Assembly: GCA_003477405.1 (NCBI GenBank)
Contig: QUDE01000016.1
Coordinates: 8,531-72,530, forward strand
Reading direction: 5' to 3'
Length of the DNA stretch: 64,000 bases
Origin: Ruminococcaceae bacterium AM07-15
GTDB lineage: Bacteria > Bacillota > Clostridia > Oscillospirales > Butyricicoccaceae
This document shows, in pieces, positions 1 through 64,000 of the stretch (positions within the stretch are counted from its first letter, which is position 1; every line of letters starts with the position of its first letter). The notes beneath the pieces are model-generated. The model ran no database searches. It was not told the DNA's origin and saw nothing but the letters and a program-made list of their open reading frames with translations. Both the position numbers and the translations under genes were made by a program.

Positions 1-1
1 T

Positions 2-1378
2 GGGCTGAAAGTGGATCGGACCATCACTTTCCATATGGACCAGGTCAGCAATGGGGAAATCACCTCCCAGCCGGTGCACCTGGAGATCCCCGGGGAAACG
101 GTGAACACCACCACCACCTTGTATACTGCTGACATAGGACATATTCTCTGCTGGGCCCAGCAACAGGCGGACGGCACATGGGTCTTTACACTGCCGGTGG
201 ACAATGTGGATCGGGCGGAGCTTCTTTATATTGCTCTCGATCCTGACGATGCGGGAGATAATCCCAGACTCTATGTTCCCGTGACAGTGCAGAAAATTTA
301 CCCCGATGACGGCGGCGGAGACCCGCTGCCCCCCTCCCTGGAGCAGCAGGTGAAAAACGCCCAGGAGGGCAGCACGGTGAAAACCACCCTTTCCCAGGGG
401 CAGCAGGTGGATGCAAAGACCCTGGAAGCCCTGGCCGGGCGGGATGTAAAGCTGGAAGTCAGGACCGGCGATGTGACCTTGCGCATTGACGGAAAGGATG
501 TGCCCCAGGACGCCGAGCTGCCGCCGCTGACCGCCCGGGGCGTGCTGGACGGGGACGCCGTGCCCCAGGAGACCGTGGAGGGCCTGAGCGCCGGGCTGTT
601 CAGTCGCACCCTTTCTCTCGAAGGCCAGGAAGAATTTGGCTATCCGGTGACGGTGCTGCTCTCCCTTGCGGAACAGAAGGGCCAATACCTGAACCTGTAC
701 CGCTATGAGGAAAACAGCCTCTATGGCCCGGGAAAGGGCAAAATGCTGGTGTTCCAGCAGTCTGCCTTGGTGCCGGAGGACGGAAAGGTGGAGCTGCGGC
801 TGGAACAGGGCGGCGATTATGTGATGCTCTTTGACCAGCTTTCCCACGAGACGCCCTTCCTGGATGTGAGCCGCGACGATTGGTTCCAGGAGGATGTGCG
901 CTTTGTGTGGCGCATGGGCTGGATGGAAGGGATGGAAAACGGCGACTTTGCACCGAACCAGACCCTGACCCGGGCCCAGCTGATGCAGATCCTCTATAAC
1001 CAGGCCGGATGCCCGGAAGTTGCCGGGCAGGGGGATTTTTCCGATGTGGCAGAGATCAGCTGGTACTTTGAAGCAGTGCAGTGGGGCGCCCAGCAGGGCG
1101 TGACCCAGGGCTATGAGGACGGTTCCTTCCGGCCCAATGAGCCCATTTCCCGTCAGCAGCTGGCCGTGATGCTCTATCGGTTCCATCAGGGAGCCGAAGG
1201 CGGCAGCCTGGAGGGCTTTGCCGATGCCGGTCAGGTGGCCTCCTGGGCGGAAGAGGCCATGGAATGGGCCGTGGGCCAGGGCATTGTGGGCGGCATGGAG
1301 GGCGATATGCTGGCTCCCCAGGGCAACGCCACCCGGGCCCAGTCGGCGGCCGTGCTCTGCCGTCTGGCGCAGAAATAA
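2..1378 (+). CDS. SLH-domain surface protein, 5'-truncated by window edge
   Basis: The frame is open to the left edge, so the N-terminus and any signal peptide lie outside the window; 458 codons are present. The last ~170 residues carry three S-layer homology repeats, recognisable by FLDVSRDDWFQEDVRFV, FSDVAEISWYFEAVQWG and FADAGQVASWAEEAMEWA, each followed by a TRAQ/SRQQ-type helix. SLH domains anchor proteins to secondary cell-wall polymers, so the protein is probably displayed outside the cell. The ~280 residues before the repeats look beta-rich with no family I recognise. A strong terminator follows at once. Surface attachment is confident; the function of the N-terminal part is unknown. 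Confidence 0.85.
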   Translation, partial: GLKVDRTITFHMDQVSNGEITSQPVHLEIPGETVNTTTTLYTADIGHILCWAQQQADGTWVFTLPVDNVDRAELLYIALDPDDAGDNPRLYVPVTVQKIYPDDGGGDPLPPSLEQQVKNAQEGSTVKTTLSQGQQVDAKTLEALAGRDVKLEVRTGDVTLRIDGKDVPQDAELPPLTARGVLDGDAVPQETVEGLSAGLFSRTLSLEGQEEFGYPVTVLLSLAEQKGQYLNLYRYEENSLYGPGKGKMLVFQQSALVPEDGKVELRLEQGGDYVMLFDQLSHETPFLDVSRDDWFQEDVRFVWRMGWMEGMENGDFAPNQTLTRAQLMQILYNQAGCPEVAGQGDFSDVAEISWYFEAVQWGAQQGVTQGYEDGSFRPNEPISRQQLAVMLYRFHQGAEGGSLEGFADAGQVASWAEEAMEWAVGQGIVGGMEGDMLAPQGNATRAQSAAVLCRLAQK

Positions 1379-1408
1379 AACGCGGGGTGACCCCGCAGGC
1401 ACTTGCAA

Positions 1409-1446
1409 CCCCCTTGAAGCGGTTTTTGCCGCTTCAAGGGGGTTTT
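1409..1446 (+). terminator. Rho-independent terminator after the SLH gene
   Basis: A perfect 14-bp stem (CCCCCTTGAAGCGG pairing with its complement) with a TTTTTG loop is followed by TTTT. It ends transcription of the SLH gene. Confidence 0.85.
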
Positions 1447-1804
1447 GCTGTTTTTTCCACTTTTTCGAAAGGCTCGTCCGCCTTCGTCTGTCGAAAAACC
1501 GTCATGGTGTAAAAAAGCTTTTGTCCTGCTTTTTATCAATTCGCAAAAAGCCGCGACCTGTGCGTGGCTTTTTGCACTTCTCAAGGGGCAAGTGTGCGCC
1601 AGAGGCGTGCACATAGCCCCTTGCAAAAACTCGAAAAAGTGGCTTTTTCCACTTTTTCGAAAGGCTCGTCCGCCTTTTTTCGTCTTTTTCCCGTTTGCGG
1701 CAAAAAAAGACGGAAGAAACCGGATAAAATGGGGCATACTTCTCTATAAGGAACGAAAGGCCGGATTTTTCAAAAAAGCCGGCGGAAAAAAGGAGGATGC
1801 CCAA
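1447..1804. repeat. Gene-free stretch with direct repeat and hairpins
   Basis: No gene is supported here. A 28-bp direct repeat, beginning CCACTTTTTCGAAAGGCTCG, occurs at 1457-1484 and 1649-1676. The second copy is preceded by the inverted form TCGAAAAAGTGG (1631-1642), giving a 12-bp hairpin. Another hairpin pairs CAAGGGGC near 1578 with GCCCCTTG near 1617. It is T-rich and unlike the other intergenic repeats in the window. The ribosome binding site of the next gene closes the stretch. Confidence 0.6.
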
Positions 1805-2452
1805 GTGGGAAAAAAACAAATGGTGGCTGCACTTTGCACAATGGGGATGCTGGCCCTGCCTGTTCAGGCGGCGGAAAACAGTCCGGCGCCGGGACAGGAA
1901 CTGTACGGCATTTTGCACAGCCTGTGCCAGCTGGTGCGGCAGGAGGTGCTGGAGGAAGAGCCGGAGGTGTGCGAGGCGCCTTTGCCGGAGAGCCCCATGG
2001 GGCTGAGTCAGACCGAACCGGCCCAGGAGACCCTGGCGGCGGAGGCACCCAAGCCCACCCCCAAGATCAGCCTGACGCCCCAGGAGGTTTCCATGATGGA
2101 ATATGTGGTGGAGAGGGAAGTCCACGGGGCCAGCTATGCCCACAAGATCGCCATCGCCAATGTGATCGTCAACCGGGTGCTGGACAGCCGGTTTCCCGGA
2201 ACTGTGAGCGAGGTGCTCCACGCCCCCAAACAGTTTCCCATTTCCATTCAGAATTATTATCACCCCAAGTGGCACCCCAGCGATGAGACCATCAACGCGG
2301 TGTATGCCGCCGTCTATGAGCCGGATACCACCGGCGGGGCCCTGTATTTTTACGCGCCCCGGTACACGGCAGCCAAGACCGCTGCCTGGTTTGAAAACAG
2401 CCTGACTTTCTGCTTTGAAATGGAAGGTCACCGCTTCTTTTCGGCAGCGTGA
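1805..2452 (+). CDS. SleB/CwlJ-type cell wall hydrolase (Hydrolase_2 family)
   Basis: 215 residues. I chose GTG at 1805 because AGGAGG lies 8 bp upstream (1791-1796) and the N-terminus is then a signal peptide (MGKKQMVAALCTMGMLALPVQAA). An acidic linker follows; the C-terminal ~125 residues are a Hydrolase_2 domain with EREVHGASYAHKIAIANVI, NRVLDSRFPGTVSEVLH and YFYAPRYTAAKTAAWF. The family includes the spore cortex-lytic enzyme SleB and related amidases or lytic transglycosylases, so it probably acts on spore or mother-cell peptidoglycan. The stop codon TGA is the one inside the repeat palindrome CAGCGTGACGCTG, so the last residues (SAA) come from the repeat. An upstream ATG at 1797 is in another frame. 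Confidence 0.85.
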   Translation: MGKKQMVAALCTMGMLALPVQAAENSPAPGQELYGILHSLCQLVRQEVLEEEPEVCEAPLPESPMGLSQTEPAQETLAAEAPKPTPKISLTPQEVSMMEYVVEREVHGASYAHKIAIANVIVNRVLDSRFPGTVSEVLHAPKQFPISIQNYYHPKWHPSDETINAVYAAVYEPDTTGGALYFYAPRYTAAKTAAWFENSLTFCFEMEGHRFFSAA

Positions 2453-2663
2453 CGCTGCACCCAAAACTCGCTGAAGGCTGTATGCGTTGTCAGGCTGATT
2501 GCTCCGGGTGTGATAAACCATCACCCGGGAAGGGCCGTTGTGCAGTCCTGGCCGAAAGCATAGAAAAAGCTCCCCACAGGGGAGCTTTTCTTTTTGCTTG
2601 GTTGTGCGTCCCAGCGCGGGAGCGCAGTATGGCCGTTCGGCCACCGGACCAGCGTCACGCTGC
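2443..2663. repeat. Composite intergenic repeat (M2 body, terminator, M1 tail)
   Basis: Bounded by CAGCGTGACGCTG on the left and CAGCGTCACGCTG on the right. Between them are M2 (GGGTGTGATAAACCATCACC), an intrinsic terminator and an M1 fragment ending in AGCGCAGTATGG. It supplies the stop codon of the hydrolase gene and ends against the next -35 box. A near-identical copy of the first ~120 bp lies at 3193. Confidence 0.85.
2563..2596 (+). terminator. Terminator inside the repeat block
   Basis: AAAAAGCTCCCC-ACA-GGGGAGCTTTT followed by CTTTTT. Confidence 0.8.
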
Positions 2664-2664
2664 C

Positions 2665-2695
2665 TTGACGGGAGAGGGGAGGATGTGGTAAATTA
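2665..2695 (+). promoter_or_regulatory. Sigma-A-like promoter
   Basis: TTGACG, an 18-bp spacer and TAAATT stand between the repeat block and the membrane-protein gene at 2749. The -35 box begins within three bases of the end of the repeat palindrome. Confidence 0.5.
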
Positions 2696-2748
2696 AAACT
2701 ATAATAAGTTAGTGCAAAAAATCATCATGAGAAAGCGGGGGTGAAGAT

Positions 2749-3192
2749 ATGATCAGCGGGTACAATGGGAAAAAGAACATTTTCTTTTTGATTGGGATGG
2801 ATGTGGCCTTGGTCATCTGGGAGATTTCCATCATGGTTCGCTACGGAGATTGGAAAGCCGGGGTCTTTGATCTTCCCGTGCTGATGGGATTGACCGGGAT
2901 CAGCCTGTTTACCAGCCAGATCTTTGACGCCCTGAGGAGATGGGCCCGGGAGCCCGCCCCTTCCGGCCAAGAGGCAAAACGGAAAAAGCTGGAGCGCACA
3001 TTGAATTTATTGTTCCTGCTGGCATCGGTTCTGATGCTGGGCGGGACGGTGTACCTTTTCATCCAGGGACAGAAAGAAGGGTTTGGCCTGCTGAGCACAA
3101 CGATACTCCTGGTTGTGGCAAACTTCGTCCTGTGGGTGATTCATGGGGTCCAAAGCGCCCGGGCCTTGGTGAAAAGAAAATTCAATGAGTAG
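2749..3192 (+). CDS. Four-helix membrane protein of unknown function
   Basis: 147 residues with four predicted hydrophobic segments, at about residues 10-28, 40-58, 86-105 and 115-135, and a basic cytoplasmic loop (RRWAREP, EAKRKK) between the second and third. The start is ATG with GGGGGTG 7 bp upstream. I do not recognise a family. It is monocistronic: its own promoter lies just after one repeat block, and another block begins immediately after its stop codon (TAG, then GCAGCGTGACGC). Confidence 0.6.
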   Translation: MISGYNGKKNIFFLIGMDVALVIWEISIMVRYGDWKAGVFDLPVLMGLTGISLFTSQIFDALRRWAREPAPSGQEAKRKKLERTLNLLFLLASVLMLGGTVYLFIQGQKEGFGLLSTTILLVVANFVLWVIHGVQSARALVKRKFNE

Positions 3193-3403
3193 GCAGCGTG
3201 ACGCTGCACCCAAAACTCGCTGAAGGCTGTATGCGTTGTCAGGCTGATTGCTCCGGGTGTGATAAACCATCACCCGGGAAGGGCCGTTGTGCAATCCTGG
3301 CCGAAAGCATGAAAAAGCCTCCCTTCCGGGAGGCTTTTTCTTTTCTCTTCGTTCTGTTGCCGGGCGCGGCAGCGCAGTATGGGTGCAGCGTCACGCTGCA
3401 TAA
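3193..3403. repeat. Composite intergenic repeat, second copy (M2, terminator, M1 tail)
   Basis: Begins directly after the stop codon with GCAGCGTGACGCTGC and runs almost identically to the block at 2443 through the M2 body. It contains a different terminator stem (AAAAAGCCTCCC...GGGAGGCTTTTT, about 3311-3344) and ends with CAGCGTCACGCTGC. Confidence 0.85.
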
Positions 3404-3437
3404 GGGAAAAGTTATGCTTTTGATATGAATATACTAT

Positions 3438-3466
3438 TTTACTTATGAGCGAGGGGGGCGTATAGT
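3438..3466 (+). promoter_or_regulatory. Sigma-A-like promoter of the chromate transporter pair
   Basis: TTTACT, a 17-bp spacer and TATAGT, 33 bp before the first chromate-transporter start codon. Confidence 0.55.
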
Positions 3467-3498
3467 AGACAGGGAAACAAAGAAAGAGGTGTGAATGC

Positions 3499-4080
3499 TT
3501 GAAAAAAGACCTGAAATTTTTCTGGACGCTCTTTATCTCCACCTTCACCCTCAGCGCCTTCACCTTCGGCGGCGGCTATGTGATCGTGCCGCTGATGCGC
3601 AAGAAGTTCGTTGAGACCCTGGGGTGGATCGATGAAGAGGAAATGCTGGACCTGATCGCCATCGCTCAGTCGGCCCCCGGTCCTATCGCCGTCAATTCCT
3701 CCATCATCATCGGCTACCGTCTGGCCGGCATCCCCGGCGCACTGGTGACCACCTTCGGCACCGTTTTGCCCCCCATGGTCATCCTGTCGGTGATCTCCCA
3801 GTTCTATACCGCCTTCCGGGATAATGTGGTGGTGTCCCTGGTGCTCAAGGGTATGGGCATCGGCGTGGCCGCCGTCATCGTGGATGTGGTCTACACCATG
3901 GCCAAGGGCGTTGTCAAAACCAAGGACGCTCTTTGGATCATCGTCATGTGCGTGGCGTTGGTTGTGGCCCTGTTCACCAGCGTCAATGTGGTGTTCGTCA
4001 TCCTGGCCTGCGGCGTTGTGGGCGCCATCAATGTGATCGCTCAGGATAAAAAGACGGGGAAGGGAGGCAAGGCCGCATGA
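3499..4080 (+). CDS. Chromate transporter family protein, N-terminal-type half
   Basis: 193 residues starting at TTG with AGAGGTG upstream. It is a short-chain ChrA homologue: the family motif FGGGYVIVPLM is at about residues 21-31 and the conserved QSAPGPIAVNSS segment follows. About six hydrophobic segments are present. Short chromate transporters work as pairs of homologous halves in the membrane; the second half follows with a 4-bp ATGA overlap, so they are translationally coupled. Known members exchange chromate/sulfate, but the substrate in gut Clostridia is not established. Confidence 0.85.
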   Translation: MKKDLKFFWTLFISTFTLSAFTFGGGYVIVPLMRKKFVETLGWIDEEEMLDLIAIAQSAPGPIAVNSSIIIGYRLAGIPGALVTTFGTVLPPMVILSVISQFYTAFRDNVVVSLVLKGMGIGVAAVIVDVVYTMAKGVVKTKDALWIIVMCVALVVALFTSVNVVFVILACGVVGAINVIAQDKKTGKGGKAA

Positions 4081-4634
4081 TTCTGCTTCAGCTTCTTTGG
4101 GCCTTTGTCCAGGTTGGGGCCTTCAGCTTCGGCGGCGGCTATGCCGCGCTGCCCCTCATCGAAGAACAGGTGGTCAAGGCCAATCATTGGCTGACCGCTC
4201 AGGAATTTACCGATATCATCACCATTTCCCAGATGACCCCCGGCCCTATCGCCATCAACTCGGCCTCCTTTGTGGGCATCCGGATGGGCGGTATCCTGGG
4301 CACGGTGGTGGCCACCTTCGGCTGCATCCTGCCCTCCCTGGTCATCGTGCTGCTGCTGTCCTACTTCTTCTTCAAATACCGGAACCTGCGGATGGTGCAG
4401 GGCATCGTCAAGGGCCTGCGCCCCGGCGTTGTGGCCCTGATCGCCGCTTCCGGCTATGGCCTGATGGCCAACGCCCTGTGGGGCGACGGCGCTTTCCGCT
4501 TTGCCGCCCTGGATTGGTTTGCCGTGGTGCTTTTCGCCGCCGCTTTGGTGGTGCTGCGGAAATGGAAGCCCAACCCCATCTATGTGATGGTGGCCTGCGG
4601 CGTTGTGGGCGCATTGTTCTACGGTTTGGTATGA
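4077..4634 (+). CDS. Chromate transporter family protein, C-terminal-type half
   Basis: 185 residues; its ATG overlaps the stop of the preceding half (ATGA). It carries the same signature, FSFGGGYAALPLIEEQV, and ISQMTPGPIAINSASFVG, with about six membrane segments. It is paralogous to its neighbour (shared GGGY...PGPIAINS pattern) and probably forms a heterodimer with it. A terminator hairpin follows 10 bp after the stop. Confidence 0.85.
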   Translation: MILLQLLWAFVQVGAFSFGGGYAALPLIEEQVVKANHWLTAQEFTDIITISQMTPGPIAINSASFVGIRMGGILGTVVATFGCILPSLVIVLLLSYFFFKYRNLRMVQGIVKGLRPGVVALIAASGYGLMANALWGDGAFRFAALDWFAVVLFAAALVVLRKWKPNPIYVMVACGVVGALFYGLV

Positions 4635-4643
4635 TAAAATAAC

Positions 4644-4677
4644 AAGAAAAGCTCCCCTAAAGGGGAGCTTTTCTTGT
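4644..4677 (+). terminator. Terminator after the chromate transporter pair
   Basis: AAAAGCTCCCC-TAAA-GGGGAGCTTTT followed by CTTG. Confidence 0.85.
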
Positions 4678-4938
4678 CCCGTGTCGGGACCAGCGTGACG
4701 CTGGACCCATACTGCGCTGCCGCGCTGGGCAAGCAGCGTGACGCTGCACCCATGCTACGCTGCCGCGCCCGGCAACAGAACGAAGAAAAAAGGAAAAGCC
4801 TCCCGGAAGGGAGGCTTTTTCCATGCTTTCAGCCAGGAGTGCATTTTGGCGCCTTTCGGCTACGGCCCGCCGCAGCCGAAGCGCCGGGGAACACAAGCGC
4901 ATACAGCCGGGGAGAGTATGACAGCCCAGGCACTGGGC
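4676..4938. repeat. Repeat mosaic upstream of dpaA
   Basis: Cap GTCCCGTGTCGGGAC, cap CAGCGTGACGCTGG, M1, cap GCAGCGTGACGCTGC, M1 again, a terminator (about 4793-4821), an M2 variant whose central palindrome is CTACGGCCCGCCGCAGC-like, and cap GCCCAGGCACTGGGC. It fills the interval between the chromate-transporter terminator and the dpaA leader. Confidence 0.8.
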
Positions 4939-4947
4939 GCATAGGAT
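4921..4947 (+). promoter_or_regulatory. Possible mother-cell sigma (SigK/SigE-type) promoter of dpaA
   Basis: ACAG (4921-4924), 15 bp, then CATAGGAT (4940-4947), which resembles the SigK -35 AC and -10 CATAnnnTA boxes with one mismatch. In Bacillus subtilis the dpa operon is under SigK. The match overlaps a repeat cap and lies close to the start codon, so this is a weak inference. Confidence 0.25.
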
Positions 4948-4968
4948 GGGGAGAAAGGATGTGAGGGG

Positions 4969-5727
4969 ATGGGGAAACCATTCAAATGTGCCCTGGTGGG
5001 CGGCGACGGGCGGCAAATCCTCCTGGGCCGCCTTCTGGAACAAGAGGGCTTTCCGGTGCGCCGCTTTGCTCTGCCGGAAGGGGAGAAACACCTGGAAGGG
5101 GCGCTGGCAGAAGCCGGGTGCGTGCTGCTGCCCCTGCCGGTGGAGCGGGAGGGACTGCTCAACGCTCCGCTCTGCAACGAGCAAAAATGGCCCATGGAAA
5201 AGATCCTGGAGGCCATACCCCGGGGCACCCTGGTGCTGGGGGGACAGGTGAGCGCCCACTTGCAAAAGTTGGGGGAGCAGCAGGGCCTGCGCCTTGTGGA
5301 CTACGGCGCACGGGAGGACTTCCTGTGCCGCAACGCCGCCATCACCGCCGAAGGGGCCTTGCAGCTGGCCATGGGCCACCACCAGGAAAGCCTGGGGGAT
5401 ACCCGGTGCCTGGTGCTGGGCTATGGCCGGTGCGGCAAGGCGCTGTGCCGGGCGCTGTCCGGCATCACCCGGCCCTGGGTGTGGGCCAGGCGGCCGGAGA
5501 TCAGAGCCCAGGCCCGGGCGGAGGGGTTCTTTGCCCCGGATACACTTGCGGAAGGGCTGAAGGGGGCCGGGGTGATTTTCAACACCGTGCCCGCTCTTCT
5601 GATCGGGGAAAATCAGGCCGGGCTGCTGGAAAAAGACAGCCTGTATCTGGAATTGGCCGGAAACCCAGGGGGGGCTGGATTTTTCGCCCAGGGGTCTTTT
5701 CAAACAGGGGGGAATGTGGTACAGTGA
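4969..5727 (+). CDS. dpaA: Dipicolinate synthase subunit A, 5' part, interrupted
   Basis: Codons 1-236 are dpaA. With DpaB, DpaA makes dipicolinic acid in the sporulating mother cell; DPA loads the spore core. The Rossmann glycine motif LVLGYGRCGKALCRALSG is at about residues 145-162, and the VIFNTVPALLI and YLELAGNPGGA segments match the catalytic half. At codon 236 (5674-5676) the frame enters the 13-bp core CCAGGGGGGGCTG. Beyond it come 16 foreign residues (GFFAQGSFQTGGNVVQ) and a stop. The missing C-terminus, with the family hallmark APGLPGKYAP, is at 22664-22795. Joining the cores gives 279 residues, near the usual ~290-300. The start is ATG with AAAGGA 9 bp upstream. As it stands the product should be inactive. 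Confidence 0.9.
   Translation: MGKPFKCALVGGDGRQILLGRLLEQEGFPVRRFALPEGEKHLEGALAEAGCVLLPLPVEREGLLNAPLCNEQKWPMEKILEAIPRGTLVLGGQVSAHLQKLGEQQGLRLVDYGAREDFLCRNAAITAEGALQLAMGHHQESLGDTRCLVLGYGRCGKALCRALSGITRPWVWARRPEIRAQARAEGFFAPDTLAEGLKGAGVIFNTVPALLIGENQAGLLEKDSLYLELAGNPGGAGFFAQGSFQTGGNVVQ
5665..5693 (+). other. Left recombination site (attL-like) in dpaA
   Basis: The core CCAGGGGGGGCTG (5665-5677) is identical to 22652-22664. The element-side arm CTGGATTTTTCGCCCAGGG (5675-5693) is the exact reverse complement of 22637-22655. Sequence left of the core is dpaA coding; sequence right of it is element. The layout is that of a hybrid attL made by a serine integrase. Confidence 0.9.
5697..5725 (+). promoter_or_regulatory. 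Candidate promoter just inside the element
   Basis: TTTTCA, 17 bp, TACAGT, right after the left att arm. It would drive the DUF4438 gene independently of dpaA. Confidence 0.4.
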
Positions 5728-5772
5728 AAGGCAGAAGATCCTTATTATGATCAAGGAAGGGGAAATTTCGTC

Positions 5773-6630
5773 ATGCTGAAAACAAACCGTGAAGATTTGC
5801 CCATGCTGCTGGTTCAGGGCCAGGTGCGCCACTCCAAGGGGGCCCAGGCCTATCGCCATACCATCGACGGCGAGCCGTTCACTCTGCCGGCCACCGGCGG
5901 CATCACCCTCAACGCCAAGATCGGCGATCGGTGCGTGGGCTGGGCCGCTGACCATCTGGAGCCCGGCGTCACCGCCCGCAATGAAAACGACGACTATAAC
6001 GCCGCTCTCCAGGGCCTGTCCTGCATCGGCAACACCGCCATTGTCATGTCTGGCGACGCCAAGGGCGCCCGTGGCTTTGTCACCGGCAAGCACGGCGGCT
6101 GCGAGCATCTGCTGTGCTACTTCGACCAGGAGACCATGGAGAAGATGACCATCGGCGATAAGATCGATGTGCGCAGCCAGGGCCAGGGCATGAAGCTGCT
6201 GGATTATCCCGACATCCTGCTGCGGAACATGAGCCCCGAGCTGCTGGAAAAGATGAACATCGAAGAGAAGGACGGCAAGCTGAAAGTGGGCGTTGCCAAG
6301 ATCGTTCCCGCCTGCATCATGGGCAGCGGCCTGGGCGCTTCCACCTCCTATTATGGGGATTATGACATCACCCTCCACGACAAGAAGATCACCGAGGAAT
6401 ATGGGCTGGACAAGCTGCGCTTCGGCGATATCGTGGCCATCACCGATGCCGACACCCGCTTCGGCCGCAACTTTATGACCGGTGCTATGACCATCGGCGT
6501 TGTGGTGCATTCCGACTGCATCCTGGCCGGTCACGGCCCTGGCGTCACCACTCTGATGACCTGCAAAACCCCGCTGATCGAAGCATTCATTGACGAAAAC
6601 GCCAACCTGGCAGACTACTTCGTGCGCTAG
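5773..6630 (+). CDS. DUF4438 domain protein
   Basis: 285 residues; start ATG with AAGGAAGGGG upstream. It matches, from memory, the DUF4438 family, which has no assigned reaction. Recognisable segments are ATGGITLNAKIGDRCVGW near residue 40, SGDAKGARGFVTGKHGG near 95-115 and VHSDCILAGHGPGVTTLMT near 250. No signal peptide or membrane segment. It is the first gene inside the element, with its own promoter candidate. Its stop codon (TAG) runs straight into the repeat palindrome GTGGCGAGCCGCCAC. Confidence 0.7.
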   Translation: MLKTNREDLPMLLVQGQVRHSKGAQAYRHTIDGEPFTLPATGGITLNAKIGDRCVGWAADHLEPGVTARNENDDYNAALQGLSCIGNTAIVMSGDAKGARGFVTGKHGGCEHLLCYFDQETMEKMTIGDKIDVRSQGQGMKLLDYPDILLRNMSPELLEKMNIEEKDGKLKVGVAKIVPACIMGSGLGASTSYYGDYDITLHDKKITEEYGLDKLRFGDIVAITDADTRFGRNFMTGAMTIGVVVHSDCILAGHGPGVTTLMTCKTPLIEAFIDENANLADYFVR

Positions 6631-6838
6631 TGGCGAGCCGCCACAGCCATACTGCGCTGCCGCGCTAGGCAATAGCGCTCAGGCCTGTTGTGTGTTGGGC
6701 AGCAAAGAAAAATATGGGTGCAGCGTCAAAAAAAGCCTCCCGGATAGGGAGGCTTTTTTGCTGTTTTGGTTCGTTGTTTTTGCCCCGGCAAAAAGGAATG
6801 GCTGTCCGGGCTCCGGACCAGCGTCACGCTGCCTGCCG
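6629..6838. repeat. Repeat mosaic with terminator
   Basis: Cap GTGGCGAGCCGCCAC, M1, a truncated CAGCGTCA cap, an intrinsic terminator (6728-6759, AAAAAAGCCTCCC...GGGAGGCTTTTTT), then caps ending in CAGCGTCACGCTGC against the 3' end of the convergent lipoprotein gene. Confidence 0.8.
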
Positions 6839-7378
6839 TTAATAGATTGCCTCGAGCTGCATCAAATCCAAAAGGGCGTAATAGGCATCGGGCTGGGCGG
6901 TCCAGTAGGTTTCCCAGTTTTGGGAGACACCGTGGGAGCCGATGCGGTTCCACACCCACACACGGGCACAATCGGGGCCCCAGGTGGCAATCTCGATAAA
7001 ATGCCAGGGGGTGTCGATCTCCACATAGGCTTCCGGGCCTTTCATGGCCCGGTCCACATCCTTACCCACCCAGTCATCCAAAGAGGGGGCGGCATAGGTC
7101 AGGCCCTCCACATAGGAGCGAACCAGGGCGAACTGCTCTTCGGTCATCTCCCGGCTGTTCAGGTGCAGGCCCTTGCCGTCATCGGCGTAAGGCTCCAGTC
7201 GTACCAGGTCCTGGTCCAGGTCCACCTGGGCCAGGGCTTCGGTGACCCGCGCCTGCCGGGTTTCTTTTTCTTCCTGGGTCAGTGGGGGCTTTTCTTCCTC
7301 CTCCTTGCGGCAGCCCATGGGGAAGAGAAGCAGAAGGGCCAAAAGGAGAAGTGTCCATCTGGGATGTATTCGTTTCAT
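6839..7378 (-). CDS. Small lipoprotein, function unknown
   Basis: 179 residues from ATG at 7378, chosen because GGAGGG lies 7 bp upstream and the N-terminus is then MKRIHPRWTLLLLALLLL followed by the lipobox LFPMGC. An acidic, lysine-rich stretch (RKEEEEKPPLTQEEKE) links to a soluble domain with many aromatic residues (WHFIEIATWGPDC, WETYWTAQPDAYYALL). I recognise no family. It is anchored to the outer face of the membrane by inference from the lipobox. It is transcribed opposite to the DUF4438 and recombinase genes inside the element. Confidence 0.65.
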   Translation of the reverse strand: MKRIHPRWTLLLLALLLLFPMGCRKEEEEKPPLTQEEKETRQARVTEALAQVDLDQDLVRLEPYADDGKGLHLNSREMTEEQFALVRSYVEGLTYAAPSLDDWVGKDVDRAMKGPEAYVEIDTPWHFIEIATWGPDCARVWVWNRIGSHGVSQNWETYWTAQPDAYYALLDLMQLEAIY

Positions 7379-7439
7379 CGTCGATCCCTCCTCCATTTTT
7401 ATTTAATGTGATAATAACATAAAGTAAAGAAAAACGCAA

Positions 7440-7773
7440 CAAAAATTTCATAATTTTTCCGTTGTGTGCCGTGGGGCATGGTTGCTTGGAAACCGGACCA
7501 GAGACGCTCTCTCAATCCCGCAGTCGGCGTTCGCCGACAGCTCCCTTTGCACAAGGGAGGTCCGGTGGCCGGACGGCCAAGTGATGCTGCCGCACCGGGC
7601 AATAAAACCCAGACTAACTGGGGTGATTGGCTTCACAATCCCCCCGGCATGGCTTTGCCATGCTGTCCCCCCTTTGCACAAGGGGGGCTTCCTTGCCCTT
7701 CAGCACACAACCAGCCTTCACTCTGTTGCCCAGCGCGGGAGCGCAGTATGGGTCCAGCGTCACGCTGATGCCG
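7440..7773. repeat. Repeat mosaic (M3, M1, M4 modules)
   Basis: M3 (GTCGGCGTTCGCCGAC plus CTCCCTTTGCACAAGGGAG, about 7510-7560), cap region GGTCCGGTGGCCGGACGG, an M1 fragment, M4 with a GCATGGCTTTGCCATGC hairpin (7640-7688), an M1 tail and CAGCGTCACGCTG touching the next gene. No gene seen in it. Confidence 0.8.
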
Positions 7774-8052
7774 CTAATGTTTCTTTCGGATGCGATAGAT
7801 CAAGTCCATTGTCACAGCACCCAGAATCCAGAAAACGGCCAGGATAATGTAGATTTTAAGTTGCTGTGAAGACAGATTTCTTCCCGAAAGAAAGACACCC
7901 CTTCTTATAATAAAGAAAAGGATAAACAAAAAGGTCAAAAAAGACACGGACAGTAAGGGATAATCCCACTTGCGCACTCCATATCGCATGGCTGCGCCGA
8001 TCAGAAATGGGAAAACAGAGAGCATAATCATATTCAGAATTTTGATGTCCAT
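7774..8052 (-). CDS. Small three-helix membrane protein
   Basis: 92 residues, with three hydrophobic stretches (about 7-25, 32-50 and 66-84) and a basic tail IYRIRKKH. The start is ATG at 8052 with GGGGGTGAAC upstream. No family recognised. It lies divergent from the serine recombinase, sharing a 236-bp intergenic region with it. Base composition is more AT-rich than the neighbouring genes, which may mean a different origin. Confidence 0.55.
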   Translation of the reverse strand: MDIKILNMIMLSVFPFLIGAAMRYGVRKWDYPLLSVSFLTFLFILFFIIRRGVFLSGRNLSSQQLKIYIILAVFWILGAVTMDLIYRIRKKH

Positions 8053-8288
8053 TTGTTCACCCCCATATTCAGATGCACCGGTGGATGCAGCGAAGGTCTG
8101 TTATATTATTGATGTACTACTATACTAAAATCAATATATCATAGAACACCCTACTTGGCAATATTTTTCATAATCTCATCTCTCTTCGCCTGAACGAAAA
8201 CAACCGGCCTGCGTTCTGTTGCCCAGCGCGGCAGCGCAGTATGGGGGCGGAGGCACTCCGCATAGATATGTGACAGGAGGGGATATCT
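8053..8288. promoter_or_regulatory. Divergent regulatory region between membrane gene and recombinase
   Basis: AT-rich (8101-8170) followed by an M1 tail and cap GCGGAGGCACTCCGC. CATAGAAC at 8140-8147 resembles a SigE -10 box (CATACAAT), with ATACT at 8122-8126 as a poor -35. A second CATA (8261) is too near the ribosome binding site. Nothing here is decisive about the sigma factor. Confidence 0.3.
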
Positions 8289-9416
8289 ATGGAGCGTGCG
8301 GGGCTGTATCTGCGGCTGAGCCGGGAGGACGGGGACGGGGAGAGCGGGAGCATCGAAAGCCAGCGCCTGCTGCTGCGGGACTACTGCCGCAGCCATCATC
8401 TGACGGTGGTTTCGGAATATGTCGACGACGGCTATTCCGGGCTGAGTTTCCACCGCCCCGGCTTTGAGCAAATGCTGGGGGACATCGAAAAAGGCCTGCT
8501 GGACACCGTCCTTACCAAAGACCTGTCCCGGCTGGGGCGGGACTACATCCTCACCGGCCACTACCTGGAACGGTACTTCCCGGAAAAAGGGGTGCGGTAC
8601 ATCGCCCTGGGGGACAACATCGACACCGGAAGGGGTGCGGACGACCTGACCCCCTTCCGGGCGGTGGTCAACGACCTGTACGCCCGGGACATCTCCCGGA
8701 AGGTGCGGGCCGCTCTGGACGCCCGGAAGCGGGCCGGGGTCTTTATCGGCGCCCGGGCCCCCTATGGCTATCAAAAAGACGAGGGCAGGCTGATCATCGA
8801 TCCATGTCAGGGGGAGTGGGTGCAAAGAATTTTCGCCTGGTGCCTGGATGGAGACAGTTGCCCTCAGATAGCCCGGAAGCTGGGGCAGGCCGGGTGCCCT
8901 TCTCCCACGGGGAAAACAGAGTGGAGCGGCGCCATGGTGCGGCGCATCCTCACAAACCCCACCTACAAGGGGGACCTGACCCAGAACCGCAGCCGGAAAA
9001 TCAGCTGTAAGGTGGAAAAAAGCCGGACGGTGCCCAAGGAAGGGTGGGTGATCTGCCCCGGGGCCTGCCCGCCGCTGGTGGGGGAAGAGGACTTTGCCCG
9101 GGTGCAGGAAAAAATGGAAGGGAGCAGGCGGCAGAAAGCCCCCCTGGCCTCCTTCCTCCGCTGCGCCAGATGCGGCAGCCCCATGGGCATCACCGGAGAC
9201 GGCAAACGCCGCTATCTCGTCTGTCGGGGGCGGAAGAAAGGGGAGTGCACCCTGCCTTTGATCCCCTGGGACAAGGCCATGGAAGAAACCCGGGCGGCTT
9301 TGCACCGGGCCGGAGCACCGATTGATTTTCAGCGGCCATTCCCATGCCCCGGGGCCCTCATCGGGGAAGATGGGGTGGCGCTTTTGGGGGACTATGGGGG
9401 GAATCGGCCCGTTTGA
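8289..9416 (+). CDS. Serine recombinase of the dpaA element
   Basis: 375 residues; ATG with AGGAGGGG 8 bp upstream. The N-terminal resolvase domain (about 1-140) has the active-site motif YLRLS with Ser11 and the basic helix DLSRLGRDY. The recombinase domain (about 150-240) contains GYQKDEGRLIIDP, IARKLGQAG and GAMVRRILTNPTYKG. A zinc ribbon follows (CARCG near 290, then two cysteines of VCRGRKKGEC). Large serine integrases usually have 450-550 residues; this one lacks the long coiled-coil C-terminus, perhaps specialised for excision. It is the only recombinase seen inside the element and is the obvious candidate to act on the sites at 5665 and 22637. How it is switched on cannot be read with confidence. 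Confidence 0.9.
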   Translation: MERAGLYLRLSREDGDGESGSIESQRLLLRDYCRSHHLTVVSEYVDDGYSGLSFHRPGFEQMLGDIEKGLLDTVLTKDLSRLGRDYILTGHYLERYFPEKGVRYIALGDNIDTGRGADDLTPFRAVVNDLYARDISRKVRAALDARKRAGVFIGARAPYGYQKDEGRLIIDPCQGEWVQRIFAWCLDGDSCPQIARKLGQAGCPSPTGKTEWSGAMVRRILTNPTYKGDLTQNRSRKISCKVEKSRTVPKEGWVICPGACPPLVGEEDFARVQEKMEGSRRQKAPLASFLRCARCGSPMGITGDGKRRYLVCRGRKKGECTLPLIPWDKAMEETRAALHRAGAPIDFQRPFPCPGALIGEDGVALLGDYGGNRPV

Positions 9417-9468
9417 GGGCGAGAAATTGTCCCTTTCCACAAAAAAGGCCCCTTTTGCGAAATTCCTG

Positions 9469-9497
9469 TTGAACTTATGGCAAAAAGAAAGTAAAAT
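9469..9497 (+). promoter_or_regulatory. Sigma-A promoter of the pur operon
   Basis: TTGAAC, exactly 17 bp, TAAAAT, about 190 bp before purE. Confidence 0.75.
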
Positions 9498-9503
9498 AGA
9501 GGT

Positions 9504-9688
9504 AGTTATTGCAATCGGGAGAGAGAGGGTGCAGGCTGCTATGAAAAAGTGTTTTGCCATTCTGATGGGCGAAATCCAGGGGCCTTGTGCGCCCACATTT
9601 TCCCGGGTGCAGGGATGAAAAGCTGTGGAGTTTTCGCCGCGGCTTTTTTCTTTTCAAAAATCCACCTTCGGAGAAAGGAAGTTTTCCC
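9504..9688 (+). promoter_or_regulatory. purE leader with attenuator-like hairpin and possible leader peptide
   Basis: A terminator-like hairpin sits at about 9617-9650: AAAAGC pairs with GCTTTT around an imperfect GC stem and is followed by TTTTTTC. A short reading frame (GTG 9529 or ATG 9541, ending TGA at 9618) precedes it. It has no match to the xpt/pbuE purine riboswitch core that I could find. It probably attenuates the pur operon, by a ligand or a translation-coupled route not yet clear. Confidence 0.45.
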
Positions 9689-10189
9689 ATGGAAAAAAAT
9701 AAAGTAGCCATTATCATGGGCAGCGACAGTGACCTGCCTGTGGTGGAAAAAACCATCCACACGCTGAAAGACCTGGGCATCCCCTTTGAGGCCCATGTGA
9801 TGAGCGCCCACCGTACCCCGGAAGAGGCCTGCACCTTCGCCCGGGAAGCGGCCGGTAAGGGCTTCGGCGTCATCATCGCCGCCGCCGGTAAAGCCGCTCA
9901 TCTGGCCGGTGTGCTGGCCGGGCATACACCCCTGCCCGTCATCGGCATCCCCATGAAGAGCTCCACCATGGACGGACTGGATTCCCTTTTGTCCACCGTG
10001 CAGATGCCTTCCGGCGTGCCGGTGGCCACCGTTGCCATCGATGGGGCGGAAAACGCCGGACTGCTGGCCGCTCAGATGCTGGCCATCGCTGATGAAAGCC
10101 TTTTTGCCAAGCTCCAGGAAAAGAAGGAGCAGATGCGGCAGAAGGTCATCGAAAAAGACAAAAAGCTCCAGGAAAAGCTCCAGGGCTAA
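9689..10189 (+). CDS. purE: N5-carboxyaminoimidazole ribonucleotide mutase / AIR carboxylase catalytic subunit
   Basis: 166 residues; ATG at 9689 with GGAGAAAGGAAG upstream. Class I PurE signature: [13 protein letters not shown] at the start, [10 protein letters not shown] and [22 protein letters not shown], followed by [22 protein letters not shown]. It converts N5-CAIR to CAIR in de novo purine synthesis. First gene of a nine-gene operon reading away from the recombinase. No purK is seen in the window. A lysine-rich tail ([15 protein letters not shown]) extends the protein. Confidence 0.95.
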
Positions 10190-10227
10190 TGATATCGGAT
10201 ACACAGGATACGAGGAGGAAGTTTATC

Positions 10228-10938
10228 ATGGAAAAGCGCGAGCAGCTCTACGAAGGAAAGGCCAAGAAGGTTTTTGCAACAGACGATAAAGAAAAGCTGA
10301 TCGTCTCCTATAAGGACGACGCCACCGCTTTCAACGGCGAAAAGAAGGGCACCATCCACGGCAAAGGCGTCATCAACAACCGGATGAGCAATCATCTGAT
10401 GCGCCGCCTGGAAAAGGAAGGGGTTCCTACCCACTATGTGGAAGAGCTCTCCGGCACCGATACCGTGGTGAAGAAAGTGAGCATTGTGCCCCTGGAAGTC
10501 ATCATCCGCAACATTTCCGCCGGTTCCTTTGCCAAGCGTTACGGCGTGGAGGAAGGCATCGTCTTTGACGCTCCCACCATCGAGTTTTCCTACAAAAACG
10601 ACGACCTGGGCGATCCCCTGATCAACTCCTACCATGCTCTGGCTCTGAAGCTGGCCACCCGCGAAGAGATCGAGACCATCAAGAAGTATGCCTTTAAGGT
10701 CAACGACCTGCTGAAGGGCTTCATGAAGGAGATCGGCATCGATCTGGTGGACTTCAAGCTGGAGTTTGGCCGTCTTTCCGACGGCACCATCGTCCTGGCC
10801 GACGAGATCAGCCCCGACACCTGCCGCCTGTGGGACGAAAAGACCCATGAAAAGCTGGACAAGGACCGCTTCCGCCGGGATCTGGGCGGCGTAGAGGACG
10901 CCTACCAGGAAGTGATGAAGCGCCTGATGGGCGAATAA
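10228..10938 (+). CDS. purC: SAICAR synthetase
   Basis: 236 residues from ATG at 10228 (GAGGAGGAAG upstream). PurC signature segments [45 protein letters not shown] and [14 protein letters not shown] are present in the usual order. It joins CAIR and aspartate using ATP. It follows purE by 38 bp and precedes purF by 29 bp in the same operon. Confidence 0.95.
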
Positions 10939-10967
10939 GCAGGAAAAGGACGGAGGAGGAAAGTCTT

Positions 10968-12395
10968 ATGCAGGAAAAGCTCCACGAGGAATGTGGCGTT
11001 TTTGGTATTTACGATAACGACAACCTGGATGTGGTCACATCCACTTATCTGGCCCTGTATGCCTTGCAGCACCGGGGCCAGGAAAGCTGCGGCATCGCCG
11101 TCAATGACGACGGCGTCATCCGCAGCTACCGGGATCTGGGCTTGGTCACCGATGTGTTCAAGCCCCAGGTGCTGGAAAAGCTGGGCAGCGGCAAAATGGC
11201 CATCGGCCACTGCCTCTATGGCACCGCCGAAAGCGACAAGCGGGAAAATGCCCAGCCCATGACCATCCGCCATGTGAAAGGCCAGATGGCCATTGCCAAC
11301 AACGGCGTGGTTTTGAACGCCTATGAGCTGCGGCAGAAGCTGGAGCTCCAGGGCGCCATTTTCCATTCCACCAGCGATGCAGAGCTGATCGCCCACATGA
11401 TCACCCGTGAGCGGCTCACCGCCGGTTCCATCGAAGAGGCCATCTGCAACGCCATGGACAAGCTGTATGGCACCTATTCCATGCTGGTCATGTCCCCCAA
11501 AAAGCTCATCGGCGTGCGGGACCCCCTGGGTATGCGCCCCCTGAGCATCGGCAAGTGCGAAAACAGCTATGTGCTGGCTTCCGAAACCGCCGCGCTGGAC
11601 AGCATGGGCGCCCATTTCGTCCGGGATGTGAAGCCCGGCGAGATCGTCATCATCGACGAAAACGGCCTGCGCAGCATCGAAAAGCACTGCGGCCAGAAGA
11701 GCCATCTGTGCGTCTTTGAGTTCGTCTATTTCGCCCGGCCCGACTCGGTGATCGAAGGCACCAGCGTCCATCTGGCCCGGCAGAAGATGGGCGAGTTCCT
11801 GGCCAAAGAGCATCCGGTGGAGGCCGACCTGGTGATGGGCGTGCCCGACAGCGGCAACGACGCTGCCCTGGGTTATGCCAACGCCTCCGGCATCCCCTAT
11901 GGCATCGGCCTGATCAAAAACAAGTACATCGGCCGTACCTTTATCCTCAACACCCAGAAGCAGCGGGAAAACGCCGTGCGCATCAAGCTCAACGCCATTG
12001 CCGACATCGTCCGGGGCAAGCGGATTGTGCTGGTGGACGACTCCATCGTCCGGGGCACCACCTCCGCCCGCATCGTGCGGATGCTGCGGGAGGCCGGGGC
12101 CAAAGAGGTGCATATGCGGATTTCCTCCCCGCCTTTCCGCTATCCCTGCTACTTCGGCACCGACATCGACTCGCCGGAGCGGCTGATTGCCAACAACATG
12201 ACCATCCCCGAGATCGGCCAGAAGATCGGGGTGGATTCCCTGGGCTTCCTCAGCCTAGAAAACATCGTCAAGGTGGCGGAACATTCCGACTGCCAGTTCT
12301 GCACCGGCTGTTTCAGCGGTGAATATCCCCTGAATGTGGAAAACGCTGGCAAGGTCTCCAAGTTTGACCGGAAGATCAGCGAAAACAACGATTGA
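10968..12395 (+). CDS. purF: Amidophosphoribosyltransferase (GPATase)
   Basis: 475 residues. A short propeptide ends before the catalytic cysteine of ECGVFGIYDN (Cys9). The glutaminase domain has HRGQESCGI, HCLYGTAES and NNGVVLN. The phosphoribosyltransferase domain has the PRPP-binding VLVDDSIVRGTTSARIV. A cysteine-rich C-terminus (CQFCTGC) plus an internal cysteine suggest the 4Fe-4S type, as in B. subtilis. It commits PRPP and glutamine to purine synthesis. Because it sits on the excisable element, a cell that loses the element would lose this first step. Confidence 0.95.
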   Translation: MQEKLHEECGVFGIYDNDNLDVVTSTYLALYALQHRGQESCGIAVNDDGVIRSYRDLGLVTDVFKPQVLEKLGSGKMAIGHCLYGTAESDKRENAQPMTIRHVKGQMAIANNGVVLNAYELRQKLELQGAIFHSTSDAELIAHMITRERLTAGSIEEAICNAMDKLYGTYSMLVMSPKKLIGVRDPLGMRPLSIGKCENSYVLASETAALDSMGAHFVRDVKPGEIVIIDENGLRSIEKHCGQKSHLCVFEFVYFARPDSVIEGTSVHLARQKMGEFLAKEHPVEADLVMGVPDSGNDAALGYANASGIPYGIGLIKNKYIGRTFILNTQKQRENAVRIKLNAIADIVRGKRIVLVDDSIVRGTTSARIVRMLREAGAKEVHMRISSPPFRYPCYFGTDIDSPERLIANNMTIPEIGQKIGVDSLGFLSLENIVKVAEHSDCQFCTGCFSGEYPLNVENAGKVSKFDRKISENND

Positions 12396-12406
12396 GAGGA
12401 CGGAAC

Positions 12407-13438
12407 ATGAAGAGTTTTAGCGACAGCTACAAGGCCGCCGGCGTGGATGTGACGGCGGGATACAAAGCAGTGGAGCTGATGAAGGAGCACACCAAGCGGA
12501 CCATGATCCCCGGCGTGCTCTCCGGCCTGGGCGGCTTCGGCGGCCTGTTCGGCCTGGATGTAAGTGGCATGAAAGAACCGGTGCTGGTTTCCGGCACCGA
12601 CGGCGTGGGCACCAAAATCCGCCTGGCCCAGCTGATGGGAAGGCACGACACCATCGGCATCGACTGCGTGGCCATGTGCGTCAACGACATCGTCTGCGCC
12701 GGAGCCAAACCCCTGTTTTTCCTGGATTACATCGCCTGCGGCAAGAATGTGCCGGAGAAGATCGCCTCCATCGTTTCCGGCGTGGCTGAGGGCTGCGTCC
12801 GTTCGGGCTGCGCCCTCATCGGCGGCGAGACCGCCGAGCACCCCGGCGTCATGCCTGACGACGACTACGACCTGGCGGGCTTCACCGTGGGCGTGGTGGA
12901 CAAGGAGAAGATCCTGGACCCAAGCAATGTGCAGGCGGGGGACGCCATCATCGCCCTGCCTTCCAGCGGCATTCACAGTAACGGCTTCTCTCTGATCCGG
13001 AGAGTGTTCGACCTGGAAGGGAAGGGGGACTTCTATTCTCCCGAGCTGGGCGGCAACCTGTTTGAGACCCTGCTCACCCCCACAAACCTCTATGTGAAGC
13101 CGGTGCTCCATCTGATGGAGCAGGTGCCGGTGCACTCTGTGTGCCACATCACAGGGGGCGGCTTCTATGAAAATATTCCCCGTGCTCTGCCCCAGGGCCT
13201 GAGCGCCAGCATCGAAAAGAAGAATGTGCGTGTGCTGCCCATCTTTGACCTGATCGCAAAAGAAGGGAATGTGCCCGAGCACGATATGTTCAACACCTAC
13301 AACATGGGCGTTGGCATGTGCTGCATCCTGCCTTCCGATAAGGCGGACGAAGCCATCCGGGTGCTGAAGAGCGCTGACCAGGATGCCTATGTGCTGGGCG
13401 AAGTGGTGAAGAGCGACGAGGGCGTGAGGCTGTGGTAA
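12407..13438 (+). CDS. purM: AIR synthetase (FGAM cyclo-ligase)
   Basis: 343 residues; ATG at 12407, with GAGAGGACGGA upstream, starts 11 bp after purF. AIRS-family signature: YKAAGVDVTAGYKAVE at the N-terminus, LVSGTDGVGTKIRLAQ, GGETAEHPGVMPDDDYDLAG and GIHSNGFSLIRR. It closes the imidazole ring of AIR from FGAM with ATP. The stop codon overlaps the purN start, so the two are coupled. Confidence 0.95.
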   Translation: MKSFSDSYKAAGVDVTAGYKAVELMKEHTKRTMIPGVLSGLGGFGGLFGLDVSGMKEPVLVSGTDGVGTKIRLAQLMGRHDTIGIDCVAMCVNDIVCAGAKPLFFLDYIACGKNVPEKIASIVSGVAEGCVRSGCALIGGETAEHPGVMPDDDYDLAGFTVGVVDKEKILDPSNVQAGDAIIALPSSGIHSNGFSLIRRVFDLEGKGDFYSPELGGNLFETLLTPTNLYVKPVLHLMEQVPVHSVCHITGGGFYENIPRALPQGLSASIEKKNVRVLPIFDLIAKEGNVPEHDMFNTYNMGVGMCCILPSDKADEAIRVLKSADQDAYVLGEVVKSDEGVRLW

Positions 13439-14040
13439 AGATCGGCGTGCTGGTTTCCGGCGGCGGCACCAATCTGCAGGCCCTGCTGGATGCCCAGAAG
13501 CGGGGAGAAATTCCGGACGGGGAGATCACTCTGGTGATCGCCAGCCGGAAAAAAGCCTATGCTCTGGAACGGGCCAGAATGGCGGGGGTTCCCGCCCTGG
13601 CCCTGCCCCGCCGGGACTATGAAAAGACGGCGGATTATGACGCAGCGCTGCTCGGGGCCTTGCAGGAGGCCGGAGTGGAGCTGGTGGTGCTGGCAGGCTT
13701 CCTCTGCGTGCTGGGGGAGAAGATGCTGAAAGGCTACGAGGGGCGCATCGTCAATGTGCACCCCTCTCTGATTCCGGCCTTCTGCGGCGACGGCTTCTAT
13801 GGCCTCCATGTCCACGAAGCCGCCCTTGAGAGAGGGGTGAAGGTCACCGGGGCCACAGTGCATCTGGTGAACGAAGTGACCGACGGCGGCCCCATCCTGC
13901 TGCAAAAGGCGGTGGAGGTGCTGGAAGGCGACACCCCCGAAAGTTTGCAGAAGCGGGTGATGGAGCAGGCCGAATGGGTGCTTTTGCCCCAGGCCGTTTC
14001 TATGCTCTGCCAGAAGATCGAAAAGGAGAAACACCAATGA
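13432..14040 (+). CDS. purN: GAR transformylase
   Basis: 202 residues, starting at GTG 13432 inside the end of purM (7-bp overlap). It has the formyltransferase fold signature VLVSGGGTNLQALLDA, the catalytic NVHPSLIPAFCG and LVNEVTDGGPILLQKAV. It transfers a formyl group from 10-formyl-THF to GAR. Its stop overlaps the start of the next gene (ATGA). Confidence 0.95.
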   Translation: MVKIGVLVSGGGTNLQALLDAQKRGEIPDGEITLVIASRKKAYALERARMAGVPALALPRRDYEKTADYDAALLGALQEAGVELVVLAGFLCVLGEKMLKGYEGRIVNVHPSLIPAFCGDGFYGLHVHEAALERGVKVTGATVHLVNEVTDGGPILLQKAVEVLEGDTPESLQKRVMEQAEWVLLPQAVSMLCQKIEKEKHQ

Positions 14041-14747
14041 ATATTTACGCCAAAGAGTCCCTCTTTGACAAGCTGAAAGACAATACCTATCCCGGCCGGG
14101 GCATTGTGCTGGGCGTCACCCCCGATGGGAAGTGCTCGGTGGCTGCCTATTTCATCATGGGCCGCAGCGCAAACAGCCGCAACCGGGTATTCTGCAAGGA
14201 GCCCGACGGCATCCGCACCCAGGCCCACGATCCTTCCAAGCTGGAGGACCCCAGCCTGATTATCTATCATCCGGTGCGTCAGATGGGCCGTGGTTTGATT
14301 GTGACCAATGGCGATCAGACCGACACCATCCGGGACTTTCTGGAAAAAGGACTGCCCATGGAGCAGGCCCTGCGCACCCGGGAATTTGAGCCCGACGGCC
14401 CCAACTGGACCCCCCGGATCTCCGGCCTGCTCAGCCCCGACGGCAGCTGCAAAATGTCCATCCTGAAAAGCGTGGACGAAAATGGCTCGGGCTGCGTGCG
14501 CCAGACCTTTGAATATCCCAATGTGCCCGGCCTGGGCTGGTTCCTCCACACCTATGTGTGTGACGGTAACCCCATTCCCACCTTCCAGGGTGAGCCGGAG
14601 CGGGTGGAAATGCTGGACGACATGGATGCTTTCACCGACAAACTGTGGGAGAGCCTGAACGAACAGAACAAAATCTCCCTTTATGTGCGCTATACCTGCC
14701 TGGAGACAGGGGAGTACAACGAGCGCATCATCAACAAACACCAATAA
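14037..14747 (+). CDS. purO: PurO-type IMP cyclohydrolase
   Basis: 236 residues, ATG overlapping the purN stop. It belongs to the IMP_cyclohyd family (PurO type), first known from archaea, and not to the C-terminal half of bacterial PurH; typical segments are YPGRGIVLGVTPDGK, YFIMGRSANSRNRVF, YHPVRQMGRGLIVTNGDQTD and PNWTPRISGLL. It closes the second ring (FAICAR to IMP). It pairs with a separate AICAR formyltransferase encoded next, replacing bifunctional PurH. The symbol purO is by homology. Confidence 0.85.
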   Translation: MNIYAKESLFDKLKDNTYPGRGIVLGVTPDGKCSVAAYFIMGRSANSRNRVFCKEPDGIRTQAHDPSKLEDPSLIIYHPVRQMGRGLIVTNGDQTDTIRDFLEKGLPMEQALRTREFEPDGPNWTPRISGLLSPDGSCKMSILKSVDENGSGCVRQTFEYPNVPGLGWFLHTYVCDGNPIPTFQGEPERVEMLDDMDAFTDKLWESLNEQNKISLYVRYTCLETGEYNERIINKHQ

Positions 14748-14767
14748 ACAAAAGGAGTCCGAACCCT

Positions 14768-15946
14768 ATGAACGAGCTGGAACTGAAATACGGCTGCAAC
14801 CCCAACCAGAAGCCCTCCCGCATTTATCGGCAGGGTGGCGGGGAACTGCCCATCAAGGTGCTTTGCGGAAAGCCGGGCTATATCAATTTCCTGGATGCCT
14901 TTAACTCCTGGCAGCTGGTGCGGGAGCTGAAAATGGCCACCGGCCTGCCCTCGGCCGCTTCCTTCAAGCATGTGTCCCCGGCCGGCGCCGCCGTGGGCCT
15001 GCCCCTGAGCCGCACCGACCGGAAGATCTATTTTGTGCCCATGGAAAAAGAGCTCAGCCCCATCGCCTGCGCCTATATCCGGGCCAGAGGCGCCGACCGG
15101 CTCTGTTCCTATGGGGACTGGGCGGCCCTCAGCGATATCTGTGACGCCGACACCGCCCGCTACATCAAGCAGGAGGTCTCCGACGGCGTCATCGCCCCGG
15201 GCTATACCCCCGAGGCTCTGGAGATCCTCAGCCAGAAAAAGGGCGGCAAATACAATGTGGTGGAGATCGACCCCGACTATGTGCCCCAGAAAACCGAGCA
15301 CAAGGATGTGTTCGGCATCACCTTTGAGCAGGGGAGAAACGATCTCATCATCAATGAAGAGATGCTCCAGAACATCGTCACCAAGAATCGCGACCTGCCG
15401 GAGAGCGCCGTCCTCGACATGATCGTGGCCCTGATCACACTGAAATACACCCAGTCCAACTCGGTGTGCTTCGTGAAAAACGGCCAGGCCATCGGCGTGG
15501 GCGCCGGACAGCAGAGCCGTATCCACTGCACCCGCCTGGCCGGGCAGAAGGCCGACAACTGGTATCTCCGCCAGCATCCCAAGACCCTGGCCTTGCAGTT
15601 CGTGGACAAGATCCGCCGCCCCGACCGGGACAACGCCATCGATATTTATCTCTCCGATGAATACGAGGACATCCTCCAGGAGGGCGTGTGGCAGCAGACC
15701 TTCAAAGTAAAGCCCGAGCCCTTGACAGCGGAGGAAAAGAAAGCCTGGATCGCAACTCAATCCGGTGTTACCGTGGGTTCCGATGCCTTCTTCCCCTTCG
15801 GGGACAATGTGGAGCGGGCCAGAAAGAGCGGCGTTTCCTACATCGTGGAGCCGGGCGGCTCCATCCGGGACGATCATGTGATCGAAACGGCGGACAAATA
15901 CGGCATGGTCATGGCCTTCACCGGCCTGCGGCTGTTCCATCATTGA
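14768..15946 (+). CDS. AICAR formyltransferase (stand-alone PurH transformylase)
   Basis: 392 residues from ATG 14768 (AAAGGAG upstream, 20 bp after the previous stop). It resembles the AICARFT domain of PurH: YGCNPNQKPSRIY at the start, SFKHVSPAGAAVGLPL with the Lys-His pair, YTQSNSVCFVKNGQAIGVGAGQQSR in the middle (given here as family segments) and a GSDAFFPFGDNVERA end. The cyclohydrolase domain is absent and is supplied by the preceding gene. Folate-dependent step 9 of purine synthesis. Confidence 0.9.
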   Translation: MNELELKYGCNPNQKPSRIYRQGGGELPIKVLCGKPGYINFLDAFNSWQLVRELKMATGLPSAASFKHVSPAGAAVGLPLSRTDRKIYFVPMEKELSPIACAYIRARGADRLCSYGDWAALSDICDADTARYIKQEVSDGVIAPGYTPEALEILSQKKGGKYNVVEIDPDYVPQKTEHKDVFGITFEQGRNDLIINEEMLQNIVTKNRDLPESAVLDMIVALITLKYTQSNSVCFVKNGQAIGVGAGQQSRIHCTRLAGQKADNWYLRQHPKTLALQFVDKIRRPDRDNAIDIYLSDEYEDILQEGVWQQTFKVKPEPLTAEEKKAWIATQSGVTVGSDAFFPFGDNVERARKSGVSYIVEPGGSIRDDHVIETADKYGMVMAFTGLRLFHH

Positions 15947-15965
15947 TAGAAAAGGGGAGGGCAAC

Positions 15966-17252
15966 ATGATGAACCTTCTGGTGATCGGCGGCGGCGGACG
16001 GGAGCACGCCATCATCAAAAAGCTCCGGGAAAACAAACAGGTGAAGAAGATCTACGCTCTGCCGGGCAACGGCGGCATCGGTGAGGACGCCCAGTGCGTC
16101 CCCATCAAGGCCACCGATGTGGAGGGCGTGCTGGAATTCGCCAAAAGCCACAAGGTGGATTTTGCGGCGGTGATCCCTGACGATCCTCTGGCCCTGGGGA
16201 TGGCGGACAAGCTGCGGGAGATGGGCATCCCCACCTTCGGCCCCACCGCTCAGGCGGCGGAAATCGAAAGCAGCAAGGTCTTTGCCAAAAACCTGATGCA
16301 GAAATACCACATCCCCACAGCGGACTACCAGGTGTTTGACCAGGCGGAAAAGGCCATGGAATATATCACCAGCAAGAACAAATACCCGGTGGTCATCAAG
16401 GCCGACGGTCTGGCCCTGGGCAAGGGCGTTATCATCGCCCAGGATGCTCAGGCGGCCAAGGAAGCCGTGGAAGCCATTATGAACGAGAAGATCTTCGGCA
16501 AAAGCGGCGACCAGGTGATCGTGGAGGAGTTTTTGCAGGGGCCGGAAGTTTCCGTCCTCTCCTTCACCGACGGGGAAACTCTGGTGCCCATGGTCACCTC
16601 CATGGACCACAAGCGGGCCTATGACGGGGACGAAGGCCCCAACACCGGCGGTATGGGCGCCGTGGCCCCCAACCCCTATTACACCAAAGAAGTGGCCGAA
16701 CGGTGTATGGAGGAAATCTTCCTGCCCACCATCCGGGCCATGAAGCAGGAGGGGAGACCCTTCCAGGGCTGTCTGTATTTCGGCCTGATGCTCACTCCCG
16801 ACGGCCCCAAGGTCATCGAGTACAACTGCCGTTTCGGCGATCCCGAAACCCAGGTGGTGCTGCCCCTGCTGAAAACCGACCTGCTCACCATTTTCCAGGC
16901 GGTGATGGAAGGCAAGCTCCATGAGCAGAAGGTGGAATTTCTGGACAAGGCCGCCTGCTGCGTCATTCTGGCCTCCGGGGGCTATCCCAAGAATTATTAC
17001 ACCGGCCTGCCCATCTCCGGCATCGGGGATGCAGAGCAGATGGAGGATGTGTCGGTCTATCACGCCGGCACCAAAATGGAGGACGGCAAGCTGCTGACCG
17101 CCGGAGGCCGGGTGCTGGGCGTCACCGCTTTGGCAAATGATCTGACCGGAGCCATGGAGAAGGCCTATGAGGCCGCCGGGAAGATCCATTTTGACAATAT
17201 GCATTACCGCCGGGATATCGGCCGGCGGGCGCTTTCCATGAGGGGGGAATAA
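15966..17252 (+). CDS. purD: GAR synthetase
   Basis: 428 residues. Nucleotide-binding GGGGREHAIIKKL is at the N-terminus; the ATP-grasp domain has KADGLALGKGV, MGAVAPNPYYT and EYNCRFGDPETQVVLPLL. It ligates glycine to phosphoribosylamine. ATG at 15966, or possibly 15969, with GGGGAGGGC upstream. It follows the formyltransferase by 19 bp and precedes purL by 2 bp. Confidence 0.95.
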   Translation: MMNLLVIGGGGREHAIIKKLRENKQVKKIYALPGNGGIGEDAQCVPIKATDVEGVLEFAKSHKVDFAAVIPDDPLALGMADKLREMGIPTFGPTAQAAEIESSKVFAKNLMQKYHIPTADYQVFDQAEKAMEYITSKNKYPVVIKADGLALGKGVIIAQDAQAAKEAVEAIMNEKIFGKSGDQVIVEEFLQGPEVSVLSFTDGETLVPMVTSMDHKRAYDGDEGPNTGGMGAVAPNPYYTKEVAERCMEEIFLPTIRAMKQEGRPFQGCLYFGLMLTPDGPKVIEYNCRFGDPETQVVLPLLKTDLLTIFQAVMEGKLHEQKVEFLDKAACCVILASGGYPKNYYTGLPISGIGDAEQMEDVSVYHAGTKMEDGKLLTAGGRVLGVTALANDLTGAMEKAYEAAGKIHFDNMHYRRDIGRRALSMRGE

Positions 17253-17254
17253 CC

Positions 17255-20200
17255 ATGGCCGTTTATCGAGTTTATGTGGAAAAAAAGCCGGGCTTTGACC
17301 AGGAAGCCCGCCATGTGCTGGAAGAGCTGCAAGGGCTGCTGGGGCTGAAGGGGCTCACCGGCCTGCGGCTCTTCAACCGCTACGATGTGGAGGGCATCGG
17401 CAAGGAGCTGTTCGATCAGTGCATCGACACCGTCTTTTCCGAGCCCCAGGTGGACACCGCTTATGAAACCCTGCCGGAGCTTTGTGGCCCCGTGCTGGCT
17501 ACCGAGTATCTGCCCGGTCAGTATGACCAGCGGGCCGATTCCTGCGCCCAGTGCATCCAGTTCGTCTCCCAGGGCGAACGGCCCACCGTGCGCACCGCCC
17601 GGCTCTATGCTCTGGAAGGGCAGCTTTCCCAGGAAGAGCTGGAAAAGGTGGAAAAATACCTGATCAACCCGGTGGAGAGCCGCAAGGCCACACTGGATGC
17701 CTTTGACACCTTGCAGGTGCAGTACCCGGCCCCCCAGATGGTGGAGACCATGGAAGGCTTCACCAAGCTGGAAGACGAAGAGCTGAAAGCCTTTATCGCC
17801 AAATACGGCCTGGCCATGGACCTGGGGGACATCCGCTTCTGCCGGGATTACTTCCGGAAAGAGGGAAGAGAGCCCACCATCACCGAAATCCGCATGATCG
17901 ACACCTATTGGTCCGATCACTGCCGTCACACCACCTTCTCCACCATCATCGACGATGTGGAAATCAAAGACGCCGGGGCCAAGGAGAGCTACGGCATGTA
18001 CGAGGGCCTGCGGGAGATCGTTTACCAGAACCGGAGCCCCAAGCCGGTCACTTTGATGGACCTGGCCACCATCGGCGCCAAGTACCTGAAAAAGATGGGC
18101 AAGCTGCCGGAGATCGATGAATCCGAAGAGATCAACGCCTGCTCCATCAAGGTGAAAGTGGAGACCGAGGACGGCAGCGAAGACTGGGTGCTCATGTTCA
18201 AAAACGAGACCCACAACCATCCCACCGAGATCGAGCCCTTCGGCGGGGCTGCTACCTGCATCGGCGGCGCCATCCGTGACCCCCTGTCTGGCCGCAGCTA
18301 TGTGTACCAGGCCATGCGTGTCACCGGTGCAGCCGATCCCCTGAAACCCATGGAGGAAACCCTGCCCGGCAAGCTGCCCCAGCGGAAGATCGTCCAGACG
18401 GCGGCGGCTGGTTACAGCTCCTATGGCAACCAGATCGGTCTGGCCACCGGCCTGGTCCATGAATTTTACCACCCCGGCTATGTGGCCAAGCGCATGGAAA
18501 TCGGCGCTGTGGTGGGCGCGGCTCCGGCGGAGAACATCCGGCGTGAGCGTCCGGCTCCCGGGGATGTGATCGTCCTGCTGGGCGGCCGCACCGGCCGTGA
18601 CGGCTGCGGCGGCGCCACCGGTTCCTCCAAGGCCCACACCGTGGAGTCTTTGGAGACCTGCGGGGCCGAGGTGCAGAAGGGCAACGCCCCCGAAGAGCGG
18701 AAGATCCAGCGTCTGTTCCGCAACAAGGATGTCACCGCCATGATCAAGCGGTGCAATGACTTTGGTGCAGGCGGCGTGTCGGTGGCCATCGGCGAGCTGG
18801 CCGACGGCCTGGATGTGGATCTGGACAAGGTGCCCAAGAAGTACGAGGGATTGGACGGCACCGAGCTGGCCATCTCCGAAAGCCAGGAGCGTATGGCCGT
18901 GGTCATCGCCAAAGAGGATCAGGCCCGCTTCCTGGAAGAAGCCGGGAAGGAGAACCTGGAAGCCACTGTGGTGGCCGTGGTCACAGAGGAGCCCCGTCTG
19001 CGGATGCACTGGCAGGGTAAGACCATTGTAGACCTGTCCCGGGAGTTTCTTTCGTCCAATGGCGCCGAAAAGCACATCAAAGTGGTGATCGAAGCGCCGG
19101 AAGAGCTGAAAGAGGAAGCCACCGAGCCCACCGCCGAAAACTACAAAAAGGTGCTGGGCCAGCTGAATGTGTGCTCCCAGAAGGGCCTTGTGCAGCGGTT
19201 TGACAGCACCATCGGAGGGGGTACCGTGCTCATGCCCTTTGGCGGCCAGCGGCAGATGACCCCCACCCAGGTGATGGCGGCCAAGCTGCCGGTTCTGGGC
19301 AAGGAGACCAAGACCTGCTCGGTGATGGCCTATGGCTTCGATCCCTTCCTCAGCGAAAAGAGCCCCTATCGGGGCGCTTATCAGGCTGTGGTGGAATCGG
19401 TGTGCAAGCTGTCTGCGGCCGGCGCTTCCTATAAGGACTGCTACCTGACTTTCCAGGAGTATTTTGAGAAGATGGGCCAGGACCCCTCCCGCTGGGGCAA
19501 GCCCATGGCCGCTTTGCTGGGCGCTCTGCTGGCCCAGAAGCAGCTGGAGGCCGGCGCCATCGGCGGCAAGGACAGTATGTCCGGCTCTTTTGACAAGATC
19601 GATGTGCCTCCCACTCTGGTGAGCTTCGCCATCGCTCCCGCCTGCACCGACCGGGTGATCTCGCCCGAGTTCAAGCAGCCGGGAAGCCGTGTGGTGCTGC
19701 TCCAGGTTCCTCAGAACAAGGAGGGGCTGTTTGAAGAAAACGACCTGCGCCATACCCTGGAGCAGGTGGAAGAGCTGATTGGCCAGGGCCTGGTGCGGAG
19801 TGCCTATGTGCCCTCCTTCGGCGGCGTGGGCGCTGCTGTGGCCGTGATGGCCTTCGGCAACGGCCTGGGCTTTGCCTTTGACAAGGGCTTTGAGGGTGTG
19901 TTCGACACCCGCCGGGGCGCGTTTGTGCTGGAGCTCAGCGAGAATGCCCCCATGGTGGGCACTCTGGTGGGCCATACCCAGATGAAGGCCAGCATCGCTT
20001 TGCCCTCCGGGGAAGAAGTGGAGCTTTCCGCTCTGGAAGAGGCCTGGAAGGCCACTCTGGAGCCGGTGTTCCCGGAAAAGACAAAGGAAGAGGGGACTGT
20101 GCCCGCCTTCCGCTTTGAGACGGAAAACCGCAAGGCTCCGGCTGTGAAGGTGGCAAAGCCCCGGGTGCTCATCCCGGTGTTCCCCGGCACCAACTGCGAA

Positions 20201-20956
20201 TATGACACCGCCCGGGCCTTCCAGAAGGCTGGGGCCGAGGCGGAAATTCTGGTGCTGCGCAACCTGACCGCCTCCCAGCTGACCCAGTCGGTGGAGCGGA
20301 TGGTGGGGGCCATGGAGCGCAGCCAGATCATCGCCATTCCCGGCGGCTTCTCCGGCGGCGACGAGCCGGAAGGCTCCGCCAAGTTCATCACCGCCTTCTT
20401 CCGCAATCCCCAGGTGACCGAAGGGGTGCACAAGCTGCTGAAAGAGCGGGACGGCCTGATGATCGGCATCTGCAACGGCTTCCAGGCCCTGATCAAGCTG
20501 GGGCTGGTGCCCTATGGCGAGATCCGCCGCACCACTGCCGAGGATGCCACCTTGACCTATAATGTGATCGGCCGCCACCAGTCCGGTCTGGTGCGCACCG
20601 CCGTTTGCTCCAACCTGTCTCCCTGGCTGATGCTCAGTGAGGTGGGGGATGTGCACACCATCGCCATTTCCCACGGCGAAGGCCGTCTGGTGGCTCCCCA
20701 GAGCCTGCTGGACACCCTGGCCGCAAAGGGTCAGATCGCCACTCAGTATGTGGATCTGGACAATAAGCCCACCATGGATGTGGCTTATAACCCCAACGGT
20801 TCCTTCTGTGCCATCGAGGCCATCACCTCTCCCGACGGACGGGTGCTGGGCAAGATGGGCCACACCGAGCGTTTCGGCGACAATCTCTATAAGAATGTGC
20901 CCGGCCACAAGGACCAGAAGCTGTTCGAAGGCGCTGTGAAGTATTATTCCCTCTAG
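17255..20956 (+). CDS. purL: FGAM synthetase, single large polypeptide
   Basis: 1233 residues, the fused form containing both synthetase and glutaminase. An N-terminal domain (about 1-200), AIRS-like ATP-binding domains with NETHNHPTEIEPFGGAA near residue 315, and GGKDSMSGSFDK near 770 are followed by the glutaminase domain from about 970: IPVFPGTNCEYDTARAF, AIPGGFSGGDEPEG, the nucleophile cysteine in IGICNGFQALIKLG and ISHGEGRLVA. It converts FGAR to FGAM. Last gene of the pur operon; a repeat array begins right after the stop codon (CTAG). Confidence 0.95.
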   Translation: MAVYRVYVEKKPGFDQEARHVLEELQGLLGLKGLTGLRLFNRYDVEGIGKELFDQCIDTVFSEPQVDTAYETLPELCGPVLATEYLPGQYDQRADSCAQCIQFVSQGERPTVRTARLYALEGQLSQEELEKVEKYLINPVESRKATLDAFDTLQVQYPAPQMVETMEGFTKLEDEELKAFIAKYGLAMDLGDIRFCRDYFRKEGREPTITEIRMIDTYWSDHCRHTTFSTIIDDVEIKDAGAKESYGMYEGLREIVYQNRSPKPVTLMDLATIGAKYLKKMGKLPEIDESEEINACSIKVKVETEDGSEDWVLMFKNETHNHPTEIEPFGGAATCIGGAIRDPLSGRSYVYQAMRVTGAADPLKPMEETLPGKLPQRKIVQTAAAGYSSYGNQIGLATGLVHEFYHPGYVAKRMEIGAVVGAAPAENIRRERPAPGDVIVLLGGRTGRDGCGGATGSSKAHTVESLETCGAEVQKGNAPEERKIQRLFRNKDVTAMIKRCNDFGAGGVSVAIGELADGLDVDLDKVPKKYEGLDGTELAISESQERMAVVIAKEDQARFLEEAGKENLEATVVAVVTEEPRLRMHWQGKTIVDLSREFLSSNGAEKHIKVVIEAPEELKEEATEPTAENYKKVLGQLNVCSQKGLVQRFDSTIGGGTVLMPFGGQRQMTPTQVMAAKLPVLGKETKTCSVMAYGFDPFLSEKSPYRGAYQAVVESVCKLSAAGASYKDCYLTFQEYFEKMGQDPSRWGKPMAALLGALLAQKQLEAGAIGGKDSMSGSFDKIDVPPTLVSFAIAPACTDRVISPEFKQPGSRVVLLQVPQNKEGLFEENDLRHTLEQVEELIGQGLVRSAYVPSFGGVGAAVAVMAFGNGLGFAFDKGFEGVFDTRRGAFVLELSENAPMVGTLVGHTQMKASIALPSGEEVELSALEEAWKATLEPVFPEKTKEEGTVPAFRFETENRKAPAVKVAKPRVLIPVFPGTNCEYDTARAFQKAGAEAEILVLRNLTASQLTQSVERMVGAMERSQIIAIPGGFSGGDEPEGSAKFITAFFRNPQVTEGVHKLLKERDGLMIGICNGFQALIKLGLVPYGEIRRTTAEDATLTYNVIGRHQSGLVRTAVCSNLSPWLMLSEVGDVHTIAISHGEGRLVAPQSLLDTLAAKGQIATQYVDLDNKPTMDVAYNPNGSFCAIEAITSPDGRVLGKMGHTERFGDNLYKNVPGHKDQKLFEGAVKYYSL

Positions 20957-21458
20957 CCAGCGGTGGCGTGTCGCCACTCCCATACTGCGCTCCCGCGCTG
21001 GGCAATCGAACCAGGAATAAAGCAAAAAAAGACCTCCCAAAAGGGAGGCGGAGTGCCTCCGCAGCCGTTCCTCTCTTTGCCCAGGCAAATACAACCGGCA
21101 AAGGCAAAGAGAGTATGGGTGTCCGGCCACCGGACCGCTGCCGCGTTGGGCAATCGAACCAGGAATAAAGCAAAAAAAGACCTCCCGAAAGGGAGGCGGA
21201 GTGCCTCCGCAGCCGTTCCTCTCTTTGCCCAGGCAAATACAACCGGCAAAGGCAAAGAGAGTATGGGTGTCCGGCCACCGGACCGCTGCCGCGCTGGGCA
21301 ATCGAACCAGGGATAAAGCAAAAAAAGACCTCCCAAAAGGGAGGTCTTTTTTATTGTGTGATTTGCCAGGACTGCACTCTGGCTGCTTCCGGCGGAGCCG
21401 GAGCACCGAGGGTTACAACGCATCAAGCCAGGGAGAGTATGCCAGCGGAGGCACTCCG
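20957..21458. repeat. Tandem 148-bp repeat array plus terminator
   Basis: After cap GTGGCGTGTCGCCAC come two near-identical 148-bp units (21001-21148 and 21149-21296) and a partial third. Each begins GGCAATCGAACCAGGRATAA and contains half-terminator GACCTCCC...GGGAGG, GCGGAGTGCCTCCGC, an M1 tail and GTCCGGCCACCGGAC. Only the last one completes a terminator with a T-run (21318-21351). An M2 variant and cap GCGGAGGCACTCCG then reach the next gene. Confidence 0.85.
21318..21351. terminator. Terminator ending the pur operon region
   Basis: AAAAAAAGACCTCCC-AAAA-GGGAGGTCTTTTTTA; symmetrical enough to work in both directions. Confidence 0.8.
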
Positions 21459-22496
21459 TTAGAGGAGGTGGGCCACCAGGTCGGTGAGGGTGGGGAACAA
21501 TGCCACCACCACGATCATACGCAGGGTCTGCATGGCGGCCACCTTGGCCGGGTCGGCTCCCAGCTCGGCGGCAATGATGGACATATCGCTCACCCCGCCA
21601 GGGGCCGAGGCAAACAGGGAAGTGGTCAGGCCCAGCTTGCCAAACCGGGACACCGAGAACCCCACGATCAGGTTGATGCAGGCCAGGGCCAGCACCAATA
21701 TCACCGCAGGCAGGGCCACCTGCCGTAGTCCCAGCACCTCCGCCATGCCCATGCCCGAGCCGATGATGGCCCCGCTGAAAGTCTGGGTCACATTGCGGAA
21801 ATTCTTGGGAAGCTGTACCCGGTGGCCGGAAAAGGTGAGCACCATGGCCCCCACCATGGCCCCGATCATGGCCCCGGAGGGGATATCCAGGGCATTGAAC
21901 AGCAGCCCGCCGATGAGCCCGGCCACCGCCAGGGCCAGGTATTGCTTTTTGGAATAGCTCTCCTTGGGCAGGGCAGAAGGGTCCACCGGGGTTACCTCCG
22001 GTTGGGAGCCGTGGCTGGCCGCCCGCTTGAGCAAGGCCGGCATGAAGGCAATGACGAAGATCACCCGCACCGTCTGCAAAATGGCCACCTGGCCTGCATC
22101 GGCCCCCAGATCATCGGCCACCAGGGTCATCTCCTGGATGCCCCCTGGGGCCGCGGCCAGAAGGGCGGTTTTGGGGTCCAGCTGGCTGACGGCGCTGATG
22201 CCGATGCCCACGCACAGATTGAGGAAAATCAATCCGAACACCATCATGATGGTGGCGGGGAGGATGGAGCGCAGGCTGAGCACATCCTTGGCGCTCATGC
22301 GGGTGCCGATATAGACTCCGGCCATGATGCGGATATAGGGCCGGAAGGGATCGGGCACATTGGCGCAGTCCCACAGAATGTTCATGATGAGCACAGCGAT
22401 CATGGCGCCGATGATGGTACCGGCGGGCAGGCGCAGTTTGCGGCCGATGAAGCCGCCCAGGGCGGCCACGGCCACGGTGAGCAGAAAGGTTGGCAT
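21459..22496 (-). CDS. AbrB-family (AimA-like) membrane transporter
   Basis: 345 residues from ATG 22496 (AGAGGAAG upstream). It has two homologous halves, each with about five membrane helices. The halves share the motif AAAPGGIQEMTLVADDLGADAGQVA (first half) and ASAPGGVSDMSIIAAELGADPAKVA, followed by QTVRV/QTLRMI. This is the AbrB/AmoA-type permease family, linked elsewhere to ammonia-monooxygenase-like annotation and to AimA glutamate uptake in Bacillus. Substrate here is unknown. Last gene inside the element, pointing inward. Confidence 0.8.
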   Translation of the reverse strand: MPTFLLTVAVAALGGFIGRKLRLPAGTIIGAMIAVLIMNILWDCANVPDPFRPYIRIMAGVYIGTRMSAKDVLSLRSILPATIMMVFGLIFLNLCVGIGISAVSQLDPKTALLAAAPGGIQEMTLVADDLGADAGQVAILQTVRVIFVIAFMPALLKRAASHGSQPEVTPVDPSALPKESYSKKQYLALAVAGLIGGLLFNALDIPSGAMIGAMVGAMVLTFSGHRVQLPKNFRNVTQTFSGAIIGSGMGMAEVLGLRQVALPAVILVLALACINLIVGFSVSRFGKLGLTTSLFASAPGGVSDMSIIAAELGADPAKVAAMQTLRMIVVVALFPTLTDLVAHLL

Positions 22497-22636
22497 AGGG
22501 CATCTTCCTCTTTTCCCAGTGAGATTGTTTCTGTTATCAGTATAGCACAGGGCCGGGGAAAGGGGGCTCAATCCCGGCGAATTTGGCAAAATAGCAGGAA
22601 ATCATAGCAATTTACACAAATTTTACGGGGGCGTTT

Positions 22637-22664
22637 CCCTGGGCGAAAAATCCAGGGGGGGCTG
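22637..22664 (+). other. Right recombination site (attR-like) in dpaA
   Basis: The element-side arm CCCTGGGCGAAAAATCCAG (22637-22655) is the perfect inverse of the left arm and runs into the 13-bp core CCAGGGGGGGCTG (22652-22664). To the right, dpaA coding resumes. The rejoined chromosome site would have only an imperfect dyad (about 10 of 21 positions), as is usual for attB. Confidence 0.9.
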
Positions 22665-22795
22665 ATTTTTCCGCCCTGGAGAAACAGGGGGTACTCTGTC
22701 GGAAAGCCCCCGGCCTGCCGGGAAAATACGCACCCCTCAGCGCCGCCCGGGCCATCCGGGATACATTGCACACCATTTGGGAGGAGGAAAATTGA
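22664..22795 (+). CDS. dpaA: Dipicolinate synthase subunit A, 3' part, detached
   Basis: Reading from the core's last G (22664), 43 codons and TGA follow in frame with no start codon of their own: ADFSALEKQGV, then APGLPGKYAPLSAARAI and HTIWEEEN. APGLPGKxAP is the C-terminal hallmark of DpaA, absent from the 5' part at 4969-5727. The fragment is uninterrupted and its stop overlaps the dpaB start (TGATG), the arrangement expected of an intact dpaA-dpaB operon. This shows that the two dpaA pieces were once contiguous and that the frame is being kept. Confidence 0.9.
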   Translation, partial: DFSALEKQGVLCRKAPGLPGKYAPLSAARAIRDTLHTIWEEEN

Positions 22796-23367
22796 TGCTG
22801 AAAAACAAGAACATTGGCTTTGGAATCACCGGCTCCTTTTGCACTTTCCACCGGATTCTGCCGGTGATGGAGGAGCTGGCAAAAGAGAATCAGGTCTATC
22901 CGGTGCTGTCTCCGGCGGCCCGGGAGTGGGATACCCGGTTTTTCAAGGCGTCCGAGTTCCGGGCAGCAGTGGAGGGCATCTGCCAGAGGGGGAGCATCAC
23001 CACAGTGGTACAGGCCGAGCCCATCGGGCCCAAAAAGATGTTTGACATCATGGTCATCGCCCCCTGCACCGGCAACACCCTGGCAAAGCTGGCCCTGGGT
23101 ATCACCGATACCCCGGTGCTCATGGCGGCAAAGGCCCATCTGCGCAATGGCAGGCCCCTGGTGCTGGCGGTGTCCACCAATGATGCTCTGGGGGCCGCTT
23201 CCCGGAACATCGGGGAGCTTTTATGCCGCCGGGATGTGTTTTTCGTGCCCTTTGCCCAGGACGATCCGGTGAAAAAGCCCCGGAGCATGGTGGCCCTGAT
23301 GGAGCGCATCCCCGATACCCTGGAAAAGGCCCTGGAAGGGGAGCAGATACAACCGTTAGTTCCATAA
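22795..23367 (+). CDS. dpaB: Dipicolinate synthase subunit B
   Basis: 190 residues from ATG 22795, with GGAGGAGG 5 bp upstream inside the dpaA tail. It has the flavoprotein-like fold of DpaB: IGFGITGSFCTFHRILPVM at the N-terminus, FDIMVIAPCTGNTLAKLALG in the middle and PLVLAVSTNDALGAASRNIG. It works with DpaA in the mother cell. It has no promoter that I can see at the right end of the element, so before excision it is cut off from the dpaA promoter. Confidence 0.92.
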   Translation: MLKNKNIGFGITGSFCTFHRILPVMEELAKENQVYPVLSPAAREWDTRFFKASEFRAAVEGICQRGSITTVVQAEPIGPKKMFDIMVIAPCTGNTLAKLALGITDTPVLMAAKAHLRNGRPLVLAVSTNDALGAASRNIGELLCRRDVFFVPFAQDDPVKKPRSMVALMERIPDTLEKALEGEQIQPLVP

Positions 23368-24047
23368 CACCCGCTGCGGCGGGGGTCGCCCCAGGCTTCT
23401 TCCCAGCGGCGAAAGCCGCTGGGCCAGCGTGACGCTGGACCCATACTGCGCTGGGTAGGTTGTATGTAGAAAGGCAAAGAAAGTATGGCCGTCCGGCCAC
23501 CGGACTTCCCCGACCTTTTTCCAGCCTCCCGGCGGGGCCAGCGTGACGCTGGACCCGTTCCTTTCTTTGCCTTGGCCGGTTGTGTTTGCCTGGGCAAAGA
23601 AAGTATGGCCGTGGCGGCTCGCCACCCAGCGTGACGCTGGACCCATACTGCGCTGGGCAGGCCCAATGCCGCAGGGCAAAGAAAAGCCCCCCTTGTGCAA
23701 AGGGGGGACAGCATGGCAAAGCCATGCAGGGGGGATTGTGAAGCTAAGCAAATGATTCAGTTAAGTGCTGTTGCCCAGTGCGGGAGCACTGCTTGGGAGC
23801 GGCGTCACGCTGCCAATCCCCCCGGCGGCGCAAGCCGCCACCCCCCTTTGCACAAGGGGGGCGTCTTTGCTGCCTGGGAGACAACCGGCCTATATAACAA
23901 AAAGCCTCCCAAATGGGAGGCTTTTTTGTTATGCACTTAGCCAGGATTGCATTTTGGCCCCTTCCGGGTGATGGTTTATCACACCCGGAGCACAGGAGCA
24001 AACAACGCATACAGCCTTCAGAGAGTTTTGGCTATCCCGACACGGGA
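23368..24047. repeat. 680-bp repeat mosaic downstream of dpaB
   Basis: A partial M5 module (23370-23422) with the CCCAGCGGCGAAAGCCGCTGGG hairpin, M1 fragments separated by caps CAGCGTGACGCTGG, GTCCGGCCACCGGAC and GTGGCGGCTCGCCAC, M4 with hairpin GCATGGCAAAGCCATGC (23685-23740), a second M4 with hairpin GGCGGCGCAAGCCGCC (23816-23868), a terminator and an inverted M2. No gene. Confidence 0.85.
23898..23930. terminator. Bidirectional terminator in repeat block
   Basis: AACAAAAAGCCTCCC-AAAT-GGGAGGCTTTTTTGTT. Confidence 0.8.
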
Positions 24048-25268
24048 TTAGGACTTGACGACGACGCCTTCCTTCATAACGAAGAGGCAGTTCTGCATGG
24101 TCTTGACATCCTCCATGGGATCGCAGGACCAGGCGCACAGATCGGCCACCTTGCCCTTTTCCACGCTGCCCTGGGTCTTGTCCACGCCCAGTACCTTGGC
24201 GTTGGTCATGGTAGCGGCCACCAGAGCCTTGTGGGGGTCCATGCCGAAACGCTGGAGCAGTTCGAACTCATAGCCCTGCTTGCCGTGGTAGTTATAGGGA
24301 GTGGCAGAGTCGGTGCCGAAGGTGATGGGCACGCCCTTTTCCAGGCACTGACGGAAGCCCCATTCGTGATGGGACAGAGCCTGGTTGGCCTTTTCCACCA
24401 TCCAGGGGGTCAGACCCATCTCGGGGCCCTTGACGCAGATGCGCTCGGCGGCGATGATGGTGGGGGTGAGGTAGGTGCCGTGCTCCAGCATCAGCTCAAT
24501 GGCTTCCTCGTCCAGGATCATGCCGTGCTCCACGGTGGTGACGCCGGCCCGGACAGCGGCCTTGATGCCGTTTGTGCCATGGGCATGGGTGGCGGTGTGG
24601 ACGCCATACAGATTGGCGATCTCGATGATGGCGGCGATCTCATCGTCGCACAGCTGCTGGGCGCCCAGAGTGGTGCCCTTGCTCATCACGCCGCCGGTGG
24701 ACATGAATTTCAGGAAATCAGCGCCATTCTTCAGGTTGAAACGGGCGGCCTTCCGGGCGGAGTCGGGGCCGTCGATGATGGGATGCTCTTCGGCGGTGCA
24801 GGTGACGCCGGGGGCATAGTGGCTGTCGGCATGGCCGCCAGTGGAGCCCAGGGAGTAGCCGGAGACAAACATCCGGGGGCCTTCAAAATCGCCTTTGTTG
24901 ATGGCGTCACGCAGGGCCACGCTGACAAAAGCCTGGCTGCCGCAGTCACGCAGAGTGGTGAAGCCGGCATACAGATCCTGCTGTACATTCTTCAGGGAAT
25001 AGAGGGTCAGCTCAGCGGGGGTGTGATGGAGCAGATCCATCCGGTCATTGCCTTCGCCGTTCATGCCGCTGTGGACATGGAGGTCGGTGAGGCCGGGGGT
25101 GACGAATTTGTCCGAAAGGTCGATCACTTCCATATCCGGCTCCTGGGCAAACTCCCGCAGGTCGATCACATCATAAATGGTCTTGTCCTCGATAATGACC
25201 ACTTTGTCCTCCAGAACCTTGCAGCTGATGGAATCAAAGAGCTTGCCGCATTTGATAGCCCGTTTCAT
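24048..25268 (-). CDS. Metal-dependent amidohydrolase
   Basis: 406 residues from ATG 25268, chosen for GGAGG 10 bp upstream. Amidohydrolase-superfamily metal ligands are visible: TPGLTDLHVHSG (HxH, about residue 65), FLKFMSTGGVMSKG (Lys region), VHTATHAHG, GVTTVEHG and the late TFGTDSATPYN aspartate. This layout is that of the imidazolonepropionase-like / Xaa-Pro dipeptidase group of amidohydrolases, cytoplasmic and with no signal peptide. The substrate is not predictable. Monocistronic on the minus strand; the stop codon abuts the cap GTCCCGTGTCGGGA. Confidence 0.8.
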   Translation of the reverse strand: MKRAIKCGKLFDSISCKVLEDKVVIIEDKTIYDVIDLREFAQEPDMEVIDLSDKFVTPGLTDLHVHSGMNGEGNDRMDLLHHTPAELTLYSLKNVQQDLYAGFTTLRDCGSQAFVSVALRDAINKGDFEGPRMFVSGYSLGSTGGHADSHYAPGVTCTAEEHPIIDGPDSARKAARFNLKNGADFLKFMSTGGVMSKGTTLGAQQLCDDEIAAIIEIANLYGVHTATHAHGTNGIKAAVRAGVTTVEHGMILDEEAIELMLEHGTYLTPTIIAAERICVKGPEMGLTPWMVEKANQALSHHEWGFRQCLEKGVPITFGTDSATPYNYHGKQGYEFELLQRFGMDPHKALVAATMTNAKVLGVDKTQGSVEKGKVADLCAWSCDPMEDVKTMQNCLFVMKEGVVVKS

Positions 25269-25325
25269 GGCGTTCATCCTCCAATGCATCTAGTTTTTTT
25301 TCGGGGAATTTCCCCACTGAAAAAC

Positions 25326-25354
25326 AGTATAACATATTGAACGCGCTTTGAAAA
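25326..25354 (-). promoter_or_regulatory. Promoter of the amidohydrolase gene
   Basis: On the minus strand TTTTCA, 17 bp, TATACT. Confidence 0.55.
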
Positions 25355-25361
25355 GTCCCGT

Positions 25362-25847
25362 GGCAGCGTGACGCTGCACCCGTTCCTGTCTCCGGTGGGG
25401 ATGCGCTGTTTGCTCCTGTGCTCCGGTGCTGGCGAGCCAACACCGGTAGGGTCCAGCGTGCAATCCTTGCCAAGTGCCACAGAAATGGCTGGTTTTATTG
25501 CCCGGTGCGGGAGCACCACAGCCCCCCTTGTGCAAAGGGGGGACAGCATGGCAGGGCCATGCAGGGGGGATTGCAAAGCCAGGCAAATGATTCAGCTGGG
25601 TGCTGTGATCGGGTGCGGGAGCGTAGTATGCCTGCCCAGGCACTGGGCCGGAGGCTCGCCGTCAATCCCTCAGTCGACATTCGCCGACAGCTCCCTTTAC
25701 ACAAGGGAGGTCCGGTGGCCGGACGGCCATACTGTTTTTGCCGGATTGCACCCAACCGGCCCTGGTTCTGTTGCCCGGTGCGGGAGCGCAGTCTGGCCGT
25801 CCCGACACGGGACCGGGAGCGCAGTATGACAGCGGAGGCACTCCGCC
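25362..25847. repeat. Repeat mosaic between amidohydrolase and small membrane gene
   Basis: Cap GCAGCGTGACGCTGC, an M2 fragment, M1, M4 with GCATGGCAGGGCCATGC (about 25520-25580), M1, cap GCCCAGGCACTGGGC, M3 (25660-25710), cap GGTCCGGTGGCCGGAC, M1, caps GTCCCGACACGGGAC and GCGGAGGCACTCCGC, the last directly before a -35 box. No gene. Confidence 0.8.
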
Positions 25848-25876
25848 TTGAAAAAAAGGGGAAGTTTTGGTATACT
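25848..25876 (+). promoter_or_regulatory. Sigma-A promoter
   Basis: TTGAAA, 17 bp, TATACT, starting within two bases of the repeat cap and driving the gene at 25918 and perhaps the moxR operon. Confidence 0.75.
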
Positions 25877-25917
25877 GGAGAAAACCCGCAGAAAATGGGG
25901 AAGGGGAGGATTTTTTT

Positions 25918-26211
25918 ATGATCGCCGAAAAAGTGGGAAAATTCTTTTCTTGGGCCAATGCCTACTGCCGGAAAAGCAGCTGGAAAGACCTGGCCCTCAT
26001 CAAATTCTGCCTGTGCGCCCTGGGGGTGCTTGTGGGACTGTGCGTGCCCCCGGAAAAACGGAAAAAAGCCGCCTTGGGTGCGCTGCTGGTTTTCCTCATT
26101 ACCTATGTGCCCCTGATGCTCCGCTTCTTCCAGGTGGTGAAGGAGGAACAGGCGGCCGAAGAAGAGGACGAGGACGATTACCTGGATTATTACGAAATTG
26201 ACGAAGACTAA
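25918..26211 (+). CDS. Small membrane protein with acidic tail
   Basis: 97 residues from ATG 25918 (GGGGAGG upstream). Two hydrophobic segments (about 26-43 and 50-70) are separated by PPEKRKKA; the C-terminus is very acidic (EEQAAEEEDEDDYLDYYEIDED). No family recognised. It precedes the moxR operon but is separated from it by a terminator. Confidence 0.6.
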   Translation: MIAEKVGKFFSWANAYCRKSSWKDLALIKFCLCALGVLVGLCVPPEKRKKAALGALLVFLITYVPLMLRFFQVVKEEQAAEEEDEDDYLDYYEIDED

Positions 26212-26212
26212 A

Positions 26213-26247
26213 AAGACCTCAGCCGCCCTACCGGGCGGCTTTTTTTG
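26213..26247 (+). terminator. Terminator
   Basis: AGCCGCCC-TACC-GGGCGGCT followed by TTTTTT. Confidence 0.8.
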
Positions 26248-26269
26248 AAAAAGAGAAAGGAGCCAGGAT

Positions 26270-27238
26270 ATGGCCACAGAACAGGAGCTGAAAGAAATTT
26301 TGGGCAAGGCCCAGGGGGAAGCACTGGCCGTGCTGAAAGAGGTGCAGCGGGAAGTGGTGGGCAAGGATGGCGCCATCCTGCGCATCCTGCTTGCCATGCT
26401 GGCCCGAGGTCATGTGCTGCTGGAGGACATCCCCGGGGTGGGAAAAACCACCCTGGCCATGGCCTTCTCCCGGGCGCTGGGCCTGTCTTATAAAAGAATG
26501 CAGTTCAACCCCGATGTGATGCCCTCGGATATCACCGGGTTTTCCATCTATGACCAAAAGACAGGCTCCTTCCGCTACCAGGAAGGGGCGGTGCTCTGCA
26601 ACCTCTTTCTGGCCGACGAGATCAACCGGGCCGGGAGCCGTACCCAGGCCGCTTTGCTGGAGGCCATGGAGGAAGGGGCTGTGACGGTGGACGGGGTGAC
26701 CCGGCCCATCCCTCAGCCCTTTGCCGTCATCGCCACCCAGAACCCCACCGGCTCCGCCGGGACCCAGCTGCTCCCCGACTCCCAGCTGGACCGGTTCATG
26801 CTCCGTTTCTCCCTGGGCTATCCCAGCCATGACGCCGAAGTGGAGCTGCTGCGGCGGAAAAACGAGGGGAACATCCAGCGGGCAGAGCAGGTGATGGACG
26901 CCGCTGCCTTGCAGCAGGCACAAAAACAGGTGCGGGAAGTTTTCATCAGCCCGGAGGTCTATGATTACATCGTCCGGCTGGTGGGGGCCACCCGCACTTA
27001 TCCCGGCGTGCGCCAGGGGGCCAGCCCCCGGGCATCCATCGCCCTGACCTACCTGGCCCAGGCTGTGGCCTTCCTCCAGGGGCGGGATTATGTGGTGCCC
27101 CAGGACGCTGCTCTCCTTTTCCAGGAGGCGGTGGCCCACCGTCTGCTGCTCACTCCCGCCGGAGAGGCCCGGGGCCTGAACGCCCCAGGGGTGCTGGAGG
27201 ACATCCTCCAGAAAACCCCCCGGCCCCGGCTGCGGTGA
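26270..27238 (+). CDS. MoxR-family AAA+ ATPase
   Basis: 322 residues. Walker A EDIPGVGKTTLAMAF (about residue 60), Walker B FLADEINRAGSRTQAALLEAMEE (as a family segment) and sensor ATQNPTGSAGTQLLP are present. MoxR ATPases act as chaperones for the assembly of partners carrying DUF58 and transglutaminase domains, which is exactly what the next two genes encode. The start has AAAGGAG upstream; its stop overlaps the next start (TGATG). Confidence 0.92.
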   Translation: MATEQELKEILGKAQGEALAVLKEVQREVVGKDGAILRILLAMLARGHVLLEDIPGVGKTTLAMAFSRALGLSYKRMQFNPDVMPSDITGFSIYDQKTGSFRYQEGAVLCNLFLADEINRAGSRTQAALLEAMEEGAVTVDGVTRPIPQPFAVIATQNPTGSAGTQLLPDSQLDRFMLRFSLGYPSHDAEVELLRRKNEGNIQRAEQVMDAAALQQAQKQVREVFISPEVYDYIVRLVGATRTYPGVRQGASPRASIALTYLAQAVAFLQGRDYVVPQDAALLFQEAVAHRLLLTPAGEARGLNAPGVLEDILQKTPRPRLR

Positions 27239-28206
27239 TGGTGCTTTGTTGGCTGCGCTACGGAATGGGGCTCTGCGGCGCAGCGCTATTTTATGTGCTC
27301 TTCCCCGGCTGGCTGGGGGGGTATGTGCTGGTGCTCACCCTGCTTCTGCCCCTGTTCAGCCTGGCCCTTAGCCTGCCCACCGCCCTTTTGCTGCAGGGGG
27401 AGGTTCTGCTGCCGCCGGAAGGGGGAAGAAGAGGGGCGCCCTGCCCGGTGCGGGTGCATTTGAAAGCCCCCTGGGGTTTGCCTCTCAGCCGGGTGGCCTT
27501 TCAGCTGGAGTATCAGAACCTGTTCAGCGGTCAGAAGGGCCGGGAAAGCCATTCCTTCCCTTTGGCCAGCGGAGAGGAATGGGTGGAAAGCGCCTTTACC
27601 TCCCGGAGTTTCGGCGTGGTGCAATGCCGTCTCCGGTATTTCCGGGGTTATGATCTGCTGGGGCTGTTCCCCATCTTTTCCCGGAAAGGGGGAGAGGGAA
27701 CGGTGCTGTGCCGTCCTGCAAAGGCCGAGGGCCTGGGAATGCGGGGCCAAGACGCTGGCGGCGAAGGGGATGAGGGCAAAAGCCCCACCGGCGGAGAAGT
27801 GCGGCCTTACAAACCGGGGGACAGCCTTCGCAGCATTCACTGGAAGAACTCGGCCCGGCTGCAAACCCTGCTGGTGCGTTCGGAGGGGGGCGGCCGCGCT
27901 GGCGCCGTGGTGGCCTTTGACCTGCGGGGAACGCCGGAAGGGCTGCAGAACAAGCTGGACCGGGCCTTTGGCCTGCTGACTGAGCTGCTGGGGCAGGAGA
28001 TCGCCTGCCTGGCCATGGTGCGCCAGGGAGGGGGAGAGGTGAACCGCTTCCCGGTGGAAAACCAGGAGGATCTCCAGAAGCTCTTCTGGACTTTGGGAGA
28101 AAAAAAGCCCGCTCCGGCCCCCCAGGAGGCCGAAAGCCCCTTTGAAGTGCCGGAAGGGCTGAGTTTCTGGCTGGGCGATGAGGAAGAAGGGGAGGTGCAG
28201 CCGTGA
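27238..28206 (+). CDS. DUF58 membrane protein
   Basis: 322 residues from ATG 27238, overlapping the moxR stop. Two membrane helices lie near residues 9-48; the soluble part has the DUF58 signature VRPYKPGDSLRSIHWKNSAR near residue 195. The family usually partners with MoxR ATPases. It overlaps the transglutaminase gene by 4 bp (GTGA). Confidence 0.88.
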   Translation: MVLCWLRYGMGLCGAALFYVLFPGWLGGYVLVLTLLLPLFSLALSLPTALLLQGEVLLPPEGGRRGAPCPVRVHLKAPWGLPLSRVAFQLEYQNLFSGQKGRESHSFPLASGEEWVESAFTSRSFGVVQCRLRYFRGYDLLGLFPIFSRKGGEGTVLCRPAKAEGLGMRGQDAGGEGDEGKSPTGGEVRPYKPGDSLRSIHWKNSARLQTLLVRSEGGGRAGAVVAFDLRGTPEGLQNKLDRAFGLLTELLGQEIACLAMVRQGGGEVNRFPVENQEDLQKLFWTLGEKKPAPAPQEAESPFEVPEGLSFWLGDEEEGEVQP

Positions 28207-30395
28207 CCACCAGGGAAAAAGTGCTGGCCGGGGTGTGGGAGGCCGTCTGCGCCCTTTGGGGCCTGTTTGCGGCGGTCTGGTGCTTTGTGGATCTGCTGCC
28301 CATGGGGGTGGGGTTTCTCCGGATCTGGCTCCCCGCCGCCTGGGTGACCCTTCTGATCCTTTGCCTCCTTTGGCTGATGAAAAAGCCCTGGCGGGGGCTG
28401 CTGGTGCTGGCAGTGCTGCTGGTGGCTTTCTGCCTGTACGACCCGGAAAAAATGATCCAGGGCGGCGCCCAGGTGGGGTGCAGCCTGAGCGAAGTCTATT
28501 CCCAGCACATTGAGGGGGTCAAACAGTTTTACCCCCTCCAGAATCTGCTGGTTTCAGAGGCCCGGCGGGTGGCCGAGCACTTCCTCACCGTGTGCTTTGG
28601 CCTGGTGGGAGGGCTGCTGGCCCTCAGTTTCCACTACCGGTGGTTTGTTCCGGCCTTTCTGCCCTTGGGCGGGGTCATTCTGGCCCAGGCCGTGGTGCTG
28701 CGCACCCCGCCTCTGTGGGCTCTGTTTTCCATGCTCTTCCTGGTGCTGTGGCTGGCCCTCAGCGCCCACCATGCCCGCTCCCGGGCGGCCTTCCGCCAGG
28801 GGGCCTTGCTGCTGCCCGTGGTGGCGCTGCTGTTGTGCCTGGCCTGGGTGCTCTGCCCCCGGGAGGGCTACCAGCGCTCCCCGCAGGTGGAAAGCCTGCG
28901 TTTGCAGCTCAATCAGCTGGCAAACGGCAACCGGGTGAGCCTGAATGTGCTCATTCCCTTTCAGGGGCGGAAGGGCCAGAGCCAGCTGAACGACACCGGG
29001 CGGCTCCAGTTCACCGGGGAGACCGCCCTGCGGGTCTATTGCACCCAGCCGCAAAAGCTCTATCTCAAGGGCTTTTCCGCCGACCGGTACGAAGGAGACC
29101 GGTGGGCCCAAAGCTCTGCGCTGGAATATGACGCCCTTCTGGGCCAGCTGGAGTTTTCCCCCTTCACTCTGACGGCCCAGGCCATGCGGGCTACCTGGCC
29201 CGAGACCGCCTCCTATGAGGTGCAGGTGGAGCTGGTGGCGCCCAATGGCAATTATTACTACCTCCCCTATGGCATGGTGAGTTTGCAGAATGAGGGAGAG
29301 AGCCTGACCCGGGTGAAGGACAGCTACATGAATTCCATGGGGCCGGGGACCCAGTATGCCGTCTCCGCCGTGGCCCTGCCCGACTGGAGCCAGAACCAGA
29401 GCCTGTCTTTGCCCCAGAGCCTGGCGGTGGCCGAAAGCCAATACCAGCAATATGCCCAGGATACCTGTCTCCAGGTGCCGGAGGAGCTGGAGGACTGGCT
29501 GACTGAGCTGGCCTATTCCATCGTCTCCCCGGAGGATACGCTGGAAACCAAGGTGGACAAAGTTTCCGCCTGGGTGCGGCAGGCGGCCCGGTATGATGCC
29601 GCTCCCGGCACGGTGCCCCCCGGGAAGGACTATGTGGAGTACTTCCTCACCGAGAACAAAAAGGGCTACTGCATGCACTTTGCCTCGGCCGGGGTACTGC
29701 TGCTGCGGGCGGCAGGGGTTCCGGCCCGGTATGTGGAGGGGTATGTGGTGAACGAGGGGGATATCACCCCCGAGACCTGGCTGGCGGTGCCCGACAGCCA
29801 GGCCCACGCCTGGGCCGAGGTCTATGTGCCCGGGATGGGATTTTTGCCGGTGGAGATGACCCCGGGTTATGGCGGGGCCATTCCCCAGCAGGCCGAAGTG
29901 GTGCCCGAAGAGCCGGAGGAGGTTCCGGAAGAGATACCGGAGGAAACACCGGAAGAGGTGGAAACGGCGCCGGAGGAAATTCCGGAGGAAACAGAGCTGG
30001 AAGAGCAGGAGCCGGAAGAAGAACTTCCGGAGGAGGAAGCGAAGCAGAGCAGCCCATGGCCCCTTGTGATTCTGTTGGGGTTGGTGCTGATTTCAGCCGG
30101 GGGAGGATGGCTTTGGTTCCGGCCCAGATGGCAGCGGCGGCAGGAGACGCATGGCAGTAGCCGCAGCCGGGCCGCGGCCATTTACCGCCGTATCCAGGCG
30201 CTGGAGAAGTATGCCCCGGCGCCGTCCCGGGCTTCCGAACTTGCGGACAAGGCCTGTTTCAGCAAAAACGGGCTGAGCGAGCAGGAGCTTATCGAGTTTG
30301 CGGGGCTGGCCCGGCAGATGGAGCAGGATGCCAAGGCGGGGACAAAGCCCCTCCGGCGCCTGTGGCTCCGCTGGGGAAAGGGCATAAGCGGGTAG
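28203..30395 (+). CDS. Membrane transglutaminase-like protein
   Basis: 730 residues, GTG start coupled to the preceding gene. The N-terminal ~210 residues hold about six membrane helices. An extracytoplasmic transglutaminase-like domain follows, with the catalytic cysteine in KKGYCMHFASAGVLLLRAAG (about 487) and His/Asp in DSQAHAWAEVYVPGMGF. A long Glu/Pro repeat (EEPEEVPEEIPEETPEEV) leads to a last membrane helix (about 615-635) and a cytoplasmic tail. This MoxR-DUF58-transglutaminase operon probably acts on cell-envelope proteins or peptides. Confidence 0.88.
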   Translation: MTTREKVLAGVWEAVCALWGLFAAVWCFVDLLPMGVGFLRIWLPAAWVTLLILCLLWLMKKPWRGLLVLAVLLVAFCLYDPEKMIQGGAQVGCSLSEVYSQHIEGVKQFYPLQNLLVSEARRVAEHFLTVCFGLVGGLLALSFHYRWFVPAFLPLGGVILAQAVVLRTPPLWALFSMLFLVLWLALSAHHARSRAAFRQGALLLPVVALLLCLAWVLCPREGYQRSPQVESLRLQLNQLANGNRVSLNVLIPFQGRKGQSQLNDTGRLQFTGETALRVYCTQPQKLYLKGFSADRYEGDRWAQSSALEYDALLGQLEFSPFTLTAQAMRATWPETASYEVQVELVAPNGNYYYLPYGMVSLQNEGESLTRVKDSYMNSMGPGTQYAVSAVALPDWSQNQSLSLPQSLAVAESQYQQYAQDTCLQVPEELEDWLTELAYSIVSPEDTLETKVDKVSAWVRQAARYDAAPGTVPPGKDYVEYFLTENKKGYCMHFASAGVLLLRAAGVPARYVEGYVVNEGDITPETWLAVPDSQAHAWAEVYVPGMGFLPVEMTPGYGGAIPQQAEVVPEEPEEVPEEIPEETPEEVETAPEEIPEETELEEQEPEEELPEEEAKQSSPWPLVILLGLVLISAGGGWLWFRPRWQRRQETHGSSRSRAAAIYRRIQALEKYAPAPSRASELADKACFSKNGLSEQELIEFAGLARQMEQDAKAGTKPLRRLWLRWGKGISG

Positions 30396-30905
30396 GCCCA
30401 GTGCCTGGGCGGGCAAAACTCTCCCAGGCTGTATGGGCTGCTCTGCCTCGGTGCTCCAAGGCTGGCGGGCCAGCCTTGGAAGGGGCTGCTTTGCAATCTT
30501 AGAAAAGTGCCACAGAAAGGGCCGGTTGGATGCTGCAAGGCAAAGAAAATTATGGGTCCAGCGTCACGCTGGTCCCTTGTGCAAAGGGAGCTGTCGGCGA
30601 ACGCCGACTGAGGGATTGGCAGAGTGCCTCCGCTGGCATACTGTGCTCCCGCACCAGGCGATAGAACTGGGGCTGGTTGTGTCCCACGCAGGCAAAGACG
30701 GCTCCCTTGTGCAAAGGGAGCTGTCGGCGAACGCCGACTGAGGGATTGAGGGCACCCGGCTGACGATAATCACACCCGGCGGCTGGTATCATCCAGGCGG
30801 CTGACTGCCATCAATCCCCCCTGCATGGCCCTGCCATGCTGTCCCCCCTTTGCACAAGGGGGGCTTTTCTTTGCCCAGGCAAACACAACCGGCTTGGATG
30901 AGTGA
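30396..30905. repeat. Repeat mosaic (M2, M3 twice, M4)
   Basis: Cap GCCCAGTGCCTGGGC at the left edge, an M2 variant with GGCTGGCGGGCCAGCC, cap CAGCGTCACGCTGG, M3 (30578-30628), cap GCGGAGTGCCTCCGC, M1, M3 again (30706-30748), M4 with GCATGGCCCTGCCATGC (30812-30868). The M3 plus ACCCGGCGGCTGGTATCATC stretch recurs at 31504-31600 and 51288-51380. Confidence 0.85.
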
Positions 30906-30910
30906 AACCC

Positions 30911-30943
30911 AAAAAACCTCCCTTTCGGGAGGTTTTTTGTTTA
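30911..30943. terminator. Terminator
   Basis: AAAAAACCTCCC-TTTC-GGGAGGTTTTTT. Confidence 0.8.
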
Positions 30944-31324
30944 GGTTTGGCTGCCATCCCTGGCCTTTTTTGCGGTGAAGTTCCCCAGGCCGATGCTGGC
31001 GATGAAAGCGATACCATAGGCGATGATCGCGAAGATGTCGGACACCGGGCCCATGGGAACGAAACGGAACACAAGGCCCAGCACGGCGGAAAACAGCAGA
31101 AACCAGGCCAACGCAAACAAAAAGGTGAACAGGGAAGGGGCTTTGCCCGCCCTGGCCTTTTTGGCGGTGAAATCACCCAGGCCCACGCTGATAATGAAGG
31201 CCACCACCCAGGTGATAATCACAAAGGTGTTGGTCGTGGGGCCGATGGGCGCTCCCCGAAAGGCCTGGTCGATGATGCGGAGAAAAAGGATAAAATACCC
31301 TGCGTCCCGTGTCGGGACAGCCAA
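30941..31324 (-). pseudogene. Membrane protein fragment whose 5' end is repeat-derived
   Basis: 127 codons are open, but the first seven (MAVPTRD) are translated from the repeat cap GTCCCGACACGGGAC, and no ribosome binding site precedes them. The rest has four hydrophobic segments and an internal duplication: SVGLGDFTAKKARAGK and SIGLGNFTAKKARDGS, each closing a two-helix unit. It looks like the 3' part of a membrane protein that lost its start when a repeat inserted. A shorter protein from an internal start cannot be excluded. Confidence 0.5.
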
Positions 31325-31734
31325 AACTCGCTGAAGGCTTTATGCGTTGTTTGCTTCTGTGCTCCGGGTGTGATAAACCATCACCCGGTAGGGGCCGGGG
31401 TGCAATCTTCGCAGCGTGCCGGTGGCGAGCCGCCACGGCCAGGCGGTGCTGCCGCGCCAGGCGATAGAACGGGGGCTGGTTGTGTCCCCCGCAGGCAAAG
31501 ACGGCTCCCTTGTGCAAAGGGAGCTGTCGGCGAACGCCGACTGAGGGATTGAGGGCACCCGGCTGACGATAATCACACCCGGCGGCTGGTATCATCCAGG
31601 CGGCTGACTGCCATCAATCCCCCCTGCATGGCGTTGCCATGCTGTCCCCCCTTTGCACAAGGGGGGCTTTTCTTTGCCTTTCTGCATCGGGCCGGCTTAG
31701 CGCGGGAGCGCAATATGGGAGCGGCGGCTCGCCG
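31303..31734. repeat. Repeat mosaic
   Basis: Cap GTCCCGTGTCGGGAC, M2 (GGGTGTGATAAACCATCACC), cap GTGGCGAGCCGCCAC, M1, M3 (31504-31552), M4 with GCATGGCGTTGCCATGC (31616-31668), M1 tail and cap GCGGCGGCTCGCCGC touching the TAG of the next gene. Confidence 0.8.
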
Positions 31735-32850
31735 CTAGAGGTTTTCGGTCATCATGCGGTAAACCACATTGAAGGCCTGCTGGAAGATATCCAGATGCAG
31801 CGTCTCATTGACGCCGTGGACATCCAGCATACCGGTGGAGATACCGCCGCACTCAAAGCCCTTGCCGGAGAAGATGTTGGAATCTCCGCCGCCGCCGGAA
31901 ATCACATAGTGAGGCTCGATGCCCTCGGCCTTCAGAGCTTTCAGGTTCAGCTGATAGAGGAAGCTTTCCGGGTTGGGCTTGGCCGCGGGATAATCGTGGC
32001 TCAGCTCCACCTCGGCCTTGCCGCCAAACTCCTCTGCCGCCTGCTGGCAGGCTTTCTGGATCAGATCCAGCTGGTGCTGCAGCTTCTCTTCGCTGTGGGA
32101 GCGCACTTCGGCGGTGAAGAAGGCAGAATCGGACACCACATTGGTCATGCCGCCGCCTTCGATCCGGCCCACATTGGAGGTGGTCTCCTCATCGATGCGG
32201 CCGAACTTCACCAGGGAAATGGCCCGGGCCGCCATGCACACGGCATTGATGCCGTTCTGGGGCTCGATGCCCGCATGGGCCGCTTTGCCATGGAACACGG
32301 CACGGATGCCGTACTTGGAGGGGGAGGAGGTGGAAACGCCGCCCACCTGGCCGGCCCCATCCAGTGCGTACAGATTGCGGCAGGGCAATTTGGAAATGTC
32401 AAAGTTCTTGGCGCCGTGCATTCCCTGCTCCTCGCAGATGGTGAAGAGATAGTACATCTCACGATGGGGAACATTGTTCTCCTTGATCACATCCAGAAGC
32501 TCCATGAGCATGGCAATGCCCGACTTGTCATCGGCGCCCAGCACGGTGTCACCGGCACTCCGGAGCTTGCCGTCCTTATAGACAGGCTCGATGCCACGGC
32601 CCGGCTCTACGGTGTCCTGGTGGGCGTTGAAGCAGATGGCCTCGCCCTCCATGGTGCCGGGGATGTGCACCAGCACATTGCCGCCGTCGGAGCCGAATTT
32701 GCTCCCCGCTTCGTCCCGGTATACTTCATAGCCCCGGTCCTTGAAATACTTCTCCAGGTAATCGGTCATGGGTTTTTCATGGAAGGACGGACTGTCGATG
32801 CGGATCATCTCCATCAGCCGGTCCAGCATACGCTTTTCGTTGAACTGCAT
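31735..32850 (-). CDS. M20-family metallopeptidase (PepT-like)
   Basis: 371 residues. Metal and catalytic motifs: FNAHQDTVEPG (about residue 75), VLGADDKSGIAMLM, TICEEQGMHGAKNFD with the general-base Glu pair, DGAGQVG and the late SGGGGDSNIFSGKG. The inserted dimerisation domain carries GKAAHAGIEPQNG. Resembles peptidase T / M20B, cytosolic di- or tripeptidase. Own promoter; monocistronic. Stop codon CTAG abuts a repeat cap. Confidence 0.88.
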   Translation of the reverse strand: MQFNEKRMLDRLMEMIRIDSPSFHEKPMTDYLEKYFKDRGYEVYRDEAGSKFGSDGGNVLVHIPGTMEGEAICFNAHQDTVEPGRGIEPVYKDGKLRSAGDTVLGADDKSGIAMLMELLDVIKENNVPHREMYYLFTICEEQGMHGAKNFDISKLPCRNLYALDGAGQVGGVSTSSPSKYGIRAVFHGKAAHAGIEPQNGINAVCMAARAISLVKFGRIDEETTSNVGRIEGGGMTNVVSDSAFFTAEVRSHSEEKLQHQLDLIQKACQQAAEEFGGKAEVELSHDYPAAKPNPESFLYQLNLKALKAEGIEPHYVISGGGGDSNIFSGKGFECGGISTGMLDVHGVNETLHLDIFQQAFNVVYRMMTENL

Positions 32851-32894
32851 GAATGATACCTTCTCTCATTATTATAATGGGTTTCCCTGGCCCC

Positions 32895-32923
32895 AGTATA
32901 GCAGTTTTCCCCTCCCTTTTCAA
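32895..32923 (-). promoter_or_regulatory. Sigma-A promoter of the M20 peptidase gene
   Basis: Minus strand: TTGAAA, 17 bp, TATACT. The -35 box starts one base from the repeat cap GTGGCGAGCCGCCAC. Confidence 0.8.
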
Positions 32924-33137
32924 GGTGGCGAGCCGCCACGGCCAGACTGCGCTCCCGGTGGCGAGCCGCCACGGCCATACTGCGCTGCCGCGCCCGGCAA
33001 TCGAACGAAGGTTGGGTGGATGCAATCGGCCAGGACTGCACCGTGGCCCCTACCGGGTGATGGTTTATCACACCCGGAGCAGGAAGCGGGGCAACGCATG
33101 ATGCCGGAGACAGGAACGGGTCCAGCGTCACGCTGGG
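32924..33137. repeat. Repeat mosaic upstream of spoIIGA
   Basis: Two copies of cap GTGGCGAGCCGCCACGG, M1, inverted M2 and cap CAGCGTCACGCTGG. Confidence 0.8.
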
Positions 33138-33167
33138 ACAAATTGTGCGGCGGACAGGGAGTATACT
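33135..33167 (+). promoter_or_regulatory. Candidate spoIIGA promoter with long spacer
   Basis: TATACT (33162-33167) is preceded by no -35 at 17 bp; GGGACA lies 21 bp upstream. The B. subtilis spoIIG promoter also has an over-long spacer (22 bp) and needs Spo0A. No clear 0A box was found, so this is tentative. Confidence 0.3.
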
Positions 33168-33191
33168 GGGGAGGAAAGGAGGCTGGGGGAT

Positions 33192-34040
33192 ATGGTGGTC
33201 TATCTGGACATTCTGTTTTTCCTCAATTTCGGCATCAACTACCTCCTGCTGCGATGCGTGGGTCGGCTGGGCGGCAAAGCCTGCTTTGCGCCCCGGCTGC
33301 TGCTCAGCGCCGCTTTGGGAGGCGTGCTGTCGGCTGTGCTGTTTTTCGCCCCGGCCCAGGGCCTGTGGGGCCTTTTCATCAAAGCCCTCTGCTGTCTGCT
33401 GCTCTGCCTCACTGCATTTTCCATCCGCTCCCCCGGGGAAGCCCTGCGGCTGAGCCTGCTGCTTTTGTCCGTGACCATGGCCATGGGCGGCGGCGTGATG
33501 GCCCTGACCGCCCTCTCCGGCAGTCAGCGGATCTGGGTGCGGGGCGGCGTACCCTATGTGCACCTGCCCATACAAAGCCTGCTGCTTTCCTTCGGGGCGG
33601 CCTATGTGCTGCTGTCCCTGGCCTTTTCGGCCAGAAGGGGAGAGCGGAGAGCCGCTCCGGCCCGGGTAAAGATCTGCGTGGGGAACCAGTGGGCCGAGGT
33701 GCACGCCCTGCGGGATACCGGCAACCTTCTCCGGGACCCTATGAGCCAGAAACGGGTGATGGTGGTGGAAAAAAGCTGTCTTGCACCCCTTTTGTCCAGG
33801 GAAGAGCGGCAGGCGCTGGAACACCTGCGGGGGGACAACGGGCCGGAGGTCTTTGAACGGCTCCATTCCCGCCGCTTCCTGCTGCTGCCATACCAGGCGG
33901 TGGGCCAGCCCGGCGCATTGCTCCTGGCCATGAAACCGGACAAAATGCTGGTGGACGGCCGGGAGGAAAACGAAGTGATCATCGGTATCGCCCCGGGGCG
34001 GATTTCCACCCCCGAAGGCTGCCAGGCGATTTTGGGATGA
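33192..34040 (+). CDS. spoIIGA: Sporulation sigma-E processing peptidase SpoIIGA
   Basis: 282 residues; ATG with AGGAGG 9 bp upstream. The N-terminal half has five hydrophobic helices (from [19 protein letters not shown]); the C-terminal half is an aspartic-protease-like domain with the catalytic ALRDTGNLL (Asp at about 176), VMVVEKS and [20 protein letters not shown]. It cleaves the pro-sequence of SigE at the septum, with the signal coming from the forespore. Directly followed by sigE, 17 bp away, as in other endospore formers. Confidence 0.93.
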
Positions 34041-34057
34041 TAAAGGAGGAATACTGC

Positions 34058-34780
34058 GTGAAACTCTCTTTGCTGCGGGCCGCTCTTTCCCTGAAGGGGC
34101 GGAGGCTTCTGGAAAAGCTGGGGCTTTGTCAGCTGCCGTCCATTTATTACATCGGCTCTTCCCAGAGCCTGCCCCCGCCCCTGACCCCGGAAGAGGAGAA
34201 GGAATACCTGGCCCATTACACCGGCAAGGAGCCGGAGATCCGCCAGGCCCTCATCGAGCACAACCTCCGGCTGGTGGTCTACATCGCCCGGAAGTTTGAA
34301 AACACCGGCATCGGCATCGAGGACCTGATTTCCATCGGCACCATCGGGCTGATCAAGGGGGTGAACACCTACCGGGGGGACAAGAACACCAAGCTGGCCA
34401 CCTATGCTTCCCGGTGCATTGAAAACGAAATCCTGATGGTGCTGCGCAAGCACTCCGGGGCCCGGTCGGAGGTGTCCATCGACGAGCCGCTGAGCACCGA
34501 TTGGGACGGAAACGAGCTGCTGCTGTCCGATATTCTGGGCACCGAGCCCGACTGCGTCATGCGCCCGGTGGAGGACGACGCCGACCGGGAAATGCTGCGC
34601 CACTCCATCGACCGGCTGAGTGAGCGGGAAAAGACCATTATTTCCATGCGCTTTGGCCTGGGCGGCCGGGACGAGCTGACCCAGAAGGAGGTGGCCGATC
34701 TCCTGGGCATCTCCCAATCCTATATCTCCCGGTTGGAAAAGAAGATCATCTCCCGGTTGAAAAAGGAAATGACCCTCTAG
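34058..34780 (+). CDS. sigE: RNA polymerase sigma-E, early mother-cell sigma factor
   Basis: 240 residues from GTG 34058 (AAAGGAGG, 9 bp). The N-terminal ~27 residues are the expected pro-sequence. Region 2: [17 protein letters not shown] and [17 protein letters not shown]; region 4.2 helix-turn-helix: [20 protein letters not shown]. An ATG at 34037 is in frame but overlaps spoIIGA and lacks a better site. SigE opens the mother-cell programme that ends with dipicolinate synthesis, so it may sit upstream of dpaA-element excision. Confidence 0.95.
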
Positions 34781-35211
34781 GCAGCGTGACGCTGCACCCA
34801 AAACTCGCTGAAGGCTGTATGCGTTGCCAGCCTCGGTGCTCCGGGTGTGATAAACCATCACCCGGAAGGGGCTAAAGTGCAATCTTAGCAGAGTGCCACA
34901 GAAAGGGGCGGTTGTGTGCTGAGCGGCAAAGACGGCTCCCTTGTGCAAAGGGAGCTGTCGGCGAACGCCGACTGAGGGATTGGCAGCGTGACGCTGCACC
35001 CAAGCGGTGCTTCCGCACCCGACAATAGAAACCAGCTGAATCATTCGCCCGGCTTGACAATCCCCCCTGCATGGCTCTGCCATGCTGTCCCCCCTTTGCA
35101 CAAGGGGGGCTGCGGCGAGCCGCCGCTGGCAAAACTTTCTTTGCCTGGGCAAACACAACCGGCAAAAAATATTATCCCAGCCTTTTCTGGGGCACTTGGC
35201 ATCGGCGGGGG
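34781..35211. repeat. Repeat mosaic between sigE and sigG
   Basis: Starts at the sigE stop (CTAG, then GCAGCGTGACGCTGC): M2, M3 (34932-34982), cap GCAGCGTGACGCTGC, M1, M4 with GCATGGCTCTGCCATGC (35060-35112), cap GCGGCGAGCCGCCGC and an M1 tail. In other spore formers sigE and sigG are adjacent. Confidence 0.85.
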
Positions 35212-35406
35212 CCCCGCCGGGAGGCTGGAAAAAGGTCGGGGAAAAACCTAGTTTTTCCCCGAGACCCAGCGGCGGCGTCACCTGACGGCTTGCAAGTTAT
35301 TTTGGCCTTGTGCCAAAATAACACGCCGCCAATGGCCCAGGAGGGGCCCAGCGGCTTTCGCCGCTGGGAAGAAACCTGGGGCAACACCCGCCGCAGCGGG
35401 TGTTCT
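35212..35406 (-). repeat. M5 structured repeat, inverted copy, left of sigG
   Basis: About 195 bp matching 36243-36440 on the other strand. Hairpins: GTTATTTTGGC-CTTGT-GCCAAAATAAC (35296-35322), CCCAGCGGC...GCCGCTGGG, a CACCCGC...GCGGGTG stem and GGGGAAAAAC...GTTTTTCCCC. Confidence 0.8.
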
Positions 35407-35407
35407 G

Positions 35408-35438
35408 GGTATTAGTTCTCCCTTTTCAGGCAATACTG
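35408..35438 (+). promoter_or_regulatory. Possible forespore (SigF/SigG-type) promoter of sigG
   Basis: GTATT, 17 bp, CAATACT loosely matches GwATA-CATnnTA. Weak match; sigG is expected to be forespore-controlled. Confidence 0.3.
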
Positions 35439-35466
35439 TCTGTAACAAAAAAAGGGAGGAACACGA

Positions 35467-36237
35467 ATGCAGGGAAAAGTGGAGATCTGCGGCGTCAACA
35501 CATCCAAACTGCCTACTCTGACGGGAAAAGAAACCAGGGAGCTTCTGGAACAGGCCAGGGGTGGAGACAAGCAGGCCCGGGAGAAACTCATTGCCGGGAA
35601 TCTGCGGCTGGTGCTTTCGGTGGTGCAGCGGTTCGGCGGCCGGGGAGAAGCAGCCGACGATCTGTTCCAGGTGGGATGCGTGGGGCTGATCAAGTCCATC
35701 GACCATTTTGATCTCAGCCTGAATGTGCGGTTTTCCACCTATGCCGTGCCCATGATCATCGGCGAGATCCGCCGGTATCTCCGGGACAACAGCCCGGTGC
35801 GGGTGAGCCGCTCCCTGCGGGACAACGCCTACAAGGCCCTCACCGCCCGGGAGGCCTTCACCAAGGAGCACCAGCGGGAGCCCACCGTGGAGGAGATCGC
35901 TCAGGCCATCGGCATGAAGCGGGAAGAGGTGGTCTTTGCCCTGGATGCCATCTCCGACCCCATTTCCCTTTATGAGCCGGTGTACCAGGACGGGGGCGAT
36001 GCCATCTGCGTGATGGATCAGGTGCGGGACCCGAAAAACACCGACGACAGCTGGATTGAGCAGATCGCCATGAAGCAGGCCATGAGCGGTCTGAGCGAGC
36101 GGGAGAAGCGGATTCTGGCCCTGCGGTTTTACGACGGCCGTACCCAGATCGAGGTGGCCAAGGAGATCGGCATCTCCCAGGCCCAGGTCTCCCGCCTGGA
36201 AAAGGGCGTCATCGAAAAGATCAAAAAACAGCTCTAA
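35467..36237 (+). CDS. sigG: RNA polymerase sigma-G, late forespore sigma factor
   Basis: 256 residues; ATG with GGGAGGAACACG upstream. N-terminal VEICGVNTSKLPTLT is the characteristic SigG start. Region 2: NLRLVLSVVQRF and DDLFQVGCVGLIKSIDHFD; region 3 EPTVEEIAQAIGM; region 4 TQIEVAKEIGISQAQVSRLE. It directs late forespore transcription, including the signal for later mother-cell events. It is separated from sigE by 686 bp of repeats and bracketed by inverted M5 copies. Confidence 0.95.
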   Translation: MQGKVEICGVNTSKLPTLTGKETRELLEQARGGDKQAREKLIAGNLRLVLSVVQRFGGRGEAADDLFQVGCVGLIKSIDHFDLSLNVRFSTYAVPMIIGEIRRYLRDNSPVRVSRSLRDNAYKALTAREAFTKEHQREPTVEEIAQAIGMKREEVVFALDAISDPISLYEPVYQDGGDAICVMDQVRDPKNTDDSWIEQIAMKQAMSGLSEREKRILALRFYDGRTQIEVAKEIGISQAQVSRLEKGVIEKIKKQL

Positions 36238-36570
36238 AGCCAGAGCCTTCCCTGCGGGGAAGGCTGCCCCAGGTTTCTTCCCGGCGACGAAAGCGCCGGG
36301 CCCCTCCTGGGCCACTTGCGGCGTGTTATTTTGACACAAGGTCAAAATAACTTGCAAATCGGTAGGTGACGCCGCCGCTGGCTTTCGGGGAAAAACTAAG
36401 TTTTTCCCCGACCTTTTTCCAGCCTCCCGGCGGGGCCAGCGTGACGCTGGCCCAGTGCCTGGGCTGTCGTATTGTGCTGCCGCACCCGGCAGGTTGTGTG
36501 AAGAAGGGCAAAGAAAGTATGGTCGTCCGGCCACCGGACCCGTCCGGACACCGGACCCGGCTCAGAAGGG
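36238..36570. repeat. M5 structured repeat, forward copy, plus M1 fragments, right of sigG
   Basis: M5 spans about 36243-36440: AGCCTTCCC-TGC-GGGAAGGCT, CCCGGCG...CGCCGGG enclosed by CCCCAGG...CCTCCTGGG, GTTATTTTGAC-ACAAG-GTCAAAATAAC (36325-36351) and GGGGAAAAAC...GTTTTTCCCC. Then caps CAGCGTGACGCTGG and GCCCAGTGCCTGGGC, an M1 tail and GTCCGGACACCGGAC. Confidence 0.82.
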
Positions 36571-37359
36571 TCACAGGGTCTCGCCGCCTTCGTAGGGGTC
36601 CGGTTCAGAAGTTGCATAGGCCCCATGCTGCCGCTCCTGCCGCTGCCACCGCTCCCAGCTCTCTGCGTTCCGCAAGGCCGCTTTCCAGTCCTGCATAGGG
36701 GTGCTGCCCACCATCCAGCCCTTGGCCTGGTAGAAATCCAGAAATCCCTGGGGGTCTACCGGAGAATTCCGCTCCAAAACATAATCCCGCACCTCTGAGA
36801 GGGTGGGTGGGTGAAAGCGTCGGGGCGCAAACCCTTCTGCTCCGGCTCCTTCTTCTGTTTCTTCTGCTTTTTCTGCTTCTGCTTCTGTTTCTGTTTCTTT
36901 TTCTTCTTCTGTATTGGCATACCCTTCCCCGGACCCTTTATGGATGCGTGCAGAGACCGCCTTTTGCAGCAGGGAATAGGGCTTTTCCATCTGACGCAGA
37001 AGATCGGCCAGAAGGGAAAACAGCGGGCTTTGGGGCAGGTCCTGGAAAATGGTGCAGGCTTTTTTCTGCACATTCACATTGTCCAGCGGGTTTGTCCGGA
37101 GAAAATCGGTGAGCAGTACCATTTCTTCCTCCTGGTCATAGGCCAGCAGCCCGGCTTCCTCCAGCTCCCGGAACCCTTCCTCTACCCGCTGGGGCTCCAT
37201 TCCCAGATCGGCACAGCAGTATGCCTGGGGCAGGGAATACAGGCCCAGCATATTCCGGTGGGGACAGCTGAACAGGTACAGGTACAAAAGACGGCCCGTC
37301 TCGCTCAGCCCTTTCTGCTTCATCTGCCGCCATAGACCTTGGTCGATCTTGGTATACAT
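36571..37359 (-). CDS. Phage replisome-organiser-like protein
   Basis: 262 residues from ATG 37359 (GGAAAGGACGG upstream). The N-terminal winged-helix region has DQGLWRQMKQKGLSETGRLL; a low-complexity Glu/Thr stretch (NTEEEKETETEAEAEKAEET) follows; the C-terminus has the DnaD/replisome-organiser-like helical module SEVRDYVLERNSPVDPQGF with QDWKAALRNAESWE. Such proteins load the helicase in Firmicute phages. It stands alone on the minus strand, 6 kb from the phage structural genes, with no helicase beside it: a possible prophage remnant, or a domesticated gene. Confidence 0.65.
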   Translation of the reverse strand: MYTKIDQGLWRQMKQKGLSETGRLLYLYLFSCPHRNMLGLYSLPQAYCCADLGMEPQRVEEGFRELEEAGLLAYDQEEEMVLLTDFLRTNPLDNVNVQKKACTIFQDLPQSPLFSLLADLLRQMEKPYSLLQKAVSARIHKGSGEGYANTEEEKETETEAEAEKAEETEEGAGAEGFAPRRFHPPTLSEVRDYVLERNSPVDPQGFLDFYQAKGWMVGSTPMQDWKAALRNAESWERWQRQERQHGAYATSEPDPYEGGETL

Positions 37360-37426
37360 ATTCTTTTCCGTCCTTTCCCTCTTTTTTCTGTCCCCATCGT
37401 ACCACACCTTTCCCGGTCTTTTTCGT

Positions 37427-37532
37427 GCAGCGTGACGCTGCACCCATACTGCGCTCCCGCGCTGGGCAATAGAACCAGGGCCGGTTGTGTCAATCAAGGC
37501 AAAGAGAGGAACGGCTGTGGCGGCTCGCCACC
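37427..37532. repeat. Repeat block upstream of thiT
   Basis: Cap GCAGCGTGACGCTGC, an M1 body and cap GTGGCGGCTCGCCAC, the last ending one base before the thiT -35 box. Confidence 0.8.
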
Positions 37533-37561
37533 TTGACAAAATACAAGGGGTGGAGTATACT
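37533..37561 (+). promoter_or_regulatory. Sigma-A promoter of the thiT transcript
   Basis: TTGACA, 17 bp, TATACT: near consensus. Confidence 0.85.
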
Positions 37562-37571
37562 TCCTATGACA

Positions 37572-37663
37572 AGTGGACAGGGGTGCTGGTTTTCATGCCG
37601 GCTGAGAGACGGATAGACCGTCAACCCTCAAACCTGATCTGGGTAATGCCAGCGTAGGAAGAG
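37572..37663 (+). promoter_or_regulatory. TPP riboswitch (THI element)
   Basis: Conserved segments in order: GGGGTGC, GCTGAGAGA, ACCCTCAAACCTGATCTG and GGTAATGCCAGCGTAGGAA. It binds thiamine pyrophosphate. The downstream intrinsic terminator and thiT gene imply transcription attenuation when TPP is plentiful. Confidence 0.93.
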
Positions 37664-37718
37664 ATCATTATGGGCTTTGTTCTGCTGCCGGGTATGGCAG
37701 CGGCATCACGCCGCCTTT

Positions 37719-37750
37719 CATCGCGGGCATTGTTCCCGCGATTTTTTTGT
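37719..37750 (+). terminator. Riboswitch-controlled terminator
   Basis: ATCGCGGG-CATTGTT-CCCGCGAT followed by TTTTT, between the TPP aptamer and thiT. Confidence 0.85.
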
Positions 37751-37779
37751 TGCCTTCGGGCAGGGAAAGGATGGGTACG

Positions 37780-38331
37780 ATGCAGAAAAACAACACAAGA
37801 AGACTGACCGAAAGCGCCATTATGGTGGCCCTGGCCGCCGTGCTGGCCATGGTAAAGGTGTGGGAGATGCCCCTGGGCGGCTCGGTGACCGCCGCTTGTA
37901 TGGCTCCCATCATCTTCATCGCTTTGCGCTATGGCGCCAAGTGGGGCCTTTTCACCGGATTGGTCTTTGCCGTCATTCAGATGATCGAGGGATTCTGGGC
38001 CCCGCCGGTGCGCACGCTGCTGTGGTTCTTTCTGGTGGTGATGCTGGACTATGTGCTGCCCTTCGGCCTGCTGGGTCTGGCGCCCCTGGTGGCCCGCCGC
38101 TTCAAAAACGCCGTGGTGGGCGCAGCGTCGGCCACGGTGGCCGTGTGCGTCATCCGGTTTTTGTGCCACTTCCTCTCGGGCATCATCATCTGGCACACCG
38201 GCGATCCCGCTGTGCCCGACTGGGTCTGGTCTCTGACCTATAACGGCACCTTTATGATCCCCGAAACCATCATCAATGCCCTGGCCGTGGCCGCGTTGGT
38301 GAAGTTTGTGAAGCTGCCGAAAGCAGCGTGA
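37780..38331 (+). CDS. thiT: Thiamine transporter S component (ECF type)
   Basis: 183 residues from ATG 37780, chosen because GGGAAAGG lies 9 bp upstream; in-frame ATGs at 37771 and earlier are possible. Six membrane helices; family features are TESAIMVALAAVLAMVKVWEMP at the N-terminus (given as a region), LRYGAKWGLFTGLVFAVIQM, DYVLPFGLLGLAPL and FLCHFLSGIIIW. It binds thiamine for an ECF transporter, consistent with the TPP riboswitch in front. The last residues KAA and the TGA stop come from the repeat palindrome CAGCGTGACGCTG. Confidence 0.9.
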   Translation: MQKNNTRRLTESAIMVALAAVLAMVKVWEMPLGGSVTAACMAPIIFIALRYGAKWGLFTGLVFAVIQMIEGFWAPPVRTLLWFFLVVMLDYVLPFGLLGLAPLVARRFKNAVVGAASATVAVCVIRFLCHFLSGIIIWHTGDPAVPDWVWSLTYNGTFMIPETIINALAVAALVKFVKLPKAA

Positions 38332-38635
38332 CGCTGGTCCGGTGGCCGGACGGCCATATCTTCTTTGCCGCCCGGAGCACAACCAGCCTTCGTTCTGTTG
38401 CCCAGCGCGGGAGCGCAGTATGGGTGCAGCGTCACGCTGCACAATCCCCCCTGACTGCCTTTGGCAGTCTGCCCCCCCTTTGCACAAGGGGGGCTTTTCT
38501 TTGCCCTTTTTCATACAACCGGCTTTTCTGCGGCAATCGCCTGGGACTGCATCCCGGCCCCTACCGGCAGAGCCGGAGCACCGAGGGCCGCAACGCATAC
38601 AGCCGGGGAGAGTATGGGTGCGGAGGCACTCCGCC
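38323..38635. repeat. Repeat mosaic
   Basis: Cap CAGCGTGACGCTGG, GTCCGGTGGCCGGACGG, M1, cap GCAGCGTCACGCTGC, M4 with hairpin GACTGCCTTTGGCAGTC (38443-38494), inverted M2 with TCGGTGCTCCGGCTCTGCC and cap GCGGAGGCACTCCGC directly before a -35 box. Confidence 0.82.
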
Positions 38636-38664
38636 TTGACAATGGGATTTGGGCAAGTTACACT
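38636..38664 (+). promoter_or_regulatory. Sigma-A promoter
   Basis: TTGACA, 17 bp, TACACT, two bases after a repeat cap. Confidence 0.8.
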
Positions 38665-38707
38665 AAAACCAGTGAAAATACATTCCTTTTTTGCAGGAGG
38701 TAATGAG

Positions 38708-39808
38708 ATGCAGTACAGCAATTTCCCGAAATTCGGTAAGATCTCCAAACTGGGCTTCGGCGCCATGCGTTTCCCCAAAAAGGCCGATGGCACCATCGAC
38801 CAGGAGCAGGTCAATGAGATGATCCGCACCGCCTATGTTCACGGCGTCAACTATTTCGACACCGCCTATGTCTATGGCGGCGGCGCCAGCGAAAAAGCCC
38901 TGGGCGAGGCCCTGAAGCAGTTCCCCCGGGATTCCTTCTTCCTGGCTGACAAGCACCCCTTCTATAACCTGAAAACCAAAGAGGAACGGGATGAGTTCTT
39001 CCAGACCTCCCTGGATCGCTGCGGCGTGGAGTATTTCGACTTCTACCTGATGCACGCCGTCAACAGCAAAAACGCCCAGGGCCTGGTGGATTATGATATG
39101 GTGAACTGGGCGCTGGAAAAGAAGAAAGAGGGCAAGATCCGCTTCCTGGGTCTGTCCATGCACGACACCAACGATCTGCTTTTAAAGCTGCTGGATCTCA
39201 ATGACTGGGATTTCGTCCAGATCCAGTACAACTACCTGGACACCGAGGGCGAACCGGGCAAGACCGGTTACGAAGAGCTGCTGCGCCGGAATATCCCCAT
39301 GATTATCATGGAGCCGCTGAAGGGTGGCGTGCTGGTCAACCTGCCGGAGCACATCACAAAGCCCTTCCAGGAGCTGGGCAAGAGCAACCCGGAGATGGGC
39401 CTGCGCTGGATCGGGGAGAAGGAGGGCATCGTTACCGTTCTTTCCGGTATGTCCACCCTGGAGCAGGCCAAGGACAACCTGGCTATTTTCCAGAATATGC
39501 AGCCGCTGAATGAACAGGAGCTGAAGGCCATCCAGCAGGTGAAGGAGAACATCATCGCTTCTCAGAAGGTGGGCTGCACCGGCTGTAATTATTGCTCGGT
39601 GTGTCCCATGGGCATTGATATCTCCGGTACCTTCAAGGCCTGGAACACCAAGGCCATGAACGAGGGCAGCTCCAACTGGATTTCCGGCGCCGCTATTGAT
39701 GCTGATATGATCCGTAAGTGCGTGGAGTGCGGTCAGTGCGCCGCCCATTGCCCCCAGAAGATCGATATCCCGGGTAAGCTGAAAGAAGTGCTGGAGTACT
39801 TCGGCTAG
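38708..39808 (+). CDS. Aldo/keto reductase with C-terminal ferredoxin domain
   Basis: 366 residues from ATG 38708 (AGGAGG 6-7 bp upstream). An AKR barrel comes first: LGFGAMRFPKK, FDTAYVYGGGASEKALGEAL with the catalytic Asp/Tyr, ADKHP (Lys) and YLMHAVN (His). The last ~70 residues carry two 4Fe-4S clusters, CTGCNYCSVCPMGID and CVECGQCAAHCPQKIDIP. These clostridial fusions are thought to couple carbonyl reduction to ferredoxin-type electron transfer. Substrate unknown. Own promoter; stop codon CTAG runs into a repeat cap. Confidence 0.9.
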   Translation: MQYSNFPKFGKISKLGFGAMRFPKKADGTIDQEQVNEMIRTAYVHGVNYFDTAYVYGGGASEKALGEALKQFPRDSFFLADKHPFYNLKTKEERDEFFQTSLDRCGVEYFDFYLMHAVNSKNAQGLVDYDMVNWALEKKKEGKIRFLGLSMHDTNDLLLKLLDLNDWDFVQIQYNYLDTEGEPGKTGYEELLRRNIPMIIMEPLKGGVLVNLPEHITKPFQELGKSNPEMGLRWIGEKEGIVTVLSGMSTLEQAKDNLAIFQNMQPLNEQELKAIQQVKENIIASQKVGCTGCNYCSVCPMGIDISGTFKAWNTKAMNEGSSNWISGAAIDADMIRKCVECGQCAAHCPQKIDIPGKLKEVLEYFG

Positions 39809-40127
39809 CCCAGTGCCTGGGCCGTCATACTGCGCTGCCGCGCTGGGCAACAGCACCCAGGGTTGGCTGTTTCCCGAGCAGCAAAGAAGATATGGCCGTC
39901 CGGCCACCGGACCAGCGTGACGCTGCACCCATACTGCGCTGCCGCGCTGGGCAGATTGTATGAAGAAGGGCGAAGACAGTATGGCTGTCCGGACACCGGA
40001 CTTTCCCGACCTTTTTCCAGCCTCCCGGCGGGGCTCGGTAGGGGCCAAGTGAACACAACTGGCCCGGGCTCTGTAAGTTGGATGAAAAGATGAAAAAAGT
40101 CTCCCTTCGGGGAGGCTTTTTTCTGCC
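39807..40127. repeat. Repeat mosaic with terminator
   Basis: Cap GCCCAGTGCCTGGGC, M1, GTCCGGCCACCGGACC, CAGCGTGACGCTGC, M1, GTCCGGACACCGGAC, an M5-derived tail (GACCTTTTTCCAGCCTCCCG) and a terminator at 40093-40123 (AAAAAAGTCTCCC...GGAGGCTTTTTT). Confidence 0.8.
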
Positions 40128-40156
40128 TTGAGAATGAGAGAGAACTGTGGTATCAT
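40128..40156 (+). promoter_or_regulatory. Promoter of the HxlR regulator
   Basis: TTGAGA, 17 bp, TATCAT. Confidence 0.7.
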
Positions 40157-40201
40157 AGAAAAAGAGGATACAGAATATTTTTGCCAGAAGGAGAAGACAG
40201 C

Positions 40202-40567
40202 ATGGAAAAAATCCAGGTGACCTGTGAGATGGAAGTGACCCTCAAGATGATCGGGGGGAAGTGCAAGCCGCTGATTCTGGAGAGCCTGATTTCCCAGGGC
40301 ACCCAGCGGTTCAGCCAGCTGATGCGCCAGATCACCCAGGTCTCCCAGCGCACCCTGACCAATCAGCTGCGGGAGCTGGAAAAGGACGGGCTGATCTGCC
40401 GCACGGTCTATCCCCAGGTGCCCCCGCGGGTGGAATACTCCATCACCCCCAAGGGCCGGTCCCTGGAGACCATTCTGGAGCTGATGTGCGAGTGGGGCGA
40501 AAAGAATATGGACGACCGCTTTGAACTGACAAACCCCCAATGCGGTCCGGAGCCCGGACAGCCGTAA
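40202..40567 (+). CDS. HxlR-family transcriptional regulator
   Basis: 121 residues from ATG 40202 (AGAAGGAGAAG upstream). The winged-helix HxlR signature is clear: EVTLKMIGGKCKPLILESL, GTQRFSQLMRQI, VSQRTLTNQLRELEKDGLI and VEYSITPKGRSL. Family members sense aldehydes or redox stress and often control neighbouring reductases. The nearest candidate is the aldo/keto reductase upstream. No operator was identified. Confidence 0.88.
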   Translation: MEKIQVTCEMEVTLKMIGGKCKPLILESLISQGTQRFSQLMRQITQVSQRTLTNQLRELEKDGLICRTVYPQVPPRVEYSITPKGRSLETILELMCEWGEKNMDDRFELTNPQCGPEPGQP

Positions 40568-40759
40568 CTCTCCCAGGCTGTATGCGTTACCATGCCTCGG
40601 TGCTCCGGGTGTGATAAACCATCACCCGGAAGGGGCCACGACGAAGTCCTGGCAAAGTGCATAACAAAAAACCTCCCTGATGGGAGGTTTTTTGTTATGT
40701 AATCAACTTGGTTCTATTGCTTAGCGCGGGAGCGCAGTATGGGTGCAGCGTCACGCTGC
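40568..40759. repeat. M2 repeat with bidirectional terminator
   Basis: M2 (GGGTGTGATAAACCATCACC) then AACAAAAAACCTCCC-TGAT-GGGAGGTTTTTTGTT (40662-40699), serving both convergent genes, then an M1 tail and CAGCGTCACGCTGC ending at the TAG of the minus-strand gene. Confidence 0.85.
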
Positions 40760-41962
40760 CTAGCTTTTCACGGAGAGGGTGGGTTCGTCGGGAGCGGGGA
40801 GGGGAGAGCGGCCCATGACCAGCTTGAGCAATACGGGGGTAATCAATGTGGTGACAATCACCATGGCCACCACCGCCGGGAAGAGGGAGGCATCCACCAG
40901 CCCGGCCTGCTCGCCCTTCTGGGCCACGATCAGGGCCACCTCGCCACGGGAGATCATGCCCACACCCACCGCCAGGGCATCATGGGCGGAGAACTTGCAC
41001 AGCTTGGCTCCCAGGCCGCAGCCGATCACCTTGGTGAGAATGGCAACCAGAGTCAGGGCCAGAGCAAAAGCGAAGAGGGACAGAGTGAAGCCATGAAGAT
41101 CGGTCTCGATGCCGACGCTGGCGAAAAATACCGGGGAAAAGAGCATATAAGAGGCGATGTTGATCTTCCGGGCGATGTAGGGCTGGGCCTCGGCGATGTT
41201 GCACAGGATCAGTCCGGCAAAATAAGCGCCGGTGATGTCAGCAATGCCGAAGAAGTGCTCGGCCACATAGGACAGAAGCAGGCAGAACACCAGACCATAA
41301 ATGGCGATGCGGCGGTGGTTGTAATAGGCCTTGCCCAGCTTCTGGAACAGCCGGTAGACCACAAAGCCCACCAGGGCCAGCAGCACGAAAAAGCCGATGA
41401 TCCGGCCCACCACCATCAGGGGTTTCACCGAGGGGTCGGTGAAGCTGGTGAGAATGGTGAGCACCACAATGCCCAGAATGTCGTCGATGACGGCTGCGCC
41501 CAGAATGGCGGTGCCTACCTTGCCACGGAGGCGCCCCAGCTCACGCAGGGTCTCCACGGTGATGGACACCGAAGTGGCCGCCAGCACAACGCCCACGAAC
41601 ACCGCCCGGAGCATGGCGTCATCCGTGGCCTGGGGGAAGAACAGCTTATAGCACAGAGAGCCGCCGATGAGGGGCACCACTACGCCGCAGGCGGCGATGA
41701 ACAGGGAGGTAAGCCCTGTTTTTTTCAGCTCCTTCAGGTCGGTGTCCAGACCGGCCAGGAACATGAGGAAGATCACGCCCAGCTCAGAGGTTTTCAGCAA
41801 AAAGTCGGTTTCCACCACCATATTCAGGCAGGTGGGCCCCAGCAGAAGTCCCGCCAAAAGGGCGCCCACCACCGAGGGCAGCTGCACCCGCTGGGAGATC
41901 AGGCCGAACACCTTGGTGGACAGCAGAATGATGGCCAGTGAAAGCAAAAAACGATAATCCAT
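40760..41962 (-). CDS. Cation:proton antiporter (CPA2 family)
   Basis: 400 residues from ATG 41962, chosen because AAGGG lies 9 bp upstream (an ATG at 41971 touches it). About 12-13 membrane helices. Family segments: GALLAGLLLGPTCLN, FLAGLDTDLKELKKTG, the ion-binding pair region AAVIDDILGIVVL (two Asp) and GMISRGEVALIVAQKG. It exchanges Na+ or K+ for protons. No C-terminal TrkA domain is present. Monocistronic. Confidence 0.87.
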   Translation of the reverse strand: MDYRFLLSLAIILLSTKVFGLISQRVQLPSVVGALLAGLLLGPTCLNMVVETDFLLKTSELGVIFLMFLAGLDTDLKELKKTGLTSLFIAACGVVVPLIGGSLCYKLFFPQATDDAMLRAVFVGVVLAATSVSITVETLRELGRLRGKVGTAILGAAVIDDILGIVVLTILTSFTDPSVKPLMVVGRIIGFFVLLALVGFVVYRLFQKLGKAYYNHRRIAIYGLVFCLLLSYVAEHFFGIADITGAYFAGLILCNIAEAQPYIARKINIASYMLFSPVFFASVGIETDLHGFTLSLFAFALALTLVAILTKVIGCGLGAKLCKFSAHDALAVGVGMISRGEVALIVAQKGEQAGLVDASLFPAVVAMVIVTTLITPVLLKLVMGRSPLPAPDEPTLSVKS

Positions 41963-42261
41963 GGGAACCATCCCTTCATCAATATATTGAATTGAAAAAA
42001 AGCAAGCATGAGTATCTCATATTTTTCCTTCCGGCGCAAGCGCAGATTGCACAAAATTCCGGCGATGAAGGGAAAAAATATTAGGATGGAGGGCAAAAAG
42101 GGGGAGATCAGGGCAAAATAGGGGCGAAGACTGTCAAAAAGATAACAAATCGGCGCTTATTTTCTCACCATCGACCAAAAACAAGGCAAAGGGGAGAGGA
42201 AAGCGCACAAGGCGTGCAAAAGACCGGACAAAGGGCGCATCCCCATGGACGAAAGGCCCCT
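41963..42261. other. Gene-free stretch upstream of the antiporter
   Basis: AT-rich just before the antiporter start (41975-42010), then purine-rich sequence without repeats, hairpins or a credible reading frame. It should hold the antiporter promoter, but I see no convincing boxes. Confidence 0.4.
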
Positions 42262-42290
42262 TTGACAAGGAAAGGAGGAGGGATTACAAT
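42262..42290 (+). promoter_or_regulatory. Consensus-like promoter with no gene behind it
   Basis: TTGACA, 17 bp, TACAAT. It reads into the structured repeat at 42289-42644 and no protein gene follows for 870 bp. Confidence 0.7.
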
Positions 42291-42644
42291 TAAATCGTAG
42301 CAGAGCCAGAGCCTTCGCTGCGGCGAAGGCTGCTCCAGGTTTCTTCCCGGCGCAAGCCGCCGGGCCCCTCCTGGAGCACCTGCGGCGTGTTATTTCGGCG
42401 TAAAGCCGAAATAACCATCAGGACGGAAGCCAACGCCGCCGCTGGCTCTCGGGGAAAAACTAAGTTTTTCCCCGACCTTTTTCGCGCCCCAGGCGGGGCC
42501 CCCGCCGGAGCCAGGTGGAAACAACCAGCCTGCGTGCTGTTGCCTGGTGTGAAGCGCAGTATGAAAGCGGCATTTGCTACCTGCGAATTACGATTTAATC
42601 GTTATTCTCCTGTGAAATCAGAGCCGCAGGGTCTCCTGCGGCTC
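42289..42644 (+). ncRNA. Candidate structured RNA containing an M5 module
   Basis: An 11-bp perfect inverted repeat, ATTAAATCGTA (42289-42299) and TACGATTTAAT (42589-42599), encloses a complete M5 module (42302-42512). That module has stems AGCCTTCGC-TGC-GGCGAAGGCT, CCCGGCG...CGCCGGG inside CTCCAGG...CCTGGAG, GTTATTTCGGC-GTAAA-GCCGAAATAAC (42389-42415) and GGGGAAAAAC...GTTTTTCCCC. A GAGCCGCAGG...CCTGCGGCTC hairpin (42621-42644) follows. A good promoter stands in front. It could instead be a small mobile repeat with terminal inverted repeats. Confidence 0.45.
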
Positions 42645-42909
42645 TGGAGTGCATCGAACCGGTCTTTTTGCGGCACTTGGCTAGGAATGCATCCTGGCCC
42701 CTTCCGGGTGATGGTTTATCACACCCGGAGCAGAGAGGCTCGTAACGCATCCCCACCGGAGACAGGAACGGCCGTCCGGCCACCGGACCCAGGATTGCAC
42801 CCTGGCCCCTTCCGGGTGATGGTTTATCACACCCGGAGCACGGGGGCCAACAACGCATGATGCCGGAGACAGGAACGGCCGTCCCGACACGGGACCAGCG
42901 TCACGCTGC
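42645..42909. repeat. Two inverted M2 copies with caps
   Basis: Inverted M2 at about 42670-42760 and again at 42790-42865, separated by GTCCGGCCACCGGAC; then GTCCCGACACGGGAC and CAGCGTCACGCTGC touching the stop of the small minus-strand gene. Confidence 0.82.
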
Positions 42910-43056
42910 CTAGCCGGGGGGTTGATCCACTACCGACTGGGTCACCACCTGATGAATGGAGGGGGACAGCCGGGTGAGGATGCCGGGTGCAAAATAGCCC
43001 GGATGATGGTCTGAGCTGAAAACATCGGGGAAATCCCGATGGATGGCGCTGTTCAT
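42910..43056 (-). CDS. Small protein of 48 residues, unknown
   Basis: ATG at 43056 has GAGGTG 7 bp upstream on the minus strand. The product begins MNSAIHRDFPDVFSSDHHPG, continues through a PGILTRLSPSIHQVV segment and ends VVDQPPG. Codon choice matches the genome. The stop TAG (CTAG) abuts a repeat cap exactly as at most other genes here, which supports it being real. No family recognised. It is divergent from the phage regulator at 43164, sharing a ~107-bp promoter region. Confidence 0.5.
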   Translation of the reverse strand: MNSAIHRDFPDVFSSDHHPGYFAPGILTRLSPSIHQVVTQSVVDQPPG

Positions 43057-43163
43057 ATCGTTTCACCTCACAGCTATTCTGTGCCGAAAGCAGGGGAAAA
43101 ACCCTGGAAAAACAATCCCGATACACCGCCTGCATACAAAGAAATGGAGGGAAAAGGAAAAAT

Positions 43164-43601
43164 ATGAAAAACAAACCAATGGATCAGAAACGAATGGATC
43201 ATCTCCGGCACATCAACCGGGAGATCATCCAGCAGAAAAACCGGCTGCAAAAGCTGCGGGCCCTCCAGCAGGGGAGGGTGCGGCAGGCGCCGGGGCTGCC
43301 ATCCCTGACGCCCCAGGATGCCCAGAAACGCTATGCCGCCCAGCTCCGTGAGCTGGAGGAAAGCGCCGCCCGGCATCTGGAAAAATGCCTGGAGGAGGCC
43401 CAGGCCTTGCAGGACTTCATCCAGGGCGTGGAGGACAGCCAGACCCGACAGCTGCTCTCCCTGCGCTATCTGGAGTGCCTGACCTGGCAGCAGGTGGCCT
43501 TCCGCATGGGCTATTGCGATGAGCAGACCCCTCGCAAGCAAAGCCAGGCCTTTTTCAAAAAGCAGCAGAAGGAGGTGAAGGCCGGTGTCGCCCAGAAGTA
43601 A
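43164..43601 (+). CDS. Phage-type late transcription regulator (sigma-region-4-like)
   Basis: 145 residues; ATG with GGAGGGAAAAGG upstream. A coiled-coil N-terminus (HLRHINREIIQQKNRLQKLR) and a C-terminal helix-turn-helix (SLRYLECLTWQQVAFRMGYC) resemble the small regulators encoded just before terminase genes in Firmicute phages. It overlaps the next gene by 17 bp. It is probably the activator of the structural block that follows. Confidence 0.7.
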   Translation: MKNKPMDQKRMDHLRHINREIIQQKNRLQKLRALQQGRVRQAPGLPSLTPQDAQKRYAAQLRELEESAARHLEKCLEEAQALQDFIQGVEDSQTRQLLSLRYLECLTWQQVAFRMGYCDEQTPRKQSQAFFKKQQKEVKAGVAQK

Positions 43602-43833
43602 GCAGCCGCCCCAGGAGCAGGCCCGGAAGATCCTGGTGGAGGCCAGTCCTCTGGCGGCCAGGCTCCTGCTGGAGGCGTTGCAGGAGGAGGACACCCCTCG
43701 CTCGGCACGGCTGGACTGCGCCAAGGAGGTGCTCAACCGGGTCTATGGCCGCTCCCAGCAGCTGCTCCCGCCTCAGGAGGAACACCGGCTGGAAGTGGTG
43801 CTGGAAGAAGAAGCGGAAAAAGACGCCCGGTGA
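43585..43833 (+). CDS. Small phage protein, possible terminase small subunit
   Basis: 82 residues from GTG 43585 (GGAGGTGAAGG upstream, inside the preceding gene). Helical, with LVEASPLAARLLLEALQE and SARLDCAKEVLNRVYGRSQ followed by an acidic tail. Position between the regulator and the large terminase suggests the small terminase subunit. It is shorter than usual (120-180), and there is no sequence hallmark, so the call rests on context. Confidence 0.5.
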   Translation: MSPRSKQPPQEQARKILVEASPLAARLLLEALQEEDTPRSARLDCAKEVLNRVYGRSQQLLPPQEEHRLEVVLEEEAEKDAR

Positions 43834-44350
43834 GCGGCGGCGGAGTGCCTCCGCAGTCATACTCTCCCCGGCTGTATGGTTTGCGGCCCTGGGTGCTCCG
43901 GCTCCGCCGGTAGGGGCCAGCGTGACGCTGGACCCAAAACTTTCTTTGCCCTTGCCGGCTGTGTTCGCCTGGGCAAGAAGCCCCCCTTGTGCAAAGGGGG
44001 GACAGCATGGCAGGGCCATGCAGGGGGGATTGTGAAGCCGATGGCATCATGTTGCTTGGCTTTATGATTGGGTGCGGCAGCACCACCTGGGTGCAGCGTC
44101 ACGCTGCCAATCCCTCAGTCGGCGTTCGCCGACAGCTCCCTTTGCACAAGGGACCAGCGTGACGCTGGACCCATAATTTTCTTTGCCTTGCAGCATCCAA
44201 CCGGCCCTTTCTGTGGCACTTTTCTAAGATTGCAAAGCAGCCCCTTCCAAGGCTGGCCCGCCAGCCTTGGAGCACCGAGCCTGGCAACGCATAAAGCCTT
44301 CAGCGAGTTTTGCCAGCGGAGGCACTCCGCCTTATAAGAAAGGAAAACAC
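43834..44350. repeat. Repeat mosaic splitting the terminase genes
   Basis: Cap GCGGAGTGCCTCCGC, an inverted M2 variant, CAGCGTGACGCTGG, M1, M4 with GCATGGCAGGGCCATGC (43979-44036), GCAGCGTCACGCTGC, M3 (44106-44155), CAGCGTGACGCTGG, inverted M2 with GGCTGGCCCGCCAGCC and cap GCGGAGGCACTCCGC. The stretch 44106-44320 is the inverse of 30405-30625. Confidence 0.85.
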
Positions 44351-45658
44351 ATGAAATTGATTTTGAAACAGCCCTCGCCCAGGCAGAGGGAATTTTTGCG
44401 GGCCGATACCCGCTTCATCGCCTATGGCGGCGCACGGGGCGGCGGGAAAAGCTGGGCCGTGCGGCAGAAAGCCCTGCTCATGGCCCTGCACTATGACGGC
44501 ATCCGCCTGCTGCTGCTTCGCCGCAGCTATCCCGAACTGCGGGAAAACCACATCCTTCCCCTGCGCACCATGGCCGAGCCGGTGGCCGACTACAAGGAGC
44601 TGGAAAAAACTCTGGTGTTCTGCAATGGCAGCCGTCTCAAATTCGGCTACTGCGCCAGCGAAGGGGATACCCTCCAGTACCAGGGCCAGGAATACGATGT
44701 GATCTTTCTGGACGAGGCCACCCAGTTCACCGAGTACCAGTTTTCCACCCTCACCGCCTGCCTGCGAGGGGCCAACCCCTTTCCCAAGCGGATGTACCTC
44801 ACCTGCAACCCCGGCGGCGTGGGCCACAGCTGGGTCAAGCGGCTGTTCGTGGACAAGGAATACCGGGGCGCCGAAAACCCTGCCGACTACACCTTCATCC
44901 CCGCCCGGGTCTATGACAATAAAGTGCTCATGGACAGCGACCCGGGGTATGTGAAGATGCTCCAAAGCCTGCCCAAAGGACTGCGGGAGGCCTGGCTGGA
45001 AGGGAAATGGGATCAGTTCGCCGGGCAGTTTTTCCCGGAATTCCAGGAGGACACCCATGTGTGCCAGCCTTTTCCCATCCCGGTGTCCTGGCGGCGGTAT
45101 TTTGCCATGGACTACGGCCTGGATATGCTGGCCGGGTATTTTATCGCCCTCAGCCCGGAGGGCAAGGCCGTGGTCTACCGGGAGATCTACGAAAGCGGGC
45201 TCATCGTCTCCCAGGCCGCCCAGCGGATCCTGGACTGCCATGAGCCGGTGGAGTGCTTTCTGGCCCCGCCCGACCTGTGGAACCGGCGGCAGGACACCGG
45301 CCGCAGCGTGGCCGAGATCTTCGCCGGGCAGGGCATCTGGCTTGAGAGGGCGGAAAACGCCCGGGAAAGCGGCTGGATGGATCTGAAGGAATGGCTGCGC
45401 CCAGGGGAAAACGGCCCGGCCCTGACGGTCTTTCCCTGCTGCCATAACCTGATCCGCTCTTTGCAGGCTCTCCGCTTTGACCCAAACGGCGGGGGAGACG
45501 CCGCCACCGAGCCCCATGAAGTGACCCACGCCCCCGATGCTCTGCGGTATTTTGCCGCCGGACGCCCCCGACCGCCCAGGCCCGAGGAATTGCGCCCTCT
45601 GCGGGAGGATTTCCATTTCAAGGGGGAGAAGAAAAAGGAACGGGCCTGGACGATTTGA
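44351..45658 (+). CDS. Phage terminase large subunit
   Basis: 435 residues from ATG 44351 (AGAAAGGA upstream). ATPase domain: Walker A AYGGARGGGKSWAVRQ (about residue 25), Walker B DVIFLDEATQFTEYQ and the coupling motif LTCNPGGVGHSW. Nuclease domain begins at YFAMDYGLDMLAGYF with the catalytic Asp, and ends near DALRYFAAGR. It packages DNA into procapsids. All key motifs are intact, so the gene is not decayed. Confidence 0.93.
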   Translation: MKLILKQPSPRQREFLRADTRFIAYGGARGGGKSWAVRQKALLMALHYDGIRLLLLRRSYPELRENHILPLRTMAEPVADYKELEKTLVFCNGSRLKFGYCASEGDTLQYQGQEYDVIFLDEATQFTEYQFSTLTACLRGANPFPKRMYLTCNPGGVGHSWVKRLFVDKEYRGAENPADYTFIPARVYDNKVLMDSDPGYVKMLQSLPKGLREAWLEGKWDQFAGQFFPEFQEDTHVCQPFPIPVSWRRYFAMDYGLDMLAGYFIALSPEGKAVVYREIYESGLIVSQAAQRILDCHEPVECFLAPPDLWNRRQDTGRSVAEIFAGQGIWLERAENARESGWMDLKEWLRPGENGPALTVFPCCHNLIRSLQALRFDPNGGGDAATEPHEVTHAPDALRYFAAGRPRPPRPEELRPLREDFHFKGEKKKERAWTI

Positions 45659-45730
45659 CGAAAAAGACCGATTGGACGGGATATCATACCCTTAGCGGCA
45701 AGACCGCCAATACGAAAGGAGGAAAAAAGG

Positions 45731-46180
45731 GTGAACAAAGAGGACAAAACCAAAAACCTTCCTCAGAAGGAGGGAAAGAAGCTCCAGGAGGTTTCGACTT
45801 CCATGGGAATGGAGCAGGATCTTCCTCAGCTGCTGGCTGAACTCCAGGCCCTGCGCCAGAGGGAGCGGGACTGGGTGTTCCGGGAGGATCTGGAGAAACT
45901 GCGCAAGGCCTTTCCCGATATGGCCCCGGAGAGCATCCCTCAGCTGGGGGACGATTTCCTCAAGCTGCGCAGCATGGGCATCGACCCCCTCATTGCCTTT
46001 CTGGCCATCCGCCAGGCGGAAGAGGCCATGCGGCCGGAGACGCCCCCCACCATGGGCCCCGCCGACGGCCAGAGCGAAGGGGAGGAAGGATTTTTCGCCC
46101 CCGACGAGGTGCGCCGCATGACCCCCGAGCAGGTGGAAGCGAACCTGAAAAAGATCGAAAAAAGCCAGCGCCGCTGGTAA
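45731..46180 (+). CDS. Putative phage scaffold protein
   Basis: 149 residues from GTG 45731 (AAAGGAGG, 8 bp). Charged and helical throughout (LLAELQALRQRERDWVFRED, RMTPEQVEANLKKIEKSQRR), with no cysteine. Its position directly before the capsid gene, its size and composition fit a scaffold. No sequence hallmark. Confidence 0.55.
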   Translation: MNKEDKTKNLPQKEGKKLQEVSTSMGMEQDLPQLLAELQALRQRERDWVFREDLEKLRKAFPDMAPESIPQLGDDFLKLRSMGIDPLIAFLAIRQAEEAMRPETPPTMGPADGQSEGEEGFFAPDEVRRMTPEQVEANLKKIEKSQRRW

Positions 46181-46205
46181 ATCACGAGAGGAGGAATTTG
46201 TTTCT

Positions 46206-47042
46206 ATGAGTTTCCGCAACTTTATCCCCACCGTCTGGAGCGCCCAGATGCTCAAGTCCCTGAAAAACGACAATGTGGCCGTGCGTCTGTCCGACGCCCG
46301 CTACCGCTCCGACGCCAAGTACGGCGAGGAGATCAAGATCAACGGTGTGGGCAAGGTGAACATCCGGGATTATGTGAAGGGCGAGCCGCTGACCCGGGAC
46401 GGCTGGGAAGACCAGAGCACCCTGATCAAAATCGACCAGCAGAAGTATTTTAACTTCGGCGTGGACGATATCGACAAGCGCCAGGCCCAGGGCGATCTGA
46501 TGGCCGCTCTCCGGGAGGAAGCCAATCTGGCCCTCGCTGAGGCCGCCGACCGCTATGTGTACAGCTTCTATCCCGAAGCGGGCCAGGTGGTGGAGCAGGC
46601 AAGCCTGACTTCCGGCAATGTGCTCAGCACCATCACCGCCGCCATCAAAGCGCTCTATAAGAACAATGTGCCCAAAAACGCCGCATTCAGCCTGGAAGTT
46701 TCCCCCGATTTTCTGGAGAAAATGCTGCTGGCCGATGTGATCTACGGCAATCCCAACGGCGATACCTTCAAGAATGGTTTCGTGGGAAGAGTGGGCAAGT
46801 GGCTCAATGTGAGCGTGTACATGACCAACAATCTCTGCAAGGAAGAGGACAAGGACTGCTGCATCCTGCGCACCAAGCGGGCCATTGCCTTTGTGGAGAA
46901 CATGAGCCAGGTGGAGGCCTACCGCCCCGAGGACAGCTTCGAGGATGCCCTCAAGGGCCTGCATGTCTACGGCGCCAAGGTGGTGCGCCCCGATGAGATG
47001 TGCGTCATCAAGTGCGGCTACGGCGCAGAAGACAAGATCTGA
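46206..47042 (+). CDS. Phage major capsid protein
   Basis: 278 residues; AGGAGG 11 bp before the ATG. The N-terminus FRNFIPTVWSAQMLKSLKN followed by GEEIKINGVGKVNIRDY and ALREEANLALAEAADRYVY resembles short HK97-fold coat proteins of P22-like and other Firmicute phages. It lies in the expected place after the terminase and scaffold. Intact. Confidence 0.8.
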   Translation: MSFRNFIPTVWSAQMLKSLKNDNVAVRLSDARYRSDAKYGEEIKINGVGKVNIRDYVKGEPLTRDGWEDQSTLIKIDQQKYFNFGVDDIDKRQAQGDLMAALREEANLALAEAADRYVYSFYPEAGQVVEQASLTSGNVLSTITAAIKALYKNNVPKNAAFSLEVSPDFLEKMLLADVIYGNPNGDTFKNGFVGRVGKWLNVSVYMTNNLCKEEDKDCCILRTKRAIAFVENMSQVEAYRPEDSFEDALKGLHVYGAKVVRPDEMCVIKCGYGAEDKI

Positions 47043-47075
47043 TAAAGCACCTTATAAAATAAAGGAGGAATTTCC

Positions 47076-47450
47076 ATGACAAAGATCACGGCCACCGATT
47101 GCGTGCGGGACGGTTTGTCCCCCGCCATCCAGTATACCCCCGGGGAAAATGAGCTGTGGGCCCCGGCGGGGAAGGACGAGCGCACGGTGATTCTGGTGCG
47201 CAACGACAGCGGCACAGACTGCGGCGTGCTGGTGGAAGCCGGAGACGGCCTGCGCAAAAGCATCGGCCCCTTCCACGGCAAGGTGACAAACGGCCAGGAG
47301 ATGGCCCTCCAGCTGGACAGCATGCGCTTTAAGAAGCTGGAAGGGGAGAACAAGGGCGGCTTTGTGCTGAGGCTCTGCGATGGCGACAACCCGGAGTCTC
47401 CCTTCTCCGGCACCGCCACCGGCGTCAAGTTCGCGGTTATCCGCACCTAG
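47076..47450 (+). CDS. Putative capsid decoration protein
   Basis: 124 residues; AAGGAGG 8 bp before the ATG. Predicted all-beta, with TVILVRNDSGTDCGVLVEAG in the middle and ATGVKFAVIRT at the end. The small beta-protein directly after the capsid gene is usually a decoration or stabilising protein. The stop codon (CTAG) runs into a repeat block that ends this phage segment. Confidence 0.5.
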   Translation: MTKITATDCVRDGLSPAIQYTPGENELWAPAGKDERTVILVRNDSGTDCGVLVEAGDGLRKSIGPFHGKVTNGQEMALQLDSMRFKKLEGENKGGFVLRLCDGDNPESPFSGTATGVKFAVIRT

Positions 47451-47704
47451 GCAGCGTGACGCTGCACCCAAAACTCGCTGAAGGCTTTATGCGCTGCCAG
47501 GCTTACTGTTCCGGGTGTGATAAACCATCACCCGGGAGGGGCCTTTGTGCAGTCCTGGCCGAAAGCATAGAAAAAGCTCCCCTGTGGGGAGCTTTTCTTT
47601 TTGCTGTGTTGGGATTCCCGTTCCTTTTTTGTCCATTGCATCCAACCAACCTTCGTTCTATTGCTTAGCGCGGGAGCGCAGTATGGCCGTCCCGACACGG
47701 GACC
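47451..47704. repeat. Repeat block ending the first capsid segment
   Basis: GCAGCGTGACGCTGC, M2, terminator AAAAAGCTCCCC...GGGGAGCTTTT (47570-47602), M1 tail and cap GTCCCGACACGGGAC, which directly precedes the next -35 box. The first ~130 bp match 2453-2580. Confidence 0.85.
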
Positions 47705-47734
47705 TTGACTTTTGGGGAGTGGGGATATTATAAT
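47705..47734 (+). promoter_or_regulatory. Promoter of coaX
   Basis: TTGACT, 18 bp, TATAAT. Confidence 0.75.
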
Positions 47735-47766
47735 AACCCACAGAAAAAACAGGGGAGGGGAGCAAA

Positions 47767-48561
47767 ATGCTGTTAGTCATCGCCATCGGCAGCAGCAACA
47801 TCCGCATCGGCCTTTATGAGGGCCGGAGCCTGCGGATGCAGACCAGCATGCGGGTGGATACCCAGATCCTCCCCGACGAATACGCCGTCAAGATCCAGTC
47901 GGCCCTGGGGCTCTTTGGCTGCCGGGCGGATGAAGTGGAAGGCGCCATCCTCTCTTCGGTGATGCCGCCTCTCACCTTCGGCATCCATCAGGCGGTGGAG
48001 CGGCTTTGCCATGTGCGCCCGCTGGTGGTGGGGCCAGGGCTGAAAACCGGCCTTCCCATCCGCATCAACGACCCGGCCCAGCTGGGCAGCGACCTGGTCA
48101 CCCAGGCCGTGGCTGCCCGGGAAATGAAACTGGGCCCCACGGTGGTGTGCAGCCTGGGCACCGCCACCACCTTCGTGCTCATGGATGGGCAGGGGGCCGT
48201 GCGGGGGGCATCCATCGCCCCAGGGATGAAGATCTCCCTGGAGTCTCTGGCCCGGCACACCGCCCAACTGCCCTGGATCGACCTGGAAACACCGCCCCCT
48301 GGCGCCGTGGGAAAAACCACGGTGGACAGCATGAAAAGCGGCCTGCTTCTGGGTACGGCCTGCCTGGTGGAGGGCATGACAAAGCGCATGGAAGAAGAAT
48401 TGGGGGAGGATGTGTCCCTGATCCTCACCGGCACTTTTGCGCCCCTGATCGCCCCACTGTGCCGCCGGGAGTGCCGCACCGAACCCGACCTGATTCTGGA
48501 GGGCCTGCGCCTGATTTATGAGCGCCATCGGGAAAAACGAGGGGAAAGAGGCGTAAAATAA
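47767..48561 (+). CDS. coaX: Type III pantothenate kinase (CoaX)
   Basis: 264 residues. ASKHA-fold segments: VIAIGSSNIRIGLYEG (phosphate-1), LGSDLVTQAVAAREM, VVCSLGTATTFVLMDGQG (phosphate-2) and the late LILTGTFAPLI. The first step of CoA synthesis. Phosphate-1 reads IGSSN instead of the usual DxGNT, so the first Asp is replaced; activity is likely but not certain. It is a host housekeeping gene standing inside the phage gene cluster, followed by a likely pantothenate transporter. Confidence 0.8.
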   Translation: MLLVIAIGSSNIRIGLYEGRSLRMQTSMRVDTQILPDEYAVKIQSALGLFGCRADEVEGAILSSVMPPLTFGIHQAVERLCHVRPLVVGPGLKTGLPIRINDPAQLGSDLVTQAVAAREMKLGPTVVCSLGTATTFVLMDGQGAVRGASIAPGMKISLESLARHTAQLPWIDLETPPPGAVGKTTVDSMKSGLLLGTACLVEGMTKRMEEELGEDVSLILTGTFAPLIAPLCRRECRTEPDLILEGLRLIYERHREKRGERGVK

Positions 48562-48698
48562 CTGGCAAGCTATCCACCTTTTCACCTGTTAGCCTTAGGG
48601 CTTTTTCACAGAACGCCACGCCTTTTCAGGGCGTTGCGAATACATGACTGCGCCGCATCCGGCAAAAGGACGGAGCGGCAGCAAGGAGGAAAAATTTT
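48562..48698 (+). other. Leader between coaX and the PanT-like gene
   Basis: 137 bp with a short GAACGCCACGCC...GGGCGTTGCG stem and an AAGGAGG ribosome binding site. I could match it to no known riboswitch. Confidence 0.3.
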
Positions 48699-49304
48699 AT
48701 GAGAAACACAAACCAGAAGACCCTGCGGCTGGCCCAGCTGGCCATCCTGATCGCCCTGGAGGCGGTGCTCACCTTCACCCCTCTGGGCTTCATCATGGTG
48801 CCGCCCATCTCCATCACGCTGATGCACATCCCGGTGATCGTGGGCGCTGTGCTCATGGGCCCGGTGGACGGGGGCATCCTGGGCCTCAGCTTCGGCGTTT
48901 TCAGCATGATTAAGGCGTCCACCGCTGCGGCCAGCCCGGCGGATATGGCCTTCTCTCCCTTCCTCAGCGGCGAGCCGGTGAGCTCCATTGTGATGTGCAT
49001 CATCCCCCGGATTCTGCTGGGCGTCATCGCCGGTGGGCTTTATCTGCTGCTTTCCAAAAAGATCAAGAATGGCGTTCTGTCCATGGGCATCAGCGCCGTG
49101 GTGGCCACTTTCTGCCACTCCATGATGGTGCTGGTGCTGCTGTCGGTGCTCTTCCAGTCCCTGCCCCTGAAGGCGGTGCTGGCGTCCCTCATCGGCGTCA
49201 ACTGCCTGCTGGAAATGCTGGCCGCTGCCGTGGTGGCCGTGGCCGTGTGCAAGCCCTTGCAGCGTGTGGCGAGCCGCCACGGCCATACTACGCTGCCGCG
49301 CTAG
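48699..49304 (+). CDS. ECF transporter S component, probably for pantothenate
   Basis: 201 residues; GCAAGGAGG 8 bp before the ATG. Six membrane helices with the ECF S-component signature LAQLAILIALEAVLTFTPLG and ISITLMHIPVIVGAVLMGPV. The subgroup often lies beside coaX and is thought to be PanT. After about residue 188 the sequence (QRVASRHGHTTLPR) is translated from cap GTGGCGAGCCGCCAC and M1, so the natural C-terminus was replaced when the repeat inserted. Confidence 0.8.
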   Translation: MRNTNQKTLRLAQLAILIALEAVLTFTPLGFIMVPPISITLMHIPVIVGAVLMGPVDGGILGLSFGVFSMIKASTAAASPADMAFSPFLSGEPVSSIVMCIIPRILLGVIAGGLYLLLSKKIKNGVLSMGISAVVATFCHSMMVLVLLSVLFQSLPLKAVLASLIGVNCLLEMLAAAVVAVAVCKPLQRVASRHGHTTLPR

Positions 49305-49490
49305 GCAAGCGGAGTGCCAGCGTGACGCTGGACCCATACTTTCTTTGCTGCCCAGCATCCAACCAGGCTTTATCTGCTTGCCGGGTGCGGGAGCACCGCT
49401 TGGGAGCCCAGGCACTGGGCCCGACACGGGACACCGGACCGGACACACGAGACATAAGAAAAGCCCCTTTTTGCCGGGGCTTTTCCCTTT
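49262..49490. repeat. Repeat mosaic with terminator
   Basis: Cap GTGGCGAGCCGCCAC inside the end of the PanT-like gene, M1, CAGCGTGACGCTGG, M1, GCCCAGGCACTGGGC, GTCCCGTGTCGGGTC-like remnants, then terminator AAAAGCCCC...GGGGCTTTT (49459-49485). Confidence 0.78.
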
Positions 49491-49552
49491 TCAAGGGAAA
49501 GAGAGAAGCCCATTGTTTTCAAAAAACACCAGAAGAGGAAGGAGCGAAGGCC

Positions 49553-50905
49553 ATGGAGCTGCCGGTAGGATTCAAAGAACGGATGGAAGGCTTTCTGGGA
49601 AAAGAGGAGGCCGGAGAGCTGTTTGCCCAATATGAGCAGGAGGGGCGGCATCTGGCCCTGCGGGCCAACACTCTGAAAATCACGCCCCAGGAACTGGGGG
49701 AGGTTTTGCCCTTTCCCCTGACGCCGGTGGAATGGTGCCCGGAAGGGTTTTATTACGAAGAACCGGCCCGGCCCGGGCTGCATCCCTTCCACGAAGGGGG
49801 CCTTTACTACATCCAGGAGCCTTCCGCCATGGGGGTGGGAGTGCTGGCCGGAGCCAGACCGGGGGAGCGGGTGCTGGATCTGTGCGCCGCCCCCGGCGGC
49901 AAGGCCACCTATCTGGCCGCCGCTATGGAAAACCAGGGGATTCTGGTGGCCAACGAGATCCATCCCGCCCGGGCCAGGGTGCTCAGCCAGAACATGGAGC
50001 GCATGGGGGTGACAAACGCCCTGGTGTGCAATATGGCCCCCCAGGATCTCCGGCGGTATCTGCCCGGCTTTTTCCACCGGGTGGTGGTGGACGCTCCTTG
50101 CAGCGGTGAGGGGATGTTCCGCAAAAGCCCGGCTGCTCTGGAGCAGTGGAGCATGGACAACATCCGCCTGTGCCACAGCCGCCAGATGGAGATTCTGGAG
50201 CAGGCCGATGCTTTGCTGGCCCCCGGCGGGGTGCTGGTCTATTCCACCTGCACCTTTGCCCCGGAGGAAAACGAGGGCACGGTGGCCGCATTCCTGGAGA
50301 ATCACGATTACACCCTGGAGGACGCCTGCTTTTTCCCGGGTTTTGACCGGGGAAGGCCGGATTTTCTGGGAGGCGGGGAAGAACTGCGGAAAACCGCCCG
50401 GCTCTGGCCCCACAAAATCCGGGGCGAAGGGCATTTCATGGCAAAGCTGCGGAAAGCAGGGGAAGGGATAGCGGCCCTTTTGCCGGAAGAGCCGGGGGTG
50501 AAGGCCCCCCGGGAATGGCTGGAGTTCTGCCAGAGCGCCCTGCCGGATTTTCCGGAGAAGGAAGGGCGGCTTTGCCTGTTTGGCAGCGAACTTTATCAGA
50601 TGCCGGAGGGCACGCCCCAGCTGAACGGGCTGCGGGTGCTGCGGCCCGGGCTGCATCTGGGCACTTTGCGGAAGGGACGGCTGGAGCCGGCCCACGCCCT
50701 GGCCCTGGCTTTGCCCCGGGGCGAAAACGGGGTGGCTCTCTCTTTGGAGGACAGCCGGGCAGAGGCATTTCTCCGGGGCGAGGCCATCCCCTGGCAAGGG
50801 GAAAATGGCTGGCAGCCGGTGCGCCTCATGGGCTTCCCCCTGGGCTGGAGCAAGGTCTCCGGCGGCCAGGCCAAAAACCATTATCCCAAAGCATTGCGGC
50901 GGTAG
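49553..50905 (+). CDS. NOL1/NOP2/Sun-type RNA m5C methyltransferase (RsmF-like)
   Basis: 450 residues from ATG 49553 (AGGAAGGAGCGAAGG upstream). SAM-binding LDLCAAPGGKATYLAAA (about residue 105), DAPCSGEGMFRKSP with the release cysteine, and the catalytic cysteine in YSTCTFAPEENEG. The C-terminal ~150 residues resemble the RsmF/YebU extension with a PUA-like end (RVLRPGLHLGTLRKGRLEPAHA). It methylates cytosine in 16S rRNA or tRNA. Host housekeeping gene between phage blocks. Confidence 0.88.
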   Translation: MELPVGFKERMEGFLGKEEAGELFAQYEQEGRHLALRANTLKITPQELGEVLPFPLTPVEWCPEGFYYEEPARPGLHPFHEGGLYYIQEPSAMGVGVLAGARPGERVLDLCAAPGGKATYLAAAMENQGILVANEIHPARARVLSQNMERMGVTNALVCNMAPQDLRRYLPGFFHRVVVDAPCSGEGMFRKSPAALEQWSMDNIRLCHSRQMEILEQADALLAPGGVLVYSTCTFAPEENEGTVAAFLENHDYTLEDACFFPGFDRGRPDFLGGGEELRKTARLWPHKIRGEGHFMAKLRKAGEGIAALLPEEPGVKAPREWLEFCQSALPDFPEKEGRLCLFGSELYQMPEGTPQLNGLRVLRPGLHLGTLRKGRLEPAHALALALPRGENGVALSLEDSRAEAFLRGEAIPWQGENGWQPVRLMGFPLGWSKVSGGQAKNHYPKALRR

Positions 50906-51209
50906 GCGCGGCGAGCCGGCAGCGTGACGCTGCACCCAAACTGCGCTCCCGCGCTAGGCAATAGAACCAGGATGGTTGGATGCAACCGGGCAAAGAAAGT
51001 TTGGCTGTCCCGACACGGGACCGCTTCCGCACTGGGCAATAGAACCAGGATGGTTGGATGCAACCGGGCAAAGAAAGTTTGGCCGTCCCGACACGGGACC
51101 GCTTCCGCGCTAGACAATAGAACCAGGATGGTTGGATGCAACCGGGCAAAGAAAGTTTGGCCGTCCCGACACGGGACCGCTCCCGCGCTGGACAATAGAA
51201 TCAAGTGAA
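50906..51209. repeat. Tandem 78-bp repeats
   Basis: After GCAGCGTGACGCTGC, three consecutive 78-bp units start at 50961, 51039 and 51117 (a fourth begins at 51195 and stops). Each unit is ATAGAACCAGGATGGTTGGA...AAGAAAGTTTGGC, cap GTCCCGACACGGGAC and CGCTTCCGCGCTRGRCA, that is, one complete M1 with its cap. Confidence 0.88.
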
Positions 51210-51211
51210 AA

Positions 51212-51246
51212 GCAAAAAAACTCCCCCATCGGGGGAGTTTTTTTAT
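51212..51246. terminator. Terminator
   Basis: AAAAAAACTCCCCC-ATC-GGGGGAGTTTTTTTA. Confidence 0.82.
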
Positions 51247-51900
51247 TTTTCACCCGGGCTTGATGGCTGTATGCTGGGCAGCAAAGACAGCTCCCTTGTG
51301 CAAAGGGAGCTGTCGGCGAACGCCGACTGAGGGATTGAGGGCACCTGGCTGACGATGCCCACACCCGGCGGCTGGTATCATTCACCACACTGGCTGCCGT
51401 CAATCCCCCCTGACTGCCTTTGGCAGTCTGTCCCCCCTTTGCACAAGGGGGGCTGCGGCGAGCCGCCGCTCCCAAACTGCGCTTCCGCGCTGGATTATAG
51501 AACTAAGTTGAGTGGGTTTGTCCAGCTTCACAATCCCCCCTGACCGTCTGCGACGGTCTGTCCCCCCTTTGCACAAGGGGGGCTTTCTTTGCACTCTGCC
51601 AGGAATTCACCGCGGCCTTTTCCGGGTGATGGTTTATCACACCCGGAGCACCGAGCCTGGCAACGCATCCCCACCGGAGACAGGAACGGGTCCAGCGTCA
51701 CGCTGGCGGCGAGCCGCCGCTCCCATATCTCTCTTTGCCCTTTTTGACACAACCGGCCTTTTCTGTGGCCCTCTGCCAGGATTGCACCGTGGCCCCTTCC
51801 GGGTGATGGTTTATCACACCCGGAGCAGGAAGCCTGGCAGCGCATACAGCCTGGGAGAGTTTTGGCCGTCCCGACACGGGACACGCTGGACGGAAAATAC
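51247..51900. repeat. Repeat mosaic upstream of the second phage block
   Basis: M3 (51288-51336), M4 with hairpin GACTGCCTTTGGCAGTC (51403-51454), cap GCGGCGAGCCGCCGC, M1, M4 with hairpin GACCGTCTGCGACGGTC (51532-51585), inverted M2, CAGCGTCACGCTGG, GGCGGCGAGCCGCC, inverted M2 again and GTCCCGACACGGGAC. No gene. Confidence 0.85.
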
Positions 51901-51933
51901 CGTTTGGAAGTGATAAGGTGAAGGGGAAAGGAG

Positions 51934-52527
51934 ATGAGAAAAATGAACTGGGGAGAAATCAAACAGGCCGTGCTCCACAAGCTGGACGGGCCTGACCAGG
52001 ACCTGGCGGAAGAATACAAAAGCCGGATGATCCCCGCGGCCAACGAGGGCCTGTACCTGCTGGCCACCGGCGGAAAACCCATCTACCGCCAGGAGGAAGT
52101 GGAGGTGACCGAGGAAAATCCCCTCTTGCAGCTTTCCTCCCTGCCTTGCTACTGGGAGCTGGACCGGCTCTATCAGCATCAGGAGGAAGGGCTCCGGCCC
52201 ATTGGCTCCTATGTGCGCCAGGGAGATACCCTGATTCTGGCTCCCGGCCGCTACCAGGTGGCCTACTGGGCCCTGGAGGAGCCGGTGACCGGGGACACCC
52301 CCGACGACCACACCTTCACGCTGGCCCCGGAAGCCCTGTCCCTTTTGCCCCTCTACATCGCCTCCCAGCTGTATAAGCACGACAATGCCCAGCTGGCCGT
52401 GATCTGGCGCAATGAGTTCGAAAGCGGCCGGGACCTTTTGCAGCTGAACCACCGGGAGCGGCGGCGTCAGCCGGGAACGGCGGAGTTTGAAAGCCTGCCT
52501 TGGGCAGGGTGGGGAAGGGGGCAATAA
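51934..52527 (+). CDS. Phage head-tail adaptor-like protein
   Basis: 197 residues from ATG 51934; ATG 51943 is equally possible, as AAAGGAG ends just before 51934. WGEIKQAVLHKLDGPDQD then a helical and beta mixture (SRMIPAANEGLYLLATGG, SQLYKHDNAQLAVIWRNEFE) resembles the adaptor proteins that sit under the portal ring in short-tailed phages. First gene of the third phage block, 3 bp before the next gene. Confidence 0.55.
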   Translation: MRKMNWGEIKQAVLHKLDGPDQDLAEEYKSRMIPAANEGLYLLATGGKPIYRQEEVEVTEENPLLQLSSLPCYWELDRLYQHQEEGLRPIGSYVRQGDTLILAPGRYQVAYWALEEPVTGDTPDDHTFTLAPEALSLLPLYIASQLYKHDNAQLAVIWRNEFESGRDLLQLNHRERRRQPGTAEFESLPWAGWGRGQ

Positions 52528-52530
52528 CAA

Positions 52531-54381
52531 ATGGCCCAATTCAAAGTACCCTCCCAGCCCAAAATGTACCAGACCCGCTACGCCCGGTTCCGGGGCGTGG
52601 ACTTTTCCACCGACCCGGCCCTGGTGGACCCCAGCCGCTCCCCCTTTGCCCCCAACCTGGTGTCCGACGCCGGCGGCATGCCGGAAAAACGCCCTGGCTG
52701 GCGCACCCTCTTTCAGCTGAATCGCCCCATCAACGGCATCTTCGAATGGGAGATGGCCGGGGAGCCTTATCTGGTCATCCACGGCGGCGACACCATCTAC
52801 ACCTGGAAGCAGGTGGAGGGAGAATCCCCCCGGATCATCTGGCAGGGGCTGAACAGCGCCCGCTCCCAGGGCTTTGCCATGGACGGGGCCTTTTACCTGC
52901 TCACCGGCAAAGAGCTGATGCGCCTGCGGGAAAACAAGGAGGAAGGGCCGCTGCCCTGGTGCGAACGGGTGAAGGAACACGCCTATGTGCCCCTCACCTC
53001 CATCGGCCGCAGCCCCCAAGGGGCCGGTACCGATTACGAAGCCTGCAATATGCTGACCAAACGCCGCCGCAACAGCTTCTGCTGCGACGGCTCGGCCCGG
53101 GACTATTACCTGGACGGAGAGGTGAGCAACACCCGCACCGTCACCTGCACCCTGGACGGGGAGGAGATCACCGGATTCACCGTGGACACAAGCCGGAAAT
53201 TCATCCGGTTCGACACCGCTCCCGCGAAACCCCAGGTGGCCGGGCGGGACAACCTGGAGATCGCCTTCGATGTGACCGATCAGGCCAGCATCATCGAAGA
53301 GTGCACCATCTGCTCGGTGTTCGCAGGCTGCGCCTTCCTCAGCGGCAACCCGGAAAAGCGTTCCTTCGATTATCGCTCGGGCTATGGCGACCCCACCTAT
53401 TTCCCCGACCTGGGCTATACCCGGGTGGGCAGCGATACCCCCATTATGGGCTATTGCGCCATCGGTTCCTACCAGGCCATCGTCAAGGCCCCCTCCCAGC
53501 AGGAGGCCACCGTCTATCTCCGCCAGGAGAGTCTGCTGGATGGCAAAACCATCTACCCGGTGCGCCAGGGCGTCAGCGGCGTGGGGGCCGTGTCCCCCTA
53601 TGCCTTCGCCACCCTGCTGGATGAACCGCTGTTTCTCTCCCCCCAGGGGGTGTTCGGTCTGTGCACCAGCAGCGTCAGCGAGGAAAAGGCGGTGCAGAAC
53701 CGGAGCTATTTCATCGACAGCGCCCTGAAAGGGGAGAATGGGCTGGAAAATGCTTCGGCCACGGTGTGGCGGGGGCTGTATGTGCTGGCCCTGGGAAATA
53801 GGTGCTACCTGCTGGACGGCGGCCAGGAAAAATCCTGGCGCAGCCAGAGCATGGGGGACTATGTGTACGAATGCTACCACTGGGAGAACATCCCGGCCCG
53901 GTGCATCGCCGCCCGGGGCGAGGATCTGTTCTTCGGCACCGAGGACGGCCGCCTTTGCCGGTTCAGCACCGATGTTCCGGGCATGGAGCGGTACAGCGAC
54001 GATGGAGCCGCCATCCCCTGCGCCTGGAGCACCAAGGCCGACGACGACGGCAGCTTCACCCAGTACAAAACCATGATGCGCCGGGGAAGCGGAATCATGA
54101 TCAAGCCTTATCTGCGAAGCAGTGTAAAGGTGAACATCCGTACAGAAAAAGACCTGGGCCGGGACCTTTCCTACAGCACCATGGACATCTGGAGCTGGGA
54201 TGAACTGGATTTCAGCCGCATGGATTTCACCGAAAACGACGCCCCTCGGGTGGTGCCCTTCGGCTCCCGGGTGGGCCGGTACCTCACCTTGCAGATCACC
54301 GTGAAAAACGACGGCCTCAACGAGGGCTTCGGGGTATACGGCATCGTCAAGCGCTTTACCAAGGAAGGGAATGTGAAATGA
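52531..54381 (+). CDS. Large phage tail/nozzle-like structural protein
   Basis: 616 residues, predicted nearly all beta. The start FRGVDFSTDPALVDPSRSPF followed by AGGMPEKRPGWRTLF is typical of the large beta-propeller-like proteins placed after the adaptor in podovirus-like clusters, where the nozzle is found. Repeated FAMDGAFYLL / GVFGLCTSS-like blades support this. The C-terminus ends in FGVYGIVKRFTKEGNVK. The exact role (nozzle or stopper) is inferred from size and position. Confidence 0.5.
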   Translation: MAQFKVPSQPKMYQTRYARFRGVDFSTDPALVDPSRSPFAPNLVSDAGGMPEKRPGWRTLFQLNRPINGIFEWEMAGEPYLVIHGGDTIYTWKQVEGESPRIIWQGLNSARSQGFAMDGAFYLLTGKELMRLRENKEEGPLPWCERVKEHAYVPLTSIGRSPQGAGTDYEACNMLTKRRRNSFCCDGSARDYYLDGEVSNTRTVTCTLDGEEITGFTVDTSRKFIRFDTAPAKPQVAGRDNLEIAFDVTDQASIIEECTICSVFAGCAFLSGNPEKRSFDYRSGYGDPTYFPDLGYTRVGSDTPIMGYCAIGSYQAIVKAPSQQEATVYLRQESLLDGKTIYPVRQGVSGVGAVSPYAFATLLDEPLFLSPQGVFGLCTSSVSEEKAVQNRSYFIDSALKGENGLENASATVWRGLYVLALGNRCYLLDGGQEKSWRSQSMGDYVYECYHWENIPARCIAARGEDLFFGTEDGRLCRFSTDVPGMERYSDDGAAIPCAWSTKADDDGSFTQYKTMMRRGSGIMIKPYLRSSVKVNIRTEKDLGRDLSYSTMDIWSWDELDFSRMDFTENDAPRVVPFGSRVGRYLTLQITVKNDGLNEGFGVYGIVKRFTKEGNVK

Positions 54382-54394
54382 AAGGAGCGAGAGT

Positions 54395-56131
54395 ATGTTG
54401 GAAGAACTGAAGATCCTGGAGCAGGACTATGAGGGCAAGGATGTGGCCTCGGCCCCCGACCGGCTCACCGGCGAGCCCCAGGAAAACAAGCAGGTGTTCG
54501 ACCGGCTGGTGAAGGAAGTGGTGGCCCAGCGGTTCAACGCCCTGCTGGAGGCCCTGATGGCCGAAACCGGGGCCGGGGAGATCGGTGCCGCCCTGGGAAT
54601 GACGCTGGACAACGCCCCTCTGTCGGAAAATATCCGGGCGCTGCGTCTCAACGGCGACGGCCAGATGGAAGTGACAAAGGACGGCTCCTATTGGGTGGCC
54701 GCCTCCTCTGGCGGACACCTGGTGCTGGATGCCGAGGGGAACATCCTGCCCCAACGGGGGCGGCTGCGCTTCACCCAGAGCCGGGTCACCGACGAAAACG
54801 GGGTGACGGTGGTCCACGGCATCCAGGGCGTCCAGGGGGAACAGGGCATCCCCGGCCCCCAGGGCCCCGCAGGAGCACAAGGCCCGGAAGGGCCGGTGTT
54901 CGTGCCCAGCTTAAACAGCGCAGGTATCCTGTCCTGGAGCCTGGAAAGCGATCCCCCCACCCCCTCGCCCCAAAGCATCCGGGGTCCCCAGGGCCCTCAG
55001 GGGGAGAAGGGAGAAACCGGCGCCCGTGGCCCGGAAGGGCCTATGGGTCTCACCGGACCCCAAGGCCCCCAGGGTCCGGAAGGTCTGCGAGGTCCTCAAG
55101 GCCCCCAGGGCGAGCGAGGGGTGCAGGGCATCCAGGGCGAACGGGGCATCCAGGGGGAAACCGGCCCTCAAGGCCCCGCAGGAGAACCGGGAGAGAGGGG
55201 TCTGCAAGGCCCTCAGGGAGAAAAGGGCGAGCAGGGGCCCCAAGGCCCGGCGGGAGCCGATGGCCGCAGCTTCACCGTGCTGGCCCGGTATGACACCCTG
55301 GAAAATCTGCAAAGCGCCCATCCTTCCGGCTCGCCGGGGGATGCCTATGCCGTGGGAACGGCTCAGGAGAACACCATCTACATCTGGCAGGAGGATGGGG
55401 CACAGTGGCAGGAGCTGGGCCCGCTCCAGGGGCCCCAGGGCATCCAGGGGGAAACCGGTCCCCAAGGCCCCCAGGGTGAGCAGGGGCCCCAGGGGGAACA
55501 AGGCCCCCGGGGTCTGCAAGGCCCGGCGGGCATCCAGGGGGAGACCGGCCCCCAAGGTCCCCAGGGTGAACCGGGGGCCGACGGCGCAGACGGCGCCCAG
55601 GGCCCCCAGGGTCCCCAAGGCCCTCAGGGGCCTCAGGGAGAACGGGGCCCTCAAGGGGAGACCGGCCCTCAGGGAGAACGGGGCACCACGGCCTATGAAA
55701 GCGCCCAGGCCGCAGGGTTTGAGGGCAGTGAAAGCCAGTTCAACCTGAGCCTGGCCGCCATCGAGCAAAAGGCCAACCGGGCTGCTTCCCCCACGGCGGG
55801 ACATCTGGCCGCTCTGGACCAGGAGGGCAACCCCACAGACAGCGGCCTGACCCCGGAGGACTGGAAGAGCTACACCCTGGAAGCCTTGCTGGGCACGGAC
55901 TGGCAAGGAGAAGGGCCTTACACCCAGCAGGTGGCCGTGGAGGGCCTGAGCGCCAGCCATGAGCCTTTGGCCGATGTGGTGCTCACCGGCACGGTGGACA
56001 CAGACCGGGCCCGGCTGCAAGCCTGGGGCCTGGTGGGAAGGCTCTGGACGGAAGAAGGGGTGCTCCAGGCGGTGTGCTACGACAAAAAGCCCACCGTGGA
56101 GCTGCCTTTGAAACTGCGGATCGTGAGGTGA
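54395..56131 (+). CDS. Collagen-like phage fibre protein
   Basis: 578 residues; AAAGGAGCG 8 bp before the ATG. A helical N-terminal domain (1-125) is followed by collagen-type Gly-X-Y triplets in three runs (about 146-172, 196-290 and 347-432), rich in GPQGPQGE and GIQGETG, interrupted by a SFTVLARYDTLENLQSAHPS domain (about 290-345) typical of phage fibre spacers. The C-terminal ~140 residues hold a folded tip. Triple-helical fibres are common in Firmicute phages and are thought to bind hosts or mucus. The codons of the triplets are varied, so the tract is not a recent expansion. Confidence 0.85.
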   Translation: MLEELKILEQDYEGKDVASAPDRLTGEPQENKQVFDRLVKEVVAQRFNALLEALMAETGAGEIGAALGMTLDNAPLSENIRALRLNGDGQMEVTKDGSYWVAASSGGHLVLDAEGNILPQRGRLRFTQSRVTDENGVTVVHGIQGVQGEQGIPGPQGPAGAQGPEGPVFVPSLNSAGILSWSLESDPPTPSPQSIRGPQGPQGEKGETGARGPEGPMGLTGPQGPQGPEGLRGPQGPQGERGVQGIQGERGIQGETGPQGPAGEPGERGLQGPQGEKGEQGPQGPAGADGRSFTVLARYDTLENLQSAHPSGSPGDAYAVGTAQENTIYIWQEDGAQWQELGPLQGPQGIQGETGPQGPQGEQGPQGEQGPRGLQGPAGIQGETGPQGPQGEPGADGADGAQGPQGPQGPQGPQGERGPQGETGPQGERGTTAYESAQAAGFEGSESQFNLSLAAIEQKANRAASPTAGHLAALDQEGNPTDSGLTPEDWKSYTLEALLGTDWQGEGPYTQQVAVEGLSASHEPLADVVLTGTVDTDRARLQAWGLVGRLWTEEGVLQAVCYDKKPTVELPLKLRIVR

Positions 56132-56135
56132 CAAG

Positions 56136-57098
56136 ATGGGAGAATGTATGATTTTGCGGCGGAATGGTGCCTATACCGGCACCATGGCCGGTCAGCCGTT
56201 GGGCTTCAAAGCGGTGTCCAACCGGATCGGCACCATCGACCTGAGCTGGACCACCGTGCCCGAGGACACCGCCTATGCCGCCCTGCGGGTGGTGCGGCGG
56301 GATGACCGGTTCCCCAAGGACGAATACGACGGGGAAGTGATCTACGAAGGGCCGGACAGCAGCTGCACCGATGAAGGCCTGACCCCGGGGGCCACCTATT
56401 ATTACCGGGCCTTTGCCCGCAGCAAGGACGGGGTCTATCAGAATTCCTACTGCCAGGTGACCGGCACCGTGCGGGAGACCCAGCCGCTGATCCTGATGAA
56501 GGTGGGGGACATCGTGCGCATCAAGGAAAAGGATGTGTGGCAGGATTATCTGGTGGCCCACCAGGGCTATCCCGACCGGGTGGGGGGAAATACCCTGCTG
56601 CTGCGCCGGGATGTGGCCGGCCGCCGCACCATCGCCTCCACCATGCAGAACGAGTACGACGGTTCCATGGCCGATTCCTGGCTGTCGGGGGCCTTTCTCC
56701 CCACGGTGGACAGCGCTGTTTCCGCCAAGATCCCCACCTGTCAGATCCCCTACACCGGCGGCGGTGAGCACGCCCCGGGCTATCTTCAGCGCCAGGTTTT
56801 CCTGCTCTCGGCCACCGAGCTGGGAGGCGGGGAAGAGGGAATGGGCACCGAAGGCACCCTTGTGGATCTGTTCCAGACCGATGAATGGCGCATTTCCAAC
56901 TTCCAGGGCGCGCCCTATCTGTGGGCCACCCGTTCCCCCGACACCCGGGGTGCAAACCAGTTCTGGACGGTGGACACGGCAGGAGCCTTTGCATCCAAAA
57001 CGGTGATTACCACCTGCGGAATGCGTCCGGCCTTCACCCTGCCGGGGGATGCCTTCGTGGTGGATATGGAAGGACATCTGCTGGAAGCACCTCTGTAA
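56136..57098 (+). CDS. Phage fibre-associated protein (FN3-like and DUF6273)
   Basis: 320 residues. An FN3-like domain lies near residues 20-110 (IGTIDLSWTTVPEDTAYAAL, YYYRAFARSKDGVYQ). The C-terminal ~200 residues carry the DUF6273 features GNTLLLRRDVAGRRTIAS, SWLSGAFLPTVD and TCGMRPAFTLPGDA, which are common at the ends of receptor-binding proteins. It lies just after the collagen-like fibre gene, so a tip or adhesin role is likely. Confidence 0.65.
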   Translation: MGECMILRRNGAYTGTMAGQPLGFKAVSNRIGTIDLSWTTVPEDTAYAALRVVRRDDRFPKDEYDGEVIYEGPDSSCTDEGLTPGATYYYRAFARSKDGVYQNSYCQVTGTVRETQPLILMKVGDIVRIKEKDVWQDYLVAHQGYPDRVGGNTLLLRRDVAGRRTIASTMQNEYDGSMADSWLSGAFLPTVDSAVSAKIPTCQIPYTGGGEHAPGYLQRQVFLLSATELGGGEEGMGTEGTLVDLFQTDEWRISNFQGAPYLWATRSPDTRGANQFWTVDTAGAFASKTVITTCGMRPAFTLPGDAFVVDMEGHLLEAPL

Positions 57099-57141
57099 AA
57101 CAAAGCATCTTTACACCCATTGATACAAAAGGAGGAATACC

Positions 57142-58065
57142 ATGGCATATCAGAAATTGGGCAGTTTTGACGACGCCTACATCAAGCAAAGCAGCCCCAG
57201 CTCCTATCAGCAGATCCAGGCGGCCAAAAGCGCCTGGGAGGCGGCCAACGCCGCCGGAGACCGGGCCGGGATGGACGCCGCCCATCAGGCGGCCGAAAGC
57301 ATCCGGGCGGCCTATGGGTATAGCGGCGGCGTGGACGGCAGCCAGTACCTGCCCAATGCCTACGCCCCCATCCGCAACCAGTACATGGACGCGGCCAATG
57401 CCGCCGCCGAGGCCTACCGCCTGGCGGCCCAGACCGGAGCCAGCCAGCTGGAAGCCCAGCGGCCCCAGATCCAGGCCGACTATGACGCCCTGGCCAAACA
57501 GACCTACATCAACTACATGAAGGAGAAGCAGAGTTTGCCCGAGACCATGGCCAAGCTGGGCATCACCGGCCAGGGGGCCGCCGAAAGCACCGCCGCCAGC
57601 CAGAGCAACCAGTACCAGCAGAATGTGCTGGAGGGTGAGCTGGCAAGGCAGGAAGCATTACAGGGCTTGAACAACCGGATCAATGAGCTGTATCAGCAGG
57701 GCGAGCTGCAGGCGGCCCAGGCCCAGGCGGACATTCTTCTGAGCCTGGCCCAGGGGTATCCGGATTTCCTTGAGAGCCAGCAGGAGTGGGAGTACAAACT
57801 GGCCCAGCAGCAGGCCGAGAAGAACCAGCAGGCCTGGGAGAACAGCCAGCAGGAATGGAAAAACCAGCAGCAGATCCGGGAGCAGCAGCTGGCGGCCCAG
57901 AAGGAGGCCGCCGATCAGCAGCAGGACGCCTTCAACCGTCAGCTGGCGGTGGCTAAGATATTGGCCCAGTACGGGGACTTCTCCGGCTATATTTCCCTGG
58001 GCTTCAACCAGGACCAGATCGCCCAGATGCGCAGGGCTTGGCAGATGCAGCAGCTGCAAAAGTAA
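57142..58065 (+). CDS. Gln/Ala-rich coiled-coil phage protein, possible ejection protein
   Basis: 307 residues; AAAGGAGG 8 bp before the ATG. Low-complexity, helical, with AWEAANAAGDRAGMDAAHQ at the N-terminus and long Gln-rich coiled coils (KLAQQQAEKNQQAWENSQQ, NQQQIREQQLAAQKEAADQQ). No cysteine. Internal (ejection) proteins of podoviruses have this composition. It could equally be a short tape-measure-like protein. Confidence 0.55.
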   Translation: MAYQKLGSFDDAYIKQSSPSSYQQIQAAKSAWEAANAAGDRAGMDAAHQAAESIRAAYGYSGGVDGSQYLPNAYAPIRNQYMDAANAAAEAYRLAAQTGASQLEAQRPQIQADYDALAKQTYINYMKEKQSLPETMAKLGITGQGAAESTAASQSNQYQQNVLEGELARQEALQGLNNRINELYQQGELQAAQAQADILLSLAQGYPDFLESQQEWEYKLAQQQAEKNQQAWENSQQEWKNQQQIREQQLAAQKEAADQQQDAFNRQLAVAKILAQYGDFSGYISLGFNQDQIAQMRRAWQMQQLQK

Positions 58066-58074
58066 GGGGGTGGC

Positions 58075-58296
58075 ATGATGGTGACTGTATTGCTGTTTGC
58101 GGGCGTCCTGCTGGGCGCCCTGGGGGCGGTGTTCTGCTACCGGCTGGGGCTGATAGAGGGCAGCCGCCTCACAAGGGAGGGAAGGCTGGAAAGAAGTCCC
58201 TCCCCTGAAGAAAAAGAAAAAGGACGCCTGGGGCGCATTCTGCGGAACATCGACCGCTATGACGGCACCGGCCGGCGTCAGGAAAGGGTGGAATAA
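58075..58296 (+). CDS. Small single-helix membrane protein of the phage block
   Basis: 73 residues. One membrane helix (TVLLFAGVLLGALGAVFCY) and a charged tail. It ends directly at the portal start codon (TAAATG). It could be a holin-like or membrane-anchored accessory protein; no hallmark. Confidence 0.5.
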   Translation: MMVTVLLFAGVLLGALGAVFCYRLGLIEGSRLTREGRLERSPSPEEKEKGRLGRILRNIDRYDGTGRRQERVE

Positions 58297-59874
58297 ATGG
58301 GAAAGAGCGAAAAAATGACCGCCGCTCTTCTGTGGCGCTGGTACACCCGGGGGGATGAGCACCACCGGATGCGGGGCCTTTATGAAAAAACCAAGAAGGC
58401 CCACCGGTTCTTCCGGGGGGAACAGTGGTATGGCGTGGAAAGCGGCGGGGAGGAACTGCCTTTTTATAACTTTATTCAGCCGGTGGTGGAGCACAAGGTG
58501 GCAAGCGTCTGCATGAACACCATGAGCATCCAGTATGCGCCCATGGAGCACGCCGGTGCTCTGGGGCCCGGGGCCGCCCAGATCTGCCAGAAGCTCACCG
58601 CCTATGCCGCCCGCCAGTGGGAGCGGCTCAAAATGGACAAGCTGTGCTGGGAAGTGGTGAAAAACGCCTGCATCGCCGGGGACAGCTACCTCTATTTCCA
58701 CGACGGGGACTGCCAGGCCCAGGTGGTGGACACCTGCGACCTGTATCTGGGGGACGAAACCTGCCCCGATGTGCAGAAGCAGCCCTATTTGCTCATCGCC
58801 CGCCGTCAGACGGTGGGGGAGGTGCGGAAGGCGGCCCGGCGGTATGGCCTGGGGGAGGCAGAGGTGCAGAGCATCGTCCCCGACGACGGCCCCCTGGACC
58901 GGCAGGAGCGGGAAGAGGAATGGGAGCACAGTGACACCCGGGAGGAAGAACAGCTGTGCACCACTCTTCTGGCTTTCTGGCGGGATGAGGACGGGGTGGT
59001 CTGCTGCACCCGGGGCACCCGGGATGTGCTCTACCAGAAGCCGGTGCGTCTTTATGGCGGCGGCCGTGGGCTGAGCCTGTATCCCATTGCCGCTTTCCGC
59101 TGGATGGGCCGCCGTGGCTCGTCCCGGGGGAATGGGGAGGTCACTCCCCTCATCCCCAACCAGATCGAAACCAACAAAATGCTGGCCCGGCGCCTGATGA
59201 ATGCCAAAATGACCGCCTTTTCCCGGCTGGTGTACAACGCCGACAAGGTGCTGAACAAGGAAGCCCTGGAAGAGGTGGGGGCGGCCATCAAGGTGCGGGA
59301 TATGCAGGCCAACGCCGTCACCGACATTGTCAGCTATCTGGGGGCGGCGCCCATGTCCCCCGACGCCCAGGCTCTGGCCCAGGAGCTGGTGCAGCAGACG
59401 AGAGATCTGGCCGGTGCAGGCGACGCCGCGCTAGGCCAGGTCAACCCGGAAAAGGCCAGCGGCGCTGCCATCATCGCCGTGCGGGATCAGGCGGCGCTGC
59501 CCCTCAACGAGCAGATCGCCGATTTCCGTCAGTTTGTGGAGGATGTGGCTTCCATCTGGTTTGAGCTGTGGGCGGCCTATTACCCCGCCGAGCTGAGCCG
59601 GGGGATCTACGCCCTCTCCGGGGAGGAGCTGCGGCGGCTGCGGGTGGAGATCCGCATTGATGTGTCCCCCAACAGCCCCTATTCCCGCTATGCCCAGGAG
59701 CAGGCCCTGGAGAATCTGTTCCAGAAGGGGGTCATCACCTTTGAGGAGTATGTGGCCGCTCTGGATGAGAATGCCGCCGCTCCCAAGCAGAAGCTGGAGG
59801 ATATTCTGAGGAACCGCCAGCGTGACGCTGGACCCGTTCCTGTCTCTGGCGAGATGCGTTCCCTGCCTCAGTAG
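58297..59874 (+). CDS. P22-like phage portal protein
   Basis: 525 residues. RFFRGEQWYGVESGGEELPF and YNFIQPVVEHKVASVCMNT at the start, WEVVKNACIAGDSYLYFHDG, IPNQIETNKMLARRLMNAKM in the middle, and NPEKASGAAIIAVRDQAALPL near residue 385 are the usual pattern of P22-type portals. It forms the dodecameric DNA gate and works with the terminase at 44351. Placing the portal last, 13 kb after the terminase, is odd. The last ~19 residues (from RQRDAGPVPVSGEM) are translated from repeat CAGCGTGACGCTGG. Confidence 0.85.
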   Translation: MGKSEKMTAALLWRWYTRGDEHHRMRGLYEKTKKAHRFFRGEQWYGVESGGEELPFYNFIQPVVEHKVASVCMNTMSIQYAPMEHAGALGPGAAQICQKLTAYAARQWERLKMDKLCWEVVKNACIAGDSYLYFHDGDCQAQVVDTCDLYLGDETCPDVQKQPYLLIARRQTVGEVRKAARRYGLGEAEVQSIVPDDGPLDRQEREEEWEHSDTREEEQLCTTLLAFWRDEDGVVCCTRGTRDVLYQKPVRLYGGGRGLSLYPIAAFRWMGRRGSSRGNGEVTPLIPNQIETNKMLARRLMNAKMTAFSRLVYNADKVLNKEALEEVGAAIKVRDMQANAVTDIVSYLGAAPMSPDAQALAQELVQQTRDLAGAGDAALGQVNPEKASGAAIIAVRDQAALPLNEQIADFRQFVEDVASIWFELWAAYYPAELSRGIYALSGEELRRLRVEIRIDVSPNSPYSRYAQEQALENLFQKGVITFEEYVAALDENAAAPKQKLEDILRNRQRDAGPVPVSGEMRSLPQ

Positions 59875-60024
59875 TCTGGGTGTGGCGAGCCATCACCCAG
59901 GAATAGCCTGGGTGCAGTCCTAGCAGAGTGCATAGACAAAGGCTCCCCATCGGGGAGCCTTTTTGCTGGCCCTGATTTTATTGCCTGGCGCGGGAGCGCA
60001 ATATGGGTGCAGCGTCACGCTGCG
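59819..60024. repeat. Repeat block ending the phage cluster
   Basis: CAGCGTGACGCTGG inside the portal 3' end, an M2 variant with GGTGTGGCGAGCCATCACC, terminator AAAGGCTCCCC-ATC-GGGGAGCCTTTTT (59938-59966), M1 tail and GCAGCGTCACGCTGC, which ends two bases before the next -35. Confidence 0.83.
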
Positions 60025-60053
60025 TTGACAAAAAGCAGGCTTTGTTATATAGT
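60025..60053 (+). promoter_or_regulatory. Sigma-A promoter
   Basis: TTGACA, 17 bp, TATAGT. Confidence 0.82.
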
Positions 60054-60128
60054 AAATACAATAAAATATCCCTCTCAATTTGGGAGGGGAAACGGTTTTC
60101 CGGTTTTGCTGGAAGGAGGGAACTCTCG

Positions 60129-60644
60129 ATGAAAAAGAAGAGTCTTTTGATCCTGGCCGTGGTAGTATTGGTGGTGGCCGCTGGCGTGGGCTTTTATTTT
60201 CTTCGCCCCGGAGCGGGAAATCAGGTGAGCACCGGCCCCAAAAAGGTGATCGAAGCCATGATGACCTGCCCCAATGACGACCTGTTCACAGAGGATATGG
60301 TATCGGTGATCGGCGTGGGCGTGACCCCCGACCCGGAAAAGCTGGAAGAAGCCATGGAGGACTGGGACGACGCCGCAGAAGAGTGGAACGAGGAAGTGGG
60401 GAAGTATTTTGCTCAGGGCTGCCTGGATTCCTTCCTCAATGATTCGGTGGCCACCTCCTATCTGGTGAAGGGCGTGCCGGTTCGGGTGGAAAAGATGGAA
60501 CTGCTGGAACGGCAGGAGCTGGAGTCCTCCGGCAGCGAAAAGGTGAAGGTCACCGTGAATGTGGACGGTGTCCAGGAAACCGTCACCCTGGATTTCTCCC
60601 TGGATGGCGACGGCAAAATCACCTTTGTAAAGTTGGCTGCGTAG
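60129..60644 (+). CDS. Membrane-anchored extracytoplasmic protein, unknown
   Basis: 171 residues from ATG 60129 (GGAGGGAACTC upstream). One N-terminal helix (SLLILAVVVLVVAAGVGFYF) anchors an outer domain with KKVIEAMMTCPNDDLFTED and an acidic segment (EEAMEDWDDAAEEWNEEVGK). The C-terminus KVTVNVDGVQETVTLDFSLD is a beta stretch. Resembles the many DUF-type stress or envelope proteins of Clostridia, without a specific match. Monocistronic. Confidence 0.6.
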   Translation: MKKKSLLILAVVVLVVAAGVGFYFLRPGAGNQVSTGPKKVIEAMMTCPNDDLFTEDMVSVIGVGVTPDPEKLEEAMEDWDDAAEEWNEEVGKYFAQGCLDSFLNDSVATSYLVKGVPVRVEKMELLERQELESSGSEKVKVTVNVDGVQETVTLDFSLDGDGKITFVKLAA

Positions 60645-60805
60645 CGGCGGCCAGCGTGACGCTGGACCCATACTCTCCCTGGCTTTATGCGCTGTTTTCC
60701 ATGAGTGCTCCGGCTGCGGCAAACCACAGCCGGAAGGGGCCGGGTGCAGTTCTGGTAAAATGCATAGACAAAAGCCTCCCGTCAGGGAGGCTTTTTCTTG
60801 TTTTC
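60645..60805. repeat. M2 variant and terminator
   Basis: CAGCGTGACGCTGG, M2 with an altered palindrome (GGCTGCGGCAAACCACAGCC), terminator AAAAGCCTCCC-GTCA-GGGAGGCTTTTT (60772-60798) serving the two convergent genes. Confidence 0.8.
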
Positions 60806-61021
60806 TTATGGGGAGTAGGGCTTTCGGCAGGAGGTAATGCCCAAAAGATAATCCACACTGGTGCCATAAAAGGCGGCCAGAGCGATGAGCACCCGGGTAG
60901 GGATATCATTTTCCCCGGTTTCATATTTGGAATAGCCTGTCTGGGACATATTCAGATAATGCGCCACCTGATTCTGGGTCAGGTCGGCATCTTCCCGCAG
61001 ATCACGCAGCCGGTTTGCCAT
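60806..61021 (-). CDS. Small Xre-family HTH repressor
   Basis: 71 residues from ATG 61021 (GAGGTG 7 bp upstream). A single HTH_3 domain: LRDLREDADLTQNQVAHYLN, then MSQTGYSKYETGENDIPTRV and LIALAAFYGTSVDYLLG. It probably represses itself, since a perfect palindrome lies ~50 bp upstream. Target genes beyond itself are unknown. Confidence 0.85.
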   Translation of the reverse strand: MANRLRDLREDADLTQNQVAHYLNMSQTGYSKYETGENDIPTRVLIALAAFYGTSVDYLLGITSCRKPYSP

Positions 61022-61046
61022 AGACTTCACCTCAAGGGAAGTATGG

Positions 61047-61093
61047 CATAACCTGTTTTAGATTATTGATTTATAACCTGAAACAGGTTATAA
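61047..61093 (-). promoter_or_regulatory. Probable operator of the Xre repressor
   Basis: A perfect palindrome, TTATAACCTG-AAA-CAGGTTATAA (61071-61093), and 23 bp away a second imperfect copy, ATAACCTG-TTT-TAGATTAT (61048-61066). Spacing of two helical turns suits cooperative binding of two repressor dimers. Confidence 0.7.
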
Positions 61094-61124
61094 TAAAAGA
61101 AAAACGAGGTGACATGGCATGTCG

Positions 61125-61228
61125 GTCCCGTGTCGGGACGGCCATACTCTCTTTGCCCGATTGCAACCAACCACCCTTGGTTCTATTTCCTAGCGCGGGA
61201 GCGCAGTATGACAGCCCAGGCACTGGGC
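61125..61228. repeat. Repeat block upstream of serS
   Basis: GTCCCGTGTCGGGAC, M1 fragment, cap GCCCAGGCACTGGGC ending directly at the serS -35 box. Confidence 0.8.
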
Positions 61229-61257
61229 TTGCAATTTGAAGAAAAATAGGGTATACT
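61229..61257 (+). promoter_or_regulatory. Sigma-A promoter of the serS transcript
   Basis: TTGCAA, 17 bp, TATACT. Confidence 0.82.
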
Positions 61258-61263
61258 ACTCCT

Positions 61264-61500
61264 ATACAGGCCATGAAGAAAGAAGCGGCGGCAGCGCCTT
61301 TGCAGAGAGCCGGCGGCTGGTGGGAGCCGGCAGGGCAAAACCGCTTTTCCACTTTCGGAGCCTGCGGCGAGGAGCCGGGGGGCGCGCCCCGTACAGCGCA
61401 CAAGAGCGGCCGGTTCATACCGGCAACATGGGTGGCACCGCGGAAGTCTTCCGTCCCATAGGAAATGGGATCGGGGGCTTTTTCTTTTTTCCGGGAAAAA
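61264..61500 (+). promoter_or_regulatory. T-box leader of serS
   Basis: The T-box hallmark GGGTGGCACCGCGG is at 61430-61443, followed by AAGTCTTCCGTCCC (antiterminator partner) and a competing terminator, CCGTCCCAT...ATGGGATCGG plus TTTTTC (about 61450-61488). Uncharged tRNA-Ser binding should let transcription continue into serS. I did not fix the specifier codon. Confidence 0.9.
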
Positions 61501-61542
61501 GCACTCCGGCCCGGCAGAACATTGTAACAGGAGGAAACCAAA

Positions 61543-62838
61543 ATGCTGGACATGAAATTCCTGCGGATGAACCCGGAAGCGGTCAAAGAAAACATCCGCA
61601 AAAAATTCCAGGAGGAAAAGCTGGAGCTAGTGGATCAGGTGCTTCAGATGGACGAGGAGTGCCGGGCGGCCAAGACCCGGTGCGACTATCTCCGCTCCCA
61701 GCGGAACACCATCAGCAAGCAGATCGGCAAGCTGATGGCCCAGGGCAAGAAGGAAGAAGCCGAGGAGACCAAGAGCCAGGTCACCGCCATGGCCCAGGAA
61801 CTGCAGGAGCTGGAAGAAAAGACCAACCAGCTGAACGAGGAGATCCGCCGCCGGATGCTGGTCATTCCCAACATCATCGACCCCTCGGTGCCCATCGGTC
61901 GCGACGACAGCGAAAATGTGGAGCTGGAGCGCTTCGGCGAGCCCAAGGTGCCCGATTATCCCGTGCCCTATCATGTGGACATCATGGAGAGCCTTTTGGG
62001 CATTGATCTGGACAGCGCCCGGAAAACCAGCGGCAACGGCTTCTATTACCTCAAGGGGGATGTGGCCCGGCTCCATTCCGCCATTTTGTCCTATGCCCGG
62101 GATTTTATGATCGATAAGGGCTTTGAATATTATGTGCCCCCCTTCATGATCCGCAGCGGCGTGGTGGACGGCGTGATGAGCTTCGCCGAAATGGAGAACA
62201 TGATGTACAAAATCGAAGGGGAGGACCTGTATCTCATCGGCACCAGCGAGCACGCCATGATCGGCAAATTCATCGACACCATCCTGGATGAGAGCGAGCT
62301 GCCCCAGGCCCTCACCAGTTATTCCCCCTGCTTCCGCAAGGAAGTGGGCGCCCACGGCATCGAGGAGCGGGGCGTCTACCGCATCCACCAGTTCGAAAAG
62401 CAGGAAATGGTAGTGGTTTGCAAGCCGGAAGAGAGCATGGAGTGGTTTGACAGACTGTGGCATCATTCGGTGGAGTTTTTCCGCACTCTGGACATTCCTG
62501 TGCGCACCATTGAGTGCTGCTCCGGCGACCTGGCCGACCTGAAGGTGAAGAGCGTGGATGTGGAGGCCTGGTCTCCCCGTCAGCAGAAGTACTTCGAGGT
62601 GGGCAGCTGCACCAATATGGGCGATGCCCAGGCCCGCCGTCTGGGCCTGCGGGTGCGGCGGAAGGAGGGGGCCAACTACATCCCCCATACCCTGAACAAC
62701 ACCGTGGTGGCTCCGCCCCGGATGCTCATCGCCTTCCTGGAGAACAACCTGCAGGAAGATGGCTCGGTGCGTGTGCCGGAGGCCCTGCGCCCCTATATGG
62801 GCGGCAAGGAAGTGCTTTGCCCCAAGGCTGGAAAATAA
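61543..62838 (+). CDS. serS: Seryl-tRNA synthetase
   Basis: 431 residues; CAGGAGG 11 bp before the ATG. The N-terminal tRNA-binding coiled coil runs to about residue 105 (CDYLRSQRNTISKQIGKLMA). Class II motif 2 is FRKEVGAHGIEERGVYRIHQ; motif 3 is VVAPPRMLIAFLENN. It charges tRNA-Ser. Controlled by its own T-box; ends at a terminator 8 bp after the stop. Confidence 0.95.
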   Translation: MLDMKFLRMNPEAVKENIRKKFQEEKLELVDQVLQMDEECRAAKTRCDYLRSQRNTISKQIGKLMAQGKKEEAEETKSQVTAMAQELQELEEKTNQLNEEIRRRMLVIPNIIDPSVPIGRDDSENVELERFGEPKVPDYPVPYHVDIMESLLGIDLDSARKTSGNGFYYLKGDVARLHSAILSYARDFMIDKGFEYYVPPFMIRSGVVDGVMSFAEMENMMYKIEGEDLYLIGTSEHAMIGKFIDTILDESELPQALTSYSPCFRKEVGAHGIEERGVYRIHQFEKQEMVVVCKPEESMEWFDRLWHHSVEFFRTLDIPVRTIECCSGDLADLKVKSVDVEAWSPRQQKYFEVGSCTNMGDAQARRLGLRVRRKEGANYIPHTLNNTVVAPPRMLIAFLENNLQEDGSVRVPEALRPYMGGKEVLCPKAGK

Positions 62839-62844
62839 ACAAGA

Positions 62845-62876
62845 AAAAAGCCGCCCCGGAAGGGCGGTTTTTTTGC
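62845..62876 (+). terminator. Terminator after serS
   Basis: AAAAAGCCGCCC-CGGAA-GGGCGGTTTTTTT. Confidence 0.85.
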
Positions 62877-62941
62877 TGGGACTTTGTTTTGCGGTCGGGT
62901 GCGGAAGCGTCAACTTGCCTGCCCAGGCGCTGGGCTGGGGC

Positions 62942-63442
62942 TTACGCTGCTAAATGCTTCAGGCAGATTTGGGAGACGGCGGCGTTTAAGCAGCCGGTGA
63001 ACAGGCCCAGGATCAAAAGCAGGGGCAGATAATAAATGACGCCCAGGCTTTTCATCAGGATACAGGCCCCCAGGATCTGGCCCACATTGTGGCAGGCGGC
63101 GCCGATGACGCTGACGCCATAGAGGGAGAACACTTTGCCCAGGCCCTTTTTTGCCAGAGCCATGGCAAGCAGGGAGAAAAGAGCACCCAGCAAAGAGAGA
63201 AACAGGCTGGTGAAGTTCCCCGAGGCCAGATACAAAACGCCCACCCGACAGAGGGACACCCCCAGGGTGAAGGAGGGGCCCAGGGTGACGAGGGCCACCA
63301 GGGTGACGATATTGGAAAGGCCCAGGCGGAAGCCGGGGAGGGGGAGAAACAGGCTGAGGGGCAGCATCCCCTCCAAAAGGGAGAGGCACAGGGCCAGGGC
63401 GGCCAGGATGCCGCTGAGGGCGATTTTCCGGGAGAGGGTCAT
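62942..63442 (-). CDS. Gx transporter / heptaprenyl diphosphate synthase component I family membrane protein
   Basis: 166 residues from ATG 63442 (AAAGGAG 8 bp upstream). Five to six membrane helices; LPGFRLGLSNIVTLVAL and AACHNVGQILGACILM are typical of the Gx (Hpre_diP_synt_I) family, which resembles ECF S components. It is paired with a NusG-II domain gene directly upstream, as in many Clostridia. The substrate is not known; it is possibly an isoprenoid or quinone-related precursor. Confidence 0.82.
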   Translation of the reverse strand: MTLSRKIALSGILAALALCLSLLEGMLPLSLFLPLPGFRLGLSNIVTLVALVTLGPSFTLGVSLCRVGVLYLASGNFTSLFLSLLGALFSLLAMALAKKGLGKVFSLYGVSVIGAACHNVGQILGACILMKSLGVIYYLPLLLILGLFTGCLNAAVSQICLKHLAA

Positions 63443-63467
63443 GGGCAAGGCTCCTTTGGCGGGGATT

Positions 63468-63857
63468 TCATCGGACGACGGCATCGGGGGAGTCGGATTC
63501 TCCCTGGGAGACCACCGTGACGCTCACCCGGTTTTCCAGGCAGACGGCGCTCTGGCCCGCCCGGGTGAGCCAGCCGGTGTGGACGCAGTCCTGGTGAGGG
63601 CAGGTGGCAGACTTAATGCACACCCGGCCATTTTCCGCCAGAATGGTGTTTTCGTACTCCCCGGTGAGGGTGAAGGTCACCGGCTCATTCAAACCAGTGA
63701 GGGCGATGCGCCGCACAATCACCCCGTTTTGCCGCACTTCGGCGGTGAGATCGCCGGTGCCGCGGCTCAGACCCAGGCCCCAGATGCCCCCGGCCAGCAG
63801 CAAAATCAGGGCAAAGGCGCAAAAGTCGCCTTTTTTCAGCTGTTTCAGCCACTTCAC
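63468..63857 (-). CDS. NusG domain II-containing membrane-anchored protein
   Basis: 129 residues from GTG 63857, chosen for AGGAGG 9 bp upstream; longer starts are open to 63917. One membrane helix (FCAFALILLLAGGIWGLGL) and an outer NusG-II domain with TGEYENTILAENGRVCIKSA, two CPHQDC cysteines and HTGWLTRAGQSAVCLENRV. Its stop lies 25 bp before the Gx gene start, so the two form an operon. Confidence 0.82.
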   Translation of the reverse strand: MKWLKQLKKGDFCAFALILLLAGGIWGLGLSRGTGDLTAEVRQNGVIVRRIALTGLNEPVTFTLTGEYENTILAENGRVCIKSATCPHQDCVHTGWLTRAGQSAVCLENRVSVTVVSQGESDSPDAVVR

Positions 63858-63890
63858 CGCCTTCGCCTCCTGTTTCTTCAGATAAAAGAC

Positions 63891-63919
63891 AGTATACCAA
63901 AAGAACGCCCCCCGCACAA
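63891..63919 (-). promoter_or_regulatory. Sigma-A promoter of the NusG-II/Gx operon
   Basis: Minus strand: TTGTGC, 17 bp, TATACT. Confidence 0.75.
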
Positions 63920-64000
63920 CCCCAGGTCCCGTGTCGGGACGGCCATACTTGTAGGTGTTACAATGATGTGTGACAAATAGAAAAAAGAAGAGCGAATAGG
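63920..64000. other. Right window edge: repeat cap and start of an upstream region
   Basis: GTCCCGTGTCGGGACGG (about 63928-63944) followed by AT-rich sequence with a TGTTACAAT -10-like stretch, probably the promoter of a gene beyond the window. Confidence 0.4.

Follow-up and report, generated by a model that had tools for sequence, protein, structure and literature searches.

The dipicolinate synthase subunit gene dpaA of Ruminococcaceae bacterium AM07-15 lies in two halves on either side of a 17-kb element carrying a serine recombinase and a purine biosynthesis operon of nine purine genes (Table 1). The DNA analysed, here called the window, is a 64,000-nt stretch of contig QUDE01000016.1 (GCA_003477405.1, positions 8,531 to 72,530). 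DpaA and DpaB family matches were obtained at the locus, with the N half by itself falling below the DpaA equivalog cut-offs, as would be expected of half a protein; unjoined, it stays open to a stop at 5725-5727, giving a product of 252 aa. The window contains exactly two copies of the core CCAGGGGGGGCTG, both on the forward strand and 16,987 bp apart from core end to core end. Joining across it keeps the frame and yields 840 nt, a DpaA of 279 aa and a terminal TGA (22793-22795) that overlaps the dpaB ATG at 22795. A sporulation gene in two in-frame halves with short direct cores is what characterizes a skin-like element. Recomputation confirmed the sequence-only reading, which had dpaA codons 1-236 split off at a 13-bp core and rejoining in frame to 279 aa, and domain matches located the serine recombinase that it had placed inside the element.

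Table 1 Features of the split dpaA locus (window positions)
Feature	Position	Strand	Remarks
Candidate mother-cell sigma promoter, CATAGGAT with -10-like box (CATANNNT)	4940-4947	+	29 bp upstream of dpaA
dpaA N-terminal half	4969-5677	+	236 codons; family match (profile search)
Left core CCAGGGGGGGCTG, attL side	5665-5677	+	13 bp
Left inner arm CTGGATTTTTCGCCCAGGG	5675-5693	+	inverted repeat of 22637-22655
DUF4438 protein	5773-6630	+	family match; kept in G001 and G002 elements
Lipoprotein-like ORF	6839-7396	-	no Pfam match; lipoprotein judged by eye
Serine recombinase, 375 aa	8289-9416	+	Resolvase, Recombinase and zinc ribbon
purE	9671-10189	+	stretch scanned; first ATG ~9690
purC	10189-10938	+	family match
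purF	10968-12395	+	family match
purM	12410-13438	+	family match
purN	13432-14040	+	family match
IMP cyclohydrolase-like protein	13974-14747	+	family match
AICAR formyltransferase (purH-like)	14771-15946	+	family match
purD	15966-17252	+	family match
purL	17255-20956	+	family match
AbrB-family membrane protein	21459-22589	-	family match; membrane protein by eye
Right inner arm CCCTGGGCGAAAAATCCAG	22637-22655	+	inverted repeat of 5675-5693
Right core CCAGGGGGGGCTG, attR side	22652-22664	+	13 bp
dpaA C-terminal half	22664-22795	+	43 codons plus a stop codon that overlaps the dpaB start
dpaB	22795-23367	+	family match

Cargo and attachment sites

The purine operon looks resident and the element is not prophage-like. 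Among the scanned ORFs of the window element there were no phage, conjugation, transposon or mobilisation genes; in place of the phage-related genes of a prophage-like element it holds purine genes, a DUF4438 protein, an AbrB-family protein, the recombinase and one matchless ORF, and its single recombinase sets it apart from the gin type, which has three serine recombinases and no phage genes. A foreign island was rejected because G+C does not shift (0.595 in the element versus 0.589 and 0.606 in its surroundings), a tRNA was rejected as insertion target since the window has none, and structured RNA control was rejected after Rfam gave no match at gathering threshold in window positions 1-26000.

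The inner arms of both sites form a perfect 19-bp inverted repeat at the element ends, so a closed circle would carry a palindromic attP. At this circle junction 19/22 positions pair (2000 shuffles of the outer arms: mean 10, maximum 15), as against 14/22 at attR and 11/22 at both attB and attL. Inverted-repeat arms round a core and a symmetric attP are also features of skin-like elements. The pairing at attB is no higher than that of shuffled attP arms, which was counted against the excision switch favoured below. A half-site motif scan of the window returned 9 places against 2.05 expected, 3 of them at att sites, and the motif is therefore not specific.

Relatives and two insertion sites

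The same split is present in the nearest relative, G001 (the cultured An565; DpaA_N and recombinase each 93% identical), and in a second congener, G002 (40% and 63%, respectively), with the cargo order of the window in both, the lipoprotein-like ORF having no tblastn match in either element. PurL has a single match in each of these two congeners searched, and a DpaA search found only the two halves plus one weak partial match in G002 (E 5e-5). Splits at this position, site I, occur with related recombinases in G198/L054 (47%), G199/L064 (41%) and G172 as well, so that site I extends beyond the congeners to at least one other family. At a second position, site II (codon ~130), dpaA is split in 15/87 family genomes by our own count and in G139. 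The six site I recombinases cluster in the recombinase tree (95/95), where L064 is a long branch whose placement the tool called unsure, and the 16 sampled site II recombinases form one clade. The window element belongs to a broader set of elements that use two insertion sites. A common purine-metabolism theme (pur genes here, xanthine permease in G020) was rejected, since other cargo (serS, a Spo0A-like regulator, RNase H, a chemoreceptor) argues against it; in G172 and G198 the single above-cut-off serS sits inside the dpaA element.

Whether both halves had decayed in relatives, and whether any relative has an uninterrupted gene, were checks proposed by the sequence-only reading, and both came out in its favour. 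The dpaA halves of the family genomes are listed without an in-frame stop, though with a frame break in G025; dN/dS against G001 was 0.25 for the N half, 0.03 for the C half and 0.16 for the recombinase, and against G002 it was 0.55 for the N half at dS ~1, a value counted against the excision switch. The metagenomic protein P0001 (93% identical) is a natural, unsplit DpaA whose junction is exactly the one predicted; it comes from a 2,413-base contig and so may represent a strain that lacks the element instead of a product of excision. Circle and empty-site junctions, sought with exact attP and attB patterns, had 0 matches in viral contigs. No allele above 79% identity among the 120 of 425 matches listed for the site II split of G041 was full-length and unsplit; the split C half was listed at 98%.

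DpaA has no match beyond weak ones in 17/87 family genomes, so some branches of the family may be losing sporulation; sigG and sigK are likewise split in some relatives. G001 has Spo0A above cut-off, two full-length SigK/SigE-type frames and a 263-aa SigG-like frame, the sigma frames being named by position with none above the SigK cut-off.

Recombinase and candidate promoters

By sequence, the best PDB match of the recombinase is TnpX (2mhc, E 2.3e-28; TnpX-like catalytic domain), which we take to be the recombinase of Tn4451; TnpX is a transposon recombinase, whereas the scanned ORFs here include no transposon genes. The top structural neighbours of its model are the SPbeta integrase entries 9y66, 9dxh and 9dxd. 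SPbeta is an active prophage with a 545-aa integrase, YokA (presumably SprA), and a directionality factor, YotN (presumably SprB), in contrast to the 375-aa enzyme and absence of phage genes among scanned ORFs here. Recombinases 37-40% identical occur in human faecal phage records, and Butyricicoccus sp. Marseille-Q5471 has one (L092, 42% identical) with no dpaA within 10 kb. Taking L092 as a pointer to another split gene was rejected, its neighbours looking by eye like an unrelated mobile region. The same Butyricicoccus has its dpaA split at site II, on a contig other than that of L092.

The window recombinase does not have the C-terminal coiled-coil region of large serine integrases: 55 residues follow its last zinc cysteine versus 162-194 in 17 relatives, and its structure model has no more than a 14-residue helix beyond the zinc ribbon. 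Past the last zinc-cysteine column, all six site I recombinases have 0-107 residues, against 162-194 in the other aligned relatives (17/17). In those serine integrases that have been studied, the coiled-coil region prevents recombination of attL with attR unless a helper is present; the deltaCC LI integrase acquires attL x attR activity (PMC3783163). By analogy, a recombinase without this region may excise helper-free, with control through its own expression alone; no recombination directionality factor was identified here.

The box CATANNNT, a putative mother-cell sigma element, occurs within 75 bp upstream of dpaA at 31/40 loci versus 1.93 expected under mononucleotide shuffling, G002 and G013 being among the 9/40 loci without it. 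The same box is present in 14/16 site II recombinase leaders versus 0.71 expected, for a leader stretch that was fixed after the positions had been looked at. In site I recombinases it was not consistently present, occurring in 2/6 and far upstream; for dpaB, it is absent from the forward strand of 22400-22795.

Proposed excision in the mother cell and its alternatives

We predict that the dpaA split is probably a skin-like switch that turns on dipicolinate synthesis by excision in the mother cell. During sporulation the element-encoded recombinase would release the 17-kb segment there as a circle, rejoining dpaA and placing dpaA and dpaB behind one promoter, and their expression would then lead to dipicolinic acid. 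We infer active att sites and an excision linked to a mother-cell sigma factor and limited to that cell, the last because the cargo includes nine purine genes, with PurL lacking a second copy in G001 and G002: germ-line loss of the element would abolish purine synthesis, and in the cousins it would remove the only seryl-tRNA synthetase. The sequence-only reading, too, had proposed an equivalent of the skin switch, and the direct cores, palindromic attP arms, own recombinase and exact rejoining support it, as do the intact halves in relatives, recurrence across lineages and the natural unsplit allele. Its statement that no such case was known in dpaA agrees with a search of open-licence PMC papers, which turned up none for dpaA/spoVFA. 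Speaking against the switch, besides the attB pairing and the G002 dN/dS, are the empty attP/attB search, the possible element-free origin of P0001, the absence of a full-length unsplit G041 allele among the matches listed, the inconsistent CATANNNT box at site I recombinases and its lack before dpaA in G002 and G013, the failure to identify a directionality factor and the family genomes with at most weak DpaA matches.

The gene could instead have died on insertion, leaving a locked-in relic in a lineage that is non-sporulating or forms spores without dipicolinate. We consider this unlikely: the genomes with at most weak DpaA matches, the split sigG and sigK of some relatives and the unseen excision (the attP/attB search above) speak for it, but both halves are open and constrained, recombinases of a single group have stayed with site I in different genera and in at least two families, and G001 retains its Spo0A, SigK/SigE-type and SigG-like frames. 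Rather improbable is an ordinary TnpX-like mobile element that targets a conserved dpaA codon and leaves occasionally without developmental control. Against this origin, the recombinases sort by insertion site, the metabolic cargo is single-copy (pur genes, serS) with the G+C of the surroundings, and the scanned ORFs of the window element lack phage and conjugation genes; for it speak TnpX as closest solved relative by sequence, the faecal phage and Butyricicoccus recombinases and the unsplit P0001. An assembly artefact fusing two genomes or repeats has a negligible probability, because G001 and G002, both separate assemblies, show the same arrangement, each on one contig.

Several known elements intervene in sporulation genes. 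One of them, vfbin of Bacillus weihenstephanensis (named in PMC4191935 and PMC10747680), splits spoVFB, the gene for the other dipicolinate synthase subunit, and is rearranged during sporulation; it differs in gene and bacterial class and is said to hold phage-related genes, in place of a housekeeping operon. The skin elements in sigK of B. subtilis and C. difficile (PMC5025042) likewise split a mother-cell gene in frame, encode an internal serine recombinase and have att sites built from short cores and inverted repeats, although they are prophage-like and that of C. difficile needs a directionality factor, whereas none was identified here for a recombinase without the coiled-coil region. Like the present element, gin in gerE of B. 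cereus ATCC10987 (PMC5595907) is non-prophage. It has a 9-bp consensus and imperfect inverted repeats, is excised in sporulation and comprises three recombinase genes and 28.6 kb of exogenous DNA, compared with one recombinase found here and resident-looking cargo. SPbeta leaves spsM in a sporulation-timed excision (PMC4191935).

Dipicolinic acid is described in PMC5629000 as central to spore resistance against wet heat and desiccation. We are evenly divided on a further reading, a germ line and soma within a bacterium, in which indispensable housekeeping genes ride on DNA that the mother cell discards for dipicolinate, a helper-free recombinase acts, and the cargo fixes the split, since loss of the element during growth would cost a cell its purine operon or serS. 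A working switch would mean that irreversible DNA surgery gates dipicolinate synthesis in these Clostridia and that bacteria have programmed elimination of housekeeping genes. The persistence of intervening elements would become directly testable, with cargo acting as a ratchet that needs no regulatory benefit, and split dpaA genes may stand annotated as broken or missing in genomes.

A divided dpaA and its predicted join

The skin-like split of dpaA (spoVFA, a dipicolinate synthase subunit) is real. As the sequence-only reading had described, an N part of 236 codons ends in the 13-bp core CCAGGGGGGGCTG, which has one further copy in the window, in the same orientation (Table), and the 43 codons after that right core complete DpaA, with a stop overlapping the dpaB start; the joined frame has 840 nt and 279 residues. 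In its present state, the N-half frame continues for 16 codons into inserted DNA before stopping. The protein across the joined junction reads PGGADFSALEKQGV, and joined DpaA aligns over its whole length with ten undivided DpaA proteins from relatives (37–45% identity), the split point falling within a PGG motif invariant in that alignment.

Among 120 of 1661 protein matches listed, the best match to joined DpaA is P0001, a 271-aa ENA metagenome protein that is unsplit, reads NPGGADFSALEKQGVLCRKAPGLPG across the junction and shares 92.6% identity with the window's joined halves and 94.4% with those of the congener G001, so that, judged from these matches, the predicted join occurs naturally among the closest kin. 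With a contig of only 2,413 bases, P0001 may stem either from excision or from an element-free strain. P0002 and P0003 are N halves of the split form. For the second split codon (site II, near codon 130), matches to G041 included no full-length unsplit form above 79% among 120 of 425 listed.

Both congeners compared, G001 and G002 (Candidatus Pseudobutyricicoccus lothianensis), are split at the window's codon with the same cargo order. No second dpaA was found in G001, and only one weak partial match in G002. N halves of the window and G002 are 40% identical and recombinases 63%; by the divergence of its carriers, the split is apparently old. Against G001, dN/dS is 0.25 in the N half, 0.03 in the C half and 0.16 in the recombinase; the corresponding values against G002, where dS is at least 1, are 0.55, 0.25 and 0.30.

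Rejoining of dpaA by excision is the likeliest function, and a probable one. Known intervening elements include skin in sigK, vfbin in spoVFB, vrin in spoVR, SPbeta in spsM, gin in gerE and yin in yabG (PMC10747680, PMC4191935, PMC5025042, PMC5595907). A split dpaA/spoVFA was not found in searches of open-licence PMC papers. New here are the gene affected, the fact that it is split repeatedly and at two codons, the presence of housekeeping genes as cargo, and a recombinase that is shortened.

Recombinases, attachment sites and distribution

The serine recombinase reported within the element has Resolvase, Recombinase and partial zinc-ribbon domains. Its nearest solved chains are TnpX and SPbeta integrase by sequence, and SPbeta integrase complexes by predicted fold (model mean pLDDT 80, pTM 0.49). 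Past the last zinc-cysteine column, six recombinases from splits at the window's codon (site I) have 0–107 residues, versus 162–194 in 17 other aligned relatives; the absent region is the one bearing the coiled coil. In an assay where wild-type LI integrase is inactive, its deltaCC form recombines attL x attR with moderate efficiency; in a different assay deltaCC showed no activity (PMC3783163). By analogy with this attL x attR activity, coiled-coil loss at site I would fit a recombinase retained to excise the element and able to act without a directionality factor.

The inner arms of the element are perfect 19-bp inverted repeats. In the predicted circle they flank five G, and the resulting palindrome pairs at 19 of 22 positions; shuffling the outer arms 2000 times gave a mean of 10 and a maximum of 15. 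Clear symmetry is restricted to this circle junction, attP, because the rejoined attB and the present left (attL) and right (attR) ends pair at 11, 11 and 14 of 22 positions. For phage serine recombinases, attP is described as usually symmetric round central bases (PMC5595907). The core and both arms are kept in G001 with one change; G002 keeps GGGGGGCTG, with weaker arms.

Across 87 family genomes, dpaA is split at site I in three (G001, G002 and G013, the last spanning two contigs beside a recombinase end with, by eye, a long C-terminus) and at site II in 15 (both sides on one contig in 11, on two in 4). It is in one piece in 51, of which 33 are full length and 18 lack a match at the N-terminus. 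In one genome (G025) it ends at site II, next to a contig end and with a frame break, and in 17 it is at most weakly matched. In the order, 117 genomes were sampled and 92 match DpaA at 1e-12; three of these are split, namely G001, G172 (site I, 5.9 kb) and G139 (site II, 43 kb), and G152 has the C half alone, at a contig end. Scanning with the recombinase alignment gave two further site I splits, L054 in G198 and L064 in G199 (about 2.5 kb).

The recombinase tree (46 rows) groups the six site I enzymes (support 95/95), with L064 on a long branch and its placement unsure; all 16 site II enzymes sampled fall in a single clade (100/100). The site II join is of NAVP[TV]|xEGA type in the ten genomes, of 14, for which both sides were obtained. 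In 13/16 the site II recombinase adjoins the C half and is encoded on the other strand; it is on the same strand in G084, beside the N half in G067 and 2.4 kb off in G139. A small ORF of about 37–69 codons directly precedes most site II recombinases (for example, L107, L119 and L041) and could encode a directionality factor or other partner. Separately, in six genomes DpaA is matched in one piece that contains one in-frame stop codon (G137, G185, G161, G146, G174 and G109; five in family f23).

Putative promoters, cargo and other split genes

The motif CATANNNT, which we take to be a -10 pattern of sigma E and sigma K, is found no more than 75 bp from dpaA in 31/40 loci (1.93 expected by shuffling), including the window, where its instance GCATAGGATG is 29 bp upstream. 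It occurs in leaders of 14/16 site II recombinases versus 0.71 expected, in a stretch chosen after a first look at positions and with shuffles preserving base content only; at site I recombinases it occurs in 2/6, far upstream. Published accounts place spoVFA among sigma K genes (PMC3416734) and dipicolinate synthesis in the mother cell (PMC5629000), and the reported enrichment of Butyricicoccus among germinated gut endospores (PMC9543051) speaks for sporulation in the family.

The element encodes DUF4438, the recombinase, purE, C, F, M, N, IMP cyclohydrolase, purH-type formyltransferase, purD, purL and an AbrB-family protein; no phage genes were found among the element genes scanned, and its G+C matches the flanking DNA. 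G001 and G002 each have a single PurL copy, located in the dpaA element. PurL sits outside dpaA in 17 of 18 other genomes searched; in the 18th, G013, dpaA occupies two contigs and PurL another, so PurL may lie inside or outside. Since PurL lies outside dpaA elsewhere, and nearby in G083 (about 11 kb) and G014 (19 kb), resident genes probably became enclosed by the two sites. The sole seryl-tRNA synthetase above the family cut-off sits between the dpaA halves in G172 and G198, adjoined by a sodium:solute symporter in L054 (G198) and, by eye, in G172. Site II elements of G041, G042, G048 and G054 include a Spo0A-like regulator (receiver and Spo0A_C, under the Spo0A cut-off), with a separate Spo0A above cut-off outside; the element of G020 has a xanthine-permease-type transporter. 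Because loss in growing cells would delete housekeeping cargo, we infer that excision is confined to the terminal cell or no longer happens.

In the window, purL is followed by a tandem repeat with terminator-like hairpins, made up of two 148-bp copies (98%) and an incomplete third, and a family of short intergenic repeats of AGCGTGACGCTGG..CCCATACTGCGCT type occurs in both orientations around and within the element.

Coordinates of features in the window and in related genomes
Feature	Genome	Position
dpaA start	window	4969
Left core	window	5665-5677
Right core	window	22652-22664
Inner arms	window	5675-5693; 22637-22655
Stop of N-half frame	window	5725-5727
dpaB ATG	window	22795
Serine recombinase	window	8289-9416
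Tandem copies after purL	window	20988-21344
Short intergenic repeats	window	4683-4778; 6623-6675; 7707-7763; 8200-8256; 20956-21008; 23424-23862
Spo0A-like regulators in site II elements		L105:1931-2686; L107:868-1614; L119:52-792; L110:6637-7377
sigG halves	G041	L166:5885-6256 (-); L167:3910-4398 (-)
sigG halves	G048	L164:3577-3978; L165:2863-3396
sigG halves	G062	L168:3728-4024; L169:3087-3629
sigG	G139	L161:407-769
sigG	G020	L162:1790-2167
sigK N-terminal half	G139	L170:1245-1592, with L171
sigK N-terminal half	G002	L172:1804-2244

N-terminal halves of sigK in G139 and G002 end at model position 114, where the known skin site lies in that gene region. In G139 the C half was located on a different contig, next to a recombinase-like ORF of 589 aa. 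In relatives having split dpaA, the forespore sigma gene sigG is likewise split, between VRFSTYAVPM and PMIIGEIRRYLRD, and a serine recombinase of 458–486 aa was seen in four genomes, each time immediately preceding the C half. For G139, the sigG C half was recognised by profile match only. The G041 halves are 112 kb apart but so arranged that the interval, followed in the direction of the gene, spans about 3.1 Mb. As sigG is a forespore gene, its rearrangement would enter the germ line.
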